A DNA stretch of 64,000 nt from Nannochloropsis oceanica (taxonomy: Eukaryota > Sar > Eustigmatophyceae > Eustigmatales > Monodopsidaceae). Positions 1-64,000 of the stretch are shown in pieces. Below the pieces are notes generated by a model. It made no database searches. It had not been told where the DNA came from and saw only the letters and a program-made list of their open reading frames with translations. A program made the position numbers and the translations under genes. Location: NCBI GenBank assembly GCA_004519485.1, contig CP038106.1, forward strand, positions 569,501 through 633,500. The letters run 5' to 3'. How positions within the stretch are numbered: position 1 is the stretch's first letter; each line of letters starts with the position of its first letter.

Positions 1-114
1 GTGGAGGACGCTGAGGGAGCGGTAAAAGAGGCGCTGGTAGCGGAAGCAGGGATGGAGGGAAGGAGGGGAAGCATCATGCTGCCGGCCGCGGTAGTAGTTG
101 CATCCTGCTTTTGA
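1..114 (+). CDS. C-terminal end of an unknown protein (partial)
   Basis: The first 37 codons of the window are open in frame 1 and end in TGA at 112-114. The tail is acidic and alanine-rich, then ends in a short hydrophobic stretch. An AATAAA-type signal follows at about 147-153, consistent with a gene end. Too little is present to name a family, and chance openness cannot be excluded. Confidence 0.3.
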   Translation: MEDAEGAVKEALVAEAGMEGRRGSIMLPAAVVVASCF

Positions 115-1417
115 GGGGAAGGAGAGGATGTTGTGAGATTGCGTGTGAAAATAAAAATGATTGTTCATTGGTGCTATTATAGCAATCTGTCAGATTAAAC
201 AGCGACGGGTCAAAGCAATGTACTCGGGGGGATGGCTCAGATCCAGGCACAATTTACTAGATGAGGGGGTCTGGTAAGCATCGCGCTTTAACTGGATCGA
301 CGACGAGCATACAGGACTACTCAGTACATTTCCGTATTGGTCCAATGGGGAGGAGGAAACCGACGTCTCCACATAACTCAAGGCGCAGGGAAAGGGACGT
401 GCATGGCTTGGGTGCAGATACATGATTTTGATAGGAAAGCATACATGCATATGGTAAAGGATTAGGGTGCAAGGAAAGGGACGTGCATGGCTAAAGTGCA
501 GATACATGATTTAAAGATGAAATCATACATGCATATGCTGGGTCTGAATGTCGCATGGGACGAGTGAGTGTACTCGTCCGCATCAGGCCGGGTAGGCTTC
601 CAGAACTGCTTGCAACTTGCACCACCTCCACCCACTTTTCTTGCCCATGCGAGGCCACGACGACCACAGAAATGTTCTCTCAAGCTGCAAGTCTCACTCC
701 ACGTACCTGGGAGAGGGTGACCATAGGCATCTTGGGACTTGCTGTAGTTGCTGTTGGTCGGACTGCTGCTGCTGCTGCTGCTGTTGCACCTTACGGCGAC
801 GATCTCCCCTGGGCCGCCTCCTGTCGTCTTCCCTGCGAGGAAGATGTGCCCGTGTGTAATGAGTGACGTGTATGTGCTGGGGTAACCAACCCACCAACCT
901 TGTGCTGTCACACAGTGTGAAACAATTATGGACAAGCATTTGCGCGGTGAATAATCGAAGGAGGAAGGGGGCGAGAACTCGAGAATTCCAATCCAAACTG
1001 TATTCTGGGAGCACTAAGCTCGGTTCGACCATCGAGTGCAAGTGAAGAGAAATCTTCAGGCAGTAGGTCGAAAGCACGTAAGCACACCCGAACATTGAGG
1101 GAGATTTTGTTTAAAGCCCCGCCGTGTGGGGCGACATCTCCGCGTAGAGCAGGCCATCTTGCCATTGTTGTTCCCTTCTGTTGCGTAGCAGCTGCGCAGG
1201 ACAAATAAGGCTTGTCAAGGCCAACGGTGAAGGATGACGGCTTTGACGTCGCTGAGGCCCGAAATCCCGAGGGTGTGGCATCATCCAACAAATAAGAGCA
1301 AAACGTCCCAAGCAAACTTGTCTTTTGGGAGCATTTTGATTCCTCATTAATTATAAATCAGGCATAGGAGGCTCCACGACCCCTTTTAGGGTACAACATC
1401 ATTTCTGCCAAGAGTTT
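115..1417. other. Intergenic region, no gene recognised
   Basis: Short open frames occur on both strands but are low in complexity (a CTG/CAG run at about 764-784) and resemble no family. The stretch holds a two-copy tandem repeat (listed separately) and otherwise nothing I can support. Missing 5' parts of the broken ligase gene could lie in its right end. Confidence 0.5.
382..537. repeat. Two-copy imperfect tandem repeat, period 84 bp
   Basis: A unit of about 72 bases containing GGGACGTGCATGGCT, then GTGCAGATACATGATTT, then CATACATGCATATG occurs at about 382-453 and again at 466-537. The copies differ by a few substitutions and small indels. It lies between genes. Confidence 0.75.
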
Positions 1418-3062
1418 TTGATTAATTGCAAATCGCTTGTCCTTGCCCTATTTTTCCCCTGCAGTTTTTCAACGCGCAATGGGTCGGCCATAGTCAAGCT
1501 CGACCCGGCCGCCCCTCCCGAGCAACCCAACTTCACGGACTTCTCGGGGTTCCCCTTACTCCGACACGGTCAGTTATCATGTGTAGATACAGACACTTTG
1601 GTGCAAAGCATGACCTTGCTTCGAAAGGAGCTTGGGAGGAAGGATGAGGCATCAAAAGGGGGAGGGCCGCTGAACGCCTTATTCTGTCACACGTATGCAC
1701 GCCGCCAACTCGAGGCAATGGTGCAGGAGCTGGACCAAAGAGATGCGATGATGGACCAGTACATAAAAAAGGAGAAATACCTATTTTTGTCTTCAGAAGC
1801 AGCTCCTCAAAGAAAGAAAACAGCTCGTCCCATGGCAGGACAAATGTGAAGACTTGGCCACCACTATTATCTCTAGCTCGCTTCCTGAAAGCACCATCGC
1901 CACCGCCTGCCACATCTGCTGCGTCATCTTCTTGGCCAGAGGTTCAGTGCATAGTAACCAACGTTTTTGCTGATGCATTTCCTGACTGGTGGCGCTGGCC
2001 TGGGGATATTCAGGGTGATGACGACAGCAGCATGGATGCACCACCATCCAGGCCGCAAGACGAAACATGGCATATGCTCTGGACCTGGAGCAAGCCCCGG
2101 ATGGAGTCTGCGTCTCTGCTCGCCCACCAGCAAGTAAATCATATTCCCCGCTCGCAGGATCTGACGCGCAAGGACTTCCTCGTCCGGCACTTGGACAGGC
2201 ACATGGCTTTGAGCAGCAGCAGCAGCAGCAGCACGGGTGGTTCGCGAGTTTGCGGCAGGCACCAAAAATCCTCCTCTCTACTCAGTTACACAAAGAAATC
2301 GACATATCCTTTCTTCCACATCATGCCTCAAACGTTTGCTTTGCCACAGGCCTACACAAGCTTCGTCGCCACCTTCCGCGATGGGTCCAGCTTTTCCTCC
2401 TCCTCCTCCTCATCTTTCTCGGACAACATTTCGATTATTAAACCTTTCAAGGCTTCGCGAGGACGTGGCATTAAACTGGTGAATGGTATTCTGGACGTTA
2501 TCCATAGCGAGCCTGTCGTAATACAAAGATATGTGAGTAAGCCTTTGCTTCTGAACGGCTACATTGACCTGCGGCTGTACGTGCTCGTCAATTCCTTCCA
2601 ACCGACCCTCGAGGCCTTTACACAGAGGGTTTTGCTCGTTTTTGCACGGCGCCCTTCGAGCTCTACGACTTGAGCAATAAACTTCCACACGTCAGCAACA
2701 GTAGTGTCCAGACACGCAAAACCATTCGAGGTCAAGGCCCGCCTCTGCCGGGCAACAACCCTCTCCGATCAGCACCATCTGCGGATGTGGGCGGAAGCAA
2801 GCTGCGGCTGTCCTACCTGTGGCAGCACTTGAGGGATGGCCACGGGATTGACACTTCTGCTGTATGGAGTGAAATTGTGGGTATGATTCTTAAGAGCTAG
2901 GTGTGTGTGGAGGATGTCATTCCCTCACAGCCGGGGGCTTTTGAATTATTTGGGTTTGATGTCTTGTTGGACACGGAGCTTCGGCCCTGGCTATTGGAGG
3001 TCAATGCCTCGCCTTCCTTGGCACGAGACCATACGTTGGACAAGGAGGGAAGGAAGCTTTGA
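1418..3062 (+). pseudogene. Tubulin tyrosine ligase-like (TTLL) family, decayed
   Basis: TTLL enzymes add glutamate, glycine or tyrosine to tubulin tails, mostly on axonemes and centrioles. A coiled coil (about 1580-1930) precedes TTL-domain blocks in the family order: VNHIPRSQDLTRKDFL near 2130-2175, FHIMPQTFALP near 2320, ASRGRGIKLVNG near 2453, DLRLYVLVNSF near 2567, and [11 protein letters not shown]...LLEVNASPS near 2940-3020. These blocks do not share one frame. Frame 2 passes to frame 3 near 1795, to frame 1 between about 1930 and 1960, and to frame 3 near 2610. An in-frame TAG lies at 2898-2900 inside a conserved stretch (IVGMILKS-stop-VCVED). No convincing ATG or splice pairs repair this. 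A 24-base GT-AG segment at 2877-2900 would remove the stop but is implausibly short. Neighbouring genes are intact, so a pseudogene is likelier than sequencing error. Confidence 0.8.
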
Positions 3063-3445
3063 TCATCGATACAATGAAGGTGGTCATGCGGGAGGAACAG
3101 AAGTAGGATAAGAGGGAAAGTGGGGAGAAATTGGGAGGGAACCAACGATTGTGTCCTGGCACTAAGGCTCACCGTAAGGTGTAGGCCTATAAGCGTCGCT
3201 ACGTACGCACAACAAACAAGATAAATGCTTTCAAGTGAGAAAAAGAAAACGAGTGTCAAATGGTTTCGATGATAAGAAAACGATTTACACATTGATGACT
3301 GAAAAAATCTCGGCTTCGCTCGCTCCGCTCATACGATACCTGATTTCTTTATTTCGCGTCTAGAAAACACTCCCTCTCTTTTTTCTTTACAACCTGGTAC
3401 ACCCACAAAATCGTTTTGCTCCATCCCTCTCTTCGCTATAAAACT
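3063..3445. other. Tail-to-tail spacer
   Basis: This spacer lies between the decayed ligase gene and the oppositely oriented transhydrogenase. It is relatively AT-rich in its second half and would hold both 3' untranslated regions. No gene is seen. Confidence 0.5.
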
Positions 3446-5276
3446 TTAAGGCGACGACGCCGCCCCATGGTCCGACAAGTCAGTATACCCCGCCAAGGCC
3501 AACCTCTTCAATCCATTAAACGCCGCCACCCGATATGACTCGGCAAATGTCGGGTAATTGAAAACATTTTCCGTCAAAAAATGCATATCCAGATTCATAT
3601 CCATCGCTACTTGGCCCACATGCACAATTTCCGTCGCACTCTCACCCATACAATGCACGCCCAAAATTTTCAATGTCTCCGCATGGAACAAAATCTTCAA
3701 CATCCCATTACTCCCCCCCATCATCTGCCCCTTCGCCAACTCATCATATCTCGCCACGCCCATCTCATAGGGAATCTTTTGCTGTGTTAACTGCTGCTCC
3801 GTGTAGCCCACCATCGAAATCTCCGGGATTGTGTAGATTCCATACGGGAAACCCCCAAAGGCCTTATTTGCCTCCTCCCCCTCCTCCCCCCACATGTGAT
3901 GCGCCGCCATCCGCCCCTGCTGCGAGGAGGTCGAGGCCAGGGCAGGAAATCCAATACAATCGCCAGCGGCATATAACCACGGGACAGATGTTTGATAGTT
4001 ATCATTGATCGTCAAAAGCCCTCGTTTATTCACCTCCAAACCCGTCTTTTCCAAGCACAATCCCGCCGTGTTCCCTTGCCTCCCCACGGTGTACAACAGG
4101 CAATCCCCCCTCAGCACTTTGCCGCTCGCCATATCCGCTACCACATGATCACCCTCAATCCGAGCACTCAACACCTCCTCCCCCAACAAAAACCGAGCCC
4201 CCTTCTGACGCATTTCATATTCCAAGCTCTGGATGATCTCTTTATCCGCGAACGTCAAGATATCCGGACGTCCATCAATCACCGTTACCCTCGACCCGGG
4301 GATAACATTAAACATACTCGCATACTCCATCCCAATCACGCCCGCCCCCACCACAATCAGCTCCCGCGGTACCTTCTGAATCGACCCACTGAGCAAATCA
4401 TCACTATCAATGATGTGCACCCCGTCAAATTCAAAATCGGGCCTGCGGGCTGGCGTTGTCCCCACAGCCACCAACATCTTCTCCGCCGTGAACGGCTTGC
4501 TATACGGTTCCACCTCAAGCCCCGCCCCTGGTGTACCTATGGCGTGCTCTTTCTTTCGGTCTTCAATCTCCAAGGCCGCCGAGGTGACTTGCACCGACTT
4601 CTCTTCCCCCGTAAATTGTGCCGTGCCATAGATGTGGGTAATGCCGTATTGCCGAAAACGATTCCGCATCACATCCTTCTCGCCCTTTACCACCATTGAG
4701 ACACGATGCAGTATCCCCTCCATACTGATGCGATCCGATGGCGCGTAGACCTTGCCGTAAAAGCCTTGGTGCCGATAGCCCGTCAGATGAAGGACGGCCT
4801 CTCGAAACGTTTTGCTAGGTATCGTGCCCGTGTTGACGCACACCCCACCAAGCATACCGGGCTTGTCAATGACAGCAACCCTCTTGCCACGTCGGCTGGA
4901 AGAGATGGCGCAGGCTTGGGCGGCTGTAATTGTGGGGAAGGAGGGAGGGAGAGAGAAGGGAGTGAGACGGTTGAATGTTAATCGAATCAAAATCAAACCC
5001 TACTCTACTCAAATGAGTTAACTAACCTGGACCAGAGCCTATTACAATAAGATCAAAATCAGGTTTGCCCGCATGCGCACCAGCGGTGGGAAAGGGGTTG
5101 GCGTTGGCGGGATGTATGGGGACTTTAGTGGTGGCCTCGTCGTCCTTTTTCGAGGCGCTGTCGTTGGCAAATGCACGGCAACTCTGCTGGGACATTATGG
5201 GGAGGCGGACGCGCGGTAGCCCCGCAACGACAGGTAGCAGACGTCTCCTGACTGCGCTACCAGCTGCCATCAGCAT
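3446..5276 (-). CDS. sthA: Soluble pyridine nucleotide transhydrogenase (SthA type), mitochondrial form
   Basis: This flavoprotein is predicted to transfer hydride between NADPH and NAD+. Exons are 5027-5276 and 3446-4923, with the 103-base intron splitting the GSGPAA codons; the product is 575 aa. Residues 1-36 are arginine-rich and end in CRAFA, a likely mitochondrial presequence. The FAD-binding GSGPAA is near residue 80. GGVCVNTGTIPS (109-120) has threonine where dihydrolipoamide dehydrogenases carry the second redox cysteine, the mark of SthA rather than a disulfide reductase. A second dinucleotide motif, GAGVIG, is at 276-281, the AAGDCIG FAD motif follows, and the dimerisation domain is C-terminal. 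SthA is best known from bacteria, so a eukaryotic organellar copy is notable. Plastid targeting is a less likely alternative. Confidence 0.88.
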
Positions 5277-6139
5277 GGTTAGTGCTGCTGCTGTGTGTGG
5301 AGTCGTGTATGGGCAAGGGATGAGGGGAAGGTGAGGGGCGAAAGTTGGTCCTCCGAAAGGAATGCAAAGTAGCCCGTGGAAGAGGCGAGCAGTCCCGCCG
5401 CCGTGGTATGCTGCAGACTGTACAGCTATTAATACTGGAGGCAGCATCTCCCTGCCTCTTATGTGTGAGTGTGGCCAAGGCCTTGAAGGGCCAGGACGGC
5501 GGCAGTTATGACGAGGAGATGCGCGACCAGAAAGCTCCACGCACGAGACAAGTGCCATCACCTTGACCCGACATTCGCCGCGTCCATGAGGGCATTCTGT
5601 ACGTGTGTTGTGGAGGTGGACATGGTGCGATGGTGTATATGTGTGGCATAGTGGGCACCGTTGACGAGATGCTCTGAGCATTTGGCGAGTGACGGCCACC
5701 TGCGGTCAGGCGGCCTTCCTCCTGAGTCGGGAGCGCGTGTTCCAGAGTGTATGTGTTGAGTGTTAATGATGGTGCTGTCCGTATCGCTGTAGTGGTGGTG
5801 CAGGTATTGCTTGAGCGTTATCAAGGAACAAAAGGAGACACGCCGGTCCCGTCAAAGCCGATGTGAGGACCTTGCTTGACCTTGCTTGGCCTTAGTAGTG
5901 GCTTCTAGTTTGGCTTAAGGGAGGGGGTCGACGCCTCCAAACCCCAACGCGTGTTTTTGTGTCCGTATCATTTATTTTCTTCGACTTTTGCATTTGTTCT
6001 CACTCTCTTTCATTTTCTGGGCAACTCCTACTTTGACCTTGCACTCATTGCCTCATTAATGTATCTTGTGGCCTGCGGGAGCTGGCTTCACATCCCGACC
6101 ATTCTCCTTCCACGCTCTATATACACCACTCTCCACATG
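5277..6139. other. Upstream region of the transhydrogenase gene
   Basis: About 860 bases lie between two minus-strand genes. It would hold the transhydrogenase promoter and 5' untranslated region, then the 3' end of the COP9 subunit gene. The short open frames are not conserved-looking. No gene is seen. Confidence 0.5.
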
Positions 6140-7959
6140 TTACTTATTCCGCGGCCGGCTCGTCGGCTCTCGATTGCTCTTCCGCTTGAACCGTCCCTCC
6201 GCCGCCGACTTCCGACGTCCTCCCACTCCCCCTCCTCCTCCTCCAACTCCCTCCCCGGGGAAGAACGCCTCAATGTCATCGTACCCGTCCATCCCGTCAA
6301 AACCACCCACCCCTCCTCCTCCTCCCCCTCCTCCTCGATACGGCTGCACTCCTGTGTTTAATTGGGTCTTGACTTGCTCGAACTGCTGGACGTACTTGTG
6401 CCGTTGCTGCTGCAGTTCGGCGCGGCCAGCGTGGATGTCGCTGATGAAAAGGGATGAAAGGAGGGAGGGAAACGGGGGAGGAAATGTGAGAAGTGAGAGG
6501 TAAGGCTTCCCAAAGCATGTCATTCAGAATATTTAGGACTGTAGCCGCACTGTCCCATTTGATGCAGACGTGAGAAAGAAAGACAAAAACAACCAATACC
6601 GATCCACCGACCGAGCCTCGAGAAGAAAAACGAGAAATTAACATACCGCATGCGCTCTTCAAAATTCTCCAGCAGCATCTCAGCGTTTCCTAACCTGGTG
6701 GAAGAAAGAAGGCATGTAAGAATCACAAGGAAGGAGGCATGCAAGAATCACATCAGAAAGGAGGCACGTAAGAATCACATAAGGACAAAGAGGCACGGCA
6801 GATATTCTGCTTCTCCTTCTTCCTGACCCAACCATCCCTTCTCACCCCTCCCCTCCATCCCGAACTCACCACTTCCGCAGCTTGCCGATCATACCCTCCA
6901 CGTCCTCCAAACGCACATCCCGTCCCACTGCGCCCTTCACTCGAAACAGGCCGCGGCGTTGATCCAACCTCCCGGATAGAAAGCCCATGTATATGGCCTC
7001 AATGATCAGGTCTTCGACCTCGCGGACATTGCCGTCAAGGCCGAGTGCTTGGAAGAGGGTGGCGTAAGGGATGCTCTGTTGGTGGTCGTTGTGAGTGTTT
7101 GAGAGGGTGATGATGGATGTCGATTTTTCTTTTCATGGTTTTCACTTATGACGATATTTTTTTCTCTGTCGGGAAATGCAAGACGCAGGTGTTTCTTCTT
7201 CTTCCGTCCCTCTTTCCCTCCCTCCTTCTCCTTTACCTCGTGCTTGTGTGCCAAGGTCAGCATGGTCAACAGCCGGAGCTTGCGGAGCTGCGGCGTCGTC
7301 AGCTCGGGAAGATTAGCGGTCGTGCGTTGGTCTATGGGTTACAAATTTAAATAACAAGGAGTATGGGTGCGCGTGTTCATGCCTTTGGCACAAGGGGGGG
7401 AGGGAAGGAGGGAGGGAGGGAGGGAGGGAGGGAGGGGAGGGGAGGGGAGGAAGGACCAAGAACGATCAAGGCCCACATACTCTGATAGTCGGCATAGGTC
7501 CCGTAGGCAAAAATCTCCAGAAGCTTAAGGGAGGGCTCATGCTCCGTACCCCGTAACTGTATATATATATATATTTATAACCATGAGGAATAGGTATATT
7601 GAGGAGGGGCAAAGCACCATTTACACGTACCGCTTGCATGCTCTGCATGGCCAACAGCTCCCCAAAGACGACTATCTTGCGCGTGGATAGGACCTTTTTA
7701 GGGGAGGAAGGACAGGGCGTGGGTTGCGATGAGTTGTGTGGTTCGTCGTCTCCTTTCCTTGCTCTGCGACTGCGGGCGGCTCCTCCCTCCCTTCCCACCC
7801 TCCTTCCCCTCCTCCCTCTCGAAGCTAGTCCCTTACCTGCTGGATGAGCGCCGCACAGCCATTTCCTTTTGTTCCCTTGGCCAGGATGGTAAACTGCTCC
7901 AAGGCCCCCGCGCCCGCGTCCGAGTTCATGGTTTCCTGGGTGATGGTGATCGAGGGCAT
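6140..7959 (-). CDS. CSN7: COP9 signalosome subunit 7
   Basis: This is a scaffold subunit of the COP9 signalosome, which removes NEDD8 from cullin-RING ligases. Seven exons keep phase throughout: 7837-7959, 7631-7693, 7481-7556, 7237-7331, 6870-7075, 6647-6694 and 6140-6440, giving 303 aa. The N-terminus has LEQFTILAKGT, then VFGELLAM and LEIFAYGTYADYQ, all in CSN7 order. The PCI winged-helix region includes LPELTTPQLRKLRLLTML and SIPYATLFQALGL, ending in VEDLIIEAIYMGFLSGRLDQ. After a helix comes a glycine-rich C-terminal tail with a KRKSNRE-like basic end. Seven introns' worth of splitting is unusual here, as most neighbours have none to two. The start codon is shared closely with the divergent IFT144 gene. 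Confidence 0.9.
7396..7452. repeat. GGGAGGGA tract in a CSN7 intron
   Basis: The plus strand carries tandem GGGA/GGGGA units, so the transcribed minus strand reads CCCTCCCT. It lies in the intron between exons 3 and 4 of CSN7. Confidence 0.85.
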
Positions 7960-8337
7960 GGAAAGGTAGGTGGTATTGGGTGGAGGCAATACAAGCAGGC
8001 ATCCATCTAGAGCCACGGCAGTAGGAAGCGCGTATCGCCTTCTTCTCCACTGTCTTACAGCATAATTGTGCGTGGTAGTTTGTGGCCAATGATGTGGGGT
8101 CGTGGTGTATTGAGAGAATAGGCTGAATTCCTTCGTTTGGGCGAGTGCCAGTCCTCGAACCTCCCCGCCATCATTTTGGGCAACCATTTTCACCCACCAA
8201 GGCCGCCAGTGAGGATATACGCCTCATACCGCAGCAGAAAGACAGCTTTGTCTATCTCTTCTATAAACTCATCAGGCCTCGAGCTTTATTCAGATCAAGT
8301 ATTTCTTTTTTTCACCCCTCCAACCCACAACAAGGCC
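7960..8337. promoter_or_regulatory. Shared upstream region of CSN7 and IFT144
   Basis: The 378 bases separate two divergent start codons, so this is the probable bidirectional promoter. A pyrimidine-rich stretch followed by CAACAAG just before 8336 could also be a splice acceptor, which would place a short upstream IFT144 exon here. Confidence 0.45.
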
Positions 8338-11300
8338 ATGCTCCATGCGACGTACAAAAATTTGGCGGCCTACGCCCCTGTCACCGCAGGAAATGTCACA
8401 GTTGTGGCTGCAAGCGGTGTCAAAGACGAACCAAAAACGATATGCGTGCTATCTGTGGCCGACACAGGCTTGAAAGACGAGTTTGTTGAAGTCCACTCAT
8501 CCTCCTCCTCCTCCTCCTCCTCCTCCTCCTCCTCCCTCTCTCGTCTGGCTCTTGGCGGCCGTCACCTTGCCGTCGGCTTCGAGGGCAACCAAAAAATGTT
8601 GCGCCTATATGACACCACCACTCCCTCAAAAAAAGAGGCGGTGGATCTCAAGTACCCTGCCGAGGTCCAGCAGCTATGTCTCAATCAGCAGTATGCGGCC
8701 GCGCTGCTGGCGACCTTACCACCGCAGGTGGTCCTGCATGCCCTGGAGGAGGAAGCGCCTTTTCGTAGGAAGAACAAGCTTTCTGTTGTGATAGGATTAA
8801 ATTGCACAGGGCTAGAACAATGGTTTGGCATAGGTAAGTGCTTGATCTTGCCACGGGGGGAAGCACCCAAAGTGACAATTTTTCTTTTCCCCATCCCTTC
8901 CCTCAGATAATAGATGCCAAGGAGCCGTGCTCACTTGTATTGCCCTGACAGATCAGTTCCTCTTCTTGGGAGATGATCATGGCAAGGTACATTTTTTTGT
9001 TGTGCCTTTTCCGGAGCTATTTCCAATATCATTCTCATCCTCTCTCTTGTTCCTACGAAATGCGCACACTCTAGATTCATGTCTTCTCACTCTCCGCATG
9101 GAATCACTTTTCAAGTGGAGACACCCACTCGTTAAAGTCGCCCATACAGAGTCTCCATCCAAACGCGTTAGGCACCCGTGTCCTGGTCATCGATGGAGGC
9201 CGCGCTGGCCATGTGTATGATCCGACCGCCCACGACGCCAAGCACATGTTTCTGCCTCTGCCCGATTTTCCAACAGAGCAGAGGGTGACCAAGGTATTAT
9301 GGGACTTGGTCGACCGGCACGCAGTACATATTGTGGGTGGCAACAATCATCTACATACGTACGTGTATGCGGCCTCGAGTATGGCTGGGCCGAGCGTTGC
9401 CAACGTCGGACCTCTGGACATCTCGGAGGATGGCGATATTACAATGAGCCCGTGCGCCTACGATTTCGTAACCGCCGAGCATGGGATGCCTGTCCTTGCC
9501 AACGGGGGGCGTCTGCTGTGTGTGGGGCGAAAGAAGCCTCGATGCGTCCTGGCACCGTCCTACCCCGATGATGGCACAGGTGATGAGGTGGAGAGTGTCA
9601 CTGGCATGACGGAGCGCTTCAAAAAGTGCCTTGCCCTTTTGCATTTTGGCGACGCCGGCACGTTTGCCCGCCGCCTGAACAATCGAGCATGCTGGCTAGC
9701 CTTGAGCAGCAAGGCAATAGAACTCTTAGATCTTCCCACGGCCATTTGGGTGTATCGCACTCTGGGGGACGCCGGTATGGTGCTGGGGTTGGAGAAGATC
9801 CAGCAGGTAGAGAATCAGCACCTGCTCGCGGGTCACATAGCCGTACTGTTTGGGCGGTATACCCAAGCCGAAAAGCTATTTTTGGCCTCGACCTACCCGG
9901 CTGCCGCTGTAGACATGCGCCGAAACTTGCTACAATTTCAGCAGGCTCTGAAGCTGGCGCGTGTCGTGGCCCCTCAAGACGTGACACATGTGGCTGTGCA
10001 ATATGGGCAGCAGCTTGAATTGCAAGATGGCGACTACGATGGCGCTCTTCGTGTTTACGGGATGGTAGAGGGACAATTACTAAGTGCTGTTGGTAACTTG
10101 TCGCCGCAGCATCACTCTTTCCTCCTGGCGACTTGTAGAGGCGGGAGTGCCCGGTGCATGCTACGGATCGGCCATGTGCGCAAGGGCATGGCTCTTGCAC
10201 TGGCTTTGCTAGAGTGTGGCGACATGTACAACCACAACGGAACACAAGAGTCTATAAGTAATCTGCTGCAGCTCGCTTTAGTAGAGTGTGCGCGCATCCT
10301 CGAAAGTACCAAAGCTACCTGGCTCGAAGCCGCAACCTTATACAAACGCGCAGGCAAAGACGAACACGCCGCCAAAATATATATTGAAGCCAAGGCGTTA
10401 GAACAAGCGGCGCCGCTCTTGGACCGAGTGGCGCTGCCGAAACTGCACAATTTGTTTGCCAAGGCATGCGAGAAAGAAGGCAACTATGCCAGTGCTATTA
10501 CAGCGTACGAAAAAGCTCACGACCAAGACAGTGTGATCCGCTTATGTTTGCGAGAAGACCCCCCGAAGGCATACGAGTTGATTCGGGAGACGGCGTCCGC
10601 CACGGCAGCTCTTTTGGCTGCCAAATATTGTCGAGAGGTTGGGGACATGGTTCACTGTTTGGAATTTCTGTTATTGGCACAGCAAAATGAGGAGGCCTTC
10701 GAGATTGCCAAGGCTGGTCAAGTTGTAGAAACGTACGCCCAGCTCTTGCTGACCCAAGGCTGTGACGTGCAACACATCCTTGACTATTACAAACAAAGTC
10801 GCGCATGGACCGATGCCGGGCGCTTGTATCACCGTCTGGACAAGCCAGCCAACGCAATACCATTGCTGCTGCAAGGCGGCGCAGTCGAGGAGGCAATTCA
10901 AATTGTGACAACGGTAGAGGACGCCTCGAAAAAAGAAGCCAAGGACATTATGGTGGCTTTCCTCAGTGATGGCCCGGGCAAGGACTGGCGGTACCTGGCC
11001 CAACTCTTTTCTGCGCTGGGTGATGGTCCCCAGGTGGTCCGTGTTGCATTGTCGCGAGCTGACCAAGAGCAAAGGACTGAAAACTATGTCGAGGCACGCA
11101 GCATTGTCCATGCAGCAATTCATGACCTACAGAGCTTGGGCGTGCCTTTGTCGCTTCTTGGGCCTGTTCAAACGAGATTCATGGTCCTACATTCTTATTG
11201 CCTCGTAAAAGTCCTGTTACGCCATGATCACCACGAGTCAGCCGCCCGTCTACTGCTGCGTGTGGTCAAGCATGTCAAATGCTTTCCAGGCCAGCGAGTG

Positions 11301-11810
11301 CGCCTTCTCACGTCTGTCGTGCTCCAATGCCAGCGGGTTGGCCTGACCGCAGCCGCCTATCAACACGCGTTGACTCTGATTGCAGATCCTCAATACCAAC
11401 AAGGGATGGATTCCAAGATCCGCCGCAAAGTCGAGAACATCGTGCGCCGACATGGGGCAGAACAAGAGGACGGCGGCAGCACTGGCCTCGATGACGAAGC
11501 CATGTCACCTTGTCCTTTCTGCAACACCTTTCTTCCATTGACTGAGCTGCAGTGTCCAGGCTTGCATGCAACATCGATCCCGATGTGCATTGTCTCAGGC
11601 CGCCATATGGAACGAGAGGATTGGTGCCTCTGCCCCAACTCACGATTGCCGGCTCTCTACTCTGCATACCTTGACTACATAGAGATAGAAGGGAAGGAGG
11701 CCAAGGAGGTGGTCGACCCTGTGTGCGGGAGACCTGTGACCGCGATGCAGCTGATACGCGTAGCGCCCGCAGGTGTGGATGCTGCTCTTGCCAAGTACAA
11801 GGCAAATTGA
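8338..11810 (+). CDS. IFT144: Intraflagellar transport protein 144 (WDR19), N-terminally shortened
   Basis: This is an IFT-A subunit for retrograde transport in cilia. Exons are 8338-8833, 8907-8986 and 9075-11810, all in phase, giving 1103 aa. The start corresponds to roughly residue 370-390 of human WDR19 (about 1340 aa). The second beta-propeller is present, with a poly-serine (TCC)n insert at 8497-8535, and then a long TPR-type solenoid. Matches to WDR19 include WVYRTLGDAGMVLGLEKI, LLAGHIAVLFGRYTQAEKLF and GQRVRLLTSVVLQCQRVGL. The first propeller cannot fit before the start, because CSN7 begins 378 bases away. The C-terminal zinc ribbons keep CPFC but read CPGL, CPNS and DPVC where WDR19 has CPGC, CPHC and CPMC. 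The solenoid frame is open, so the gene is either used in altered form or recently released from constraint. Confidence 0.85.
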
Positions 11811-11929
11811 CTGAAATGAGGATTAAACCTTATTATAATGACCGCTGATATACATATTGCCGGACACTTAGAGGCAAATAGCCCAACTGAATCAACATAT
11901 ATTACTTTCTTTCGAATACGCTCGAATAC

Positions 11930-14289
11930 TCAATATAAATTTGGCCGCTGGGGCAAACACAAGTTGAAGAAGGTATTTTTCGAGAAACTATCGGGAGTCC
12001 GCCATCCGCATGCGGTGGCTCGATAGCCTTCCAGGGCAACCTCCTTGCATTGAATTGTTCGTAGGTCCTCAGGGCCCATGTAGTGGGGGTCTAAGATCAA
12101 GAAAGCCACTTCATTCGTGGCCTCATTCCAGTCCACGCCCAATAAAGTGAAAGCTAGACTGCCCCCACCCATCATGATGGGCGTTCCTTGCGTGTCAAAA
12201 TGTGCGGCCAATTCTGCAGCTCTTTCCGCAAGCCCGGGTCCCGAAGGCACTGACAAGGTTCGCCACTGTAAGCCCAAACTTTGACCGAGAAAGAAGCCTA
12301 CTTCCATGCTACCAATCCATTCTCGCGATCCCACAAAGCCGGCGGGCTTGTCCCCTATGGTGACAAGAACTTGTTGAATTTCTCGATGAGTAGGCACTGG
12401 CTCAGTGGTGTAGTGCGACAGCCGGAAAAAGGACACGAGAGTCTGAAGTGATCGATAAGCACAACCCCAGCCCTTGTCATCCACGTGATCTTGCATGTAA
12501 TGATAAAATAGGTAGGATCCATCCACTAGGTGTCGCGTGCCACCAGTGACGCTCGAAGCAGGCAGGCCGAGATGCACATCTTGAAGCCGCTGCGGACCCC
12601 TGGTCAAGATTTCTTTACCGCCGTCTTCGACAACATCAATAACTTGGGAAGGAGCAAGGCGAAGCGCACACGTAGAGCGGAAAAAGGGACGATTTAATGG
12701 CAGCCGCAATCGCTCGTGAAGCGCGCACCGGACCGCCATGAGCTCAGGCCGCCCGTCTTCCTGACCTGGGGCATGTATCCAACCACCGTTTGACCCGCTT
12801 GTGTCGCTGAGTACAATGAGGATAAAAGGCACAGTAATGGAAAGTGGGAACGCGAGTGGAGACGCACGCTCGGAATTCAATGCAGTAGAATCGAATGCAT
12901 GGTAGGATAGTACCTCAACCGAGGAAGAGCCATCACCGTCCGCTGCCGTCGCCGCTGCACACATGATCCGGGCGTACCTCCATGCTCGTTGTAGTCCTTT
13001 GACAAGACTGCTCACCATGATCGAAAATGGTTCTGCGTTGGCCACGTAAACCAGTAGCTCGCCCTTGGCTCGTCGTCGGACGAGTGGCCTGGGAGGCGAG
13101 GGAGCTCCGTCAATACGTGCTACGAGGCCGTGATTGGAGGCGCTGGTTGGAGTAGATGATTGCAGTTGAAGCAGCAGCACGTCCAGTAGGGGACCGATTG
13201 ATGTGTCACACACAAGGTCCTCGAGGGAGGCTGCTGTTGTCACGGTGCTGGTTTCATCAACAGCATGTCCAGTTTGACCGCTGCCCTTCCCGCCGCCTCC
13301 TTTCTTTTTATGCCTCTTGATCTTTTTGACGGTTCTTCTGGTAGTACGTGTCGCATCTGTCGTTGATGATGATGCTGCTGCTGCAGCTGCTCCTGCCATG
13401 GCCGCATGTGCGAAGATGTCGTGGAATGTGACCCCTGAAGACGGCAGTGAGGAGGGGAAAGAAGAGGAAGACCAGGGGCCGTGAAGAGGCACTGGCAGAA
13501 TCATCGGCCCCGTTGCCCCACTGGCATCGCTCGCTGCTGTGAAGAACAAATTCACGTTGTCGCCCGGAAAATTGCTGTCAAGAGCGTTGTCGTCATTTTG
13601 CATGGAGCGATTCCATGAGAGGCGCAACACGACGTACTCCTTTGCCAGCAGGTCCTGCCCTTCCACGGCTTCGGTAGCGACCGAGTTTCCCTTGTGCGTG
13701 CAAAGAATGCATTGTTAATAGAAAAGAGAGACAATTTGGTCTATTTGTAACATTTATCCTGCTACCGTTGAACAAAAAATCCTCCAGTGTGTCTACCTGC
13801 GTGTCTTGGAGAGAGACTGTGCCTAAGGCGCATTCGGCAAGCAAGCTTGACGTTGACAGCCCCAGCTCCTTGCACACAGCCGCTGTCCGTACAAAAGAAT
13901 CGCCATAGATGCCTACAATTTCTAGACCTGCTGGCAGGTGATGCTCGAGCTCCTGAGTATGGGAGAGAGAGGAGGTGAGAGGGTCCGTGCGTGCGTGGGT
14001 GGGCTGCGAAGAACACCCCGAGAACGCTTCACTTGCTCATCCTCCCAATGATAGAGTAACCTTCAACCAGCCGTCTTACCTGCATATCCTCTCTCCATGT
14101 CCCACAGCCCGGTCGCTTGGCCAGGGCACCCAAGATATCCGGAAAGCTGCGGCCAGGACATGCAGCGTGGCCCAGCAGATAGCCTTGCTCTTCTCGTTCG
14201 GAGCCGCCCACAAGCCAAAGCAAGGTACCTTGGGCGATCCGGCAAGTAGATGCAGGCTGCTCCGTGGGCTCGTTGTTGTCCTCGGCCAT
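11930..14289 (-). CDS. UFSP2: Ufm1-specific protease 2
   Basis: This cysteine protease matures UFM1 and removes it from targets at the ER. Exons are 14080-14289, 13752-13952 and 11930-13690, giving 723 aa. The second donor (GTTACA) is weak but is the only one that keeps phase. The catalytic C-terminal domain has DKGWGCAYRS with the nucleophile at Cys547, SREWIGSMEVGF, then LDPHY with Asp671 and His673. Together these form the UFSP C78 signature. The N-terminal half carries a lysine-rich, alanine-rich insert (about 13290-13420) of low complexity. The start is the ATG opening MAEDNNEPTEQ; no earlier in-frame ATG is seen. It ends 119 bases from the convergent IFT144 gene. Its presence implies that a UFMylation pathway operates in this alga. 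Confidence 0.88.
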
Positions 14290-14675
14290 TGCGCCTGTCA
14301 GGATCGGCGGTCGGAAAGGAGGCAATGATTGTATACGTATGAAATTGGAATCATTGGCGAAGGTTGAAGCTATTTTGGGGAAGGAGAAATGTCAGAAAGG
14401 GGGGTGGGAGATGGGCGAGGGGAGGCAGGCCACAAAGAACAAAATCAGAGCGACCGTACCAGGACAACTAAGAGCTCTACGCTCATATTACAAGCCTCTT
14501 TCCTCATTTGTCTTATTCCATCAAGGGGCGCTTGGCATCCTTTCCACCCTCTCGATCAAAACCTCCCCACCACCCAGTTCCCCCCTCCCGTATCTCTCTC
14601 CTCGCTTTGCCATATTCCCTATACATGCCACCGTCTCCACATCAACCATACACTATGTCCATCCAATCAAAGTTC
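14290..14675. other. Spacer between UFSP2 and the PrsW-like gene
   Basis: About 390 bases lie between two minus-strand genes. The spacer should hold the UFSP2 promoter and the 3' end of the PrsW-like gene. No coding signal is seen. Confidence 0.45.
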
Positions 14676-16310
14676 CTAAAAGTCGTAATTGGCGTACCGT
14701 ATCTTTACCTGCTTGCTCAACAAGTAATGCCTAAACATGATATACCCTAACACCCTGGCCAACACCGCAAACCACACCAACCCCCACACAGCCTTCCAAA
14801 TCTGCTGCAATGCCGTCGCGTAATCCGGGGCACTTAATGCCTGCAGCTGCATCTCCGTCCAAGGCGAGGACGATGCCCACTTAAACACAGGCTTCATGCC
14901 CCTAAAATTCGCCATGGAATGCAATATGACGGCAGGCGCCAGCAATCTAAACCACGACATCCGTTCGCCCAGTATATCCTGCCTCACCAAATTTAGCGCG
15001 GTGAAGGCCCCGCACAGCTCATGGACAGGGAAAAAGCCTCGAGCCAAAGCGAAGAAAGGCTTCGACGTGTCCTCGGGTTTAGTGTACATAAGGATACGGC
15101 GGGCGTTGTCTGCGGCCTTTAGGCCTAGAGATGCTGCTGTCATGTATACGAGAGTGGAGTGCACGCTGTCCGGCCGACGGTACCGACGACTGCCAGAACC
15201 CGCGGAAAAGGGGGCGAGTAAAAGGGAGAAAATGAGGGAAAGGAGGCTCCGGAGGGGCCGGCGGCGCCAGCGTTGGGTGGTGGTCATGGATGAGGAGAGG
15301 CCACCGCTGGTGCTGAAAGGAGAGAAGGGAGAAGTGGCTTGGTCAGCAGCTCCTGAAGAACTTGACGTCCTCGACTGTTGGCGGTGCTGCTGCTGCTTCT
15401 GGCGGCGCTGCAGGAGCTGCTCCTCCCTCTCGTCTTCCTGCATGGTAGTAGTGGGTCGAATCCAGGATCCCCACCGGAAACAAAGTAACTTGGCCGCCTC
15501 TTCGATGACAGGACTGGCAAGACAATTGATCATTAAATCGGCAACTAGTAAGGTAAGGAGTCGAGGACGGTACCCCGTGCAATCACTCTTCCACACCCAT
15601 GGTAAATGAATCGAAGGGATCTCAGGGCACGACGCATGCATCCCCGGTTCGAGTTTCTTAAAAGCCAGCAGTTTCAAACCGGTTGCCACCACAATCTCCC
15701 CTAGAAAAACACCCACATACCCCGCAGTCGCCGCCGTAAAGAATGTCTGAATCAAATGATTGATATTGATTTCCCTCGCATTGTACATGAGGCCCAACAA
15801 GAGGAGTGGCCAGGCCAAGGAGGCCGATACTAGCAATAAGTTCGTCTTGAACAAATAGTTGTAATGTTGGGTTGGGGAATTTCGAGGGACGACAGCCAGA
15901 TATGCCAACCCTGATGCAGCCAGCATCAAGGACCCTAATCGAGCAACAGACGCCATTGACAGGATTCGGGAGGGGTAATCGTCGAGGAGGAGGGAGAGAT
16001 CTTCCCCGCCACTGCCGGGAAAGACGCGAGGGGTGAGTTCCATCATATTCCCGTCGTTGCGGTAGACTACGAGCCTTTCGTCTCTGTAGAGAGGTATGGG
16101 GCCCGTGTTCCCCTCTCCTCCCTGTTGCCGCTGTTGTTGTTGTTGGTGCTGCTGCTGCGGCTGCGCTGCTTGTTGCTGTTGGGCGGATTGCTGTTGCTGT
16201 TGCTGCTGTTGATGTAGGCTAGACGGACCCCAATAAAAGCCTTGCTGTTGCGAATCATCCCCTAGCCCCTCCCCCACCCCTACAGCTATCTGCTCTCCCT
16301 GCGCCGCACC

Positions 16311-16362
<52 letters not shown>

Positions 16363-17278
16363 GGCGGCGCTTGTAGTTGCTGCTGCTTGCCACCTCCTTG
16401 ACCCTGTTGCTGCGGGGGCACTGGCCCAAAGCCACCCATGCTAGTTGCTTCACCCCCTCCCCCGCCTCCTCCTCCCTCCGAGTTGAACGACCGTGACACC
16501 CGTCGACGAGGGTTGGTATTGAATTCTCCCCAAGCCCCGACACCTCCGTAATCGCTCTCTTCCAAATCCTGAAGCAAGCGTTGCAGCGTCCGGTACTTTG
16601 GTTGAGCGAGAGGCTTCTTAGGTCCTCCTCCTCCTCCGCTTCCTCCTTTCCTACTTGCGGCATTGTTGCTGCCATCACTACCCACACCATATGGCCCTCC
16701 ACTTCGGCCTTTCCCTACTCCTCCCTGCGGTTGACGCGACGAAGCGGAGGAGGTAGAAGAGGGCGATGACGGAGAGGAGGAGGAGGGCCCGCCGTTTGCA
16801 TTACTGCCCGTTGCGCCCCCCCGCCCATTACCGCGACCATCGTTTTTGCGATTGTTCCCAGCATTGAGGGGGCTTGAGGTGCTGCCGCTGAAATAGCCAC
16901 GACTGGAGGGTGATACGGAGGTAGCGCCTGCGAATTGTGATGAAGAGGGAGAGACACAGAGTGAGTGGATATGATGAGAATATGCGACGTGATGGGGTGG
17001 TGAGAACGGGCGTTGTTTGTGTGTGTTATATGCCAAAAAGGGAGGAAAGACGATGACATCAGGGGAGGACGAAGCCTCCAGGAGCACATCCAAACAGCAC
17101 AAGACAAGAATGATTTCGAGCCATGAGCATTTAAGACAAAGCGTCCCGGCTTCCCAATGCCCCTTATTCCCTCATGCAGCCCCAAGAGACTATCAGACTC
17201 ACCAGTGCCAGGAGGCAAAATGCAACAGCCACCCAGGAGTAGGGACAACAATGCTACTCCTTGCCGCCGTCTCTTCAT
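14676..17278 (-). CDS. PrsW-like glutamic intramembrane protease with glutamine-rich N-terminal domain
   Basis: Exons are 17203-17278 and 14676-16927, spliced inside a Gly codon, giving 775 aa. MKRRRQGVALLSLLLGGCC is a likely signal peptide. About 300 residues of low-complexity Gly/Ser and Gln follow, including a run of about 20 Gln at 16310-16362. The C-terminal half has roughly seven to eight hydrophobic helices. Within them are PVIEEAAKLLCF (an EExxK motif), HELCGAF and VILHSMANF (HxxxN), the three elements of the PrsW/CPBP protease superfamily. A cytosolic-looking Ser/Arg/Gln loop interrupts the membrane core. PrsW in Bacillus cuts an anti-sigma factor; the substrate here is unknown. An in-frame ATG 39 bases upstream is possible but would bury the signal peptide. 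Confidence 0.7.
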
Positions 17279-18162
17279 GCTCTGGCCGCTGCTGCTGCCT
17301 CGACTGTTTGTCTTCATTCTTAATTCGCATTCGACCTCGTAGTGATGCGGGGTCCTCATTTTGGTTCGGTTACGACAATTCCTGTTGTGGTTTGGTCCCG
17401 ATGGAATGGGGTGATGATAATGCTGCGAATCTCTTCACCCTGCTTCCGCTCAGGCCAACGACGCCAGGGCCATGAAGCGCTGACGATGATGCTGTCGGTT
17501 GTGTACTGCGTGAGACAACGGGATTGGCAGGTTGTTCTTAGGGAGCTCATGATTGAGTCTCGATCGATATACCTCATGTCACTGCAAAGGCCAAGGCGCC
17601 TTATAAGTCATCTCATCAGCGAGGCTGAGCGCGGCGTTTGCCTGCGGGCGACTCTAGTTTTCTCGTCAAACTCGGCATCCCACCACGTCGCGTGCGTTTT
17701 GTTTTTAGAAGACAAATAGCCTAAGCATAGCACTCTGATTTGATGGCCTCAGAATGTGCAAGGTAAATGAAGCGGGCAACTATGTATTTCGCAGGATACG
17801 AAAGTCTTCAGGGTTTCTAACTTTGTGGGGGGGCAGCCTGTACATGCGCTTTTTTGTGCTTTGCTTCTCGCGCTCGCTCACACCTTTGGTTGCCGTTGAT
17901 TAGTCTCGTCAGGGGTTACGGTGCCTAATGAAGCACTGCATAGGTCTTTTTAGTTGAGACTGCAGGCCTGTTGCTACTCTTCTCCTTAGAGATAGAGGGT
18001 GTTGCCAAGAAATAGGGATCAAGACATTAATTACATATTCCAAGGCAAGGGCCCGTTTCTAACATCAGAGCGCGGTCGCCCCCTTGCTGACTCTCTGCTC
18101 TCCTCCCCCCCTCCACACCTATCCCTACACCTGAACTTACAGGCAGGCGGCCTGTGAGGGAC
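17279..18162. other. Divergent upstream region, PrsW-like gene and CCCH gene
   Basis: About 880 bases lie between two diverging start codons. Open frames at 17342-17719 are not family-like. A pyrimidine-rich run with an acceptor-like end near 18140 precedes the CCCH start, so a 5' untranslated intron is possible. No gene is seen. Confidence 0.45.
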
Positions 18163-20684
18163 ATGGTGGAAATGAATATGGAAATTTCAGGCCAGGATTA
18201 TCCCTTGTATCACGGTGGGGAGGAGCAAGGTAAGGCGGGGGACCCAAACTGGCAAAATGTACGGTCGTTGATGTGGATACCGGGCGAGGCGCTCTTTGTT
18301 GTGCTCTTCTCATCCCTTGGCTTTCCCATGTATATATATACAGGGGAGGAAGACGGCATGGGACCTGTCTCCTACCCGCAGCGACCGGGGGAAGTCGAAT
18401 GTCAGTACTATATGAAGACGGGGACGTGCAAGTAAGTCGTTTCGGACAATTTTGGGGTGGATGATGGCCTGGCTGAGAGCGAAGGATGAAGAATTCCACG
18501 AAGAGCACCCAGTGGGCTCTCTTCTGTGAAACAGAGTGTTAAAATGCGCGCGGAGAAGGGAGAGGTTGTTGGACAAGCGCAGAGTGGGGGGTAAAATTTC
18601 ACCGGGAGTGACCACCCCTCCCCTTGCTAAACGGATCTCCTCCCTTCCTTTTTCTCATTTTACTTTGCCTCAGGTATGCAACAAAGTGCAAGTTTCACCA
18701 CCCGCCAGATGTGACACCTAGTTGGGGTACGGTGGCGCCGGCGACGGACGTGACGATCGGATTGAACAAGGAGGTGAGATCCTTACTTTAGACCTCATTT
18801 ACGTGATGAGAAAGGACAAGAGGTTGTGTGGGAGAGAAGCGTGGACACAACTAAAAATTAACAGGGAAATTATAGGGAGGGTCAATAGTGATGCTGAAGC
18901 TGACGCTGCTCATTTGTGGATGTACAGGGGGGGAAAACATCGGGAGAAAGCGAGGCATGACGGAGAATGAAAACGAGGGACGGGAGAGATGGAGGGAAGG
19001 AGAAAGAGAAGGAAGAAAAGCGCCGTGCGCTCGTCGTCGACTCAATTTATCAAACAATTTTTCATTTACAAATCAAAACAGTCCTACCCACGGCGGCCGG
19101 GGGAGACGCAGTGCACGTTTTTCCTCAAAACGGGCACATGCAAATATAAGATGTCCTGCAAGTGAGTGTGTACTGGGGCGTGTGGGGGAGGGAGACAGGG
19201 AAACATCGCTGGTACGAGTGCCATTTTAAGACGGAAAAAAACGAGAAGGGCCGAGGGTCATGGTGGATGATGTGGTGCGAATCTGGCGCTAAATCTGTCC
19301 TGTTGCTGCCATCACTCATCCTCCCTCCCTCCCTTCTTCCCTCCCTGCCTCCGCCTTTAGATTCGACCACCCCCCTGAAGCAATTCAACAAACCCTCCAG
19401 CTGCAATCCACGCCCTATCCATTGCGTCCCGGGGAGCTTCAGTGCGCCTACTACCTGAAGACAGGGAAATGCAAATTTGGCGCGACCTGCCGGTTTGATC
19501 ACCCGCCCATGGCCCCCGAACAAGCTGCAGCGCTTGCGGCAGCAGCCGGCCAGTACGCAGCAGCTGCAGCAGCAGCGGCTGCTGGGGGTGTGGTAGGGAA
19601 TGGAGTAGGAGTAGGAGGTAGTGGGCACGTACCACCGCCGGGAGGAGTGGGAGGGGCGGGGGGGCATGCGGCCCATGTGAGGGGGGGGCCAATGGGGTAT
19701 TATGCGCCTCACGAGGGAGGGGCCGGGGGAGGCATGATGGGAATGGTGGCCATGCCTGGTGGGCAGCATATGGTGGGGATGGCGGGGTTCGCCCCCCCTC
19801 CACCTTCCCATTCGTCCCAGCTCCCGCAGCGGCCGGGGGAGAAAGAGTGCACGTTTTTCCTGCGGACTGGCCGATGCCAGTATGGTCTGCGGTGTAAGTT
19901 CCACCATCCGATCGAGAAGGTGCCCGGGGGCATGGTAGCGCTGAATGGGATGGTCGGTGCCCCCCCCCTCCCTCACGCCCCACCTCATCCCCACATGGGA
20001 CCTGCTTTTGCTCACCCTGGTGTGGATGGCTTGTACCCGTCGCCGTACGGCCTCCCTCCCTCGCTCCCTCCCTCCCTCCCTCCGCATGGGCACCATGTCC
20101 AGCAGATGCGAGGGGCAGGGGTTGGGGGAGGGAATGGTGGTATTGGAGGAGCAGGGGGAGGGGGGGATGGACAGTTGCCGTCGAGGCCGGGGCAGGAGGC
20201 ATGTTCGTTTTATTTGAGAACGGGCAAATGCTCTTATGGCTCTGCTTGTCGATTCGATCACCCAAGAGTTGGAGGAGGGTTGTCTAGGGAGACGAGTGTG
20301 GGGGAGGGAGGGAGAGATGGTGGAAGGGGGGAGGGTGGACAGGCCGAGAATGGCGGGAGGGGGGCGGGGAGGGAGGGAGGGAGGGAGGGGGGAGCGGGGG
20401 CAGGTAATGGAGGGGGGGATGGAGGGCAGGGTGGCTACTCGTACCAGCAGGAGGGCGTGCACATGTATGGCGGTAGCCAGCAGGGGGGCTATGGCGGAGG
20501 GGGCCCAGGAGGGTACATGGGCGAGGGAGGGGTGGGGGGAGGAGGAGGGGGTGGAAATGGACATTATCCGGGGGCCGAGGCGTACCAGCAGGCGGCGTTT
20601 ATGGGCTACCCGCCAGTACACCACCACCAGTACGTGGCTCAGACCCAGCAGGCCGTGTACTCGAACTATCGGCAGGCGTCGTAG
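18163..20684 (+). CDS. CCCH zinc-finger RNA-binding protein with five fingers
   Basis: Exons are 18163-18229, 18344-18431, 18674-18773, 19082-19161 and 19361-20684, giving 552 aa. There are five C-x8-C-x5-C-x3-H fingers: CQYYMKTGTC, CTFFLKTGTC, CAYYLKTGKC, CTFFLRTGRC and CSFYLRTGKC. Each is preceded by RPGE/RPGQ and followed by KFHHP or RFDHP. This layout matches plant and heterokont ZFN-type CCCH proteins, which bind RNA or DNA and act in mRNA control. The first two fingers are each interrupted by a phase-2 intron at the same place, after the second cysteine or at the third, which suggests finger duplication. The C-terminal tail is Gly-rich, with GREGG-type repeats from GGGAGG tracts and a few Tyr/Gln motifs. 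An AATAAA signal follows at about 20802. The target RNAs cannot be inferred. Confidence 0.88.
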
Positions 20685-22455
20685 GTCGTGGGGAGGGAGG
20701 AAGGGAGGGAGGGAGGGAAGAATGGAGGGGTTAACGAGGCATAGGGCCGGGAAGGAAGGTAGGAATTAGGAGACGTAGCAGGGACGACGGCACATGCGCA
20801 GGAAATAAACATCAGTGTCAACGGTAACAGCGACAGCAGCAGCAGCGATAGTCACAAGAAGGAGAGGTTGACGACGGAGGCGGTGATGACAGCAGCTTCC
20901 GCAACAGTATGCGCAGCAGCAGCAGTAGGATCAAAGGAAAGAGTGACTTCCCACCGCTTATATAATTGAAGGGAAGCGGCGGGAAGAAGAAGCGAGAGTA
21001 GGGAGGGAAATTAGGGGGAGGGAGTGATGGAGGTAGGGAAAATCTTAATGACCTCCGGAGTAGGCCCTTGGACACTCTCCATCTTTCTGAAATACCTTAG
21101 TTCAACGTCATCATAATCTTGTTGTCTGGCAAGAGAGCAACTTTTAATGTTTTCGCATTTTTCTTAAATTAATTCATTTATAAAAACTAAACATTATGCG
21201 ACGGGAAGAAGAAGAGGGAGTAGGGGGACATTGATTATGTGGGAAAACAGAAGAAAGCATAGCTCCATGACGGAGGATGCATTCGGAAAGTTGAAAGAAG
21301 AGAATAAATGAGGAGGAAGGGAGTGAGGAAGTGTGCGACGTAAGTTTAGTGCAGAGTAGCAGCAGAGCCGCGGTGTGATGCGAAAGGCAACAAACGAAAG
21401 AAAGTGAGCAAGACAGAGAAAGACGAAGACCACAGCACAAGTCACTGACATTGATAATAGGCTGGATTGGCTCTGTGTCGATGAAGAAGAAGAACTAGCA
21501 GGAGTGGGTAGAGGAGGAGGAAGCCGGAGACATAGGAAAAAAGGGTAAGGCACCAGTGGTGATATACATATTTATTTTACAATTACTATTTAAAACCTGG
21601 TGAGTCCCTGCCTGAAACATCCTACATCAAAATCTTCCCCCCCCCCTTCCCACTCCCCCTCGTCCTCCACCGCCTGCCCCGCCCTCTGTGAAGGCCAGCA
21701 TTGGGCCCAGAGAGGATGGGAGGTGACTTTTTTGTAAGGATAGCGGGTTAACGGAAGAGGAGGAGGAAGAGAGCGAGCAGAAGACAGATGAGGAAGAAGT
21801 GAAATTTTTGTGCGTGTTTTTTGGGGGTCATCAGTGAGTGAGAGAGGGTGAGACGGAAATTGAGACTGATGGAGGCCCAATGGACGGATGATGATGACGG
21901 ATGACAAAGGAGAAGAAAAGTACACCACAGTGTCCCGCGTTCAGAGAAAGAAGAAGAGGGAAATGTGCGACCGGACCTGGCAAAGATTGGTGGGAGATAG
22001 AAAAAATGCAGGAGGGATTCAGAAAATCGAAGGGGAGGTGGGAGGGAGAGGAACGAGCTTGCAGTGCGTTAGAGGAAAAAGAGGGAAACGGAAAGGCGTG
22101 GGGCACATGAAGGCATGTGATGGTGGTCGTGCAAGTCGGTGTTGTCGGGTATCGCGTGGACCCGGATAAGCACGGGGAAGAATCAGTGAGTCGTAGATAT
22201 CCATGTGTGCACCTCAAACACAACAAGGCTCCTTCCGTTAGGCAAGGAAAGAACGAAAGTCAACCGCAATCAACGTCCTGAAAAATCTTGTTCACTTGAT
22301 ACCATAGGAACATGTGCATGCGTACGTACTTTCTTTCTCCTTAATTTGGATTTCCTCTCATCTTCCTCTCATCCACCCTCCTTCTTCTTTCCCTTCCCCT
22401 TCCTTTTCCTGCTCCTCTTCCTCATGCTCTCTGCCCCCTGCTCCCTCCCTCCACC
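20685..22455. other. Long tail-to-tail region, no gene recognised
   Basis: About 1.8 kb lies between the convergent CCCH and cysteinyl-tRNA synthetase genes. The plus strand is purine-rich (GAGG/GAAG), which opens spurious Ser/Pro/Leu frames on the minus strand. A poly(A)-like AATAAA follows the CCCH stop near 20802. It is the largest gene-poor stretch in the left half. I see no conserved protein or RNA in it. Confidence 0.5.
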
Positions 22456-24372
22456 CTACCCCTCCTTCATGATCTGCACCTCTCCCCCCTTCACATCCTT
22501 TAAAATCACCCCAAATTTACTCTTCAACGCATCCCTACATCCATCTGCCTCCCCCCAGATTTTATTCTCCTTCGCCTTTCCCCTCCTCCTTACTAACTCC
22601 TGCGCTTCCACAGGCAAGTCTTTCAAAGCCACAATCACCGGTCCCCCTCCCTCCTCCCCTCCCTCTACCCCCCCCTCCACTGAGGGAGGGTCATAAAAAA
22701 TCCCCAACACTTCATCCATCCTTTCCAAAGCCACCAAAACCTCGCGGGCCTCCGAGGGAGGGAGGAAGGGAGGGGTCGATTTTAACGCTTTCTCCGCGCC
22801 TTTCACCAAAGTAAACAAGGCAGCCGCGGCCCTTGGTGTATTCAAATCATCCGCCATCCCCGCCTCAAACCCCTTCAAAGCTTTCTCAATCACATCCTTC
22901 ATCCCAAACCCTCCCTCGTCCTCCTTCCCTTTCTCCACCACATCCAGCAAACGTTTTCTCAATTTATCCAGCCTCATCACCGTCTTCTTTGCCCCCTCCA
23001 GGCCCTCCTTGTTAAAATTCAACGGACTCCGGTATTGGCTCGTAACGACCAAATACCGAAACGCTCTTAACTCCAACCCTCCCTTCAAGCTCCCCTTCAA
23101 CGTGAGGAAATTCCCCTTACTCTTCGACATCTTCTCATTTTCCACATTCACAAACCCGTTGTGGACCCAACAGTTACAAAACCGTTTCCCTCCATTCGCC
23201 GCTTCGCTCTGTGCCACCTCATTTTCATGATGAGGGAAAACCAAATCAACCCCTCCCGCGTGCACATCTACAGTTAACCCCAGATATGTCCTCGCCATAG
23301 CACTACACTCGATGTGCCACCCCGGCCGACCCTTTCCCAGTGCCGTCTCCCAAAACACAGGCCCGTCTTCCTCTTTGTACGCCTTCCACAGCGCAAAATC
23401 CTTTGCGTCCCCCTTCTCTGCAACATACTCGTCTGCATCGTTGATTCCTCCCCCCTCCCCTGCCCCTCTTTCCATGCCTGAGAAATCCAGCCGAGCCAAT
23501 TTCCCGTAAGCGGGGAATTTGTTAACACGGAAATAGACGGAACCTTGGCTTTCGTAAGCGAAACCCCTGGACAGACGAGGGAGGGATGGAGAGAAGGAGG
23601 GAGGGAGGGAAGGCGGACAGAAATTGTTGTGATGAGATCAGAGGTAATTTAAAAAGAGAAATTTATAAGGAGGAGGAGGCCGCTGAGACAATTATGAGGG
23701 AGGGAGGAGATACGCTGCATTGAAGGGAAGGAAGGAGGGAGGAAGCACCTACCGTTCCATCAATTCCTGCACCATATGAACTATGTCATCAATGTGCTCC
23801 GTCGCCCGCGGGTAGCGACTTGCAGGCACGATATTCAATGCCTTCAAATCTTCAAAGAATACTTGGGCGTATTTTTCCGTCAGCTCCGGCAAGGATATTT
23901 TGTCCCTCGCCATCCTCTTGATTATTTTATCGTCCACATCCGTTAAATTACATATATGTTCGACGCTATAACCCGAGTAAAGCAGCCACCGCTTAAGCAC
24001 GTCATAGGTGAGAAAGGCACGAAAATTTCCGATGTGCGCGTAGTCGTAGATGGTAGGGCCACAGCTGTAGAAGGAGACTTTGCTGGGTTCCTCTGGGGAG
24101 AGGGAAGGGGAGGGGGAGGGAGGGAGGGAGGGAGGGCAGGTGAATATGATGGGTAAGTGAGAACGGAAGAAATTGAGTATGCAAAGATTCGCTTCACTAA
24201 GTGTGAAAGCAGAAATGAAGGGAACAGCTACACATGCTGGAAGAAATGACAGGAAGGGAAGGCACGTACCGGTCTTGAATGGCTCCTTTTTTCTGGAGGC
24301 CGTGTTGTAGAGCTGGAAAGGTATGTCGCTTGTCAATAGTTTGCGGGACAGGGCATTATTATCAGCAGCCAT
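22456..24372 (-). CDS. CARS: Cysteinyl-tRNA synthetase
   Basis: This class I synthetase charges tRNA-Cys. Exons are 24270-24372, 23753-24092 and 22456-23566, in phase, giving 517 aa. Motifs appear in order: FYSCGPTIYDYAHIGNFR (zinc Cys and the HIGH-type HIGN), HICNLTDVDDKIIKR, WHIECSAM (zinc Cys), DLVFPHHENEVAQSEA (zinc His/Glu), and KMSKSKGNF. The length and the absence of the large cytosolic insertion make it bacterial in type. The N-terminus (MAADNNALSRKL) is short and not an obvious targeting peptide, so compartment is uncertain. Both introns contain CCCTCCCT tracts on the sense strand. The divergent neighbour begins about 590 bases away. Confidence 0.93.
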
Positions 24373-24965
24373 CGCGGTAGATGAAGCAGAAGCACGCGAG
24401 GTGGCAATCCTGTGCTCATGTGTGGATGTGGTATCGACGGTAAGTAAGGTGGTCGAAGGAAAGTATCATCCATAATCCCTGCTTACTTGGCTGTCCAACG
24501 TTCACACACGTTGATGCATGCCCGTCTTACCTTGGTGGATATCGAATAAAGGAATATAACGACAGGCTAAAAGGAGATAAGAAGGCTTGGACGGTGCTGG
24601 GCTGACCCAGGACGAGTAGCAGGAGGAGAAAGGGGAGGGCATGCTGGAGATGGGGAGGCTCGTAGGGCTTGAATATGCTGCGAGGTCTTGGTAATGGTGG
24701 AGGTCTTGGAGCCACAGCCATAGCTGAGCTAGTGCCCCGCAGTAAAGGCAGCTCCCCTCTTCTTGCTCCGTTCCCCCTGTGTTTGTCCAATCGCGTAAAT
24801 TGTAAGGTTGCCTGAAAAGGGGAAATGAGGGGCGGTTGAGGCTGCTGCTTGCTCTCTTTGAAGTTTTGATGTATCCCTTGCCTTCCGTACCACACAAACG
24901 CTCAGGCCACCCAGCCCACTTACGCCTACGACACATACAGGCTCGCCACGCAGGCCTATATCACC
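24373..24965. promoter_or_regulatory. Shared upstream region, CARS and the 216-aa plastid preprotein
   Basis: This region lies between divergent start codons and is therefore the presumed promoter region for both genes. Leucine/serine-rich frames on the minus strand are not supported by any family resemblance. Confidence 0.4.
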
Positions 24966-25987
24966 ATGCTTCGACCGATAGCGCTCTTGTGCTGCCTCCT
25001 CTTCGTCCAAGGCTTCCTCTCGCCCCTGCCCTTGTCGTCCTCCTCGGCGTCGGCTACTACCGTGCGAGTACACGCTGCCGGCGCTTCGTCTACCCCTCAG
25101 TTCAACCTGCGCTATGGAGAGCTGCCCCAAGAAGAGGATCCCGCCGAGCGCTTGGCCCGACAAAAGCGGTGGGAGACGGAATACCTAGCCTACGTCAAGG
25201 TCGGTAGGGTTGTGGAGATGAAGGAGGAGAATGGGCGGGAGGGAGGGGTGGGACGGGGGGGAGGAATAGATCATTCGCGTCTTTGGAACACAGTAGGACA
25301 GGAAGGGTAGAAGAGAGGGAATTAATATGACACTAGGGAGGCTACCCCATGCCTCAGCAAACCAGTCTGTCACCCCTTCCGTGCATCCATACCAACGCTT
25401 CCACTGTCCCCATGAACACAATGCCCCTTACAACAGCGAAACGGCGCTCACCTCTGCGCATTAAGCTGGCGTGGTTACCAAGCCGAAGGCCGTGGTGGCA
25501 TATTATCGAAATACGAAGCCAGAGACACGGGGGGGCAGGAGCAAGAGGCCTTGAGTGAGGTTGATCGCTTGAGTGGTGTGCCGAGCATGTACGTGAGCTT
25601 AGCCCGATGGATGGAGAGTGGAGACGCTGCGAAAGCTGGCCCAGATCAGGCAGAACGACAGGATTTACAGCAGATTTTGGATCGGGTGGTGAGCTACGAC
25701 CCAGAGAAGGTACGTCCTACCACTCTTTTCCTCCCCTCACACCCTCTCTTTTCCCCACCTCTCATTGAACTGTACATTGATCCCTCCCTCCAACCCACCC
25801 TTCCTCTTCTTCTCCACACCAGGCATTTGTGGTTGTTTTTCAGGCACATGGTGTGATGGGTGCTGATATCGTGACCCCCAATATTAGCCCGCCGGAAATG
25901 GCGCGAAGGTTGATGAAGGATGAGACCGACGGGGCTACTCAAACGATTGACGTGAACGGGCATGAGGTGTTGGTGGACAACGAATGA
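24966..25987 (+). CDS. Unknown plastid-targeted protein
   Basis: I do not recognise this family. Exons are 24966-25199, 25437-25709 and 25844-25987, all in phase 0, giving 216 aa. MLRPIALLCCLLFVQG is a signal peptide followed by FLSPLPLSSSS, so phenylalanine is at +1 as in heterokont plastid preproteins; a Ser/Ala-rich transit stretch continues to about residue 40. The mature part is hydrophilic and largely helical, with RYGELPQEEDPAERLARQKR, GYQAEGRGGILSKYEARD, SMYVSLARWMESGDA and SPPEMARRLMKDE. No membrane span or catalytic motif is obvious. The exon 2 boundary was chosen as the acceptor (CAACAG) that keeps the conserved-looking frame open; the first residues of that exon are the least certain. 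Confidence 0.65.
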
Positions 25988-26524
25988 GGAGCTAGTAGAG
26001 TGGCAAGAGGAGTGAGGAATGAAGGAGTTGCATGTAAGGACGACGGGGTAGTGGCTTTTCAAATGATCATAGTCGTGACTGGACATATGAGGTGGTGTTA
26101 GACAAGGAGTGAGAAGGATATAGAGGATTGAGTGAAAGGTAGTGAAATGAAGGTCCGAAATGTTAAGGAATGGTGTCCGAGAGGAGAGCGGAGGGTTAAC
26201 AAAGACACACACCCTACTTCCGCGAGGGTTTTGGAAGCCGGGAAGACATAGAATAAAAAAAAACAGCAGCAGAAGCAGCAGCAGCAGCGAAAACCAGCAC
26301 ATCCCAGCCGACCGACAATGCGTACATCGAGGATGACGTCGAAAATAGAAAAACAGAGAACGAAGAGACGCAAGCCAAGATTCTTTAACAGAGGCCTCCC
26401 AATCATCACTATTCTATCTTCCGTGTCTCCTCCCTCTTCGTCCACCCTCCCCTTCCCTCCCTCCCTCCCTCCCTCCCTCCCTCCCTCCCTCCCTCCCTTT
26501 TCCCCTCCTTCCCTCCCGCCACCC
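25988..26524. other. Tail-to-tail spacer with CCCT repeat
   Basis: This spacer lies between the plastid preprotein gene and NudC. It holds an AATAAAAAAA-type signal near 26250 and a (CCCT)n tract (listed separately) just downstream of the NudC stop. No gene is seen. Confidence 0.5.
26455..26510. repeat. (CCCT)n microsatellite
   Basis: About 13 tandem CCCT units on the plus strand, imperfect at the right end. The tract lies in the probable 3' untranslated region of NudC, which is transcribed from the other strand, so its RNA would be GGGA-rich. Confidence 0.85.
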
Positions 26525-27505
26525 TCACTTTATCGACGCCCCACTAAAATCCATCTCCGGGTGTTGTTTCATAAATTTTTCCAGCATCTCCCTCTTCTTC
26601 AACTCTTCCGACGTGGGGAGCCCCATCTGCTTCTGCCGCTGATCAAACATCATCTTCTCCACCGTCTGTCTCGTCTCGGCGTCCAGGTCACTCAGCTTGG
26701 AGTTCTCAGGATTCACTTTACTGGTATCGATTTCAGGATCACCCACCACTACGCACTTCCACCACTCCATCCCGTTCTCCTTCTGCAGATTCACCACCAC
26801 CTCCCGGCCATCCTCAACGGTCCAAAACGAATCATCCACCTTCACAGGCTTGTGCAACTCCCCATCCACCATCGGAGGCTGTCCTTTCAACCCAACCCGC
26901 AAACGTTTCTTCCCGATGTCCACCACCAAATCACGAGAGCGCGTTCCGACTGGCACGGGCACATTTACCGTCACCTCTGCCAGCTGCTGCGTCCAGACGT
27001 AGTGCTCCGTGGTCCCGCCGTTCCCCGGAGGAGCTTCCTTGACTTCTGCCTCCTCTCCCTCCTCCACATTCTCAGGGTTGTCCTCAGCCTTCTTGGAGTT
27101 TGCCTTCTTCTCGATAGGCGCTGCTGCTGCAGAAGAAGAAACATCAAACGTTCCGTCCGATCCCACCTCCACCAAAGACGAGGAGGAAGAGGTCGTTGCT
27201 GCCGCATTCTTCATAGCCTTCTGCTCCTCCGCTTCCTTCAGCTTGGTAGCACGCAAGCGATCCTGGCGCCGCTTCTCCTCAGCCTCGCGGGCTTGGCGTT
27301 GCTCCTGCATGGTGCGTTCCACCAGGGCCATTTGCTTTCGTACGGCGTACCGCACTGTTTCCTCCACCTTGTCGGCCGTGGCGCCTGTATAAAAATCAGT
27401 CTTGCGCCGCAAAAACGACAAGAAGACCTCCAGCAGTTCGTCGATACCTTGACATTGCTGAGCAATGTTGAGGAGAAGCGGATCAAACCGGCCTTCCTCC
27501 ATCAT
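26525..27505 (-). CDS. NUDC: Nuclear migration protein NudC
   Basis: NudC proteins are HSP90 co-chaperones that stabilise dynein regulators such as LIS1. This is a single exon of 326 aa. Residues 1-60 hold the NudC N-terminal segment, with FDPLLLNIAQQCQGIDELLE and FLSFLRRKTDFY. A charged coiled coil (about 70-110) and an acidic, alanine/serine-rich linker follow. The CS domain has YVWTQQLAEVTVNVPVP and SFWTVEDGREVVVNLQKENG, then EWWKCVVVGDPEID, the signature of NUDC and NUDCD3. The C-terminal helix includes DLDAETRQTVEKMMFDQRQK, as in canonical NudC. The length is close to the human protein (about 330 aa). It diverges from DCP1. Confidence 0.93.
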   Translation of the reverse strand: MMEEGRFDPLLLNIAQQCQGIDELLEVFLSFLRRKTDFYTGATADKVEETVRYAVRKQMALVERTMQEQRQAREAEEKRRQDRLRATKLKEAEEQKAMKNAAATTSSSSSLVEVGSDGTFDVSSSAAAAPIEKKANSKKAEDNPENVEEGEEAEVKEAPPGNGGTTEHYVWTQQLAEVTVNVPVPVGTRSRDLVVDIGKKRLRVGLKGQPPMVDGELHKPVKVDDSFWTVEDGREVVVNLQKENGMEWWKCVVVGDPEIDTSKVNPENSKLSDLDAETRQTVEKMMFDQRQKQMGLPTSEELKKREMLEKFMKQHPEMDFSGASIK

Positions 27506-28136
27506 TTTGGAGAGAGTTTGCTATATTATTTGTGAGGAAGCTGTGGGGAAGGAGTGTGGGATGCGGGTGTGGCTGAAGAGACTGAAAATAGAAGAACAAA
27601 GATTCTTTATAACAATCGCGTGTCACGTGCACCAGTCAAATACGTCCAAATCCTCGTGCAACGACTCGTCAAGCTATGGCATGACGATATGTGGGGGGAA
27701 AATGCAAGTTCTGAACGCGCCGGATGCAGGATAGGGGCGTGGAAGAAAAAGAGCTTGGATTGATGATGCGAGCGCTTCGTTTGACCTCGGGATGCAAGCC
27801 ACACACGCGATTATATCTACGTGCACACGCACAGGAGCATCTCACGTAGAAAGTGGACGGGGAGTTAGCTGCTGCAAACCCGGCGCTGCTTTTTGTCTCT
27901 TCCACCTAGCGTCTACACCCCAGTCACCACAAGGAGGACTCTGTACCCCACGATCCATTTAGCTAAGCACCGTCAACACCTGCACGCGACCGAAATCGAG
28001 CAACCGTACGAGCGTGTTTAAGGTGACGGCATGCGCAAGGCAAGCGGCATTATTCCGTTTATCGCATCAGTCATCTCTGTCACACCAATCCCACACATCC
28101 CTTCACCCCACCCCCTCCCCACACAGACGTCCAGTC
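27506..28136. promoter_or_regulatory. Shared upstream region, NUDC and DCP1
   Basis: About 630 bases lie between divergent start codons. The DCP1 frame stays open upstream to about 28014 but contains no ATG before 28137. No separate gene is seen. Confidence 0.4.
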
Positions 28137-29533
28137 ATGGCGACCGAAGGCGGAGGTCTGGTCAAGCGGACGCCACAGCAAGTTCAGGCAGCAAATCTCA
28201 TGATCTTACAGAGGCGGGACGATGCCGTCTCCGAGATTCTAGCCACGGCGACCTATGTGGTGATTTACGTATTTGAGCCCGTCACCAAGCAATGGGAGCG
28301 CAAGGAGGTAAGCTGTTTGCTTTTGGCAAGGCAGGAAATTCAAGTGGGGAGAACAACATAGGGGAGAACAACATAATGTCACACTTGAAATATACTGCTG
28401 ATGGTTTGGTATGTCGTGGGCCAGTTTTAACGTTGCGTGTGAGGCTTGTGTGCGTGTACTCATTTATCCGCTTGTGTGTACCTCATCGATCCGCCATCCG
28501 CCACATGTCCTCGGACTCTTCTGTCTTATCACCCCTCTCACGCATTTTTTCCCTACGTTACTCCCTCCCATAAATTTTACAGATTGAAGGTTCTCTCTTT
28601 GTCGTCAAACGCAGCTACGGCGTGCGTTTCCGCCTTGTTGTTCTAAACCGGATCAACCCTAAAGACCTCGAAGAAGACCTCACTGGCAGCTTCACCTTCG
28701 AAGATATGTCCCCATACCTCCTATATCGCACGAAGGGCCTTTCTATCAAAGGTAACACCGAGACGCTGGCCATATGGTTTCACAACGAGAAGGATAGAGG
28801 GCACATTGCCGGATGCTTGCGGAAAGTCCTCCGACTCGAGTCCGCGGCTAACCAGCCTCAGGGGGAGCAGCAGCCAGCACAACAGCGAGAGCTTTTGCTC
28901 AAGTCCGCGGCGTTGCCTCCGGCACCGACAGTGGAGGAGCAGGATCGAATGGATGACAGTGTGGTGAGAAATACCAGCACCAGTACAAGCATGAGCACCA
29001 GCACCAGCATCAGCGTTGGAGGGAGGACGGCGACGACGATGAAGAAGCCTATTAGTATCGAGGAGATGCTCGTGAAAGCAGCCAACATCGGTGGCGACGC
29101 TAGCAGCAGCAGTAAAAGTAACAGCAGTAGCAGCAGTAGCAGCAACAGCAGCGGAGCGGGAGATGTCTCTACGACTGCAGGTGCCGCGAAACGACCGGCG
29201 GCTACCTCCCCTCCTACAGTGATGGACATGCTCCTCAGATCAAGAGCAGGCACAGGGGTTACCAAAACTACAACAGCAGCGACGATGGATGGGGGACGAT
29301 CGATGCGTAGTGGGAGCATGAGTACCAGCGCGAGTGGAAGTTCTGCATTGCTGAACCCGTTGGAAATGGTAAGACCGAGCAGTAGCAGTAGCACCAGCAA
29401 TGGAAGGGGAGCGACGGCGGCTGCCGGAGCTTTGAACAAGCAACAGCTTAAGGAGGCTTTGTTGGCGTTAATAGAAGACGATGCATTCCTTGAGACGTTG
29501 CATCATGCGTATCAGAAGCAAAGGTCCAAGTAG
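28137..29533 (+). CDS. DCP1: mRNA-decapping enzyme subunit 1
   Basis: DCP1 activates the DCP2 pyrophosphatase that removes the 5' cap, in cytoplasmic P-bodies. Exons are 28137-28307 and 28583-29533, giving 373 aa. The EVH1 domain (about residues 15-145) shows YVFEPVTKQWERKEIEGSLF, VVKRSYGVRFRLVVLNRINP and TETLAIWFHNEKDRGHIAG, matching the DCP1 proline-binding fold. A long Ser/Thr-rich low-complexity linker carries two short EEMLVKAAN-type and MDMLLRSR-type motifs that may be DCP1 motif-I-like docking segments. The C-terminal helix, LNKQQLKEALLALIEDDAFL, matches the DCP1 trimerisation domain. The first ATG in the frame is used. Confidence 0.9.
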
Positions 29534-30031
29534 AGCATGTGGGGAGACCGAAGGGTATTTGCTTGTTTGGATGAGGGTACGGAAGATATCACACCCACCA
29601 ATCAAATAAAAGAAATCAACGGACACATAAACATAGTCATTGTTTTAAACTTACCTTTCCTACTGGCGATTAGCTGCTTTCCCTCTATGCGCTGACGAAA
29701 TCCCTCCCTATATTTGCAAGGAATCAAGAACGCTACGAGGAGGAATGAAGGGAGGGAGGGCGAGAGGGTGGGAGGGCGGGCGGGCAAATACCCAGCCCAG
29801 CCGCACTCCTTGCTGTTTCCCTTGAGCTTCAATCCAATCCTTGTCATTTGAATAGAGTGTAGCTCATCTCTCTTGTATACCTTGTCGTAAATCTCAGGCA
29901 TATGGAGTCTCCAGCATGATGCCATCATAAGACTTAAATCTCGGGCAAACTAACTCAGTCAACCTCCCCACCCACCTAACGCCCGCAGCAACGCTACCAC
30001 AGACAACACACAACACACACAACACAAGCTC
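29534..30031. other. Spacer between DCP1 and a small membrane-protein gene
   Basis: The spacer contains an AATAAA at about 29606 for DCP1, then the upstream region of the next plus-strand gene. No gene is seen. Confidence 0.5.
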
Positions 30032-30583
30032 ATGAATCGACTACCCATGCCTCCTGGTCTGGGCTCCAATGGGGAGGACCGGCCGTCCAAGGAAACGCTG
30101 CAAAAGGCGGCTCGAGTACGAATCGACGTCATGGCTGGGTCCATGCGCGGCCTGGGATTTGGATTGATCATTGGAGCAGGAGGGTTTCCAATATTCAAGC
30201 GCTACATGCCGGCCACGTGGCGGACCACTAAACACCATGTCTTCATTGCCCTGGCGACCAGCGCGCTAGGAAGCTTTATTGGTTCTGCGACGGCCACGCG
30301 CAATTCCCTAGAGCACGTCGTCTCGGGCATGGAGCGAGTCGTACCGCCGGGGCAGCGGGCAGCAGACGAAGCTTTTCAACGGCGTCAAAAAGCTATGGCG
30401 ACGAGAGACCAATTGGCTAGAGGTGGACAGCGTTCGGGAGGGGAAGGATTTTGGGTGTTGCCACCTAACAACAGCCAGGCAGTGGGTGAGGTGGACGCTC
30501 GGGCGACTGGAACTCCTCCGGGAGCAGAGGGAAGACCATCAGGCCGCCGATCCACACCACCTTCCGCAACTCGATCATTCTAA
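30032..30583 (+). CDS. Small two-span membrane protein, unknown
   Basis: Single exon, 183 aa, not recognised. The N-terminus is polar (MNRLPMPPGLGSNGEDRPSK). Two hydrophobic Gly/Ala-rich segments, GLGFGLIIGAGGFPIF near residue 48 and VFIALATSALGSFIGSATA near residue 75, are separated by a short basic loop. A positively charged helix and a disordered Ser/Pro/Gly tail follow. The helical-hairpin layout is reminiscent of small mitochondrial inner-membrane proteins, but no family assignment can be made. The ATG follows a CA-rich leader, as for several neighbours. Confidence 0.6.
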   Translation: MNRLPMPPGLGSNGEDRPSKETLQKAARVRIDVMAGSMRGLGFGLIIGAGGFPIFKRYMPATWRTTKHHVFIALATSALGSFIGSATATRNSLEHVVSGMERVVPPGQRAADEAFQRRQKAMATRDQLARGGQRSGGEGFWVLPPNNSQAVGEVDARATGTPPGAEGRPSGRRSTPPSATRSF

Positions 30584-31018
30584 ATGTATGAAGTACGCGA
30601 TATTTTAGGGTTAAAGACATTTAGTCAAAGATATATGTACAAGAAAATGTAAGCATGATATATAATATATAACCGCCGCCATTTGTAATCGGTAGTTTCT
30701 TATTTTTTTTTTCTTCCTCCCATTCTATGCATTGCCACAAAAAATCCTTTCCTATCTCCTTTTAATTTCCTGATCTGTTCACCTCTTCATTCTTGCTCCT
30801 CGACTGTCTTTTTCAATTTTTTATGCGTCCCAAAAGACTTATCTACGTGCCTCAATACCACTCTCTTCTCCTTCCAGCCTGCCATTAGTCTTGGCATTCA
30901 TCACCCCCTCATTCTTTCAATTTTCTACCATCATTAATGAGTTGCCACTCCGTCGCACTATATCATGTCTTTCTCCGTCTCTATCCTTCCGTCCCTCCCT
31001 CCCCCTCCTCCTCCCCTC
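30584..31018. other. AT-rich tail-to-tail spacer
   Basis: This AT-rich stretch of about 430 bases lies between convergent genes. It contains TATAATATATAA and a long T run near 30705. It probably holds both 3' untranslated regions. Confidence 0.5.
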
Positions 31019-32117
31019 CTAATACTGCACCCGCAAATGCCCTTGCCTATTCTTATTCTTGTACGTCGTGGTAATCAATCTCTCCGGGTCACTCCTTTCA
31101 TACATCGACAACACCGCTTCCAAATCCCCGATCTTGGTGAAAGACAGCTGTTGCACCTCCTGCTCTGGCTCCAACTGGTCATAAGCCGGCATAACGACCC
31201 AAACACTATCCATTCCCGCCTTGGCCGCCCCTACCACATCGTGATCAAAATCCAACCCCAAATGCATCACTTTCTTCGGATCCTTTACCTCCGCCTTCTC
31301 CATCGCCAACAGGAACGGTGCCTTGTCCGGCTTCCCTGCCCCCGCCTCCCTAGAATTGACAACCACATCGAAGTAGTGTAGCATGTCAAGATTCTCCAAT
31401 ATTGTCGACAAACGCTCATCGTAATCACACACCACCCCTAACTTCGGCCCACCTGCCATGCGCCACTCCTGCAACTTGTCCAACATGGGCAACACGTCCT
31501 CTACTGGTTCCCACGCCCACTCACTAGTCAACGATTCATAAAACAACTCTTCAAATACACCCACGAAGACTTCATCCAAATCCTCCTTTGGGAATCCCAG
31601 GTCCAAGAAAGTCTTGTAAAAAATGGGTGCCCACCACTCCTCCGTCGATATCCCTGCATTCGCGCCAAAATTGGGAAACTCGGTCCGGCGGGCTTCATAA
31701 GCCAAATCGAAAGTCTGCGTGAACAGCTCAGGCCGCGGTAGACGCACCTTGTAATCATAATGCTTCATGAACACCTCCCTGCAGAACAATCCCACTTCGT
31801 CCGTCGGCTCGATTAAGAGGCCAAAGGCGTTGAGGGTTATCAGCTCAGGGACGGGCCGGGTGGGAAAGACCTCATGTTCCCCTCCGGTGATGACAACGGC
31901 TTCCTCTTCTTGGGGTTCGTCGCGGGCGCCGCGTGGTCTGATTTGGGGCATGCCTAGATTGTCAAAGGCTGAGGCACGCAAACAGGTGACGGAGGAGGAG
32001 GAGAGGGAGAAGGTGATCTGTGGACATCTTCTGCTGCTGCTGCTGCGGCTGCTGGAGAGAGGGGCAGAGGGGAGGAGGAAGGCTGTACTCACGCCCTGTG
32101 GATTTGGTTGGAGGCAT
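31019..32117 (-). CDS. HAD-fold protein lacking the catalytic aspartate
   Basis: Exons are 32093-32117 and 31019-31968 (phase 1), giving 324 aa with no targeting peptide. An alternative read-through of the intron has no ATG. The fold resembles HDHD3/REG-2-type haloacid dehalogenase hydrolases: LITLNAFGLLIEP at motif I, GVVCDYDERL at motif II, a lysine in GAGKPDKAPF, and MHLGLDFDHDVVGAAKAGM at motif IV. Motif I normally reads DxDxT or DVTGT, with the first Asp as nucleophile. Here it is NAFGL from Asn55, so both acidic positions are gone, and motif II has Cys in place of Ser/Thr. Phosphatase activity is therefore unlikely; a binding or regulatory role is inferred. Confidence 0.8.
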
Positions 32118-33190
32118 AATTTCGTGTGAGAATGTGGCGGATGACTGCAGGACAACAGCTTACAACCACCTCCTCTCAGTAAGGTCGAAATTCTCACGAG
32201 GACGGCCCCTCTAATTGAAATATGGGGCCTGTTTGCCTGTCTCCTTTACTTCCGTCCTCCTGTCAAGTACACCGTTCGACACCTGCCAAACAAAACATGC
32301 AAAGACACCTGTATACTTCGCAATCACCCTACGCTGCTCCAGAAGATGTCCAGATGTACCCCATTGCTCTCATCAGGAGTGCAAGTATTACCTACCCTCG
32401 GCAATCGGCAAACCTCGAGGCAGCGCCTCTTTTCCTTGAGACGGCCTCTCCGTCCCCTATCTCATGACTCCAACACCCACCCAAAATACACTCAACCAAC
32501 GTACCATCATACATGCCAAGATCACGACACCATTGGCAGCCATTCGTCTTCTTGAGGCGCCGACCTCCCTTCGGGTGCACGCCATGAGTGGGTGGCAGCA
32601 AAGTGTGGCAGTAACCGTTGGTGAGCTGATGATACAAGCAGCGCGAGTCCTTGGAAAGCTCCTGCCCAAGGCCTGCCTGTGTTCCACGACAATGGCCGAC
32701 AGAAAGAGGATGACGGCCAGTGAAAGTGTGTGTGAAGCGAGGGCAGGAAGTGAAGTGATACGATAACTGCGAAGGGCCAAGAAGTGGCGAGGCAGCGCCC
32801 TCCTTCAAATCGATGGCCATTCGCGCAAAGGAGCCTCTCTTGAAGAAAAAACTGGGCACCTGCATCCCATTCTGACAATGCCGCTCTGATGAGTTGATTC
32901 TTGTGCGGTCGTAACCTTTGCTTTCAGCCTGACAATCTGGCCTTCGCCCGGCAAATGTTACGGGTACTTGTGAAGGCACACGGTCAACCAAGGGAGCGGG
33001 ACAGGAGGTTTAATGTGCCCCACCGCTCTGGCTCGCACTCCATACGACACATGTCGTTCTCTGCGTCTGACCTGGTGTTGACTGCATGACAATGAGAGCG
33101 CGCCCTAGACTGCATCAGCTCTGACCCGTCCCCACCCACCACCCACGTCAACACTCGCACAGCCACTGTCCCAGCGCCTAGCTATTAGTC
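32118..33190. promoter_or_regulatory. Divergent upstream region, HAD-like and PDZ genes
   Basis: About 1.07 kb lies between divergent starts. A 199-codon minus frame (32392-32991) and a 100-codon plus frame (32464-32766) overlap each other, have no recognisable motif, and are not called as genes. The sequence composition is more even than in other spacers, so a short unrecognised gene cannot be excluded. Confidence 0.4.
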
Positions 33191-34028
33191 ATGAAGCTCT
33201 CCAGTGCCACCGTCATCTTGGCCGCCGCTCTCCTGAGCCTGACCTCCGCCTTTGTCCTTCCCGTCCCGGGCAGCAGCAGCAGCAGCAGCACCTCTATATC
33301 AAGAACCTATCGGTGCGTCCTAATTTTGAGCGTCGACGTAGACTAAAGTGACGCATGTCTCAACCTGGTTGCACGAAATCCTCATGACGTCTCCCCTTCC
33401 ATTACTATTTCTCCCTACCAGACCCAAGACAACGACAACTTTCGCGTCCGGGGGCAGCAGCGAGTTTAACAAGAACCGGGCGGCCCGCAAGCCTGGTCCC
33501 ATGGATCTCGTAGTGGAATTGCAGAAGCCTCTTGGAATTGTCCTGGAGGAGGACGAGAAGGGGAACGTCTACGTGAAGGAGCTTTCCCCCGCCGGAAACG
33601 CTGCGCGGGTACGTAATTCTTTTACCAAAAATCGCCCGAATTAATATTGTATTAAAACATGTTCACACCTCTCATCCATCCCTCCACTCATGTCTCCCGT
33701 GTTCTTTCACCGTCGCCCCCCCCCCACATAGTCGGGCAAGGTCGAGAAGGGTGACCTGGTGACGATGATTAGCGCCACATTTGGGGACGAGTGCTGGAGC
33801 GCGCGGGGGGCTGGATTAGGGATGATTATGCAGGCCATCAAGGTTCGACAGGGGAATTCAGTGAAGATCGTGTTGGAGCGAGCGAAGAAGGTGGCGCCCA
33901 AGAAGAACATGTTCAGTACCCCAGCCCCGAAGCCCAAGCCAGCACCAGTGAAGCCGGATGAGGCGACATTGCTGAAACAATTGGAGGCGGAGGAGAAGGG
34001 GAAGAAGAAATTTTTCGGACTGTTTTAA
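33191..34028 (+). CDS. Plastid PDZ-like domain protein
   Basis: Exons are 33191-33312, 33422-33608 and 33732-34028, giving 201 aa. MKLSSATVILAAALLSLTSAFVLP is a textbook bipartite plastid presequence: a signal peptide, then phenylalanine at +1 and a Ser/Thr-rich transit part. The core has LQKPLGIVLEEDEKGNVYVK, ELSPAGNAARSGKVEKGDLV and a short beta hairpin ending in VRQGNSVKIVLERAKK. That order (a GLG-like LGIVL strand, PAG..A..SG, then GD) is a PDZ domain. The C-terminus is Lys/Pro-rich, with a helix ending in KKKFFGLF. It probably tethers peptides or membrane proteins in the plastid; the ligand is unknown. Confidence 0.8.
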
Positions 34029-34504
34029 AGTGAATGGAAAACAAGGGAAACGCGAGGTGTAATTTGATCCCTTGTGTGAAGTAAGTAAGCAGTGTGAGTG
34101 ACGAGCGAGGCCGAGCTAGTATATTTGGTGTCTGTGTGTATCTCTGTGTGTTTGTCACATTCGTTTTTACTGTTACTGTGTCGTCCTCCTCACAAAGTGT
34201 GCGCGTGGTACTTGTCCCCTCTTCCTTTTCATCCCTCCTGCTTTGCCAAGGGGGAGAGGGAGATCGCGGCAGTAGAGGAGACAAACCGCATAAACTAAAT
34301 CAAGACCGTTCGTTCTAGTTTATAATATTGTTTTTTTGGAACAGAGGAGGGACGCAAATGGAGAGGAGATAGGCTCGTGCAACACACACAGAAAGTGCAC
34401 AGCCACACACGTGCGCGAATGATACGCTGCACGCACTCTGCGCGCGTTGAGGAAAAAGAGAAAGAACGAAACAAACAAAATGGTAACAAGTGATTTGACA
34501 CGAT

Positions 34505-34567
<63 letters not shown>

Positions 34568-34770
34568 ACGGCGCAGTTTGGTCCATTCCCCCATGTATGT
34601 GGGCGCACAACCACACATCCACCCATAAGCACATGTGTACATCAAAGCAGAGAGGGAATCTCGAAGCAAAAGTGGCAATTTTTCCTCCGTGGTCAGAAAA
34701 TTCAAAATTTCATTTATACATTTGCCGTTTCTTTTACCTCGACTACCCTTCTATCCTTCTCTGCATCTCC
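34029..34770. other. Tail-to-tail spacer with CT microsatellite
   Basis: This spacer lies between the PDZ gene and PAM16. It is GT-rich on the left and has a long pure CT tract in the middle. No gene is seen. Confidence 0.5.
34507..34566. repeat. (TC)n dinucleotide microsatellite, about 29 units
   Basis: An uninterrupted TC tract of nearly 60 bases lies between two convergent 3' ends. It is the longest pure dinucleotide run in the window. Confidence 0.95.
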
Positions 34771-35196
34771 TCATGGTGACTTCCCTCCCACTTTACTTTT
34801 GTTTGCTTTCCGGGCATCATCTGCTTCCGCTTTGGCCTTGGCGGCCTTCCCCCGCTCTTCCTCGATCGCCTTCTCCAAGCACTCTTTCGCCCGATACACC
34901 TTTGACTGCAAATAAAACGATCCCCCCTTACCCGGCTCATTCTGCATAAAGTACTTGTCAAATTGCTCGATCAATCGTGCTGGGTTTTTCATATCTGTCT
35001 TTTGCAAATTCAGGACCTTGAGGGCTTCGTCCGGGGCCATCCCTCCATAAGTCCGGGAGGCGGCCTTGGCGGCCGTGCCCCCACCTTGCTTGGCATTTTG
35101 CAAGGCCTGATGATATGCTGCCACAAATGCACGGGAAAAGACGGATGCAGACATGACGGCGATGTTGACTAGCATCCGTACAAAAGGACCGCTCAT
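34771..35196 (-). CDS. PAM16: Mitochondrial import motor subunit PAM16/TIM16
   Basis: PAM16 is a J-like protein that holds PAM18 at the TIM23 channel and controls mtHsp70. Single exon, 141 aa. The N-terminal hydrophobic segment MLVNIAVMSASVFSRAFVAAYHQAL corresponds to the PAM16 membrane-associated helix. A Gly/Ala-rich linker follows, then the degenerate J domain: PDEALKVLNL, NPARLIEQFDKYFMQNEP and SFYLQSKVYRAKECLE. The HPD triad is absent, as expected for PAM16 and unlike PAM18. A Lys/Ala-rich tail completes the protein. The start chosen (MSGPF) matches the usual PAM16 N-terminus; the upstream extension lacks similarity. Confidence 0.9.
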   Translation of the reverse strand: MSGPFVRMLVNIAVMSASVFSRAFVAAYHQALQNAKQGGGTAAKAASRTYGGMAPDEALKVLNLQKTDMKNPARLIEQFDKYFMQNEPGKGGSFYLQSKVYRAKECLEKAIEEERGKAAKAKAEADDARKANKSKVGGKSP

Positions 35197-35971
35197 GTTT
35201 ACTTTGGGGGGGCCGGGGGTGGTGGAGAGGGAGTCGTGGGCTGGAAGGAGGGAGATGGGAGATACGACTGGGGCTTGCCGCGGGACGATTAGGTTGTGGC
35301 GGGCACTGCTGGAAAGGTGTTCGAGACGATGCTTTCTGGCGTCCACAGCGTCAAGTCAAACTGTGTGCGGAGAATGGGGATGGGGTGGGGAGGCGAGTCA
35401 GAGGAAGGCAGGGTTGTCGATCTCATGACATGCTCCAGCAGTTGCTCGCGGCAAGTATTGCCTCACTCCTCCTGCCATGGTCACACATAACTTGTCTGTC
35501 TCAAGCATGCCAAGAACCAGAGGAGGAGAAATGCATGAGAAAAGATACAGCTCGCAATGGCCTGGGACTGGTGGGAGCTTGATACGAATTGCTCATGATG
35601 ACATATGAGACACAGACCTTCGCGCATCGTAAAGCTTCCCAAAAAAGTCCCATCACTTTCCATCCGAAGGGGCGATAAGCAGACACTGTCTGTGTGAACA
35701 TGCTTGTGGACAAATCCACCACCACCACAGTGCAGAACCACTTATTAAATTCTTGGCGCAGGTTTTTTTTTTAGCTATCCTCTCCCTTGGCTGGCAGTCT
35801 TGAAACCTTAAAACCTCTCCTGATTTTTTACGCGTGCCCGGGCCACGCGCCTTGACAAAGCAGATGCCTGACAACTTCCCCCGTCCATGTTTGACAGACT
35901 TCACCCACGCACTCACCACTCCACCTGTAATTTTGTTGAACAAAGGCCACTGTTTCGCCCTTACAACTACA
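35197..35971. promoter_or_regulatory. Shared upstream region, PAM16 and ChaN-like gene
   Basis: About 775 bases lie between divergent starts. Minus-strand frames here are short and unremarkable. No gene is recognised. Confidence 0.4.
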
Positions 35972-37315
35972 ATGGGTCTGCCAGGCTCGCAACGCCTTCG
36001 CCGCTGTCAAAAGCCTTCCACTATGCCTACCTCCTATCTGCTGCAGGCCATGCTACTGCTCCTCTTGTGGCACACGCCCCTGGCATTGGCCTTCACCCTG
36101 CCTGCCTCGTCCTACCTCAAAATGGCCCTGAAGCCGGACTCCCCCTCTCCCTTGACCGCCGTCTCACGCTCGGACCTGTTCAAGGGTGTGGGCCTCGCTG
36201 GCTTGGGTGCGGCAGGAATCACTGGGGCAGGCATTACAGTTAAGTCCGCCCAGGCTGAAGCTGACATGGTCGTGCGGCGTCCCATTTTGTCCGAACGCAT
36301 CTTCGACACGAAGAGGCGCTCGTTCTTGCCGGCCGAGATTAATCGCTTAATGCACAACAAGGCTCTGGACCAGCGGGTGGTTTGTATTGGGGAGGTTCAC
36401 AATGATGGGCTCCAGCACTACGCCGAGTACTCCATCTTGCAAGCCGTCCACAAACGCCGAGGTGCTGCGGGTTTGACCGTGGGTCTGGAGATGTTCTATC
36501 GACAACATCAGCCGATTCTGGATGAGTACGTCTTCGGGAAAGGCACGCTGGCCTCGCTGAAGGAGGACACGAAATGGGATAAGACCTGGGGGCACAAAAT
36601 GGCGTATTATGCGAAAATTTTTCAGTATGCAAAAGCGAATGGCATTCGTCTCTGCGGCCTTAATGTACCTCAGCCGGTGGTACAAGTGGTGAGGCAGTTG
36701 GGTTTGGAGCACATCCCTGAGGATCTGCGACGGCGGTTGCCGGCGGTGGTGGATTTGAGGTACATAATGGAGGGAGGAGGGAGAGAGGGAATGCATTAGG
36801 AAAGGATTGGAGGGTTGAATCGTGTGTCCCATGCTATTGTCTTACTACTCCCAGCGAGCCCAATCATTTCACCCGGCCCTCCCTTCATCTCATTCATACC
36901 CACCCACCCACACTCACACAGCAACGTTGCCCACCGCGAGGACTTCCTGGCGACGATGCGGTACTTTTCGCGTTTCCACGGGGGGGGCAGCAACGGGGGC
37001 GGGATCCCCGAGGAGGCATTGGAGCGACTCTACGAAGCCCAAACGCTGTGGGACGAATATATGGCCGAAAGCGCCGTGCAAGTCCTGGAGGCCAATGCCG
37101 GTTCGCGGATGATCGTCTTGGCGGGAACAAACCATATCCAGAACAGATATGGCGTGCCTGATCGCATTACCCGCCGCTTGGGAGGGCAGCCGGTGTTCAC
37201 CATTTTGCCCGTCTCGGTGGAGTTTGACGCGTTGACCTCCTTGCCGAAAATCGGGGATGGGGAAAGTTTCTCCCCGAAGGTGGGGGATTGGATGTACTTC
37301 ATTGAGAAGGCCTGA
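35972..37315 (+). CDS. ChaN-like haem-binding protein, probably thylakoid lumen
   Basis: Exons are 35972-36759 and 36922-37315 (phase 2), giving 393 aa. A second ATG at 36023 starts just before the signal peptide (YLLQAMLLLLLWHTPLALA, then FTLP), so phenylalanine again marks the plastid cleavage site. A further hydrophobic stretch, LFKGVGLAGLGAAGITGAG, ends in AQAEA and looks like a thylakoid transfer signal, giving a three-part presequence. The mature protein has GEVHNDGLQHYAEY, TVGLEMFYRQHQPILDEY and, near the end, LAGTNHIQNRYGVPDRI. These are the family motifs (PF04187, ChaN/DUF399). Bacterial ChaN binds haem and is linked to iron uptake. A lumenal haem or tetrapyrrole role is inferred, not shown. 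Confidence 0.83.
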
Positions 37316-38674
37316 AGGGGGGAGGGAAGGTGGCAAGGAGCGGAGGGAAGTTGAAGAAGAGAAAGGCCAAGCTCTGTCTATGGTGTAGATATTTTGGAGG
37401 AAATCTAGAATAAGGAATGGTTTCTATTTTTGTACCAGTGGTTTGTGTCCGTGCCTAAGTGGAGAAATCATAGACCTGTTGGGAACCTGGTGAAATAATA
37501 TTGCCTTGGCCGAGAGAGGGAGGGAATAATGATGAAGCGGGAGCGCTTCAACCTTTGAGTTTTTCCGGTTGGCTGTAATGTGACGGACAGGAGGCAGGCT
37601 GAAGGATGAAGGGGGGTGTCGAGATGGCTTATGTGTCTCGACGGGTTAGATCAAGAGTGTGAGTGTCAAGAAGAAGGGAGGACTTAAAATTTTCGGATAG
37701 GCAGGTAATGTTATATGTGTAAAAAAAACATGATACGGGATGTTTTAAACAGAAATATCGCGGAAGCTCGGTAGTGTAAGCTTGAGGGAGAAGGAAGGAT
37801 AGATGGACAGTGTACATGAAGGGCGTATTCTGTGAAATTATATTGACCACGCAGGAAAGAAAATGAGTCGGGCGGTGATGGTTCGTGGAAAAAGAAGAGT
37901 AAGTGTGTCTATACCAGCCTCGAAGTCATGTCATGACTGGGAGTTTTTCTGATTTCTGTACGACGCAACAGAGACCTTTAACCACAGCGCTCAAGGATCT
38001 GGATCCGTCGTTATGCGCTCGGCACCAAGCAATGCATGTAGCCCACACCAAATGCCCTATGCAAGGTACCAAAAGAAAGGAATTATAATCGTGCCGACGA
38101 TTGTTTGCAGTTCTTGATACGAGATATGCCCTGTGAGATTACCAATTTCATGGTTATATGCATGTCGGGCTCGAATGTAGATGTAATATGTACAAAAATA
38201 TGCCCGAGCGCAAATTAAGGTTGCCTTGTTCGACGTAGAAATGAAAAGCGAAGGTCGCTTTACGAGTACGGAGCTTTGACGTAGTTGAAAATGCTCCGCT
38301 TGCTGCCACCAGCCAGGAAGTTGAAAGCTTCAGAGACCCATCGATTCCGGAAAATGTTGACTTTTCTTGTCTCGTTGTTAATCATTTTTTTTATTTTTTT
38401 TTAAACCTAAAAAGTATCCGCGATGATGGATGATGGTGGTCGTCACGACAGCACGTCGTCGCAGCTCCCTTTTGGTTTTGGCCCTCCTGTTGTGATTGAG
38501 GCAACTCAATGTGCTTGGCTTTTTGTCAACTGACTGAAAGCTGGCAATCTCACGCTCCATTATATCCATATATATACGCAGGCCGCCCTTTCTGGTGCAT
38601 CTGCCAAGTCAAGTGGTCCATCAATTCTTCGCATCTAATACCGCGCCCCACAGAGCCCATCTCGAACAACAATC
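37316..38674. other. Spacer between the ChaN-like gene and NAR1
   Basis: About 1.36 kb lies between two plus-strand genes. The left part would be the 3' end of the ChaN-like gene. The right part includes an AT-rich T run near 38386 and a TATATATA near 38568, about 100 bases before the NAR1 start, which is a possible promoter element. No gene is seen. Confidence 0.45.
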
Positions 38675-39889
38675 ATGAAGTTCACGACCTGCCTCGGTAC
38701 GTATGCCGACCTTTAAGTTAGGGCATGTATCTGACATATTTGCCTTAATCTCTGGGCTCGGACGAAGCTCACTCCATCCCACAATCCTCCCGACAGCGCT
38801 CGCCATGTGCATGGCATCAGCCTCCACCTCGGCTTCCTTCTTTCCCAGCACAAACACAAAAAAGCAAACAATGAGCGTACCCCCCCCGGCTCGCCGTCTC
38901 CTGACCAAGGTCCGCGGTGGGAGCGACTCGTCCATTGTCGTCCAGCCCCTCATGAAAGCCCCCGCTGAAGCCTACAAGACCGTCCTAACCCTTGGTATCA
39001 AGAAAGCCAACCAACCGGCCAGTAAGATATTGTTGCTCGGCCTCGTCGCGGGAATGCAGGTCGGAATCGGCGCTGCCATGGCCGTGGCGACTCTGGGTGG
39101 GGTGCCTCTGCTCCAAGAGCAAAACCCAGCGCTCGCCAAAGTCCTGTTTGGTATTGTCGGCCTCCCGTGCTCCCTCCTCCTGGTTGTAGCCACAGGCTCG
39201 GAGCTGTTTACCGGGAATACCGCGATGGTCGGCACAGCATTTTTCGAAGGTAAAGTCTCGCGACAGCAGCTGGCCAAATCGTGGGGATGCTCTTACCTGG
39301 GTAACCTGTTGGGGGCGTCTTTCCTCGCCATCCTATGCAATTATGCCGGAGTCTTTTCGCAAGCTGCGGGCACCTTTACGGCGGTGGCAGATGCAAAGGC
39401 TTCCCTGCCGTTTGGTGTGGCGGTTGCGAGGGGCATTGTGTGTAACTGGCTGGTCTGCAGCGCCGTGTGGTGCTCCACTGCCGCGGCTGATTTGGTGTCC
39501 AAGGCGGTGGCGATTCTGATGATCATCACGATTTTTGCGGCGCTCGGTTTTGAGCATTCGATTGCCAATATGTTTGTGGGACCATTTGGGGCGTTACAGA
39601 AGAGCTCGCGCACGAGCTTTCTCAAGTTCTTCTTCAAGAACCTGGTGAGTATTTATTCGCCTTCTCATTATGTCCCTCGATCTACTTACCTATTCAACTT
39701 CCGTTTCCCTCCCTTTCTCCCGCCGCGCCTACCTTTCCCTCCACCTTTTTTACCTCATAGGTGCCCGTCACGATTGGCAACATCATCGGCGGCTCGTTAT
39801 TGATGGCAGGAACGCAGCACCTTGCTTTCGGGGGCAAGAACATGGTGAGCCCACCCTCCTCCTCTTCCTCGGATAAGAAGCGGGAGTGA
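38675..39889 (+). CDS. NAR1: Plastid formate/nitrite transporter (NAR1 type)
   Basis: FNT-family channels pass nitrite or formate; algal NAR1 brings nitrite into the plastid for reduction to ammonium. Exons are 38675-38696, 38797-39644 and 39761-39889, giving 332 aa. The 22-base first exon encodes the start of the signal peptide, which continues as CLALAMCMASASTSASFFPS. Six membrane helices follow. Family signatures include GSELFTGNTAM, WGCSYLGNLLGA, ARGIVCNWLVCSAVW, GFEHSIANMF and PVTIGNIIGGSL. The C-terminus is a short Ser/Lys tail. Substrate preference between nitrite and formate cannot be fixed from sequence, but plastid targeting favours nitrite. Confidence 0.92.
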
Positions 39890-40921
39890 ATCGGTGACCC
39901 TGATGGGGGGCAAACAGAAGAAGAAAACTGCCAAGACGATAACAGCAGCACCAGTAGCAGCAGTAGCAGCGAGCAGGGAATATCGGTTTGGGGCTCCAGG
40001 GAGGAAGGGAGTGGAGGTGAAGAAAATGGTTTGGGCTTGGGGAGGGACACGCTGAAGCACGAAGGGGTAGTAGAGCCCCCGCCCTTGTCACAGTTGCATT
40101 CTCCTTCGACCTCCTCATCTCTTCCTGATTTTCAAGGAACAGCGCAATTTTAGCAACGAACGAAGGAGACGGAGCGGAATGACAACGATGAGAGGGACCA
40201 GCAGGGGGGGCAGGGAGTGAATGAGGGAAGGAAGCAGATAACAAAATATAGAGGGCGCCGAGTTTTATTAAGAATGTATTAATAGCCCCTAGATAGTGAG
40301 TGAGTAGCGGTAATCTATATGCCTGTGGTGCTTGACGAGTGTGTGTGTACGTGTGCGTAACTCTGTGTGTCTCTGACCGAGAATTAGAAAATGAGAAAAT
40401 TGCGCGAGCGTCTGGGTGTTTTTAGTGTGCGTGTGTGTGTTGTGCCTGTCGATGACTCGCTTTCTGTCTCAGTGTGTTGTGATGACCTTATCGTTAACTT
40501 AAGTGTATGTGTGTGTTGTGCCTGTCGATGACTCGCTATCTGTGTCTGAGTATTGTGATGATCATCTGGTGGTTCACTTTAGTGTTTGTGTGAATGTTAT
40601 GCCTGTCGATGACTCGCTACATGTGTCTCTGTGTGTTTTCATGATCTGGTTGTTCACGTCATTTATTCTGCATGCATCGGAATAGATGATGACGACGTGG
40701 TGCCCGCACCACATCACACCAAAGGACTCATGCAAATCAAAAGCAACCTTTTTGGAAAAGAAGAAGTCGTAGTGGTATAAAAAGAAGGGGCAAGAGACAA
40801 GAAAACGACAAAAGGAGCAAGAAAAGCAACAGCAAGAAACTCCACACATCTACGTTTTCTTTCTCACCCCTCCCTTTTCATACGCTACTGCCAAAAACAC
40901 ATTTCCACACTTAACGTAAGA
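39890..40921. other. Tail-to-tail spacer with tandem repeats
   Basis: This spacer lies between NAR1 and the aldo-keto reductase. The left part is purine-rich. The right part holds a three-copy tandem repeat (listed separately), followed by a purine-rich stretch near the reductase 3' end. No gene is seen. Confidence 0.5.
40420..40670. repeat. Three-copy tandem repeat, period about 76-81 bp
   Basis: The core CCTGTCGATGACTCGCT starts at 40445, 40521 and 40602. Each copy is preceded by a TG-rich stretch containing AGTGT and followed by CTGTGTCT-like sequence, and copies 2 and 3 share a GATCTGGT..GTTCAC motif. The copies have diverged by substitutions and small indels. Confidence 0.85.
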
Positions 40922-42095
40922 CTATAATTCGTCCGTCTGCACCTTCCAGGGCTCCTCCCCATCCAGCCCCCGCATCTCCTCCATCTCCCCCTCACTCAAC
41001 ACTACCCCCAGCCCTCCTTCATGCTTGGGCAACAAACGGGCCAACTCTTCTATATGCTCCACTTGTGTCGAGCGGGGAATGACCGCTACTCCCTCCTGTA
41101 ATGCCCAGGTCAGGACCAGCAAGGCCGCGCTAATATTGTGCCGTTTCGCCAGCCGTTGGACCACTGGGTGAGACAGGACAGGGTTCTTTCCTCCTTTTCT
41201 TTCTCCTTGAGCAGAAGACTGGTGCTGCCATTGAGACCCTAGAGTCGAGTAACTCGTGTACAACACCCCACGAGCCTTACACCAAGCACGCACCTCCCTG
41301 TCCTGTCGGAGAGGGTCCATATGATTCTGCACCACATGCACGGGCACTCTTGCTGTTGCCGACAAAGCCTCCAGCTGGCTAACATTAAAATTAGACACGC
41401 CAATCGCGCGGACCTTTTCCAATTCGTAAAGCTTTTCCAATGCCCGCCAGGCGTCAAAAAATGTGCCACGTTCTGGGTCAGGCTGACAGAGACCGGTCCA
41501 GTCTGAGCAATCAGAGGTGTGAAGGAGCAAGAGGTCGACGTAATCCGTGCGGAGCTGCCCAAGGGAAGTCATTACGGTATCAGGATCTTCGAAAGAGATG
41601 AGTGTTTGCTCGTACCCAAAATTGCGTGGGTGAACCTTGGTGACGAGGAAGATATCTTTTCGTGGAAGCATGGAGGCTGCGATGCTTTTGGAGATGGCTG
41701 CCTCGTTGTACCATTCAGTAGCTTGGGCAGTATCGATGTGCTGTGTTCAGGGAGTAGGCGGAAAGGAGAAGAAGGGAGGATGAGGATAGTCAAAGATATG
41801 CCCTTAATTTCTCAAGCTTCATTTCATGTCCTCCATCCTCCCTCCCTCGCCCCTTCCCCCTCATTCACTGCAAACTTACTCGGAACCCCAACATGAGGGC
41901 GTAGAGTGGAGCTGATTCTTGGAGATCTCCCAACCCTGCAGTGCCAAATCCCACTAGCGGCATGTCAACGCGGTTGAGAAGTCGAAAGCTGCCAGGCGGT
42001 GCCGCTGCTGTTGATTCTTCTCGGACTGCAGCCGTCATGGTGGTGCTACTGAGGGCTAGGAAGAGGATGACCAAGGATGGATTCGTCATGCTCAT
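40922..42095 (-). CDS. Aldo-keto reductase
   Basis: This is an NADPH-dependent reductase of carbonyl compounds with a (beta/alpha)8 barrel. Exons are 41880-42095 and 40922-41740, phase 0, giving 344 aa. MTNPSLVILFLALSSTT is a probable signal peptide, so it may enter the secretory pathway or plastid. The barrel opens with MPLVGFGTAGLGD. Catalytic residues are visible: Asp in HIDTAQA, Tyr in EWYNEAA, Lys in FLVTKVHP and His in LLLLHTSD. Further family motifs are KVRAIGVSNFN and VQNHMDPL, with VAVIPRST for cofactor binding. The substrate is unknown. It diverges from NCBP1 with a spacer of about 360 bases. Confidence 0.88.
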
Positions 42096-42454
42096 AAGTG
42101 GTGGATGTTTTACTCTCGACGCGCTCGCCCGGACACAACAAGCCGGCGGCCCTTGTGCTTGTCCTTGTGCTTGTCCTACAAGTGGTGCGTGCATTTAGAG
42201 TGGTGATCAATCAAGCTTCTAAAACGTGCTGGCGTTCGCTTCGATGATTCTCGAGCGATTTTCTCGAGCGAGTGCCGATGATGCAGCGAAGACCGATGAT
42301 TACAATATCACCATCTCCTCCTCCCCTCTCCACCACCACACCATTCACCAGACTCTCCCGTCCCCCACAACCACAACAACAATAGAAAGCTAGTACCATC
42401 ATACGCCAAGCTGAAGCTTGCAACAGCAGCAGCAACAGCACCGCCAGCACTAGC
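42096..42454. promoter_or_regulatory. Shared upstream region, aldo-keto reductase and NCBP1
   Basis: About 360 bases lie between divergent starts. The right end is CA/CAG-rich and is probably the NCBP1 5' untranslated region. Confidence 0.45.
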
Positions 42455-45244
42455 ATGAGCCACTACGGCGGCGGAAACTACGGACCACCGCAGGGAGGCG
42501 GAAGAGGCGGGTATCAAGGAGGAGGCGGCGACCGCAAACGTTACCGTGGGGACGACTACCAGGGCGGCGGTGGAGGAGGTAGAGGTGGGCACTATGGCGG
42601 AAGTGGGGGTGGTGGGCGCTATCGTAGCGGCGGTGGTGGACGGCACCAAGACCGTCGAGGGGGAGACAGGGGCCCGCCGGCCAAGAAGCCCAAGACCAAG
42701 GAGGACGAGATCAAGGCGCAGATGAAAGCACTCTTGGTGCGTGTCGGGGACTTCCATCACATAAGCACATCACTTTCGAGTCTGGAAGAGAACGTCGAGG
42801 GGTTGGCGGGGGCGTTGGGGGACGAGCTGGCAACTTTTGGGGACTTTGTCGCTGACTTTGTCTTGACGGCTGCGGGACAATTGTCGTTACAAACCCCTGT
42901 GTACGCCACCCTGGTGGGGTTGCTTAATGCACGCGACGAGGAGTTCGGGGCAAAGGTAGTTAAGGGCGGTGCGGTGCGGTTGGACGCGATGATTCGGCAG
43001 GGTCGGTGGGTGAACGCCAAGCTGGTGTTGCGCTTTCTGGCCGAGTTGGTCAACGCGCGTGTGGTCAAGGCAGATGGAGAGGGAAGCCTAGGTGAGCTCC
43101 TGACAACGTTGCTGGGGCCTTTGAATGAGCCCGATGAAACTGTTCCGCCGGCGAGGAAAGATTTGTACTTGTACTTGGTTGTCTCGGTGTTGCCGTGGGT
43201 GTGGGATGCCTTGGCGAAGGAGTGGCCTGATGGATTACCTGCACTATTGGAGACGGCTTTTGCTTATGGGGATCGACGTGTGCCTTTGTTCAAAAAGCAG
43301 GGCGTGCGGTGCGTGCTTGAGGCTGGCTTGGACGACGAGGATGAGGAGAAAGATGACGAGTCAGAGCCGGCGCAAGATTCGATTCAAACGGCTCTGGGGG
43401 TAGCGAAGGCCCTGGCTGCCACCCTGGACGAAGCTCAAGAATCCATTGAAATCAACTCCATAGTCAAGCCGTGGAGGAGCGTCAAAGACGATCTCGCCCA
43501 AGGCATCCGACACACCATCCCCATCATCGTTCTGCCAGACCCTGACCCCCCCGCCTTAGCCGCAGGCGCCTTCCCCCTCCCCCTCCACCCCTGCTTCGCG
43601 GAGTTCGATCTTTTCGATGCAGAGAGCGGCGGACAAGCTGCCTCCGTTGCTGCCCTCGGTGAAATCGAGCGCTGGGTCCTCCGAGAGTACCTCAAGGACA
43701 GCCTTGTGACCTTCCGCCCATTTGTCAATGAAGCAGGGAACAAGCGAGGCTCCTTTGTCGCTGAAGTCGAACAGCTTTATTCTATCTCTTACCTTGCCCC
43801 TCCCGATGTTGCCACGGAGCACCTCGTTGCCGAGGCCTTGCTCCTGTGGCTGCTGCAGCGTCCAGGACGTGACTTGGCGTACCTCCATCGGTTGTTGCTT
43901 CAAGTGGTCCAGACGCCCAAGGCGGCCGGCTCCTTGGCATTAGGGCTGCATTTATTGTTTCAAGACAATTTGGACGTGCTAGATCACGGGGCAATCGTGC
44001 AGCTGGCGGATTGGTTTGGCGCCCACTTAACCAACACCTCGTTTGTCTTCCCCTACTGGGATGCGTGGGCGGGGCTGCTTGCGGAGCAGGAGGGGGAGGA
44101 GGGAGGGGAAGATAGCCCACAGCAGTTTTTCTTGAGACGGGTGTTGGACGTGGCAGCGAGGCAGACTTATGTGGCAAAGGTGAAGGAGCACGTCCCTTCC
44201 TCCCTGCATGCGTATGTGCCCGGGGACCCTTACTCCCTGTCACCGTACCTCGCGCGTGAGGCGGCGGTGGAGGAGAACGTGGAGACAGATTCGCCCCCGA
44301 CTCGTATCTTGAAGGAGCTGGTACGTCACTTTCGGGCTGTGCTACAGGGAGAGATCTCTCCGAGCGAGGTACAAGACTGGCTCGATAATGTCGCCAATCC
44401 TCCTGCAGAGCTTGCGGCGAGGGATCCGTATTGGAGAGTGACGTTGGTGACGCATGCCTTGTCGAGGATTAGCGACGACACGGTGGCACACTTGCCGGCG
44501 TTGCTTGAAAAGTGCTTGGGCTGGTTCAGGGTATTGTTTGAAGCGGACGAGCACCAGCTTAGGATGGTGGAGGCCTTTTCGGAGGTTTGGGTTGGGTCGC
44601 CACAGATGTTGCTGTTGGCGTTGAATGCCGTGATGAGGATGCATATGGTGTTGCCGGTTAATGTCATGGGGTGGTTGGTGAGACCGGAGGTGGCAAGGAG
44701 GTATGGCAGGGATGGGTTGTACTGTGATTTGTTTTCGGACGCCATCGACAGGTCTTTGGAATCGGTCGCCGTGTACGGTGAGTTGATTAAGAGGGCATTG
44801 GGACCTCATCCACCTGTGGCTGAACAGGGTGAGGAGGCACGGGCGAGGCAATTGGCGGGGGAGGAGACGATGGAGCATGGAGTGGTGGCAGTTGAAAATG
44901 CGCAGGATTTGGTTTTGGAGCTGGTGGAGGGGTTATGCAAGGTCTTGGCAGAGGGGTTGGGATCGGAGGAGGAAAAGGGAAAGGAGTGGGTGAGGGCGGG
45001 ATTGAGTTATTTGAGGGGGAGTTTGCAGACGTTTTTGAAGTTGGAGGAGAAGGGGGTGAATAGGGCGATTCCCGGGACGGAGGCTGTCTTTGACATGGAG
45101 AAGGTGGAGGAGGCGGTGGGGGATCTGGAGGCGGTGCCCGCTGCGTTGCAGGAAGTGCTGAAGGATTCACGGAGATATGTGGAGGAGAGGCAGGTTTTGG
45201 GGGGAGGATTTTCTCATGGGCAGGTGTTCACTGATGAGGAGTAA
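42455..45244 (+). CDS. NCBP1: Nuclear cap-binding protein subunit 1 (CBP80)
   Basis: CBP80 is the large subunit of the nuclear cap-binding complex and links capped RNA to splicing, export and decay. It is a single uninterrupted exon of 929 aa. Residues 1-75 are an RGG/Gly-rich, RNA-binding-like extension followed by PPAKKPKTKEDE, a probable nuclear signal. The MIF4G-like helical repeats follow, with SLEENVEGLAGAL, QTPVYATLVGLLN and KLVLRFLAELVNARVV, then SVLPWVWDALAKEWPD. Later segments include DSLVTFRPFVNEAG, a third helical domain around AVMRMHMVLPVNVMGWLVRP, and a C-terminal helical region ending in FSHGQVFTDEE. The Gly-rich N-terminus is unusual for the family. The absence of introns over 2.8 kb confirms good assembly here. 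Confidence 0.9.
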   Translation: MSHYGGGNYGPPQGGGRGGYQGGGGDRKRYRGDDYQGGGGGGRGGHYGGSGGGGRYRSGGGGRHQDRRGGDRGPPAKKPKTKEDEIKAQMKALLVRVGDFHHISTSLSSLEENVEGLAGALGDELATFGDFVADFVLTAAGQLSLQTPVYATLVGLLNARDEEFGAKVVKGGAVRLDAMIRQGRWVNAKLVLRFLAELVNARVVKADGEGSLGELLTTLLGPLNEPDETVPPARKDLYLYLVVSVLPWVWDALAKEWPDGLPALLETAFAYGDRRVPLFKKQGVRCVLEAGLDDEDEEKDDESEPAQDSIQTALGVAKALAATLDEAQESIEINSIVKPWRSVKDDLAQGIRHTIPIIVLPDPDPPALAAGAFPLPLHPCFAEFDLFDAESGGQAASVAALGEIERWVLREYLKDSLVTFRPFVNEAGNKRGSFVAEVEQLYSISYLAPPDVATEHLVAEALLLWLLQRPGRDLAYLHRLLLQVVQTPKAAGSLALGLHLLFQDNLDVLDHGAIVQLADWFGAHLTNTSFVFPYWDAWAGLLAEQEGEEGGEDSPQQFFLRRVLDVAARQTYVAKVKEHVPSSLHAYVPGDPYSLSPYLAREAAVEENVETDSPPTRILKELVRHFRAVLQGEISPSEVQDWLDNVANPPAELAARDPYWRVTLVTHALSRISDDTVAHLPALLEKCLGWFRVLFEADEHQLRMVEAFSEVWVGSPQMLLLALNAVMRMHMVLPVNVMGWLVRPEVARRYGRDGLYCDLFSDAIDRSLESVAVYGELIKRALGPHPPVAEQGEEARARQLAGEETMEHGVVAVENAQDLVLELVEGLCKVLAEGLGSEEEKGKEWVRAGLSYLRGSLQTFLKLEEKGVNRAIPGTEAVFDMEKVEEAVGDLEAVPAALQEVLKDSRRYVEERQVLGGGFSHGQVFTDEE

Positions 45245-45856
45245 AGAAGGAGCGTAGTGTGGGAGGGAATATGGAAGATTAGAGGAAGGTGATGTAAGAA
45301 GCAGTAAAGTGTGGAAGGGTGAAAGAGGGGGATATAAAGAACAAAAGCAATGGATAACATTTGAAGATTGAGAGTGCTATTTTGTACGTCCTGACGTGAT
45401 TTTATTTGTGTAAGTTTGTTGCTGTTGGAGGCCGACTCTTGCGGCTCGGATCGTGGCCAAACCGGTTCTCGAGGCTCGAGGCTCGAGCACACTTTTTCCA
45501 TGACCAATAATTATCATTATTACGCCTAAGCTGTAAAGTTAAGTAACAGATTTTCAACCTATGATTGTAAATGGCTGTGTACAAATCCGAAAAATGCCCC
45601 TGGAAGGCTCAGAAGGCCCCAATGAGGTATAATAGGGAACGAGAAACACAATTAAAGTCCTCGATCAATCGTGATGATACCATTCCAAAAACCCACAGCT
45701 CTGGGAGCATGCGAAGCAGCCCATGCCAACAAGCAGAACACAATCGAAAGGCATGCTTGGTGGGATTGGCGGGGTTTTGTCTTGTTGTCATGGTAGAATT
45801 CGGTCAGCAAGTGCCTCATCCATCTCTTTCTCTTTCCCTCCCTTGACCAGGCAACC
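45245..45856. other. Spacer between NCBP1 and a small membrane-protein gene
   Basis: About 610 bases. A short triplicated CTCGAGG motif lies at about 45468-45488. A pyrimidine-rich stretch ending in CCAG at about 45850, just before the next ATG, may be a splice acceptor of a 5' untranslated intron. No gene is seen. Confidence 0.45.
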
Positions 45857-46507
45857 ATGACGATGGGGGCGGGCCTTTTCGGGGCCTCCTTGGGCATCTT
45901 CGTCAAGATGGCCAGCAACAGCATGCGCAAGATACCACTTCGACGAGGTAAATAATTGGTAGTTGGTGGAGTGGGGGCGTGGGATCGGGTGGGAGAAAGC
46001 TACAGGAGAGGAGCCAAGTCAGGCAGGAAAGCGAAGGACTTCTGGGTACGCCCTAGTAGCCGCACGCGTAGCCCTGCACCAGATTAAAGAACACCCCCTT
46101 TGGTAGAAAAAGACGAGTAGCATGTGGGCTGCAAGCGGATTTCAGAGCGAGAAAGGGTTGGTAGAAATGGTGGACATCCCTAGCCCACCTGCGGGTCTCA
46201 TGATGCGACTACATGCATGCCCTCACCTTCAAGAAACATAGCATTGCGTGATTGCCAACACCCAAGAATCCAGATGACTCACCAAAATATATTCTGCTCC
46301 TCAACTCCTTTCCCTCCCCTTCTTTCGAACAAAACAGAGCCGTGGGACTACCCCTTGTTCATGATAGTGGGCACATGGGTGGGGTACAAGTACGTCTCGC
46401 TGGAAGCGAGTCTGACGGAGCGGGTGAACGAGAAGCGGGCCGCATTGGAGAAGCCTCCTGTGGAACTGGGTGGGATTATGACGACGCTCAAGAAGGCGGC
46501 GGAGTAA
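45857..46507 (+). CDS. Small membrane protein, possibly mitochondrial
   Basis: Exons are 45857-45947 and 46338-46507 (phase 1, an intron of 390 bases), giving 86 aa. The N-terminal segment GAGLFGASLGIFVKMASNSM is a moderately hydrophobic helix, and DYPLFMIVGTWVGYKYVSLE a second. A charged helix (ASLTERVNEKRAALEK) and a short tail follow. The size and layout suggest a small subunit of a membrane complex, perhaps respiratory, but I do not recognise a family. The intron is long compared with the coding part and with other introns here. Confidence 0.65.
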
Positions 46508-47123
46508 GAGAACAGGAGGAAGGAGAGGGCGTTTGTCTTAATGTCAACGGCCATGGGTGGTCTGTCTGTTTATGTAGCTGATGAGAGAGTTGAGATAGAA
46601 AGAAGAAGAGAAGGAGCGACGGAATGAATATGAGAGGAGGTCCGCATGCCACTCGGCATTGTTTCTTAATGTTTTCTCGGTGAAGTGGGCTCTGCAAACC
46701 ACTTGCTTGGTATCCGGTTGACTCACAACGTGGGTCGTCTTTTATGTGCTCTCGTACGGTTTAGATATACATCTATTTCTCTTCTCATTTTTATACGTAA
46801 TGGCTGCACGCGTGCGCGGGATTACTGCGGTGAGCGATCACTGACTTCTACGTGCACTCGTCTAACAAACAACTCTCCCCCTTATTCTGTCGGTCTCAGT
46901 CGCCTCTGCGCGTTATGCAATATGCCTTGGTCCAAGTTTCGACCAGAAATTTACGTGATCTCTCTTTCTGTGTGCATGTGTGTATATATGCCTCTCTCTC
47001 CCCCTCTTTTTAGGTGTACTGACATTTCCTCTGCGAGTGCGGTCCTTATTACCTTTTTGCCTCTCGACGATTCATTTCATTGTTCATTTTCAGTCTCCCA
47101 TCCCTCCCTCCCCCGCTACCACC
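46508..47123. other. Tail-to-tail spacer
   Basis: This spacer lies between the small membrane-protein gene and the decayed EGF-type gene. The sequence is mixed, with pyrimidine-rich runs near its right end. No gene is seen. Confidence 0.5.
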
Positions 47124-49770
47124 CTACCTCTCTCCCTCACGGTATGATTGCAGTGATGCATAAGGGGATACGCCTAACCTCACTCCTGGCGAACTAAATC
47201 TATTTCGTCGACTATTTGGAGTAAGACCCTCCTGGTACACAAACGCATCGTCCCCCACATCCCTTGTTTCGCCCCCTCCCACGCTTATTTCATCCGGAGC
47301 GAGCACATCACCGCAGTTGTTGCTGCTGCTGTAAATCCAAGCCCCAAGACTGCACAAAATGAGGAGGATGACCAACAACACAGCTTCTCCATCAAAATCC
47401 TCCTCCTTATTGACCTCTGTTTCTCCCGTAGGCTCGGCGTCGCTATCACAGCTTGGTCGATGAGCTGGAGGACTTGACACAGCGGCGGCAGCAGCAGCGG
47501 CAGCAGTCGTACCAGCACCAACGTCGCGCTTCGCAAGCTTACTTTTCTCCCTCTTCTCATCCTGCCGCAACTCCTCCTCACTGTCGTTGTCCTCCCCCTC
47601 CTCCTCATTTTCGCTACTTTCAAAACAGAAGGAGCAACAGGTGTAGGAGGAGTTGAAGGGGGGGCGCGAGACCAGTTCGGCTTGTTATTCTTTCCTCCCC
47701 TTCCCAGCAGAGACGTGTGCGAGAACAAGGACACCTCTTCCACCGAAAACCGCAACTGTGAGCGTGCCTTGTTACCGGCATCATCCTCCACACTCAAAGG
47801 CAACACAAAAAACTTCGTTTTCTTCCCAGCCTTCACCGCCGTGTGGTTCTCTACATCTTCTTCTACGTCTGGTCCCATTACCACTCGCCGAGTCAAATTC
47901 ACCCGCGTGCCGTCCGGCAAGTCATCATAGGCCTCAAAACAAGGCCACCCGTCTGTACACAACAAACCCCTTCCCTCCCCCCCTCCCCCCACGGTCAACT
48001 CCCTGAGCTCCTTGCCATAGCCACGAGCAGCACATCCAGGAGGCGCTGGCGTGCCCGGTCCTCCCAGCCCCTCACATTTACATGTTTGAAACGTCTTCTC
48101 AAACGAAGGCACCACCAACACAGGTGCTTTCACATCCACGCAGCCAGTGCCGTTCTTCGCATTCCTCGGGGTAAAGTTCCCTTCCTCCTTGAGACACGTG
48201 CTGTTGCCTTCTGCACCATCTCCAATGGTGCCAGGGCGGCACGAGCACGTATATCCCCGTTGATGTTGGAGCATTTCGCCCACTTATGACAGCGTGGCCG
48301 CCATTTGTTCCATTTCGCATCGGTGGGTCGGAGGCTGCACTCGTTCAAATCTTTCACGACAATCGTTCGGCGAATGGTCACAGTGGGGGTGCTGGTCCAG
48401 GGGGCCTTGACGGTGTAGCTAATGAAATAGGTACCAACATCGTCGAGGGTATCGGCATTCAAGCTGGGGGAGTCGTAGGAGATAGAGATGTACCTAACGG
48501 CAGGAGGAGGGAGGAGGGAGGGAGGGAGGGAGGGTGGGAGGGAGGGGGGTGAAAGGTGATAATGATGTTCTTGCCGCTGCAACTGCTGCAGCTACTGGGT
48601 CTACTGCAAGGAATGGGATTTCCAAGCATTAACAATTCTTTCGCCTTTTTTTTACACCTCACGTACCTTGGCTCGGCTAACATCTCATTAGTGTCCATGA
48701 TGCGGACTAAGCGATCTTCGTAAGCGTCCCCCTGCACCACCGTCACTACCTCCGGGCCTTCCAACAACAACGGCACACCCGCCTTATCCACACATCAACC
48801 CTGTTCTTCTACGTAGCCTGCATCGCACACGCAGCGGTGGGAGTTGGCTGCATTTTGACACACGGCGTGTTCCCCACAATCTTTGCCCATGCACCAATCC
48901 GTGACCTGTCAGGAGGGCAAGGGAGGAAGTAAAGGGGAGGGAGGGAGGAATGCAGTAAGTGTCGTGAAATTCAAGGAGACGACGCGTCATATTACAAGAA
49001 AACTGCCTTACATGAAAAAATTACAGGATTGAATCAAGCAAGCAGGGCAGTGACATCCTCCCTCCTCTTCTGCTTACCTTGGGTTGACACCCACAATATT
49101 CATCCGCCTGCATCTTCCCCAACAAATTTCCAGCCTCGTCAAAGAAAGTAGGCGGAGGCTCACGACCCCGGGGACAATGCCGCGCAGTCCCGAAGTACCC
49201 GTCTGGGCAAACGTAGCCATACAAATCAAGCTCCTGGGAGATAAGGGTACAGTTGGTGTTCTCCACACACTGGCCTTTGCAATTGTCGTTCTTCCCAATC
49301 GGTGTTGAATGGGTGCATATAAAGCTATGTTTACAGGCATCTCTACCCACGATACCACAGCAGGACTGCGTGGAAATGGCTCCGGTGCAGCGGCCTTGAC
49401 CTGTCCCTTGCTCTCCTTCAAACCCCGATGGGCAAACGTAATGGTAGCTTTCCTCCGTGTCTTCGCAGCGAGCCGACTCATGGCACTGATGCCGCCAAGG
49501 CACGTTTTTGGGAGCCATGCATTAATTTACTGGAGTTATCACGTAGTAAAGCAAAAAGGATGCTTCATCCGGTTGGATGGTGCTTTTGATTGAGTGCTTC
49601 CCCACGCGCTCCTTCACGTCCTCGCCCTTGATCTCAAATCCCAACTCCTCAAATTTTGAAACGCGCCTCACCTCTGCCACGGAGCGCCGTAACAACTCCT
49701 ACTACACGGTTTCACGGGGCGTGTACTATTTGAATTTGAGCGACTCATCATTACCATCCTCGTTGATAGC
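47124..49770 (-). pseudogene. EGF-repeat surface protein, mastigoneme (SIG1/Ocm1)-like, decayed
   Basis: The minus strand encodes a type I membrane protein layout: three cysteine-rich EGF-like modules, beta-sandwich-like spacers (e.g. LLLEGPEVVTVVQGDAYEDR, DVGTYFISYTVKAPWTSTP), a DLNEC calcium-type EGF start, then a spacer with FQTCKCEGLGG and DGWPCFEAYDDLPDG. An acidic linker precedes one membrane helix (AVLLVILLILCSLGAWIY) and a cytosolic tail. Spliced gaps are plausible at 48900-49077 and about 48493-48670. The reading is interrupted by in-frame stops at about 49726-49728, 49699-49704 (two), 49522-49524 and 48795-48797, the last between cysteines 5 and 6 of an otherwise perfect EGF module. 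A base is missing in a G run at 48255-48258, and a second frame change occurs at about 47600-47660. The module order resembles heterokont mastigoneme/SIG1 proteins; that identity is inference. More 5' sequence may reach about 50280. Confidence 0.7.
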
Positions 49771-51334
49771 CTTGCACTGAGCAGCGGGAAATGCAGTATG
49801 GCAAGGTATGGCACAAAGGCAGCATAGAGGAAAGAAGCAATGCCAAATGTGGCGTTAGGCGCACCCTCATGGCGTGTGGTTACTTTGGCGTAGTCTACCG
49901 TGGTGCGCCTGTGCATCGTGGTGTTCATGTGGTGGAAAAATGAGTGAGCATGCGTGCTGTTGTGTGCGAGCAAAGCGGCCAGACATCATAAGGGCACGCT
50001 TTAAAAGCATCATTACCCTCCAGCACCACCAAGGCAAGCGACACTGCCATGACTGGTAATCTTTACAGGACGAACGTGTCTGGAGCCACAGACACGCGCG
50101 GTGTAAGTGATATCGGTAGTGTTGCTCCATTATGTCCAAGTAATCGAGCAGGGGATCCCTACGTCGGGAGAGTTGAAAAAGGGGGGGGGAAATGCGTGGC
50201 AGGCCCGGCACTCCAGAACGACTGTGCAAGAAGGTTGAAACAGAATATTTTAATGACGGCATGTTAGTGGAGTAGGCCAACAAGGTTCACAACAGCATAT
50301 TAAATAGCGAAATCTTGGTGCATCCGATTCGGCCGGCTTCACACCCCAACGGCCCAGCGGCCCATTCTATTATACCCCCCACGATTTTTTTTTAAGAAAC
50401 TGCCGACATATAACCGCAATCTGTTCACTCACATATCTGACAATATGTGTTTTGACTGTCTGCCCGCAAAATGGTAGAGCAAGGCCATTACTTATGTCGA
50501 CAACCTCCTCACTAGAAAATAATGTACAATAATAAATGGCTGGTGTGGAATTGGGAAACCCCCTCTCTCTTATTGTTTGAGATCCGTTTCGTTTTATATT
50601 TTCAATAAATCGGATATTTTCATCCCTGTCCCCTCTCACGCAGTCATACTTGTCCTGCAAGTTGGCGCGATGCCTGGTCTCCGTGAGTGCTGATTTCCTA
50701 TTTTCCCTTTTCCAAGGCTCCTCTGACCTGGCCCGACCCCTTCACAATTCTATCCCCGTATCCGGTGCTCGTTGCCGGTGCTGATCGCCCCCATTGCTGC
50801 TGCTCCACCATCCCTGTTTGCTGCTTGTTTCCTGCACCGGCTTGTCTTCCCTATGTTCTTTGTCCCGGCATCTCTCCCCAAGCAAAAGCGCAAGTAAAAG
50901 AGACAAGACAAAAAGCAACAATCGACGAATAGGCTTCACAAAGCTTTTACAATTATAGTTGAGCAAGTTGAATGAGGCGAGGATTGAATCTCTTACACAG
51001 GAAAAAGGTTGGTGTGCCGGGCACGAAGCCCAACCGGGCACGCACACAAGGTGTGTTTTTTGGAAGAGGGGGGGGAGGGGAGTTCATGCATTACAATGCA
51101 ATCACCACTCGAAACAAACAGGAGAGTAGAAGGTGGGGGATAGAAGAGGAAGAGGAAAGAGAAAGAGCGCACAGGGGAGAAATGGGGGAGAGGAGTCGGG
51201 AGTTCAAAACACAGGAGGAAACTTGTGGTGGGTGCAAAAAGCTTACCTACACAGGCGCAACCGGTTGGAGGCGAAGAGAAAGGACAAGGGCTCCCCTCTT
51301 TGAACGTGAACGACAACAGACACACACAACATAC
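49771..51334. other. Region between the decayed EGF-type gene and CDC20
   Basis: The left part (to about 50280) may contain further 5' remnants of the EGF-type gene on the minus strand, e.g. a frame reading LEGNDAFKACPYDVWPLCSH, but no continuous reading exists. The rest is the downstream region of CDC20, with G-rich runs near 51066. A possible tiny spliced frame starts near 50670 on the plus strand and is not called. Confidence 0.4.
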
Positions 51335-52975
51335 TTATCTGATGTGCATCGCCCGCGACAGCTTCTGTTCCACCGGCCCAGCTCCAGCGGCTCCATCCTT
51401 CTTCTTCCCGCCCGCGGCACTCCCGAAGACATTCCAGAAGCGAATCGTCTCGTCAGGTGCAGCCGAGACCACCGAGTTCCCATCCGGGGATTGCGCCAGA
51501 TGCAGCACACGGGATGTATGACCAGTCAGCTCTTTCACCTTGACCATGCTGGGATACTTCCACAAGCATAGCTGATTCTGCGAGAAGCCATGGGAAGACA
51601 GGAGCTCCTTCTCGTGCTTGCTCCAGAGCAGGGAACAGACCTGCGAGCCGGTGTCAATCGAGTTCAGCAAGGCGCCATTGCCGCCATTCCAAAATTTGAT
51701 GCATCTGTCCGCTGTCCCCCCGCCCGTCGCCAAGATGTTACGCTCGAATGGACACCAAGCCAAGGCCTTGACGGCCGCCTGGTGCTCGGCCAGCTTGTAA
51801 CGAGGCGCCACGGTCTGTGGCGCCCGGCTGCCACCACCGGCGGAGATGGAGGCATTATCCCAAAGGCACAACAAATTGTCATTCCCCCCCGATGCCAACA
51901 AAGAGCCATCAGGGGACCAGGACAGGCCACACACCTCTTGCTCGTGGCCAGCTAGGGTGGCGATGTGGTGCTGCTGCACCCGCACGTCATGATGGACTAT
52001 AGTCGAGTCACGGGAGCCCGACGACAGGATGTGACGATTCCAGGACAAGGCACTCACGCGCGCCGAATGCCCACCCATCGATCGCACCTGCTTCTGACCC
52101 GCCACGTCCCAGAGCTGAGTCTGGGCCGAGGCCGTGCCAATTGCAAGGTGAGAGCCGGTGTCTTGGATCCACGACACACTCGTGATGTAATCATCGGCGT
52201 CCGCCACTGACATCAGCTCAGTAATATCCCCCGTAACGGCATTCCACAAATACAAGGTCTGCGACAAAGCAATCGCCAGAATGTTGCTCGCGCCCCAGTC
52301 CATGATATTCAAATAGTAATCATCCAACAAATCCGGGGCGTCAAGGATGCGCTCGGGAGCCGAGGGGATGTGACGGTAACTCCGCAAGCTGCTGGGAGCC
52401 GGCCCCTTGTTCTGGCTGTAGAGGACTTGAAGTTGATTTTGGAAGCCCTCCTTGGGAAGGGGGGCTTTGTTCCTGAAAGCTAGGACTCGATGGTCCTTCT
52501 TGCCGTCGAGGAGCTGGGCCTCCAGGGCTTGATGGTATTCCTTCTTCTGGACGGAAGCGGCTTCTTTTGTGGTGACGCTACCGGTAGAGGAGCAGACCTC
52601 GTCTTCCTCGATACTGCCCGCGCCAGCAGTAGAGGAGGGCAAATCGGGTCCGTCCTTGTTGTTGCTGTTGTCACTGTCGCCTTGCGGATTGGAGCTTTCG
52701 TTCTCCTTGGAAAGGACATAATGGGCCTTCTCCATGTGCATCGCCGAGCGGTTGGGAATAAAACGGTCATGACTCCCGGCCTTGTCTCCGTCCAGGCCAC
52801 CACCTGAGGAAGAAGCCAGCTTCTGCAGCTTCTTGCGCTCCCAACGGGGCATGATCTTGGACTCGAAGGGCTGGTCAAGCGACATGAGGCTTTCCATCTC
52901 GACAATATCCGCGGCGCGGGTTGGAGCACCGATGCCGTTGCTGGTCAGAACGTTGAGACTCTTAATGGCACTCAT
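51335..52975 (-). CDS. CDC20: Cell-division cycle protein CDC20
   Basis: CDC20 is the mitotic co-activator of the anaphase-promoting complex. Single exon, 546 aa. The C-box DRFIPNR is at residues 70-76. A Ser/Asn-rich linker and a coiled segment (KKEYHQALEAQLLDGKKDHR) lead into LRSYRHIPSAPERILDAPDL, the CDC20/CDH1 pre-propeller motif. Seven WD40 blades follow, with YYLNIMDWGASNILAIAL, VSWIQDTGSHLAIGTASAQT and VCGLSWSPDGSLLASGGNDN. The last two residues are Ile-Arg, the IR tail that docks on the APC. The lack of a CDH1-type second set of motifs, the length and the LDAP sequence favour CDC20 over CDH1. It diverges from the ABHD13-like gene across an unusually long 1.9 kb spacer. Confidence 0.94.
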   Translation of the reverse strand: MSAIKSLNVLTSNGIGAPTRAADIVEMESLMSLDQPFESKIMPRWERKKLQKLASSSGGGLDGDKAGSHDRFIPNRSAMHMEKAHYVLSKENESSNPQGDSDNSNNKDGPDLPSSTAGAGSIEEDEVCSSTGSVTTKEAASVQKKEYHQALEAQLLDGKKDHRVLAFRNKAPLPKEGFQNQLQVLYSQNKGPAPSSLRSYRHIPSAPERILDAPDLLDDYYLNIMDWGASNILAIALSQTLYLWNAVTGDITELMSVADADDYITSVSWIQDTGSHLAIGTASAQTQLWDVAGQKQVRSMGGHSARVSALSWNRHILSSGSRDSTIVHHDVRVQQHHIATLAGHEQEVCGLSWSPDGSLLASGGNDNLLCLWDNASISAGGGSRAPQTVAPRYKLAEHQAAVKALAWCPFERNILATGGGTADRCIKFWNGGNGALLNSIDTGSQVCSLLWSKHEKELLSSHGFSQNQLCLWKYPSMVKVKELTGHTSRVLHLAQSPDGNSVVSAAPDETIRFWNVFGSAAGGKKKDGAAGAGPVEQKLSRAMHIR

Positions 52976-54912
52976 GTCTTAATGGCGATTGACTGTGGTT
53001 GGGTTGCTTTGACGAGACGGAAGGGTGTAGAGAGAAGATGAGGATGAGTGGGCGAGAGGTTGGTTACAGTAGAGTTCGTGTTCAGTACGGCTTGTTCAAA
53101 GGGCAGGGTTTTAAGCCCAGATGCAGCAACAAGGCACAGGTATGGCGAGAAGTCATGCACTTTGCAGCGAACTGCACCAAAGCAGAAAGTTGATGGGGAT
53201 CGACAGGCCTAGGAGCAGGTGCAGCGTTACGAGGTATCCGAACGTTGTTGCTTCCATGTGGCACAGCCAGTTAAACACACACTTGAGCGTAAGCACAAGG
53301 TGGATATCGATGGCGATGTGCAAGAGGCACATGTTTTGTACTTCTTTTTGAAGCTTTGCAGGAAGCACGGAGGTGTTAAGTGGTTTGGTCCAATGGTGGT
53401 TCCTCGTGCTGGTGGTTGCTGTTGTGCTGGTAGCTGCTCATTCAATTAAAAAGTGCAAGTCTGTTACAAAAGTGATTTCCCGTAGCTCACTCTGGTAAAG
53501 TGTGCAGGAGGCAAGGGTTAGAGCGTGTGGACAATGAATGGGCGTTGTGCGCGTGGCAGTGGTTACTTGTGGTTGTTCTTCGACACTGGGGGGGTTTCAT
53601 TTATGTTGCAGCATGAGTCGTGGTGGACGGGCCAAGGGGCGGGGAACGCATATGCGCCTCGCCCTTGGCATAGCAGACGTGCACACAAGGCATTGAAGCA
53701 TGATAGGCCTGCGTTGGGTGGTCGTGCGTTGGCTTCGGAGCCTAGTTTGCTGTGTCCTGGACGAACATCCTTCTCCCTGTGTGATAGTTGAAGGGGAAGG
53801 CGAGTGCAGGAGACGACAGTGGCCCAAAAAGTGAGGTTGCCTTATCCAAAGACGGCAAGGAGCTTGTGCGTACACTGAATGATTAAGAGGAGAAGACTGT
53901 ATTGTCAACACTTTTGCGCAGAACACTCAAAGGCGTAGTTGAGCAACAACCACACCCACCATCAGGAAAAAGAACAAAAGCTCGAATTTCATATTTCTCA
54001 CGCGGCGCCAAAGCAAAGGCTCCCTGACTGTACATGCGAGCGGGCAAGAAGAAGGAGCAAAGGACATCCATTCTACGCCCAAGAAAGTTTCTTTGGGCAC
54101 TATTCATTCTCAAGCTCACATCCTCAACACTTTTGGCACTTTCTTCCCTCCCCGTATAGAACGCCGCCCTCACCCAGGTTGGTGGTGGGAAGACCACAGC
54201 CGCCTGCGCAGCTCACAACCCCGCTTCTGCACAGCTCACGGATCTCTCCAACCCAGGCGGCACCATCACAGGTACGTAGCGAGAAACCAGCCATCCGATC
54301 CTCTCTCTCTCCATGGGCTGGGCTATCTGCCTCGTTACTCTCTTTTGTGTGTGTGGCGGTGCCGGCGGCGTTGTCGCTTTGGCACTGACGCGATCTATTT
54401 CACCAGTCAACTAAGCCCCTGTGTGATGTGATGTATGCGAGCACGCCGTGAAGGGTGGTTGGGCGCAGTGGATACGAGAGCACCTCTGCTCCAAGCTGGA
54501 TCCCCCTCCCTACCTCCCTTTATTCTTCCCTCCCTGCCCTCCCTCCCAACCTCCGTGACCCTTTTCTTCCTCAAAATGACAAGAGCTAAGGATTAAAATA
54601 TATGCATTGGAGCTGGACTGAAAGTGTGCTGTCTTACGAGGCAATGCACGTGATGCTCTTTAGTAATTTTCAACATGAAGCTTCTTGTATTGAGAATCTA
54701 TTTATCTGGCCATGATGCAGATGGTTGCGTCGGACGGGCGAGGAAAGGGTGGGCGAGTGTGTCATGTTGTCCTGGAATATCGTGCCGTTGCCTACGCCTT
54801 TCCTTATCTTATGCTCCCTTGTGTCACCCTCGCCTTCTTCTCTTTTTCTTCCTCCAAACCACCCACATTCCCTCGTCCCCACCACCATACCTCGTCTCAA
54901 ATAGGCAAAACC
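52976..54912. other. Long divergent region between CDC20 and the ABHD13-like gene
   Basis: At 1.9 kb it is the longest head-to-head spacer here. The left part is GT-rich. A segment at about 54158-54271 is bounded by an acceptor-like CCGTATAG and a strong donor-like CAG|GTACGT, and is open in one frame (RTPPSPRLVVGRPQPPAQ...), so an unrecognised exon or 5' untranslated exon is possible. No protein family is recognised. Confidence 0.4.
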
Positions 54913-55995
54913 ATGGGTGGCGCCCTTTCCCAACTCCTCCGTTCCACCTGGCTAGCCAATCTCATGTGGATGAGCGGTAGCATCCTCGCCCTCGGCCTCG
55001 GCGCACTCTATTACTTCCAAGACCAACTCCTCTACCATCCCTCCATTCCCGGCATGCCCCAAACTCCTCGGGAGAACCCTCCTGGGTATCGCTCCCCTGC
55101 CGACCACGGTATTCATGACTACGAAGAGCATTTCATCAAGACCGACGACGGTGCAACAATACACGCCTGGCTCCTTCTCCACCCTGACTCTCTCTCTCTT
55201 CCCACGGTCGTTTATTTCCACGGCAACGCGGGTAATATGGGATTTCGCCTCCCGCATGGCAGCAATCTCTTCAAGCAATGCCGTGTCAATGTCCTATTGA
55301 TGGACTATCGGGGTTATGGTTCAAGCAAAGGCATTCCTAGTGAGCATGGTCTGCTCTCTGATGCCCGCGCAGTGCTGGCCACCCTACAAGCCCACCCTCG
55401 AGTCGCCTCAGATAGAATTGTTCTGTATGGCAAATCCCTAGGAGGGGCTGTCGCACTCGCAGTCACAGAAGTAAAACCTGACGACGTTCTGGCTTTGGTC
55501 CTGGAAAATACGTTTTTGAGCATCCCTGCCATGGTGGACGTATTAATGCCTCTTGTCAAAGTGTTCAAAGGTTTCATTCTGCGGATCGGGTGGCACAGCG
55601 ACAGACGCGTTGCCTTGCTGTCGCAGCCGATGCTTTTCATGTCCGGCTTGAACGACGAATTGGTCCCTCCGGCGCACATGCGTGAGTTGAAAGAGCGGGC
55701 GACGAGTAGTGTGTGGACGCAGCTGTACACGGTGGCAGATGGGACGCATAATGACACGTGGCATAAGGGAGGAATAGCGTATTATCGCACTTATCGAGAT
55801 TTCATAGGCAGGGTCATGGAGCTTCTGGAAGAGGGAAAGGTGGGGAGGAGGAGGAAAGAAGGGGGGAAAGGTGCATGTGCAGAAACGGGACTGAGGGGCA
55901 AGGTGGAGGAGCGGAAGGTGGTGGGAGGATCAGTTCCAATCGTACCGTCGAACAGCAGCAGCAGCAGCAGAAGTGACGCGAAGAAAAATGAGTAA
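54913..55995 (+). CDS. Alpha/beta hydrolase, ABHD13/BEM46-like
   Basis: This is a membrane-anchored serine hydrolase. Single exon, 360 aa from MGGALSQLL; the open frame continues upstream but the stretch there is low in complexity. An N-terminal helix (LANLMWMSGSILALGLGALYY) anchors it, followed by FQDQLLYHPSIPG, the ABHD13/BEM46 lead-in. The hydrolase core has VVYFHGNAGNMGFRL (oxyanion HGNAGN), VLLMDYRGYGSSKG, the nucleophile in LYGKSLGGAVAL, Asp in MSGLNDELVPP and His in GTHNDTWHKGG. A charged, low-complexity C-terminal tail (about 80 aa, with polyserine) is extra to the family. The substrate is unknown; relatives act on lipids or palmitoylated proteins. Confidence 0.88.
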   Translation: MGGALSQLLRSTWLANLMWMSGSILALGLGALYYFQDQLLYHPSIPGMPQTPRENPPGYRSPADHGIHDYEEHFIKTDDGATIHAWLLLHPDSLSLPTVVYFHGNAGNMGFRLPHGSNLFKQCRVNVLLMDYRGYGSSKGIPSEHGLLSDARAVLATLQAHPRVASDRIVLYGKSLGGAVALAVTEVKPDDVLALVLENTFLSIPAMVDVLMPLVKVFKGFILRIGWHSDRRVALLSQPMLFMSGLNDELVPPAHMRELKERATSSVWTQLYTVADGTHNDTWHKGGIAYYRTYRDFIGRVMELLEEGKVGRRRKEGGKGACAETGLRGKVEERKVVGGSVPIVPSNSSSSSRSDAKKNE

Positions 55996-56267
55996 ACTAG
56001 CGGTTGTAACAGCGAGAAGCGGACAAAAAATAAGAGAGCAATCAGATGTGAATTTACAATCAACGTCAGCAGCAGTGACCAGGAAAACAGCAGCAGCAGC
56101 AGCAGCGGCAACAGCAGCAGCAAAGATGATTGTAATGATGCTTGAAAATATCCTCTCCAAAAATACTGTACAAACTTAGTTGAAACACAAAAGCTAAGCC
56201 CAAAAGACATTATTGTAGAAATAAGATGACACTCGATTCTTCTAGACAGATGTGCATTTATATTTCC

Positions 56268-58715
56268 TTAGTTTTTCATGCCATTTGCATTCCCTGTAGA
56301 ACGAAAGAAATGTTCCAGTGGTTTCGCTACGGGCTGTGATGCCCTCTTCTTTCCTCCTCCCTCCCTTCCTCCCCCGGCCCCATTCCGCTTCCCCTTCTTG
56401 TAAGCCACTGTGGATTGCGGGGGCGCGGAAGAAAGCTTCCGCCTCTCTTTTCCCTTTTCCTGCTTCTCTTCCTGCTCTTTCTGTCTCCGATGAAAATGAG
56501 GGTCGGATGCCCGCAAGCAGTCGTCCACGTGCTGGTTGAAGTCGTGCAAACCCACCGATAGACACCGGCTACACACAGGACAGGAGTAAGCAGGTGGGAC
56601 GATGGGTGCCTCGGATTGTGAAGCCGCCGGCAAGGAGGACGGAGAGGAGTAAGAGGAGGAGGAGACGAAGGGAGAAAGATCGCCTGCTGCCGCCTCTCCT
56701 GATGCTGCGCCTGCGGCGACGGCGGTGTTCGGCCCGCTGGTGACGACATACCCTTCCAAGCACCCCTGTCCTTTCGGAGGCGCTTGAGGCTTGGGTTGAA
56801 AATGAGAGGCACGGACGCCCATGAGTCGGAGGGTGATTGGAAGCTGGGGAAGGAGTAAGGAGAGGGAATGTTGATATAGCTCTTGAGACGTCGACACGTA
56901 AAACGCACAGGATTTGGCTCGGGTCGTTATCGCAAAATCACTATTCTTCAATTTGAGCGTGATGCTCTTTGCCTTGAGGCCCTCCCTTGCCATGTCTGCC
57001 GCCAATGAGTCGCAAATCATTCGCAGTTTCTCCAATAAATCATCTTTCCGACTCAATGCCGCAAAGGTCCTCTCACGACTAATCCCCTTCCTTCCCCCTC
57101 CTCCCCCGCCCCCCCCTCCATCTTCACTATTACCATCATCTGGTCCCCCACCATCAAGCCCCACGCTCTTGCACACCAACCAATGTGCTGTCTGATGCGT
57201 ATATACGTGATAAAGCAACGCTCGCTTCGACCACAACTCCCAACACGTCCCTATCTCCAACCCAGCCACCAAGCACCTCTCGGTTATCCTTCCAATTCCA
57301 CTCACCTTCCTCACGGGGAGGTGTCTCAAGAACCCTCCGACATTCCCCACCCTATACTGACCATCGGGCTTCCGCTCATTCGACGCGATCTTGGCGAGAC
57401 AAAAACTGGTGGCAATGCCCGCACTAGCAGTCACACCTGTAACCTCACAAATACGTCGACGAATCTCTGCCACAACTGCCTCCGCAACTGACCAATAATA
57501 AGCATGTCTCTTCTCTGTTTTGTCATGCTCTTCTCCACTTTGTTTCTCCTCGTCGTCATCCTCTTCCTCTTCCTCTCCATCCGCCTTCAGCACCATCGCA
57601 GCTTCCGGCCGCTCAAATAAAGATATCCCTCCTCCCCCACTTCCTCCACCGAAAGGAACCTCCCCCCCTCTCTCCCTCACCAATCCCTGCACACAAGCCG
57701 TCAAGTCCAGGTACGCCTCATCCAAGCTCCCTGCCCGAAATTGCGGATCGTATTCTTTGAAAATCATTCGCGTCTGCTCTGCAACGTGGGAGTAAGTTTC
57801 AAACCTCGTCTGCCGCACAAGCAGCTGTGGACACAATTTTCGCGCAATAAATTCAGGCATCGCACTGCGCACCCCATACTTCCGCGCTTCATAATTAGCC
57901 GTGCAAATCACCCCCCCTCCAACAGCAAATGGCACGGCTTTAAGCGAAGGCTCGTCGCGTTCTTCCACGGACGTAAAAAAGGCGTCAAGGTCAATTACAA
58001 CGCACACTTGTGTATAGGAACGACGTGATTTTTCAGCGGCGATAAGACGCTTGTCTGCTTCCGATTCGAGCGCGCGACGGAGAGGCTCAGATAAGGTGCG
58101 GAGCTTTGATTTTATCCCTCGTATGCGCTCTTGGATCTTGACGTCGTTCCGTTGCTGTGCCAGGAAAAACTTACTATTTTTTGAAGCTTCGTGCACAATT
58201 TTTTCCACCTCTTCTTTCGAACGTTTGTTTTCATCCATGCCTGCCTTGTCGTTGAGGAAGGTATAGAAGTGTCGTGTGTCGGAAGTATTGCCTGTTGCAG
58301 GATCAGTGGGGCCAGTGACACAGGCGGAGGAGTCTTCATGCCCGAAAACTGGAAAGGCAGGAGCAGCGGCGGTCGCATTCGAAGCCGGAAGGGGTGCAAG
58401 CGGGGCCGGCCGCTGCTGCGGCTGGTGGTGGTGATGATGCTGCTGCTGCTGGCGGTGGTGAAGGTGAAAATTGCACCGGTGCCGCTGCGTAGACGACATC
58501 TCCTCCAAACCGAGCTCTGGCACGTAGGGAGGCAGTAAAGGAGCTTCCGCCCCTGACTCCGGTGCCCACTCCTCGTCCCCATCCTCTTGTGTTTGCGTGA
58601 AGAACAGATCATCCTCCTCTTCCTCCTCGTCATCGCTTCCTTTAAACGCCACTCCGTTGTCATGGTCGTGGGCCTGGCCAAAACGCTGCTGCTCCTCCTC
58701 CTGCTGCTGCTGCAT
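56268..58715 (-). CDS. POLK: DNA polymerase kappa (Y family)
   Basis: Pol kappa copies past bulky minor-groove lesions. Single exon, 815 aa. After an acidic, His/Gln-rich N-terminus, the DinB N-clasp is present (DKAGMDENKRSKEEVEKIVH, then KFFLAQQRNDVKIQERI), a feature specific to kappa. Catalytic acidic residues are in VVIDLDAFFTSVEERDEP and SLDEAYLDLT. The palm and finger motifs continue with YEARKYGVRSAMPEFIARKL, GIATSFCLAKIASNERKPDG and PVRKVSGIGRITE. Glutamate-rich and Gly-rich insertions break the palm and the little-finger linker. The C-terminus has a UBZ4-type zinc finger (CPVCSRCLSVGLHDFNQHVDDC) and a PIP-like motif, KPLEHFFRST, near the end. Ubiquitin and PCNA docking is thereby inferred. 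The start is the first ATG of the frame. Confidence 0.93.
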   Translation of the reverse strand: MQQQQEEEQQRFGQAHDHDNGVAFKGSDDEEEEEDDLFFTQTQEDGDEEWAPESGAEAPLLPPYVPELGLEEMSSTQRHRCNFHLHHRQQQQHHHHHQPQQRPAPLAPLPASNATAAAPAFPVFGHEDSSACVTGPTDPATGNTSDTRHFYTFLNDKAGMDENKRSKEEVEKIVHEASKNSKFFLAQQRNDVKIQERIRGIKSKLRTLSEPLRRALESEADKRLIAAEKSRRSYTQVCVVIDLDAFFTSVEERDEPSLKAVPFAVGGGVICTANYEARKYGVRSAMPEFIARKLCPQLLVRQTRFETYSHVAEQTRMIFKEYDPQFRAGSLDEAYLDLTACVQGLVRERGGEVPFGGGSGGGGISLFERPEAAMVLKADGEEEEEDDDEEKQSGEEHDKTEKRHAYYWSVAEAVVAEIRRRICEVTGVTASAGIATSFCLAKIASNERKPDGQYRVGNVGGFLRHLPVRKVSGIGRITERCLVAGLEIGTCWELWSKRALLYHVYTHQTAHWLVCKSVGLDGGGPDDGNSEDGGGGGGGGGRKGISRERTFAALSRKDDLLEKLRMICDSLAADMAREGLKAKSITLKLKNSDFAITTRAKSCAFYVSTSQELYQHSLSLLLPQLPITLRLMGVRASHFQPKPQAPPKGQGCLEGYVVTSGPNTAVAAGAASGEAAAGDLSPFVSSSSYSSPSSLPAASQSEAPIVPPAYSCPVCSRCLSVGLHDFNQHVDDCLRASDPHFHRRQKEQEEKQEKGKERRKLSSAPPQSTVAYKKGKRNGAGGGREGGGKKRASQPVAKPLEHFFRSTGNANGMKN

Positions 58716-59136
58716 GTCGACTTTGTCCTCGAATTTCCAACACTTCCAGCTTCACCGGTCACAGACATCCCGGTCTGACCATCATATAACAGAGCTTACC
58801 GTCATTACGGTGGCCTTTGCTCAGCGTTCTATCTGTTACAGATGGTGCAACCGGTGAGTAACATGGGGCGGCATGGGCGAAGAATGATGGTATTATATAT
58901 CACTAAACATTTTCCGGCTACTCAAACCCATCAACGACACCTCTATACAAACAGGCCGTGCGATCAACTCCTTTGAACCGTCACGTGCTTGAGCTGCCAG
59001 AGCCATCCTTTGCTCTGTGGTGATTTAAGTCCATGCGACAAGCCAGCAGTTGACCTCCCCACTTGCTTCGCTGCCACCTTGCCGGCGGGCCACCTCACGA
59101 CCTACCCCACGCACACCACCCCCCCAAGCACCAAGC
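58716..59136. promoter_or_regulatory. Shared upstream region, POLK and WDR81-like gene
   Basis: About 420 bases lie between divergent starts. No further gene is seen. An upstream plus-strand extension from about 59050 is open but has no ATG before 59137 and looks like leader sequence. Confidence 0.45.
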
Positions 59137-61149
59137 ATGGAGCGAGTCCGGCAAGTGCTCGCGGAGCAGCTTGGTTTCCGCTACACCTTCCCTTCCAGCG
59201 ACTCTTTGGCACATTCCACCCGCTGCTTCCTGTACGAAGACCACGACGACGATGGCAACGAGTCCTGCGAGGCGGGCAACCCCGGTCAGACCCCTTCCAC
59301 GCACTCCTCCCTCCCGCGCGAAGTAGTGGTCAAGGCTTGCCCGCAAGGCATTGAGGAGGCATTGGTGCAAGCGTTGGGAAAGCTTTATGAGACCTGTGAG
59401 GTCGTCGAGGCCACGCTGGGGGGCTCCGCTGTGTGGCAACGTCTTCCTGGACAGCCTATGAACCCACGGCATTCAGGCTTGCTCCCTTTGTTGGCGGTGT
59501 GCCGTAGCCCTGATGGACGATTGTACCTGGTCTCGGAGTATTTTCCGCACAATCTGCTTTCGTTGCTTCATTTTAGCAGCCAGTCCTTGTTGGAGTCGAG
59601 CTTGTTGGGACGAATGTCACGGGAGAGCGTTATGGACTTGCGGTTGTTCTTCCTCTTTTATCAGCTGGTAAGTGCGGGATTGAACAATAGGAAGATGAGA
59701 GGCCTGAGTGTGAAGAGACTAGTTACACACAGTTCCATCTATCAAAACCGTCGATCCCTCAATTCTATCCCGTCCCTTAACTAACCCTCTTTTTTCCTTT
59801 TCCCCCATAGGTCCGTGTCCTCGCCTTCTATCACACCGAACTTGGTGTTGCTCTCGGAAACCTCTCGATGAAATCCGTTTACGTCAGTGACATGATCTGG
59901 CTTCGTGTCCTGCCCACTCCCCCCTCTGTCCTCCCTCCATCACCACCGCAATCACCATTCACCACCAGCGGTCCTCCTTTAGTGCCCCGTCCCCCCGGCT
60001 ACGACACCCCCCTCACCCTTCGGTGGATGAATGGCCAAGTCGACAACTTCGAGTACCTCATGGCCATAAACGCTGCTGCCGGTCGAAGCATGATCGATGC
60101 CTCCTTCCACCCCATCCTCCCTTGGGTCAGCGATCTCACGGTGCAGCAAGGCGGATGGCGAGACTTGGGAAAGACGAAATTTAGGCTCACGAAGGGGGAT
60201 GCACAGCTTGATTCGGCGTACAAGCATTCTACACCCCCCCATCATATAACGGAGAGTTTATCCGAGATTACATATTATATCTATTTAGCACGCAGGACCC
60301 CTCTAGCAGTGCTCAAAACGGTGGTTCGTGCTGATTTTGTCCCACAACATTACCCTTCCCACATGGCAAGGCTCTATGAATGGACTCCTGATGAGTGCAT
60401 CCCTGAATTTTACCTGGATCCCAGCGTGTTCTCCTCCCTCCATCGCGAGACGCACGGAATGAGCGACATTTCCTTTCCCTCCTGGTGTGCGGACGCCAGC
60501 AGTTTCATCACCTACCACCGTTCACTCCTCGAAAGCGAGCAAGTCTCCTCCCGACTTCACGCATGGATCGACTTGACCTTCGGTCACTGCTTGGAAGGAG
60601 CTGCTGCAGTACAAAATAAAAATGTGCCTCTCCGCACGGGAGCTGTCGGTCGAGGGCAACGGCCCTTGGCACGTGAGCAGAAGAGTCCCGGCTTTGTCCA
60701 AGTCTTTCGTGAGCCTCACCCTCAACGGCGTAGCCTGAAGCGAGGGTTAAAAGTGCTGAATGCCTCGGATTTACATGATAATTATTTTGCAGCACGGGTG
60801 GGCCTTAAAGGGAAGGAAGGAGAGAGGGAGGGAGGGAGGGATGAGGGGGCAAGTGTGCCGTATGTGATGGCGGTCGAGGGGGTGGAGGTGACTGGGAATG
60901 AAGATGAGATGCTGAGGAGGGCGCCAACTATACCTGTAGAAGATCGGAACATACAGCGATTGAGAGTGAGTCTAGAGTCCTTGGATGTGGTGCAGACGGT
61001 GGGGAGCTTTGCGCAGAAGGCACAACGTCGCTTGGAACCGGCTTATTCCCTTTTTTTGGCGTCCGCTGTGCCGGCGCAGGGTCAGCATCAGCATCAAGAA
61101 GAAGAACAAGAACTACATAAACAACAACGAGAGGAAGAAGACGAAGATC

Positions 61150-61216
<67 letters not shown>

Positions 61217-61944
61217 CCGACAACAAGAAGAACAACAACAACAGCAGCAGAAAGATGACATGTTTGCCGCTGGATGTATCTTGGCTGAGCTTTACCTGGA
61301 CAAGCCCGTTCTTTCCCTCCAAGATGTTGCCCGTCACCATGCCAAGGGCAAGGAAGGGAGGGAAGACGGGACATGGGGGAGAGAGGAAAGAGGAACACCG
61401 ATGACATGGCTACCGGGAGAAGCATCTCATTTGCCTTATCAGGTGCGTGCTTTGCTGCACGCACTGTTGCAGCAGGACCCGGCGCGACGACCACGAGCGG
61501 TTGATTTGTTGGGTAGGGGTGAAGGCGGTGATAGTGATGACGAGGAGGAGGGAGAGGGGGCAAGAGAAGGAGGGGAAGGAGGCAGATGGCATGATATTGG
61601 CTTTCCTTCGTACTTCCAGGATTTGTACCGGTATCTCTCTACTGTCTACTTGCAACCTCCTGGTGGTGAGGCGTTCGAGTGCATCTCTGTCACTCTGTCC
61701 TTGGCACAGCAGCTGGTAGAGTTGCCCATGCCGGCGTTTGCGTTGATATTGCCTTATGTACTACAGGTACTTGACGATCCGGCTCCTTTCGAGACATATG
61801 ACCGGCGGTTGCAGCAACAGCAGCAACAGCAGCAACAGCAGCAACAGCAGAAGATGGAGGAAGATGAGATAGTGGTATCGAGTAGTAGCAACAGCAATGG
61901 CAACGATGAGGAGGAAGAAGCGCGTGACGAACAGCAGCAACAGC

Positions 61945-61990
<46 letters not shown>

Positions 61991-64000
61991 GCAACAACAA
62001 CAACAACAGCAACAACAACAGCAGCAGCAGCAGCACGGAGAGGTTCCGGTTGTCTTGCGTTTGAACCCTTTCTTGGATCTAATCGGCCAAAAGCTCGGCA
62101 GTAGGCATACGCAGCGTCTGCTCTTTCCCCGCGTCGTTTCCTTCATGGAGCGCCTGACTGATTTTAGACTTTTGCGCGCCCTTTTTGTGTCGCCTGTGTG
62201 GTCAATCCTGGTGCGGAGGGGGGGGACAACGACTTTTCTCACCCACTTTTTGCCGTTTATGCTTCGCATGGTGGGGGCGGAGGCGCCGTTGGAGGTGCAG
62301 CAGGCGGCATATGTAGCGGTGTTTAATTTAGGGTCGCCTGATATTTTGGGGCCGGGATTGGTCGCTAGGTTTGTGGTTCCCTCGCTGCTGGCAGGGGTGG
62401 GGGTTTTGAGGGAAGTGAGGGATGAAGGAATGCGAGGTGGAGGAGTAGGGAGGGAGGAAGACGTGGGGTTATGGGGGGAAGATCTGTATCAGACGAGGGC
62501 TTTGATTAATATTTGTAAGGAGATTGGGGATGATGTCTTGGCATCTCTGGTGGCGGAGCATGTACTCATGGACGTGCTCCCTTCTTTGGAAGAGCACTGG
62601 GTGCCTTATCCCTCTCCTGCCGTCTCTCTTGCCTTGCTCGAGTGTTTCACTGTTCTCGAAGGCCTCCTCCCCACACTCCAAGCTGCGAGCGCTATCTTCC
62701 ATTATTGTCAACAGCCCTCCCCCCCAGTGCAGCAGCTTCTCCTCGCCATTCCCCTGCCTCCTCCTTCATCCTCTATCCCTTCCTTTTCCTCTTCGTTTCC
62801 CTCCTCCTCCTTCCCCGACCTTCCCTCATTCATCCCGCAAAGCCCGCGGCATCGCTTGCACATTCAAATTTGCCGCCTTGTTGCAGCCCTCTCCCTTTGC
62901 ATAGGTCCCAATGCAACGGAAGATTACCTTCTTCCAGCCGTCAATACTTTCCTAGGTGGCTTTACTGACTTGTACGGTTCTGCTTCCGGAATGGGAGGTG
63001 GAGAATCTGAGGGAGGGGTCGCGAGAGGGATAGAGGAACGATTAGGCGGAGAAGGGACCAGAGTAGGGATGGAAGGAGGAGGGGAGATACTGCCGGGGGG
63101 TTGGCAGATGGCTGCTTTTGAAATGGTGGAGGACTTGTGGCGGCATTTGGAAGGGATGTATGATGAGCAGGCCCTTCGTTGTCTTGTCCCGAATGGATTT
63201 AAGGTTGTGGCTGTGTGGTTTCACGAGGTGAATGGCCCTGGGAGGGAGCAATTGATGGAGGGGAAAAGAGGGGGTGGCAGTAGCAAGTTTGAGAGCAGTG
63301 GTGGGAGAAGGAAGGAGAAGCGAGGTGGAGGTGAAGGAGGAGAAAGGGAGCGACTGACGGATTTGATGATTGAGAAGGGTTTGTCGGGCTTGCAGTGGAT
63401 TGCCAACAAGAGCCGAAGGCGGTTCCAGCGGGGGGCTGGGGATGGGTTCCACCACCCTCCCGCCTCATCATCCTCGCGGACAACGACGACGATGATGGAA
63501 GGAGGGGCGGAGGTAATGCTGAACGACAGGAGTCCCACCTCTCTCTCCAAGGTTTGTAGAGAAGAAAGTGAGGAACGCGACTGGCACAGTCCTTTCCGGA
63601 TGGGGGAAGAACCCGAAGGGGAGGGAGATATTGGGGAGGAGGGAGAGGAGGGTGAAAAAGAGGACGGACGACCGATCTGGCGGATGGCGACGGCAGGGAG
63701 GGATGTGCTGCTTCCTGTTTCGCCGACCACGGCATTGGCTTCACCCACTAGCCCTTTGTCGCTGTCACCGGCGCGAGGAACAACTCTTCATGATCACCAC
63801 CACCACCACCACGACAGTAAGATCGCGCTTCAATCAGACGACGAAGGAGAAGAAGGGGACGAGGGGGGAAACAACGAAGGCGACTTCGATCTAGGATTAT
63901 GGGGCCGGTCCTCTTCCCCGCAGCGGTCGATGCGGAAGAACGGGGGAAGAGCGCTTAGCACGCAAGGCGATTTTGCATTTTATAGCAGTGGTGGCATCCG
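59137..64000 (+). CDS. WDR81/LvsG-like protein: pseudokinase, BEACH domain, helical region (3' end beyond window)
   Basis: Exon 1 is 59137-59667 (177 aa) and exon 2 starts at 59811 and stays open to the edge, so at least 1570 aa are present. The N-terminal lobe resembles a protein kinase: EVVVKACPQG, then LLPLLAVCRSPDGRLYLVSE. The BEACH domain follows with FEYLMAINAAAGR, ILPWVSDLTVQQGGWRDLG, LSEITYYIYLARRTP, WTPDECIPEFYLDPSVFSS and HAWIDLTFGHCLEG. After two poly-Gln tracts, a kinase C-lobe-like piece appears (MFAAGCILAELYLDKPVLSL and LLQQDPARRPRAVDLL), the split arrangement of WDR81 and Dictyostelium LvsG. A helical region and a low-complexity linker with His-rich repeats close the visible part. 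The WD40 repeats expected at the C-terminus would lie beyond 64000. WDR81 acts in endosome maturation and aggrephagy. Confidence 0.87.
61152..61216. repeat. (CAG)n poly-glutamine tract in WDR81-like gene
   Basis: About 21 consecutive CAG codons on the coding strand, in frame, encode poly-Gln between the BEACH domain and the kinase C-lobe-like part. Confidence 0.95.
61931..62035. repeat. CAA/CAG poly-glutamine tract in WDR81-like gene
   Basis: About 35 Gln codons, mostly CAA with interspersed CAG, follow a shorter CAG/CAA run at about 61815-61852. The mixed codons make this tract less prone to slippage than the pure CAG tract upstream. Confidence 0.92.

Follow-up and report, generated by a model that had tools for sequence, protein, structure and literature searches.

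The genome of the alga Nannochloropsis oceanica probably encodes a pared-down flagellar system, with outer dynein arms only, that is kept for an unseen stage of the life cycle. In the stretch of DNA analysed here (the window; 64,000 nucleotides, bases 569,501–633,500 of contig C1, N. oceanica chromosome 1), genes for a tubulin tyrosine ligase-like (TTLL) protein and for an EGF-rich surface protein are broken, and that for IFT144 (WDR19) is shortened yet open; elsewhere in the genome, outer-arm dynein heavy chains and axonemal and centriolar genes lie in open frames. The survey covered 29,264,788 bases in 32 contigs. In the assembly of Guo et al. 2019 (PMC6610115), 87.1% of BUSCO genes are annotated, so a gene for which no match was found is not always truly missing.

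Features of the N. oceanica window, numbered from its first base
Feature	Position	Strand	Basis or remark
TTLL pseudogene	1464..3106, approximate	+	Pfam TTL matches in two frames
TTL domain within TTLL pseudogene	~2,125–3,050	+	Pfam
Pyridine nucleotide-disulphide oxidoreductase, intact neighbour	3449..4999	-	Pfam scan
IFT144 exon 1	8338..8833	+	GT...AG splice model, open frame; starts inside second propeller
IFT144 exon 2	8907..8986	+	Splice model
IFT144 exon 3	9075..11810	+	Rest of propeller 2, TPR region, degenerate zinc fingers
MIF4G-like protein, intact neighbour	42386..45241	+	Pfam scan
EGF-rich surface-protein pseudogene (earlier label: mastigoneme-like)	47124..49800, bounds approximate	-	EGF-type matches, lesions

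The TTLL gene is confirmed to be truly broken, with its domain still well recognisable. The Pfam TTL profile is matched over positions 8–145 in one frame and then over 135–208 and 227–269 in a second frame, the overlap in profile positions across the two frames placing a first frame change near 2,616–2,650; an in-frame TAG (2,898–2,900) lies between the latter two parts of the profile, and a second frame change lies near 3,055–3,060. Introns were considered as the cause of the frame changes and ruled out: the profile is continuous, with no gap large enough, and the stretches are contiguous, hence the frame changes are not explicable by introns. The start of the gene model, at ~1,464, is a guessed splice site, the N-terminal exons lying outside the model. 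Across the genome the TTL family gave seven matches in five loci, with a stop inside only one of the seven, that in the window; the matches at the four other loci, one of which is in two pieces, are free of stops. TTLLs are not confined to axonemes, and a TTLL by itself is not flagellum-specific.

The EGF-rich surface-protein gene is likewise confirmed as truly broken. Its in-frame TAA (49,524–49,522) and in-frame TGA (48,797–48,795) are firm, as is a change of frame near 48,255; another change of frame, near 47,665, is likely, whereas the TAGs at 49,728, 49,704 and 49,701 could all three sit inside a short intron. Many other apparent breaks were set aside, being readable as GT...AG introns with CT-rich 3' ends. 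The similarity of this putative mastigoneme-like protein to known families consists of EGF-type matches only: one, to Plasmod_Pvs28 (31.8 bits), lies above its cut-off, and those in the remaining pieces fall below theirs; a hydrophobic segment is apparent near the C terminus. A PDB search with one EGF piece gave no match, and a 203-residue query piece, used to look for a paralogue in the genome, matched only itself. An EGF-rich surface protein, like a TTLL, is not by itself specific to flagella.

The IFT144 gene differs in kind: though shortened, and with its metal sites eroded, it is open. Splicing of its three exons gives a frame of 1,103 residues with zero stops and zero lesions, which in the PDB aligns best with human WDR19 (E 2.1e-121) and with Chlamydomonas IFT144 (E 2.7e-116), exon 3 by itself matching IFT144 with E 4.7e-113; the candidate interpretation of this gene as a pseudogene was rejected since the spliced frame is open. 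The product is collinear with human WDR19 from human residue 393 onward, and retains the family's second propeller, TPR region and C-terminal zinc fingers, the last with a match below cut-off (Zf_IFT144_1st, in exon 3). The other Pfam matches in exon 3, i.e. Beta-prop_WDR19_2nd, TPR_IF140-IFT172 and TPR_IFT80_172, are above cut-off; exon 1 alone reaches 26 bits for the second propeller, where the cut-off is 27. A first propeller is lacking: the alignment begins at human residue 393, and none was found in the three upstream ORFs scanned, which are part of those listed. Alignment shows that the human zinc finger motifs CPGC, CPHC and CPMC have become CPGL, CPNS and DPVC in N. oceanica. No relatives of IFT144 were found among viral contigs.

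The original prediction, made from the window's sequence, was of three damaged flagellum-linked genes amid intact housekeeping genes. With two frame changes and one in-frame TAG, the TTLL gene is indeed broken in several places, and known Pfam domains were found in all eight of the large ORFs chosen for scanning among the 82 listed. Two stops and one frame change bear out the claim for the mastigoneme-like gene, which was partly over-read in that its other breaks are possible introns. IFT144 has lost its first propeller and some zinc cysteines, but 'damaged' is too strong a word for a frame open without lesions, such that the window holds two broken genes rather than three damaged ones.

Outside the window, a genome search with the dynein stalk profile (PF12777) gave four candidates and four matches, all four in stop-free frames (4,546, 4,180, 1,961 and 5,053 codons, the outer-arm heavy chains being those of 4,546, 4,180 and 5,053). 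Heavy-chain families were assigned by best PDB match rather than by tree, from the best 60 of the 84–86 matches per chain; with Chlamydomonas names, the best matches are outer-arm alpha, beta and gamma and cytoplasmic dynein 1. The chain on contig C4 best matches Tetrahymena outer-arm gamma, which is Chlamydomonas alpha (2,270 and 2,178 bits), the nearest I1 inner-arm chain among its 60 best matches scoring 1,250. For the C22 chain the best match is outer-arm beta (2,092 bits), with inner-arm DNAH10 nearest among the 60 best at 1,401, and for the C20 chain it is outer-arm gamma of the DNAH5 type (2,069 bits, under the Tetrahymena name alpha), with the nearest inner-arm chain among the 60 best at 1,253. 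The C15 chain best matches cytoplasmic dynein 1 (1,223 bits), axonemal and dynein-2 chains scoring ~500 among its 60 best matches. No inner-arm and no dynein-2 (IFT dynein) heavy chain was found in the PF12777 search, so that, by best match, the repertoire comprises three outer-arm chains and dynein 1.

All three outer-arm chains carry AAA motor domains and a stalk, end with Dynein_C, and have GPAGTGKT in the first AAA domain. Two of the three run full length in one exon; the C22 beta-chain gene must have additional N-terminal exons, with candidate pieces for them located upstream. At its N terminus C4 carries Kelch repeats. There are also features that speak against a pared-down flagellum: one deposit of the top-matching sequence for C4 is named 'inner arm I1' (other deposits of it being named outer-arm gamma), C4 gives no match to DHC_N1, and a motif search found three, two and two classical P-loops in the three chains.

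Other flagellum-linked and centriolar genes were found, open where matched. PACRG (PF10274) gave one match (E 1.8e-40) in an open frame of 423 codons, and DM10 (PF06565) gave two in a single 269-codon open frame, of which the first is partial and has a plausible intron before it. SAS-6 (PF16531) gave one match in a frame of 661 codons that is open where matched, and IFT57 (PF10498) gave two in one frame of 382 codons, one above and one below cut-off. The SAS-6 match is partial (positions 55–135 of 135) and the IFT57 family also matches below cut-off in six of 14 prokaryote controls, observations that likewise count against a pared-down flagellum. Tubulin and kinesin are represented by 21 and 44 pieces in the genome, respectively; one of the 21 belongs to a divergent tubulin on contig C14, which is only ~100 bits from beta-tubulin.

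Among IFT genes, IFT52 (PF23355) had no match in the genome. Going by their names, the profiles PF24762 and PF23387 cover IFT140, IFT172, IFT80 and WDR35 (IFT121); they match only the IFT144 of the window, and these four proteins were thus not found, including the two IFT-A partners that were looked for (IFT140 and IFT121). IFT57 and IFT144 are the IFT genes seen with open frames. Guo et al. (PMC6610115) count 29 flagellum-associated genes in N. oceanica versus 104 in motile protists, with six outer-arm, four inner-arm, seven IFT-B, two IFT-A, six central-pair, two radial-spoke and no BBSome genes. Their inner-arm, IFT-B and IFT-A counts stand against a picture of outer arms only and little IFT, which may be too stark; a light chain common to other dyneins could account for some of the inner-arm counts.

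The two pseudogenes and the shortened IFT144 probably represent late trimming of a flagellar system reduced layer by layer, rather than signs of a flagellum just given up. The open outer-arm, PACRG, DM10 and SAS-6 genes would then be held by selection, with an outer-arm-only flagellum being built in an unseen stage, e.g. a gamete or zoospore, and the loss of one tubulin-modifying enzyme and one surface protein would be compatible with such a flagellum. A precedent is provided by Thalassiosira pseudonana, for which Wickstead & Gull 2007 (PMC2239267) report DYNC1H1, OAD alpha and two OAD beta chains with no IAD and no DYNC2, and which builds an axoneme in gametogenesis; this was taken to show that motile flagella are possible with outer arms alone. 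N. oceanica, by best match rather than by tree, resembles this diatom in having cytoplasmic dynein 1 and three outer-arm chains. By contrast, centric diatoms keep IFT-B, whereas IFT52, IFT172 and IFT80 were not found in N. oceanica, which retains IFT144 and IFT57, and there is no known motile cell of N. oceanica to set beside the axoneme formed in Thalassiosira gametogenesis (PMC2239267). Plasmodium builds flagella without IFT (PMC2239267); compared with this IFT-independent type, N. oceanica has open IFT57 and IFT144 genes, with IFT52, IFT172, IFT80, IFT140 and IFT121 not found. The more specific proposal of an unseen motile stage with an axoneme bearing outer-arm dyneins only, assembled with little or no IFT, is a tentative one and should be regarded as possible but doubtful.

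According to Guo et al., N. oceanica has lost both the flagellum and meiosis, the word 'pseudogene' being absent from their main text (PMC6610115), and, to the extent covered by two sources (PMC4736243, PMC6610115), no flagellated cell is reported in the genus; both count against a pared-down flagellum. In its favour, Yang et al. (PMC8570151) describe meiosis genes in several eustigmatophytes, the opposite of the conclusion of Guo et al. for N. oceanica (PMC6610115), and flagella-related homologues in Monodopsis, in which zoospores have never been documented. The main text of Vieler 2012 has none of the flagellar terms and that of Wang 2014 has one unrelated passage only; an outer-arm-only dynein set in Nannochloropsis is not described in the titles or abstracts among the matches listed for Nannochloropsis and eustigmatophytes.

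The chief rival of a pared-down flagellum is reuse outside it, i.e. that the flagellum has been lost, that outer-arm dynein, SAS-6, PACRG and DM10 now serve in division, nuclear positioning or wall building, and that the TTLL and surface-protein genes are decaying. This is rather improbable on present evidence, though several IFT genes were not found and, according to a passage in Guo et al. (PMC6610115), the ultrastructure of N. oculata is without basal body or flagellum, both of which accord with it. The kept set is coherent, being axonemal and centriolar, with three outer-arm chains and doublet and centriole proteins, and the evidence gathered shows no non-axonemal use of an outer arm. Ostreococcus is relevant to both interpretations (PMC2239267): like N. 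oceanica, it is not known to swim but has genes for axonemal dynein, and since it keeps I1 dynein without a known axoneme, dynein retention alone is no proof of a flagellum; its dynein is, however, inner-arm I1 only, whereas N. oceanica has outer-arm chains together with proteins of the centriole and the doublets.

Other stramenopiles offer parallels. In Hyaloperonospora arabidopsidis, 81% of 257 flagellar candidates are without orthologues (Judelson 2012, PMC3471859). N. oceanica is similarly a stramenopile with remnant flagellar genes, but differs in that open frames are seen for the outer-arm heavy chains and for the centriole gene that was probed. Cryptic flagellate stages have been inferred from such genes in ochrophytes (Elias 2016, PMC4736243), including Aureococcus, which like N. 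oceanica is a coccoid ochrophyte with axonemal dynein genes in which no flagellated stage has been noticed; by comparison, the axonemal heavy chains seen in N. oceanica are all of the outer arm, and for Nannochloropsis that paper notes the lack of RABL2, a point against a pared-down flagellum, and of any reported flagellated stage.

Less probable still is the original view of a single cause, in which the motile stage was lost once and recently and all flagellar genes are decaying at their own pace; we regard this as unlikely. In its favour, two broken flagellum-linked genes do lie in one window, both the lesions and the reduction of the flagellar gene set are genuine, and Guo et al. (PMC6610115) report flagellar loss. 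The two broken genes carry 7–10 lesions in 3.53 kb, where counts of 3 + 4 and 3 + 7 and the gene lengths were entered by hand rather than detected by script, and the lower count includes the likely, not certain, frame change near 47,665. At this rate, which is biased upward since the genes were picked because they looked broken, and on the assumption of equal age and of neutrality for the same time, 82–117 lesions are expected in the 41.3 kb of outer-arm genes and 6.6–9.4 in IFT144; none was observed in either. Even at one tenth of the rate, ~8 would be expected in the outer-arm genes, a level at which IFT144 says little. The outer-arm genes have therefore not been decaying for as long as those for TTLL and the surface protein, and one loss at one neutral rate misfits the data. 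At the other extreme, IFT52, IFT172, IFT80, IFT140 and the inner-arm heavy chains are without any match in the searches made, which means that the losses differ in age. The original prediction had proposed a genome-wide survey of IFT and axoneme genes as its check; the outcome goes largely against a single cause, in that open genes (the outer-arm chains, SAS-6, PACRG, DM10 and IFT57) coexist with broken and unmatched ones. The simplest reading is of losses of at least two ages, with a third group of genes still kept.

That the lesions are sequencing or assembly errors in whole genes is very improbable: several frame changes do sit at short single-base runs, but errors in run length do not account for the in-frame stops present in both genes, frames of 12–15 kb elsewhere in the genome are clean, and the assembly, if it is that of Guo et al. 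2019 (PMC6610115), was polished with long reads and ~105-fold Illumina short reads.

The pared-down flagellum remains the preferred reading. Whether it or its chief rival holds, totals of flagellar genes such as 29 versus 104 do not tell whole from broken from gone genes. If an axoneme with outer arms only is indeed assembled with little or no IFT, the dynein set of Thalassiosira would have been reached a second time and independently, here together with assembly of the Plasmodium kind, and in an industrial alga in wide use that has been called flagellum-less and asexual. Should the retained genes have some other role, an outer dynein arm active away from any flagellum would be of note in its own right. 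Nannochloropsis is a main oil-producing alga, whose breeding is limited by the view that it is non-motile and asexual; selection on its outer-arm, centriole and doublet genes, if present, would make a hidden stage with flagella, and perhaps with sex, a testable claim.

The IFT144 gene in the window encodes a shortened IFT-A subunit, the frame of which is still open. Its usual partners, IFT140 and IFT121, were not found by profile searches across the whole N. oceanica genome, and an isolated, shortened and open IFT144 may have taken on another role.

In the EGF-rich surface-protein pseudogene, true introns can be mistaken by eye for frame breaks, because long CT-rich repeat runs are present at their 3' ends. 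With regard to the gene at 11,933-13,714, an initial reading as an autophagy protease was dropped, Pfam giving Peptidase_C78. The long frame reaching past the window edge, presumably BEACH-like and kinase-like in look, contains several polyglutamine runs without interruption. GC skew is locally strong (0.337 at window 20,001-22,000; 0.313 at 44,001-46,000).

Locations of features in the window and on genome contigs C14 and C15 (L052, extracted stretch of C14)
Feature	Location	Strand	Description
IFT144	window 8,338-11,810		
Peptidase_C78 domain	window 11,933-13,714		Pfam
CT-rich runs at intron ends	window 48,500-48,560; 48,910-48,960	-	
Long frame	window 59,811-63,998		
Divergent tubulin	C14:583,117-584,997 (L052:3117-4997)	+	627-codon frame, tubulin N-terminal domain
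Tubulin piece	C15:632,012-632,155		TAG within matched stretch

Elsewhere in the genome, the TAG in the C15 tubulin piece may reflect either an intron or a tubulin copy in decay. The C14 tubulin frame scores only ~100 bits against beta-tubulin and is possibly a delta- or epsilon-tubulin; if so, basal bodies would be indicated.
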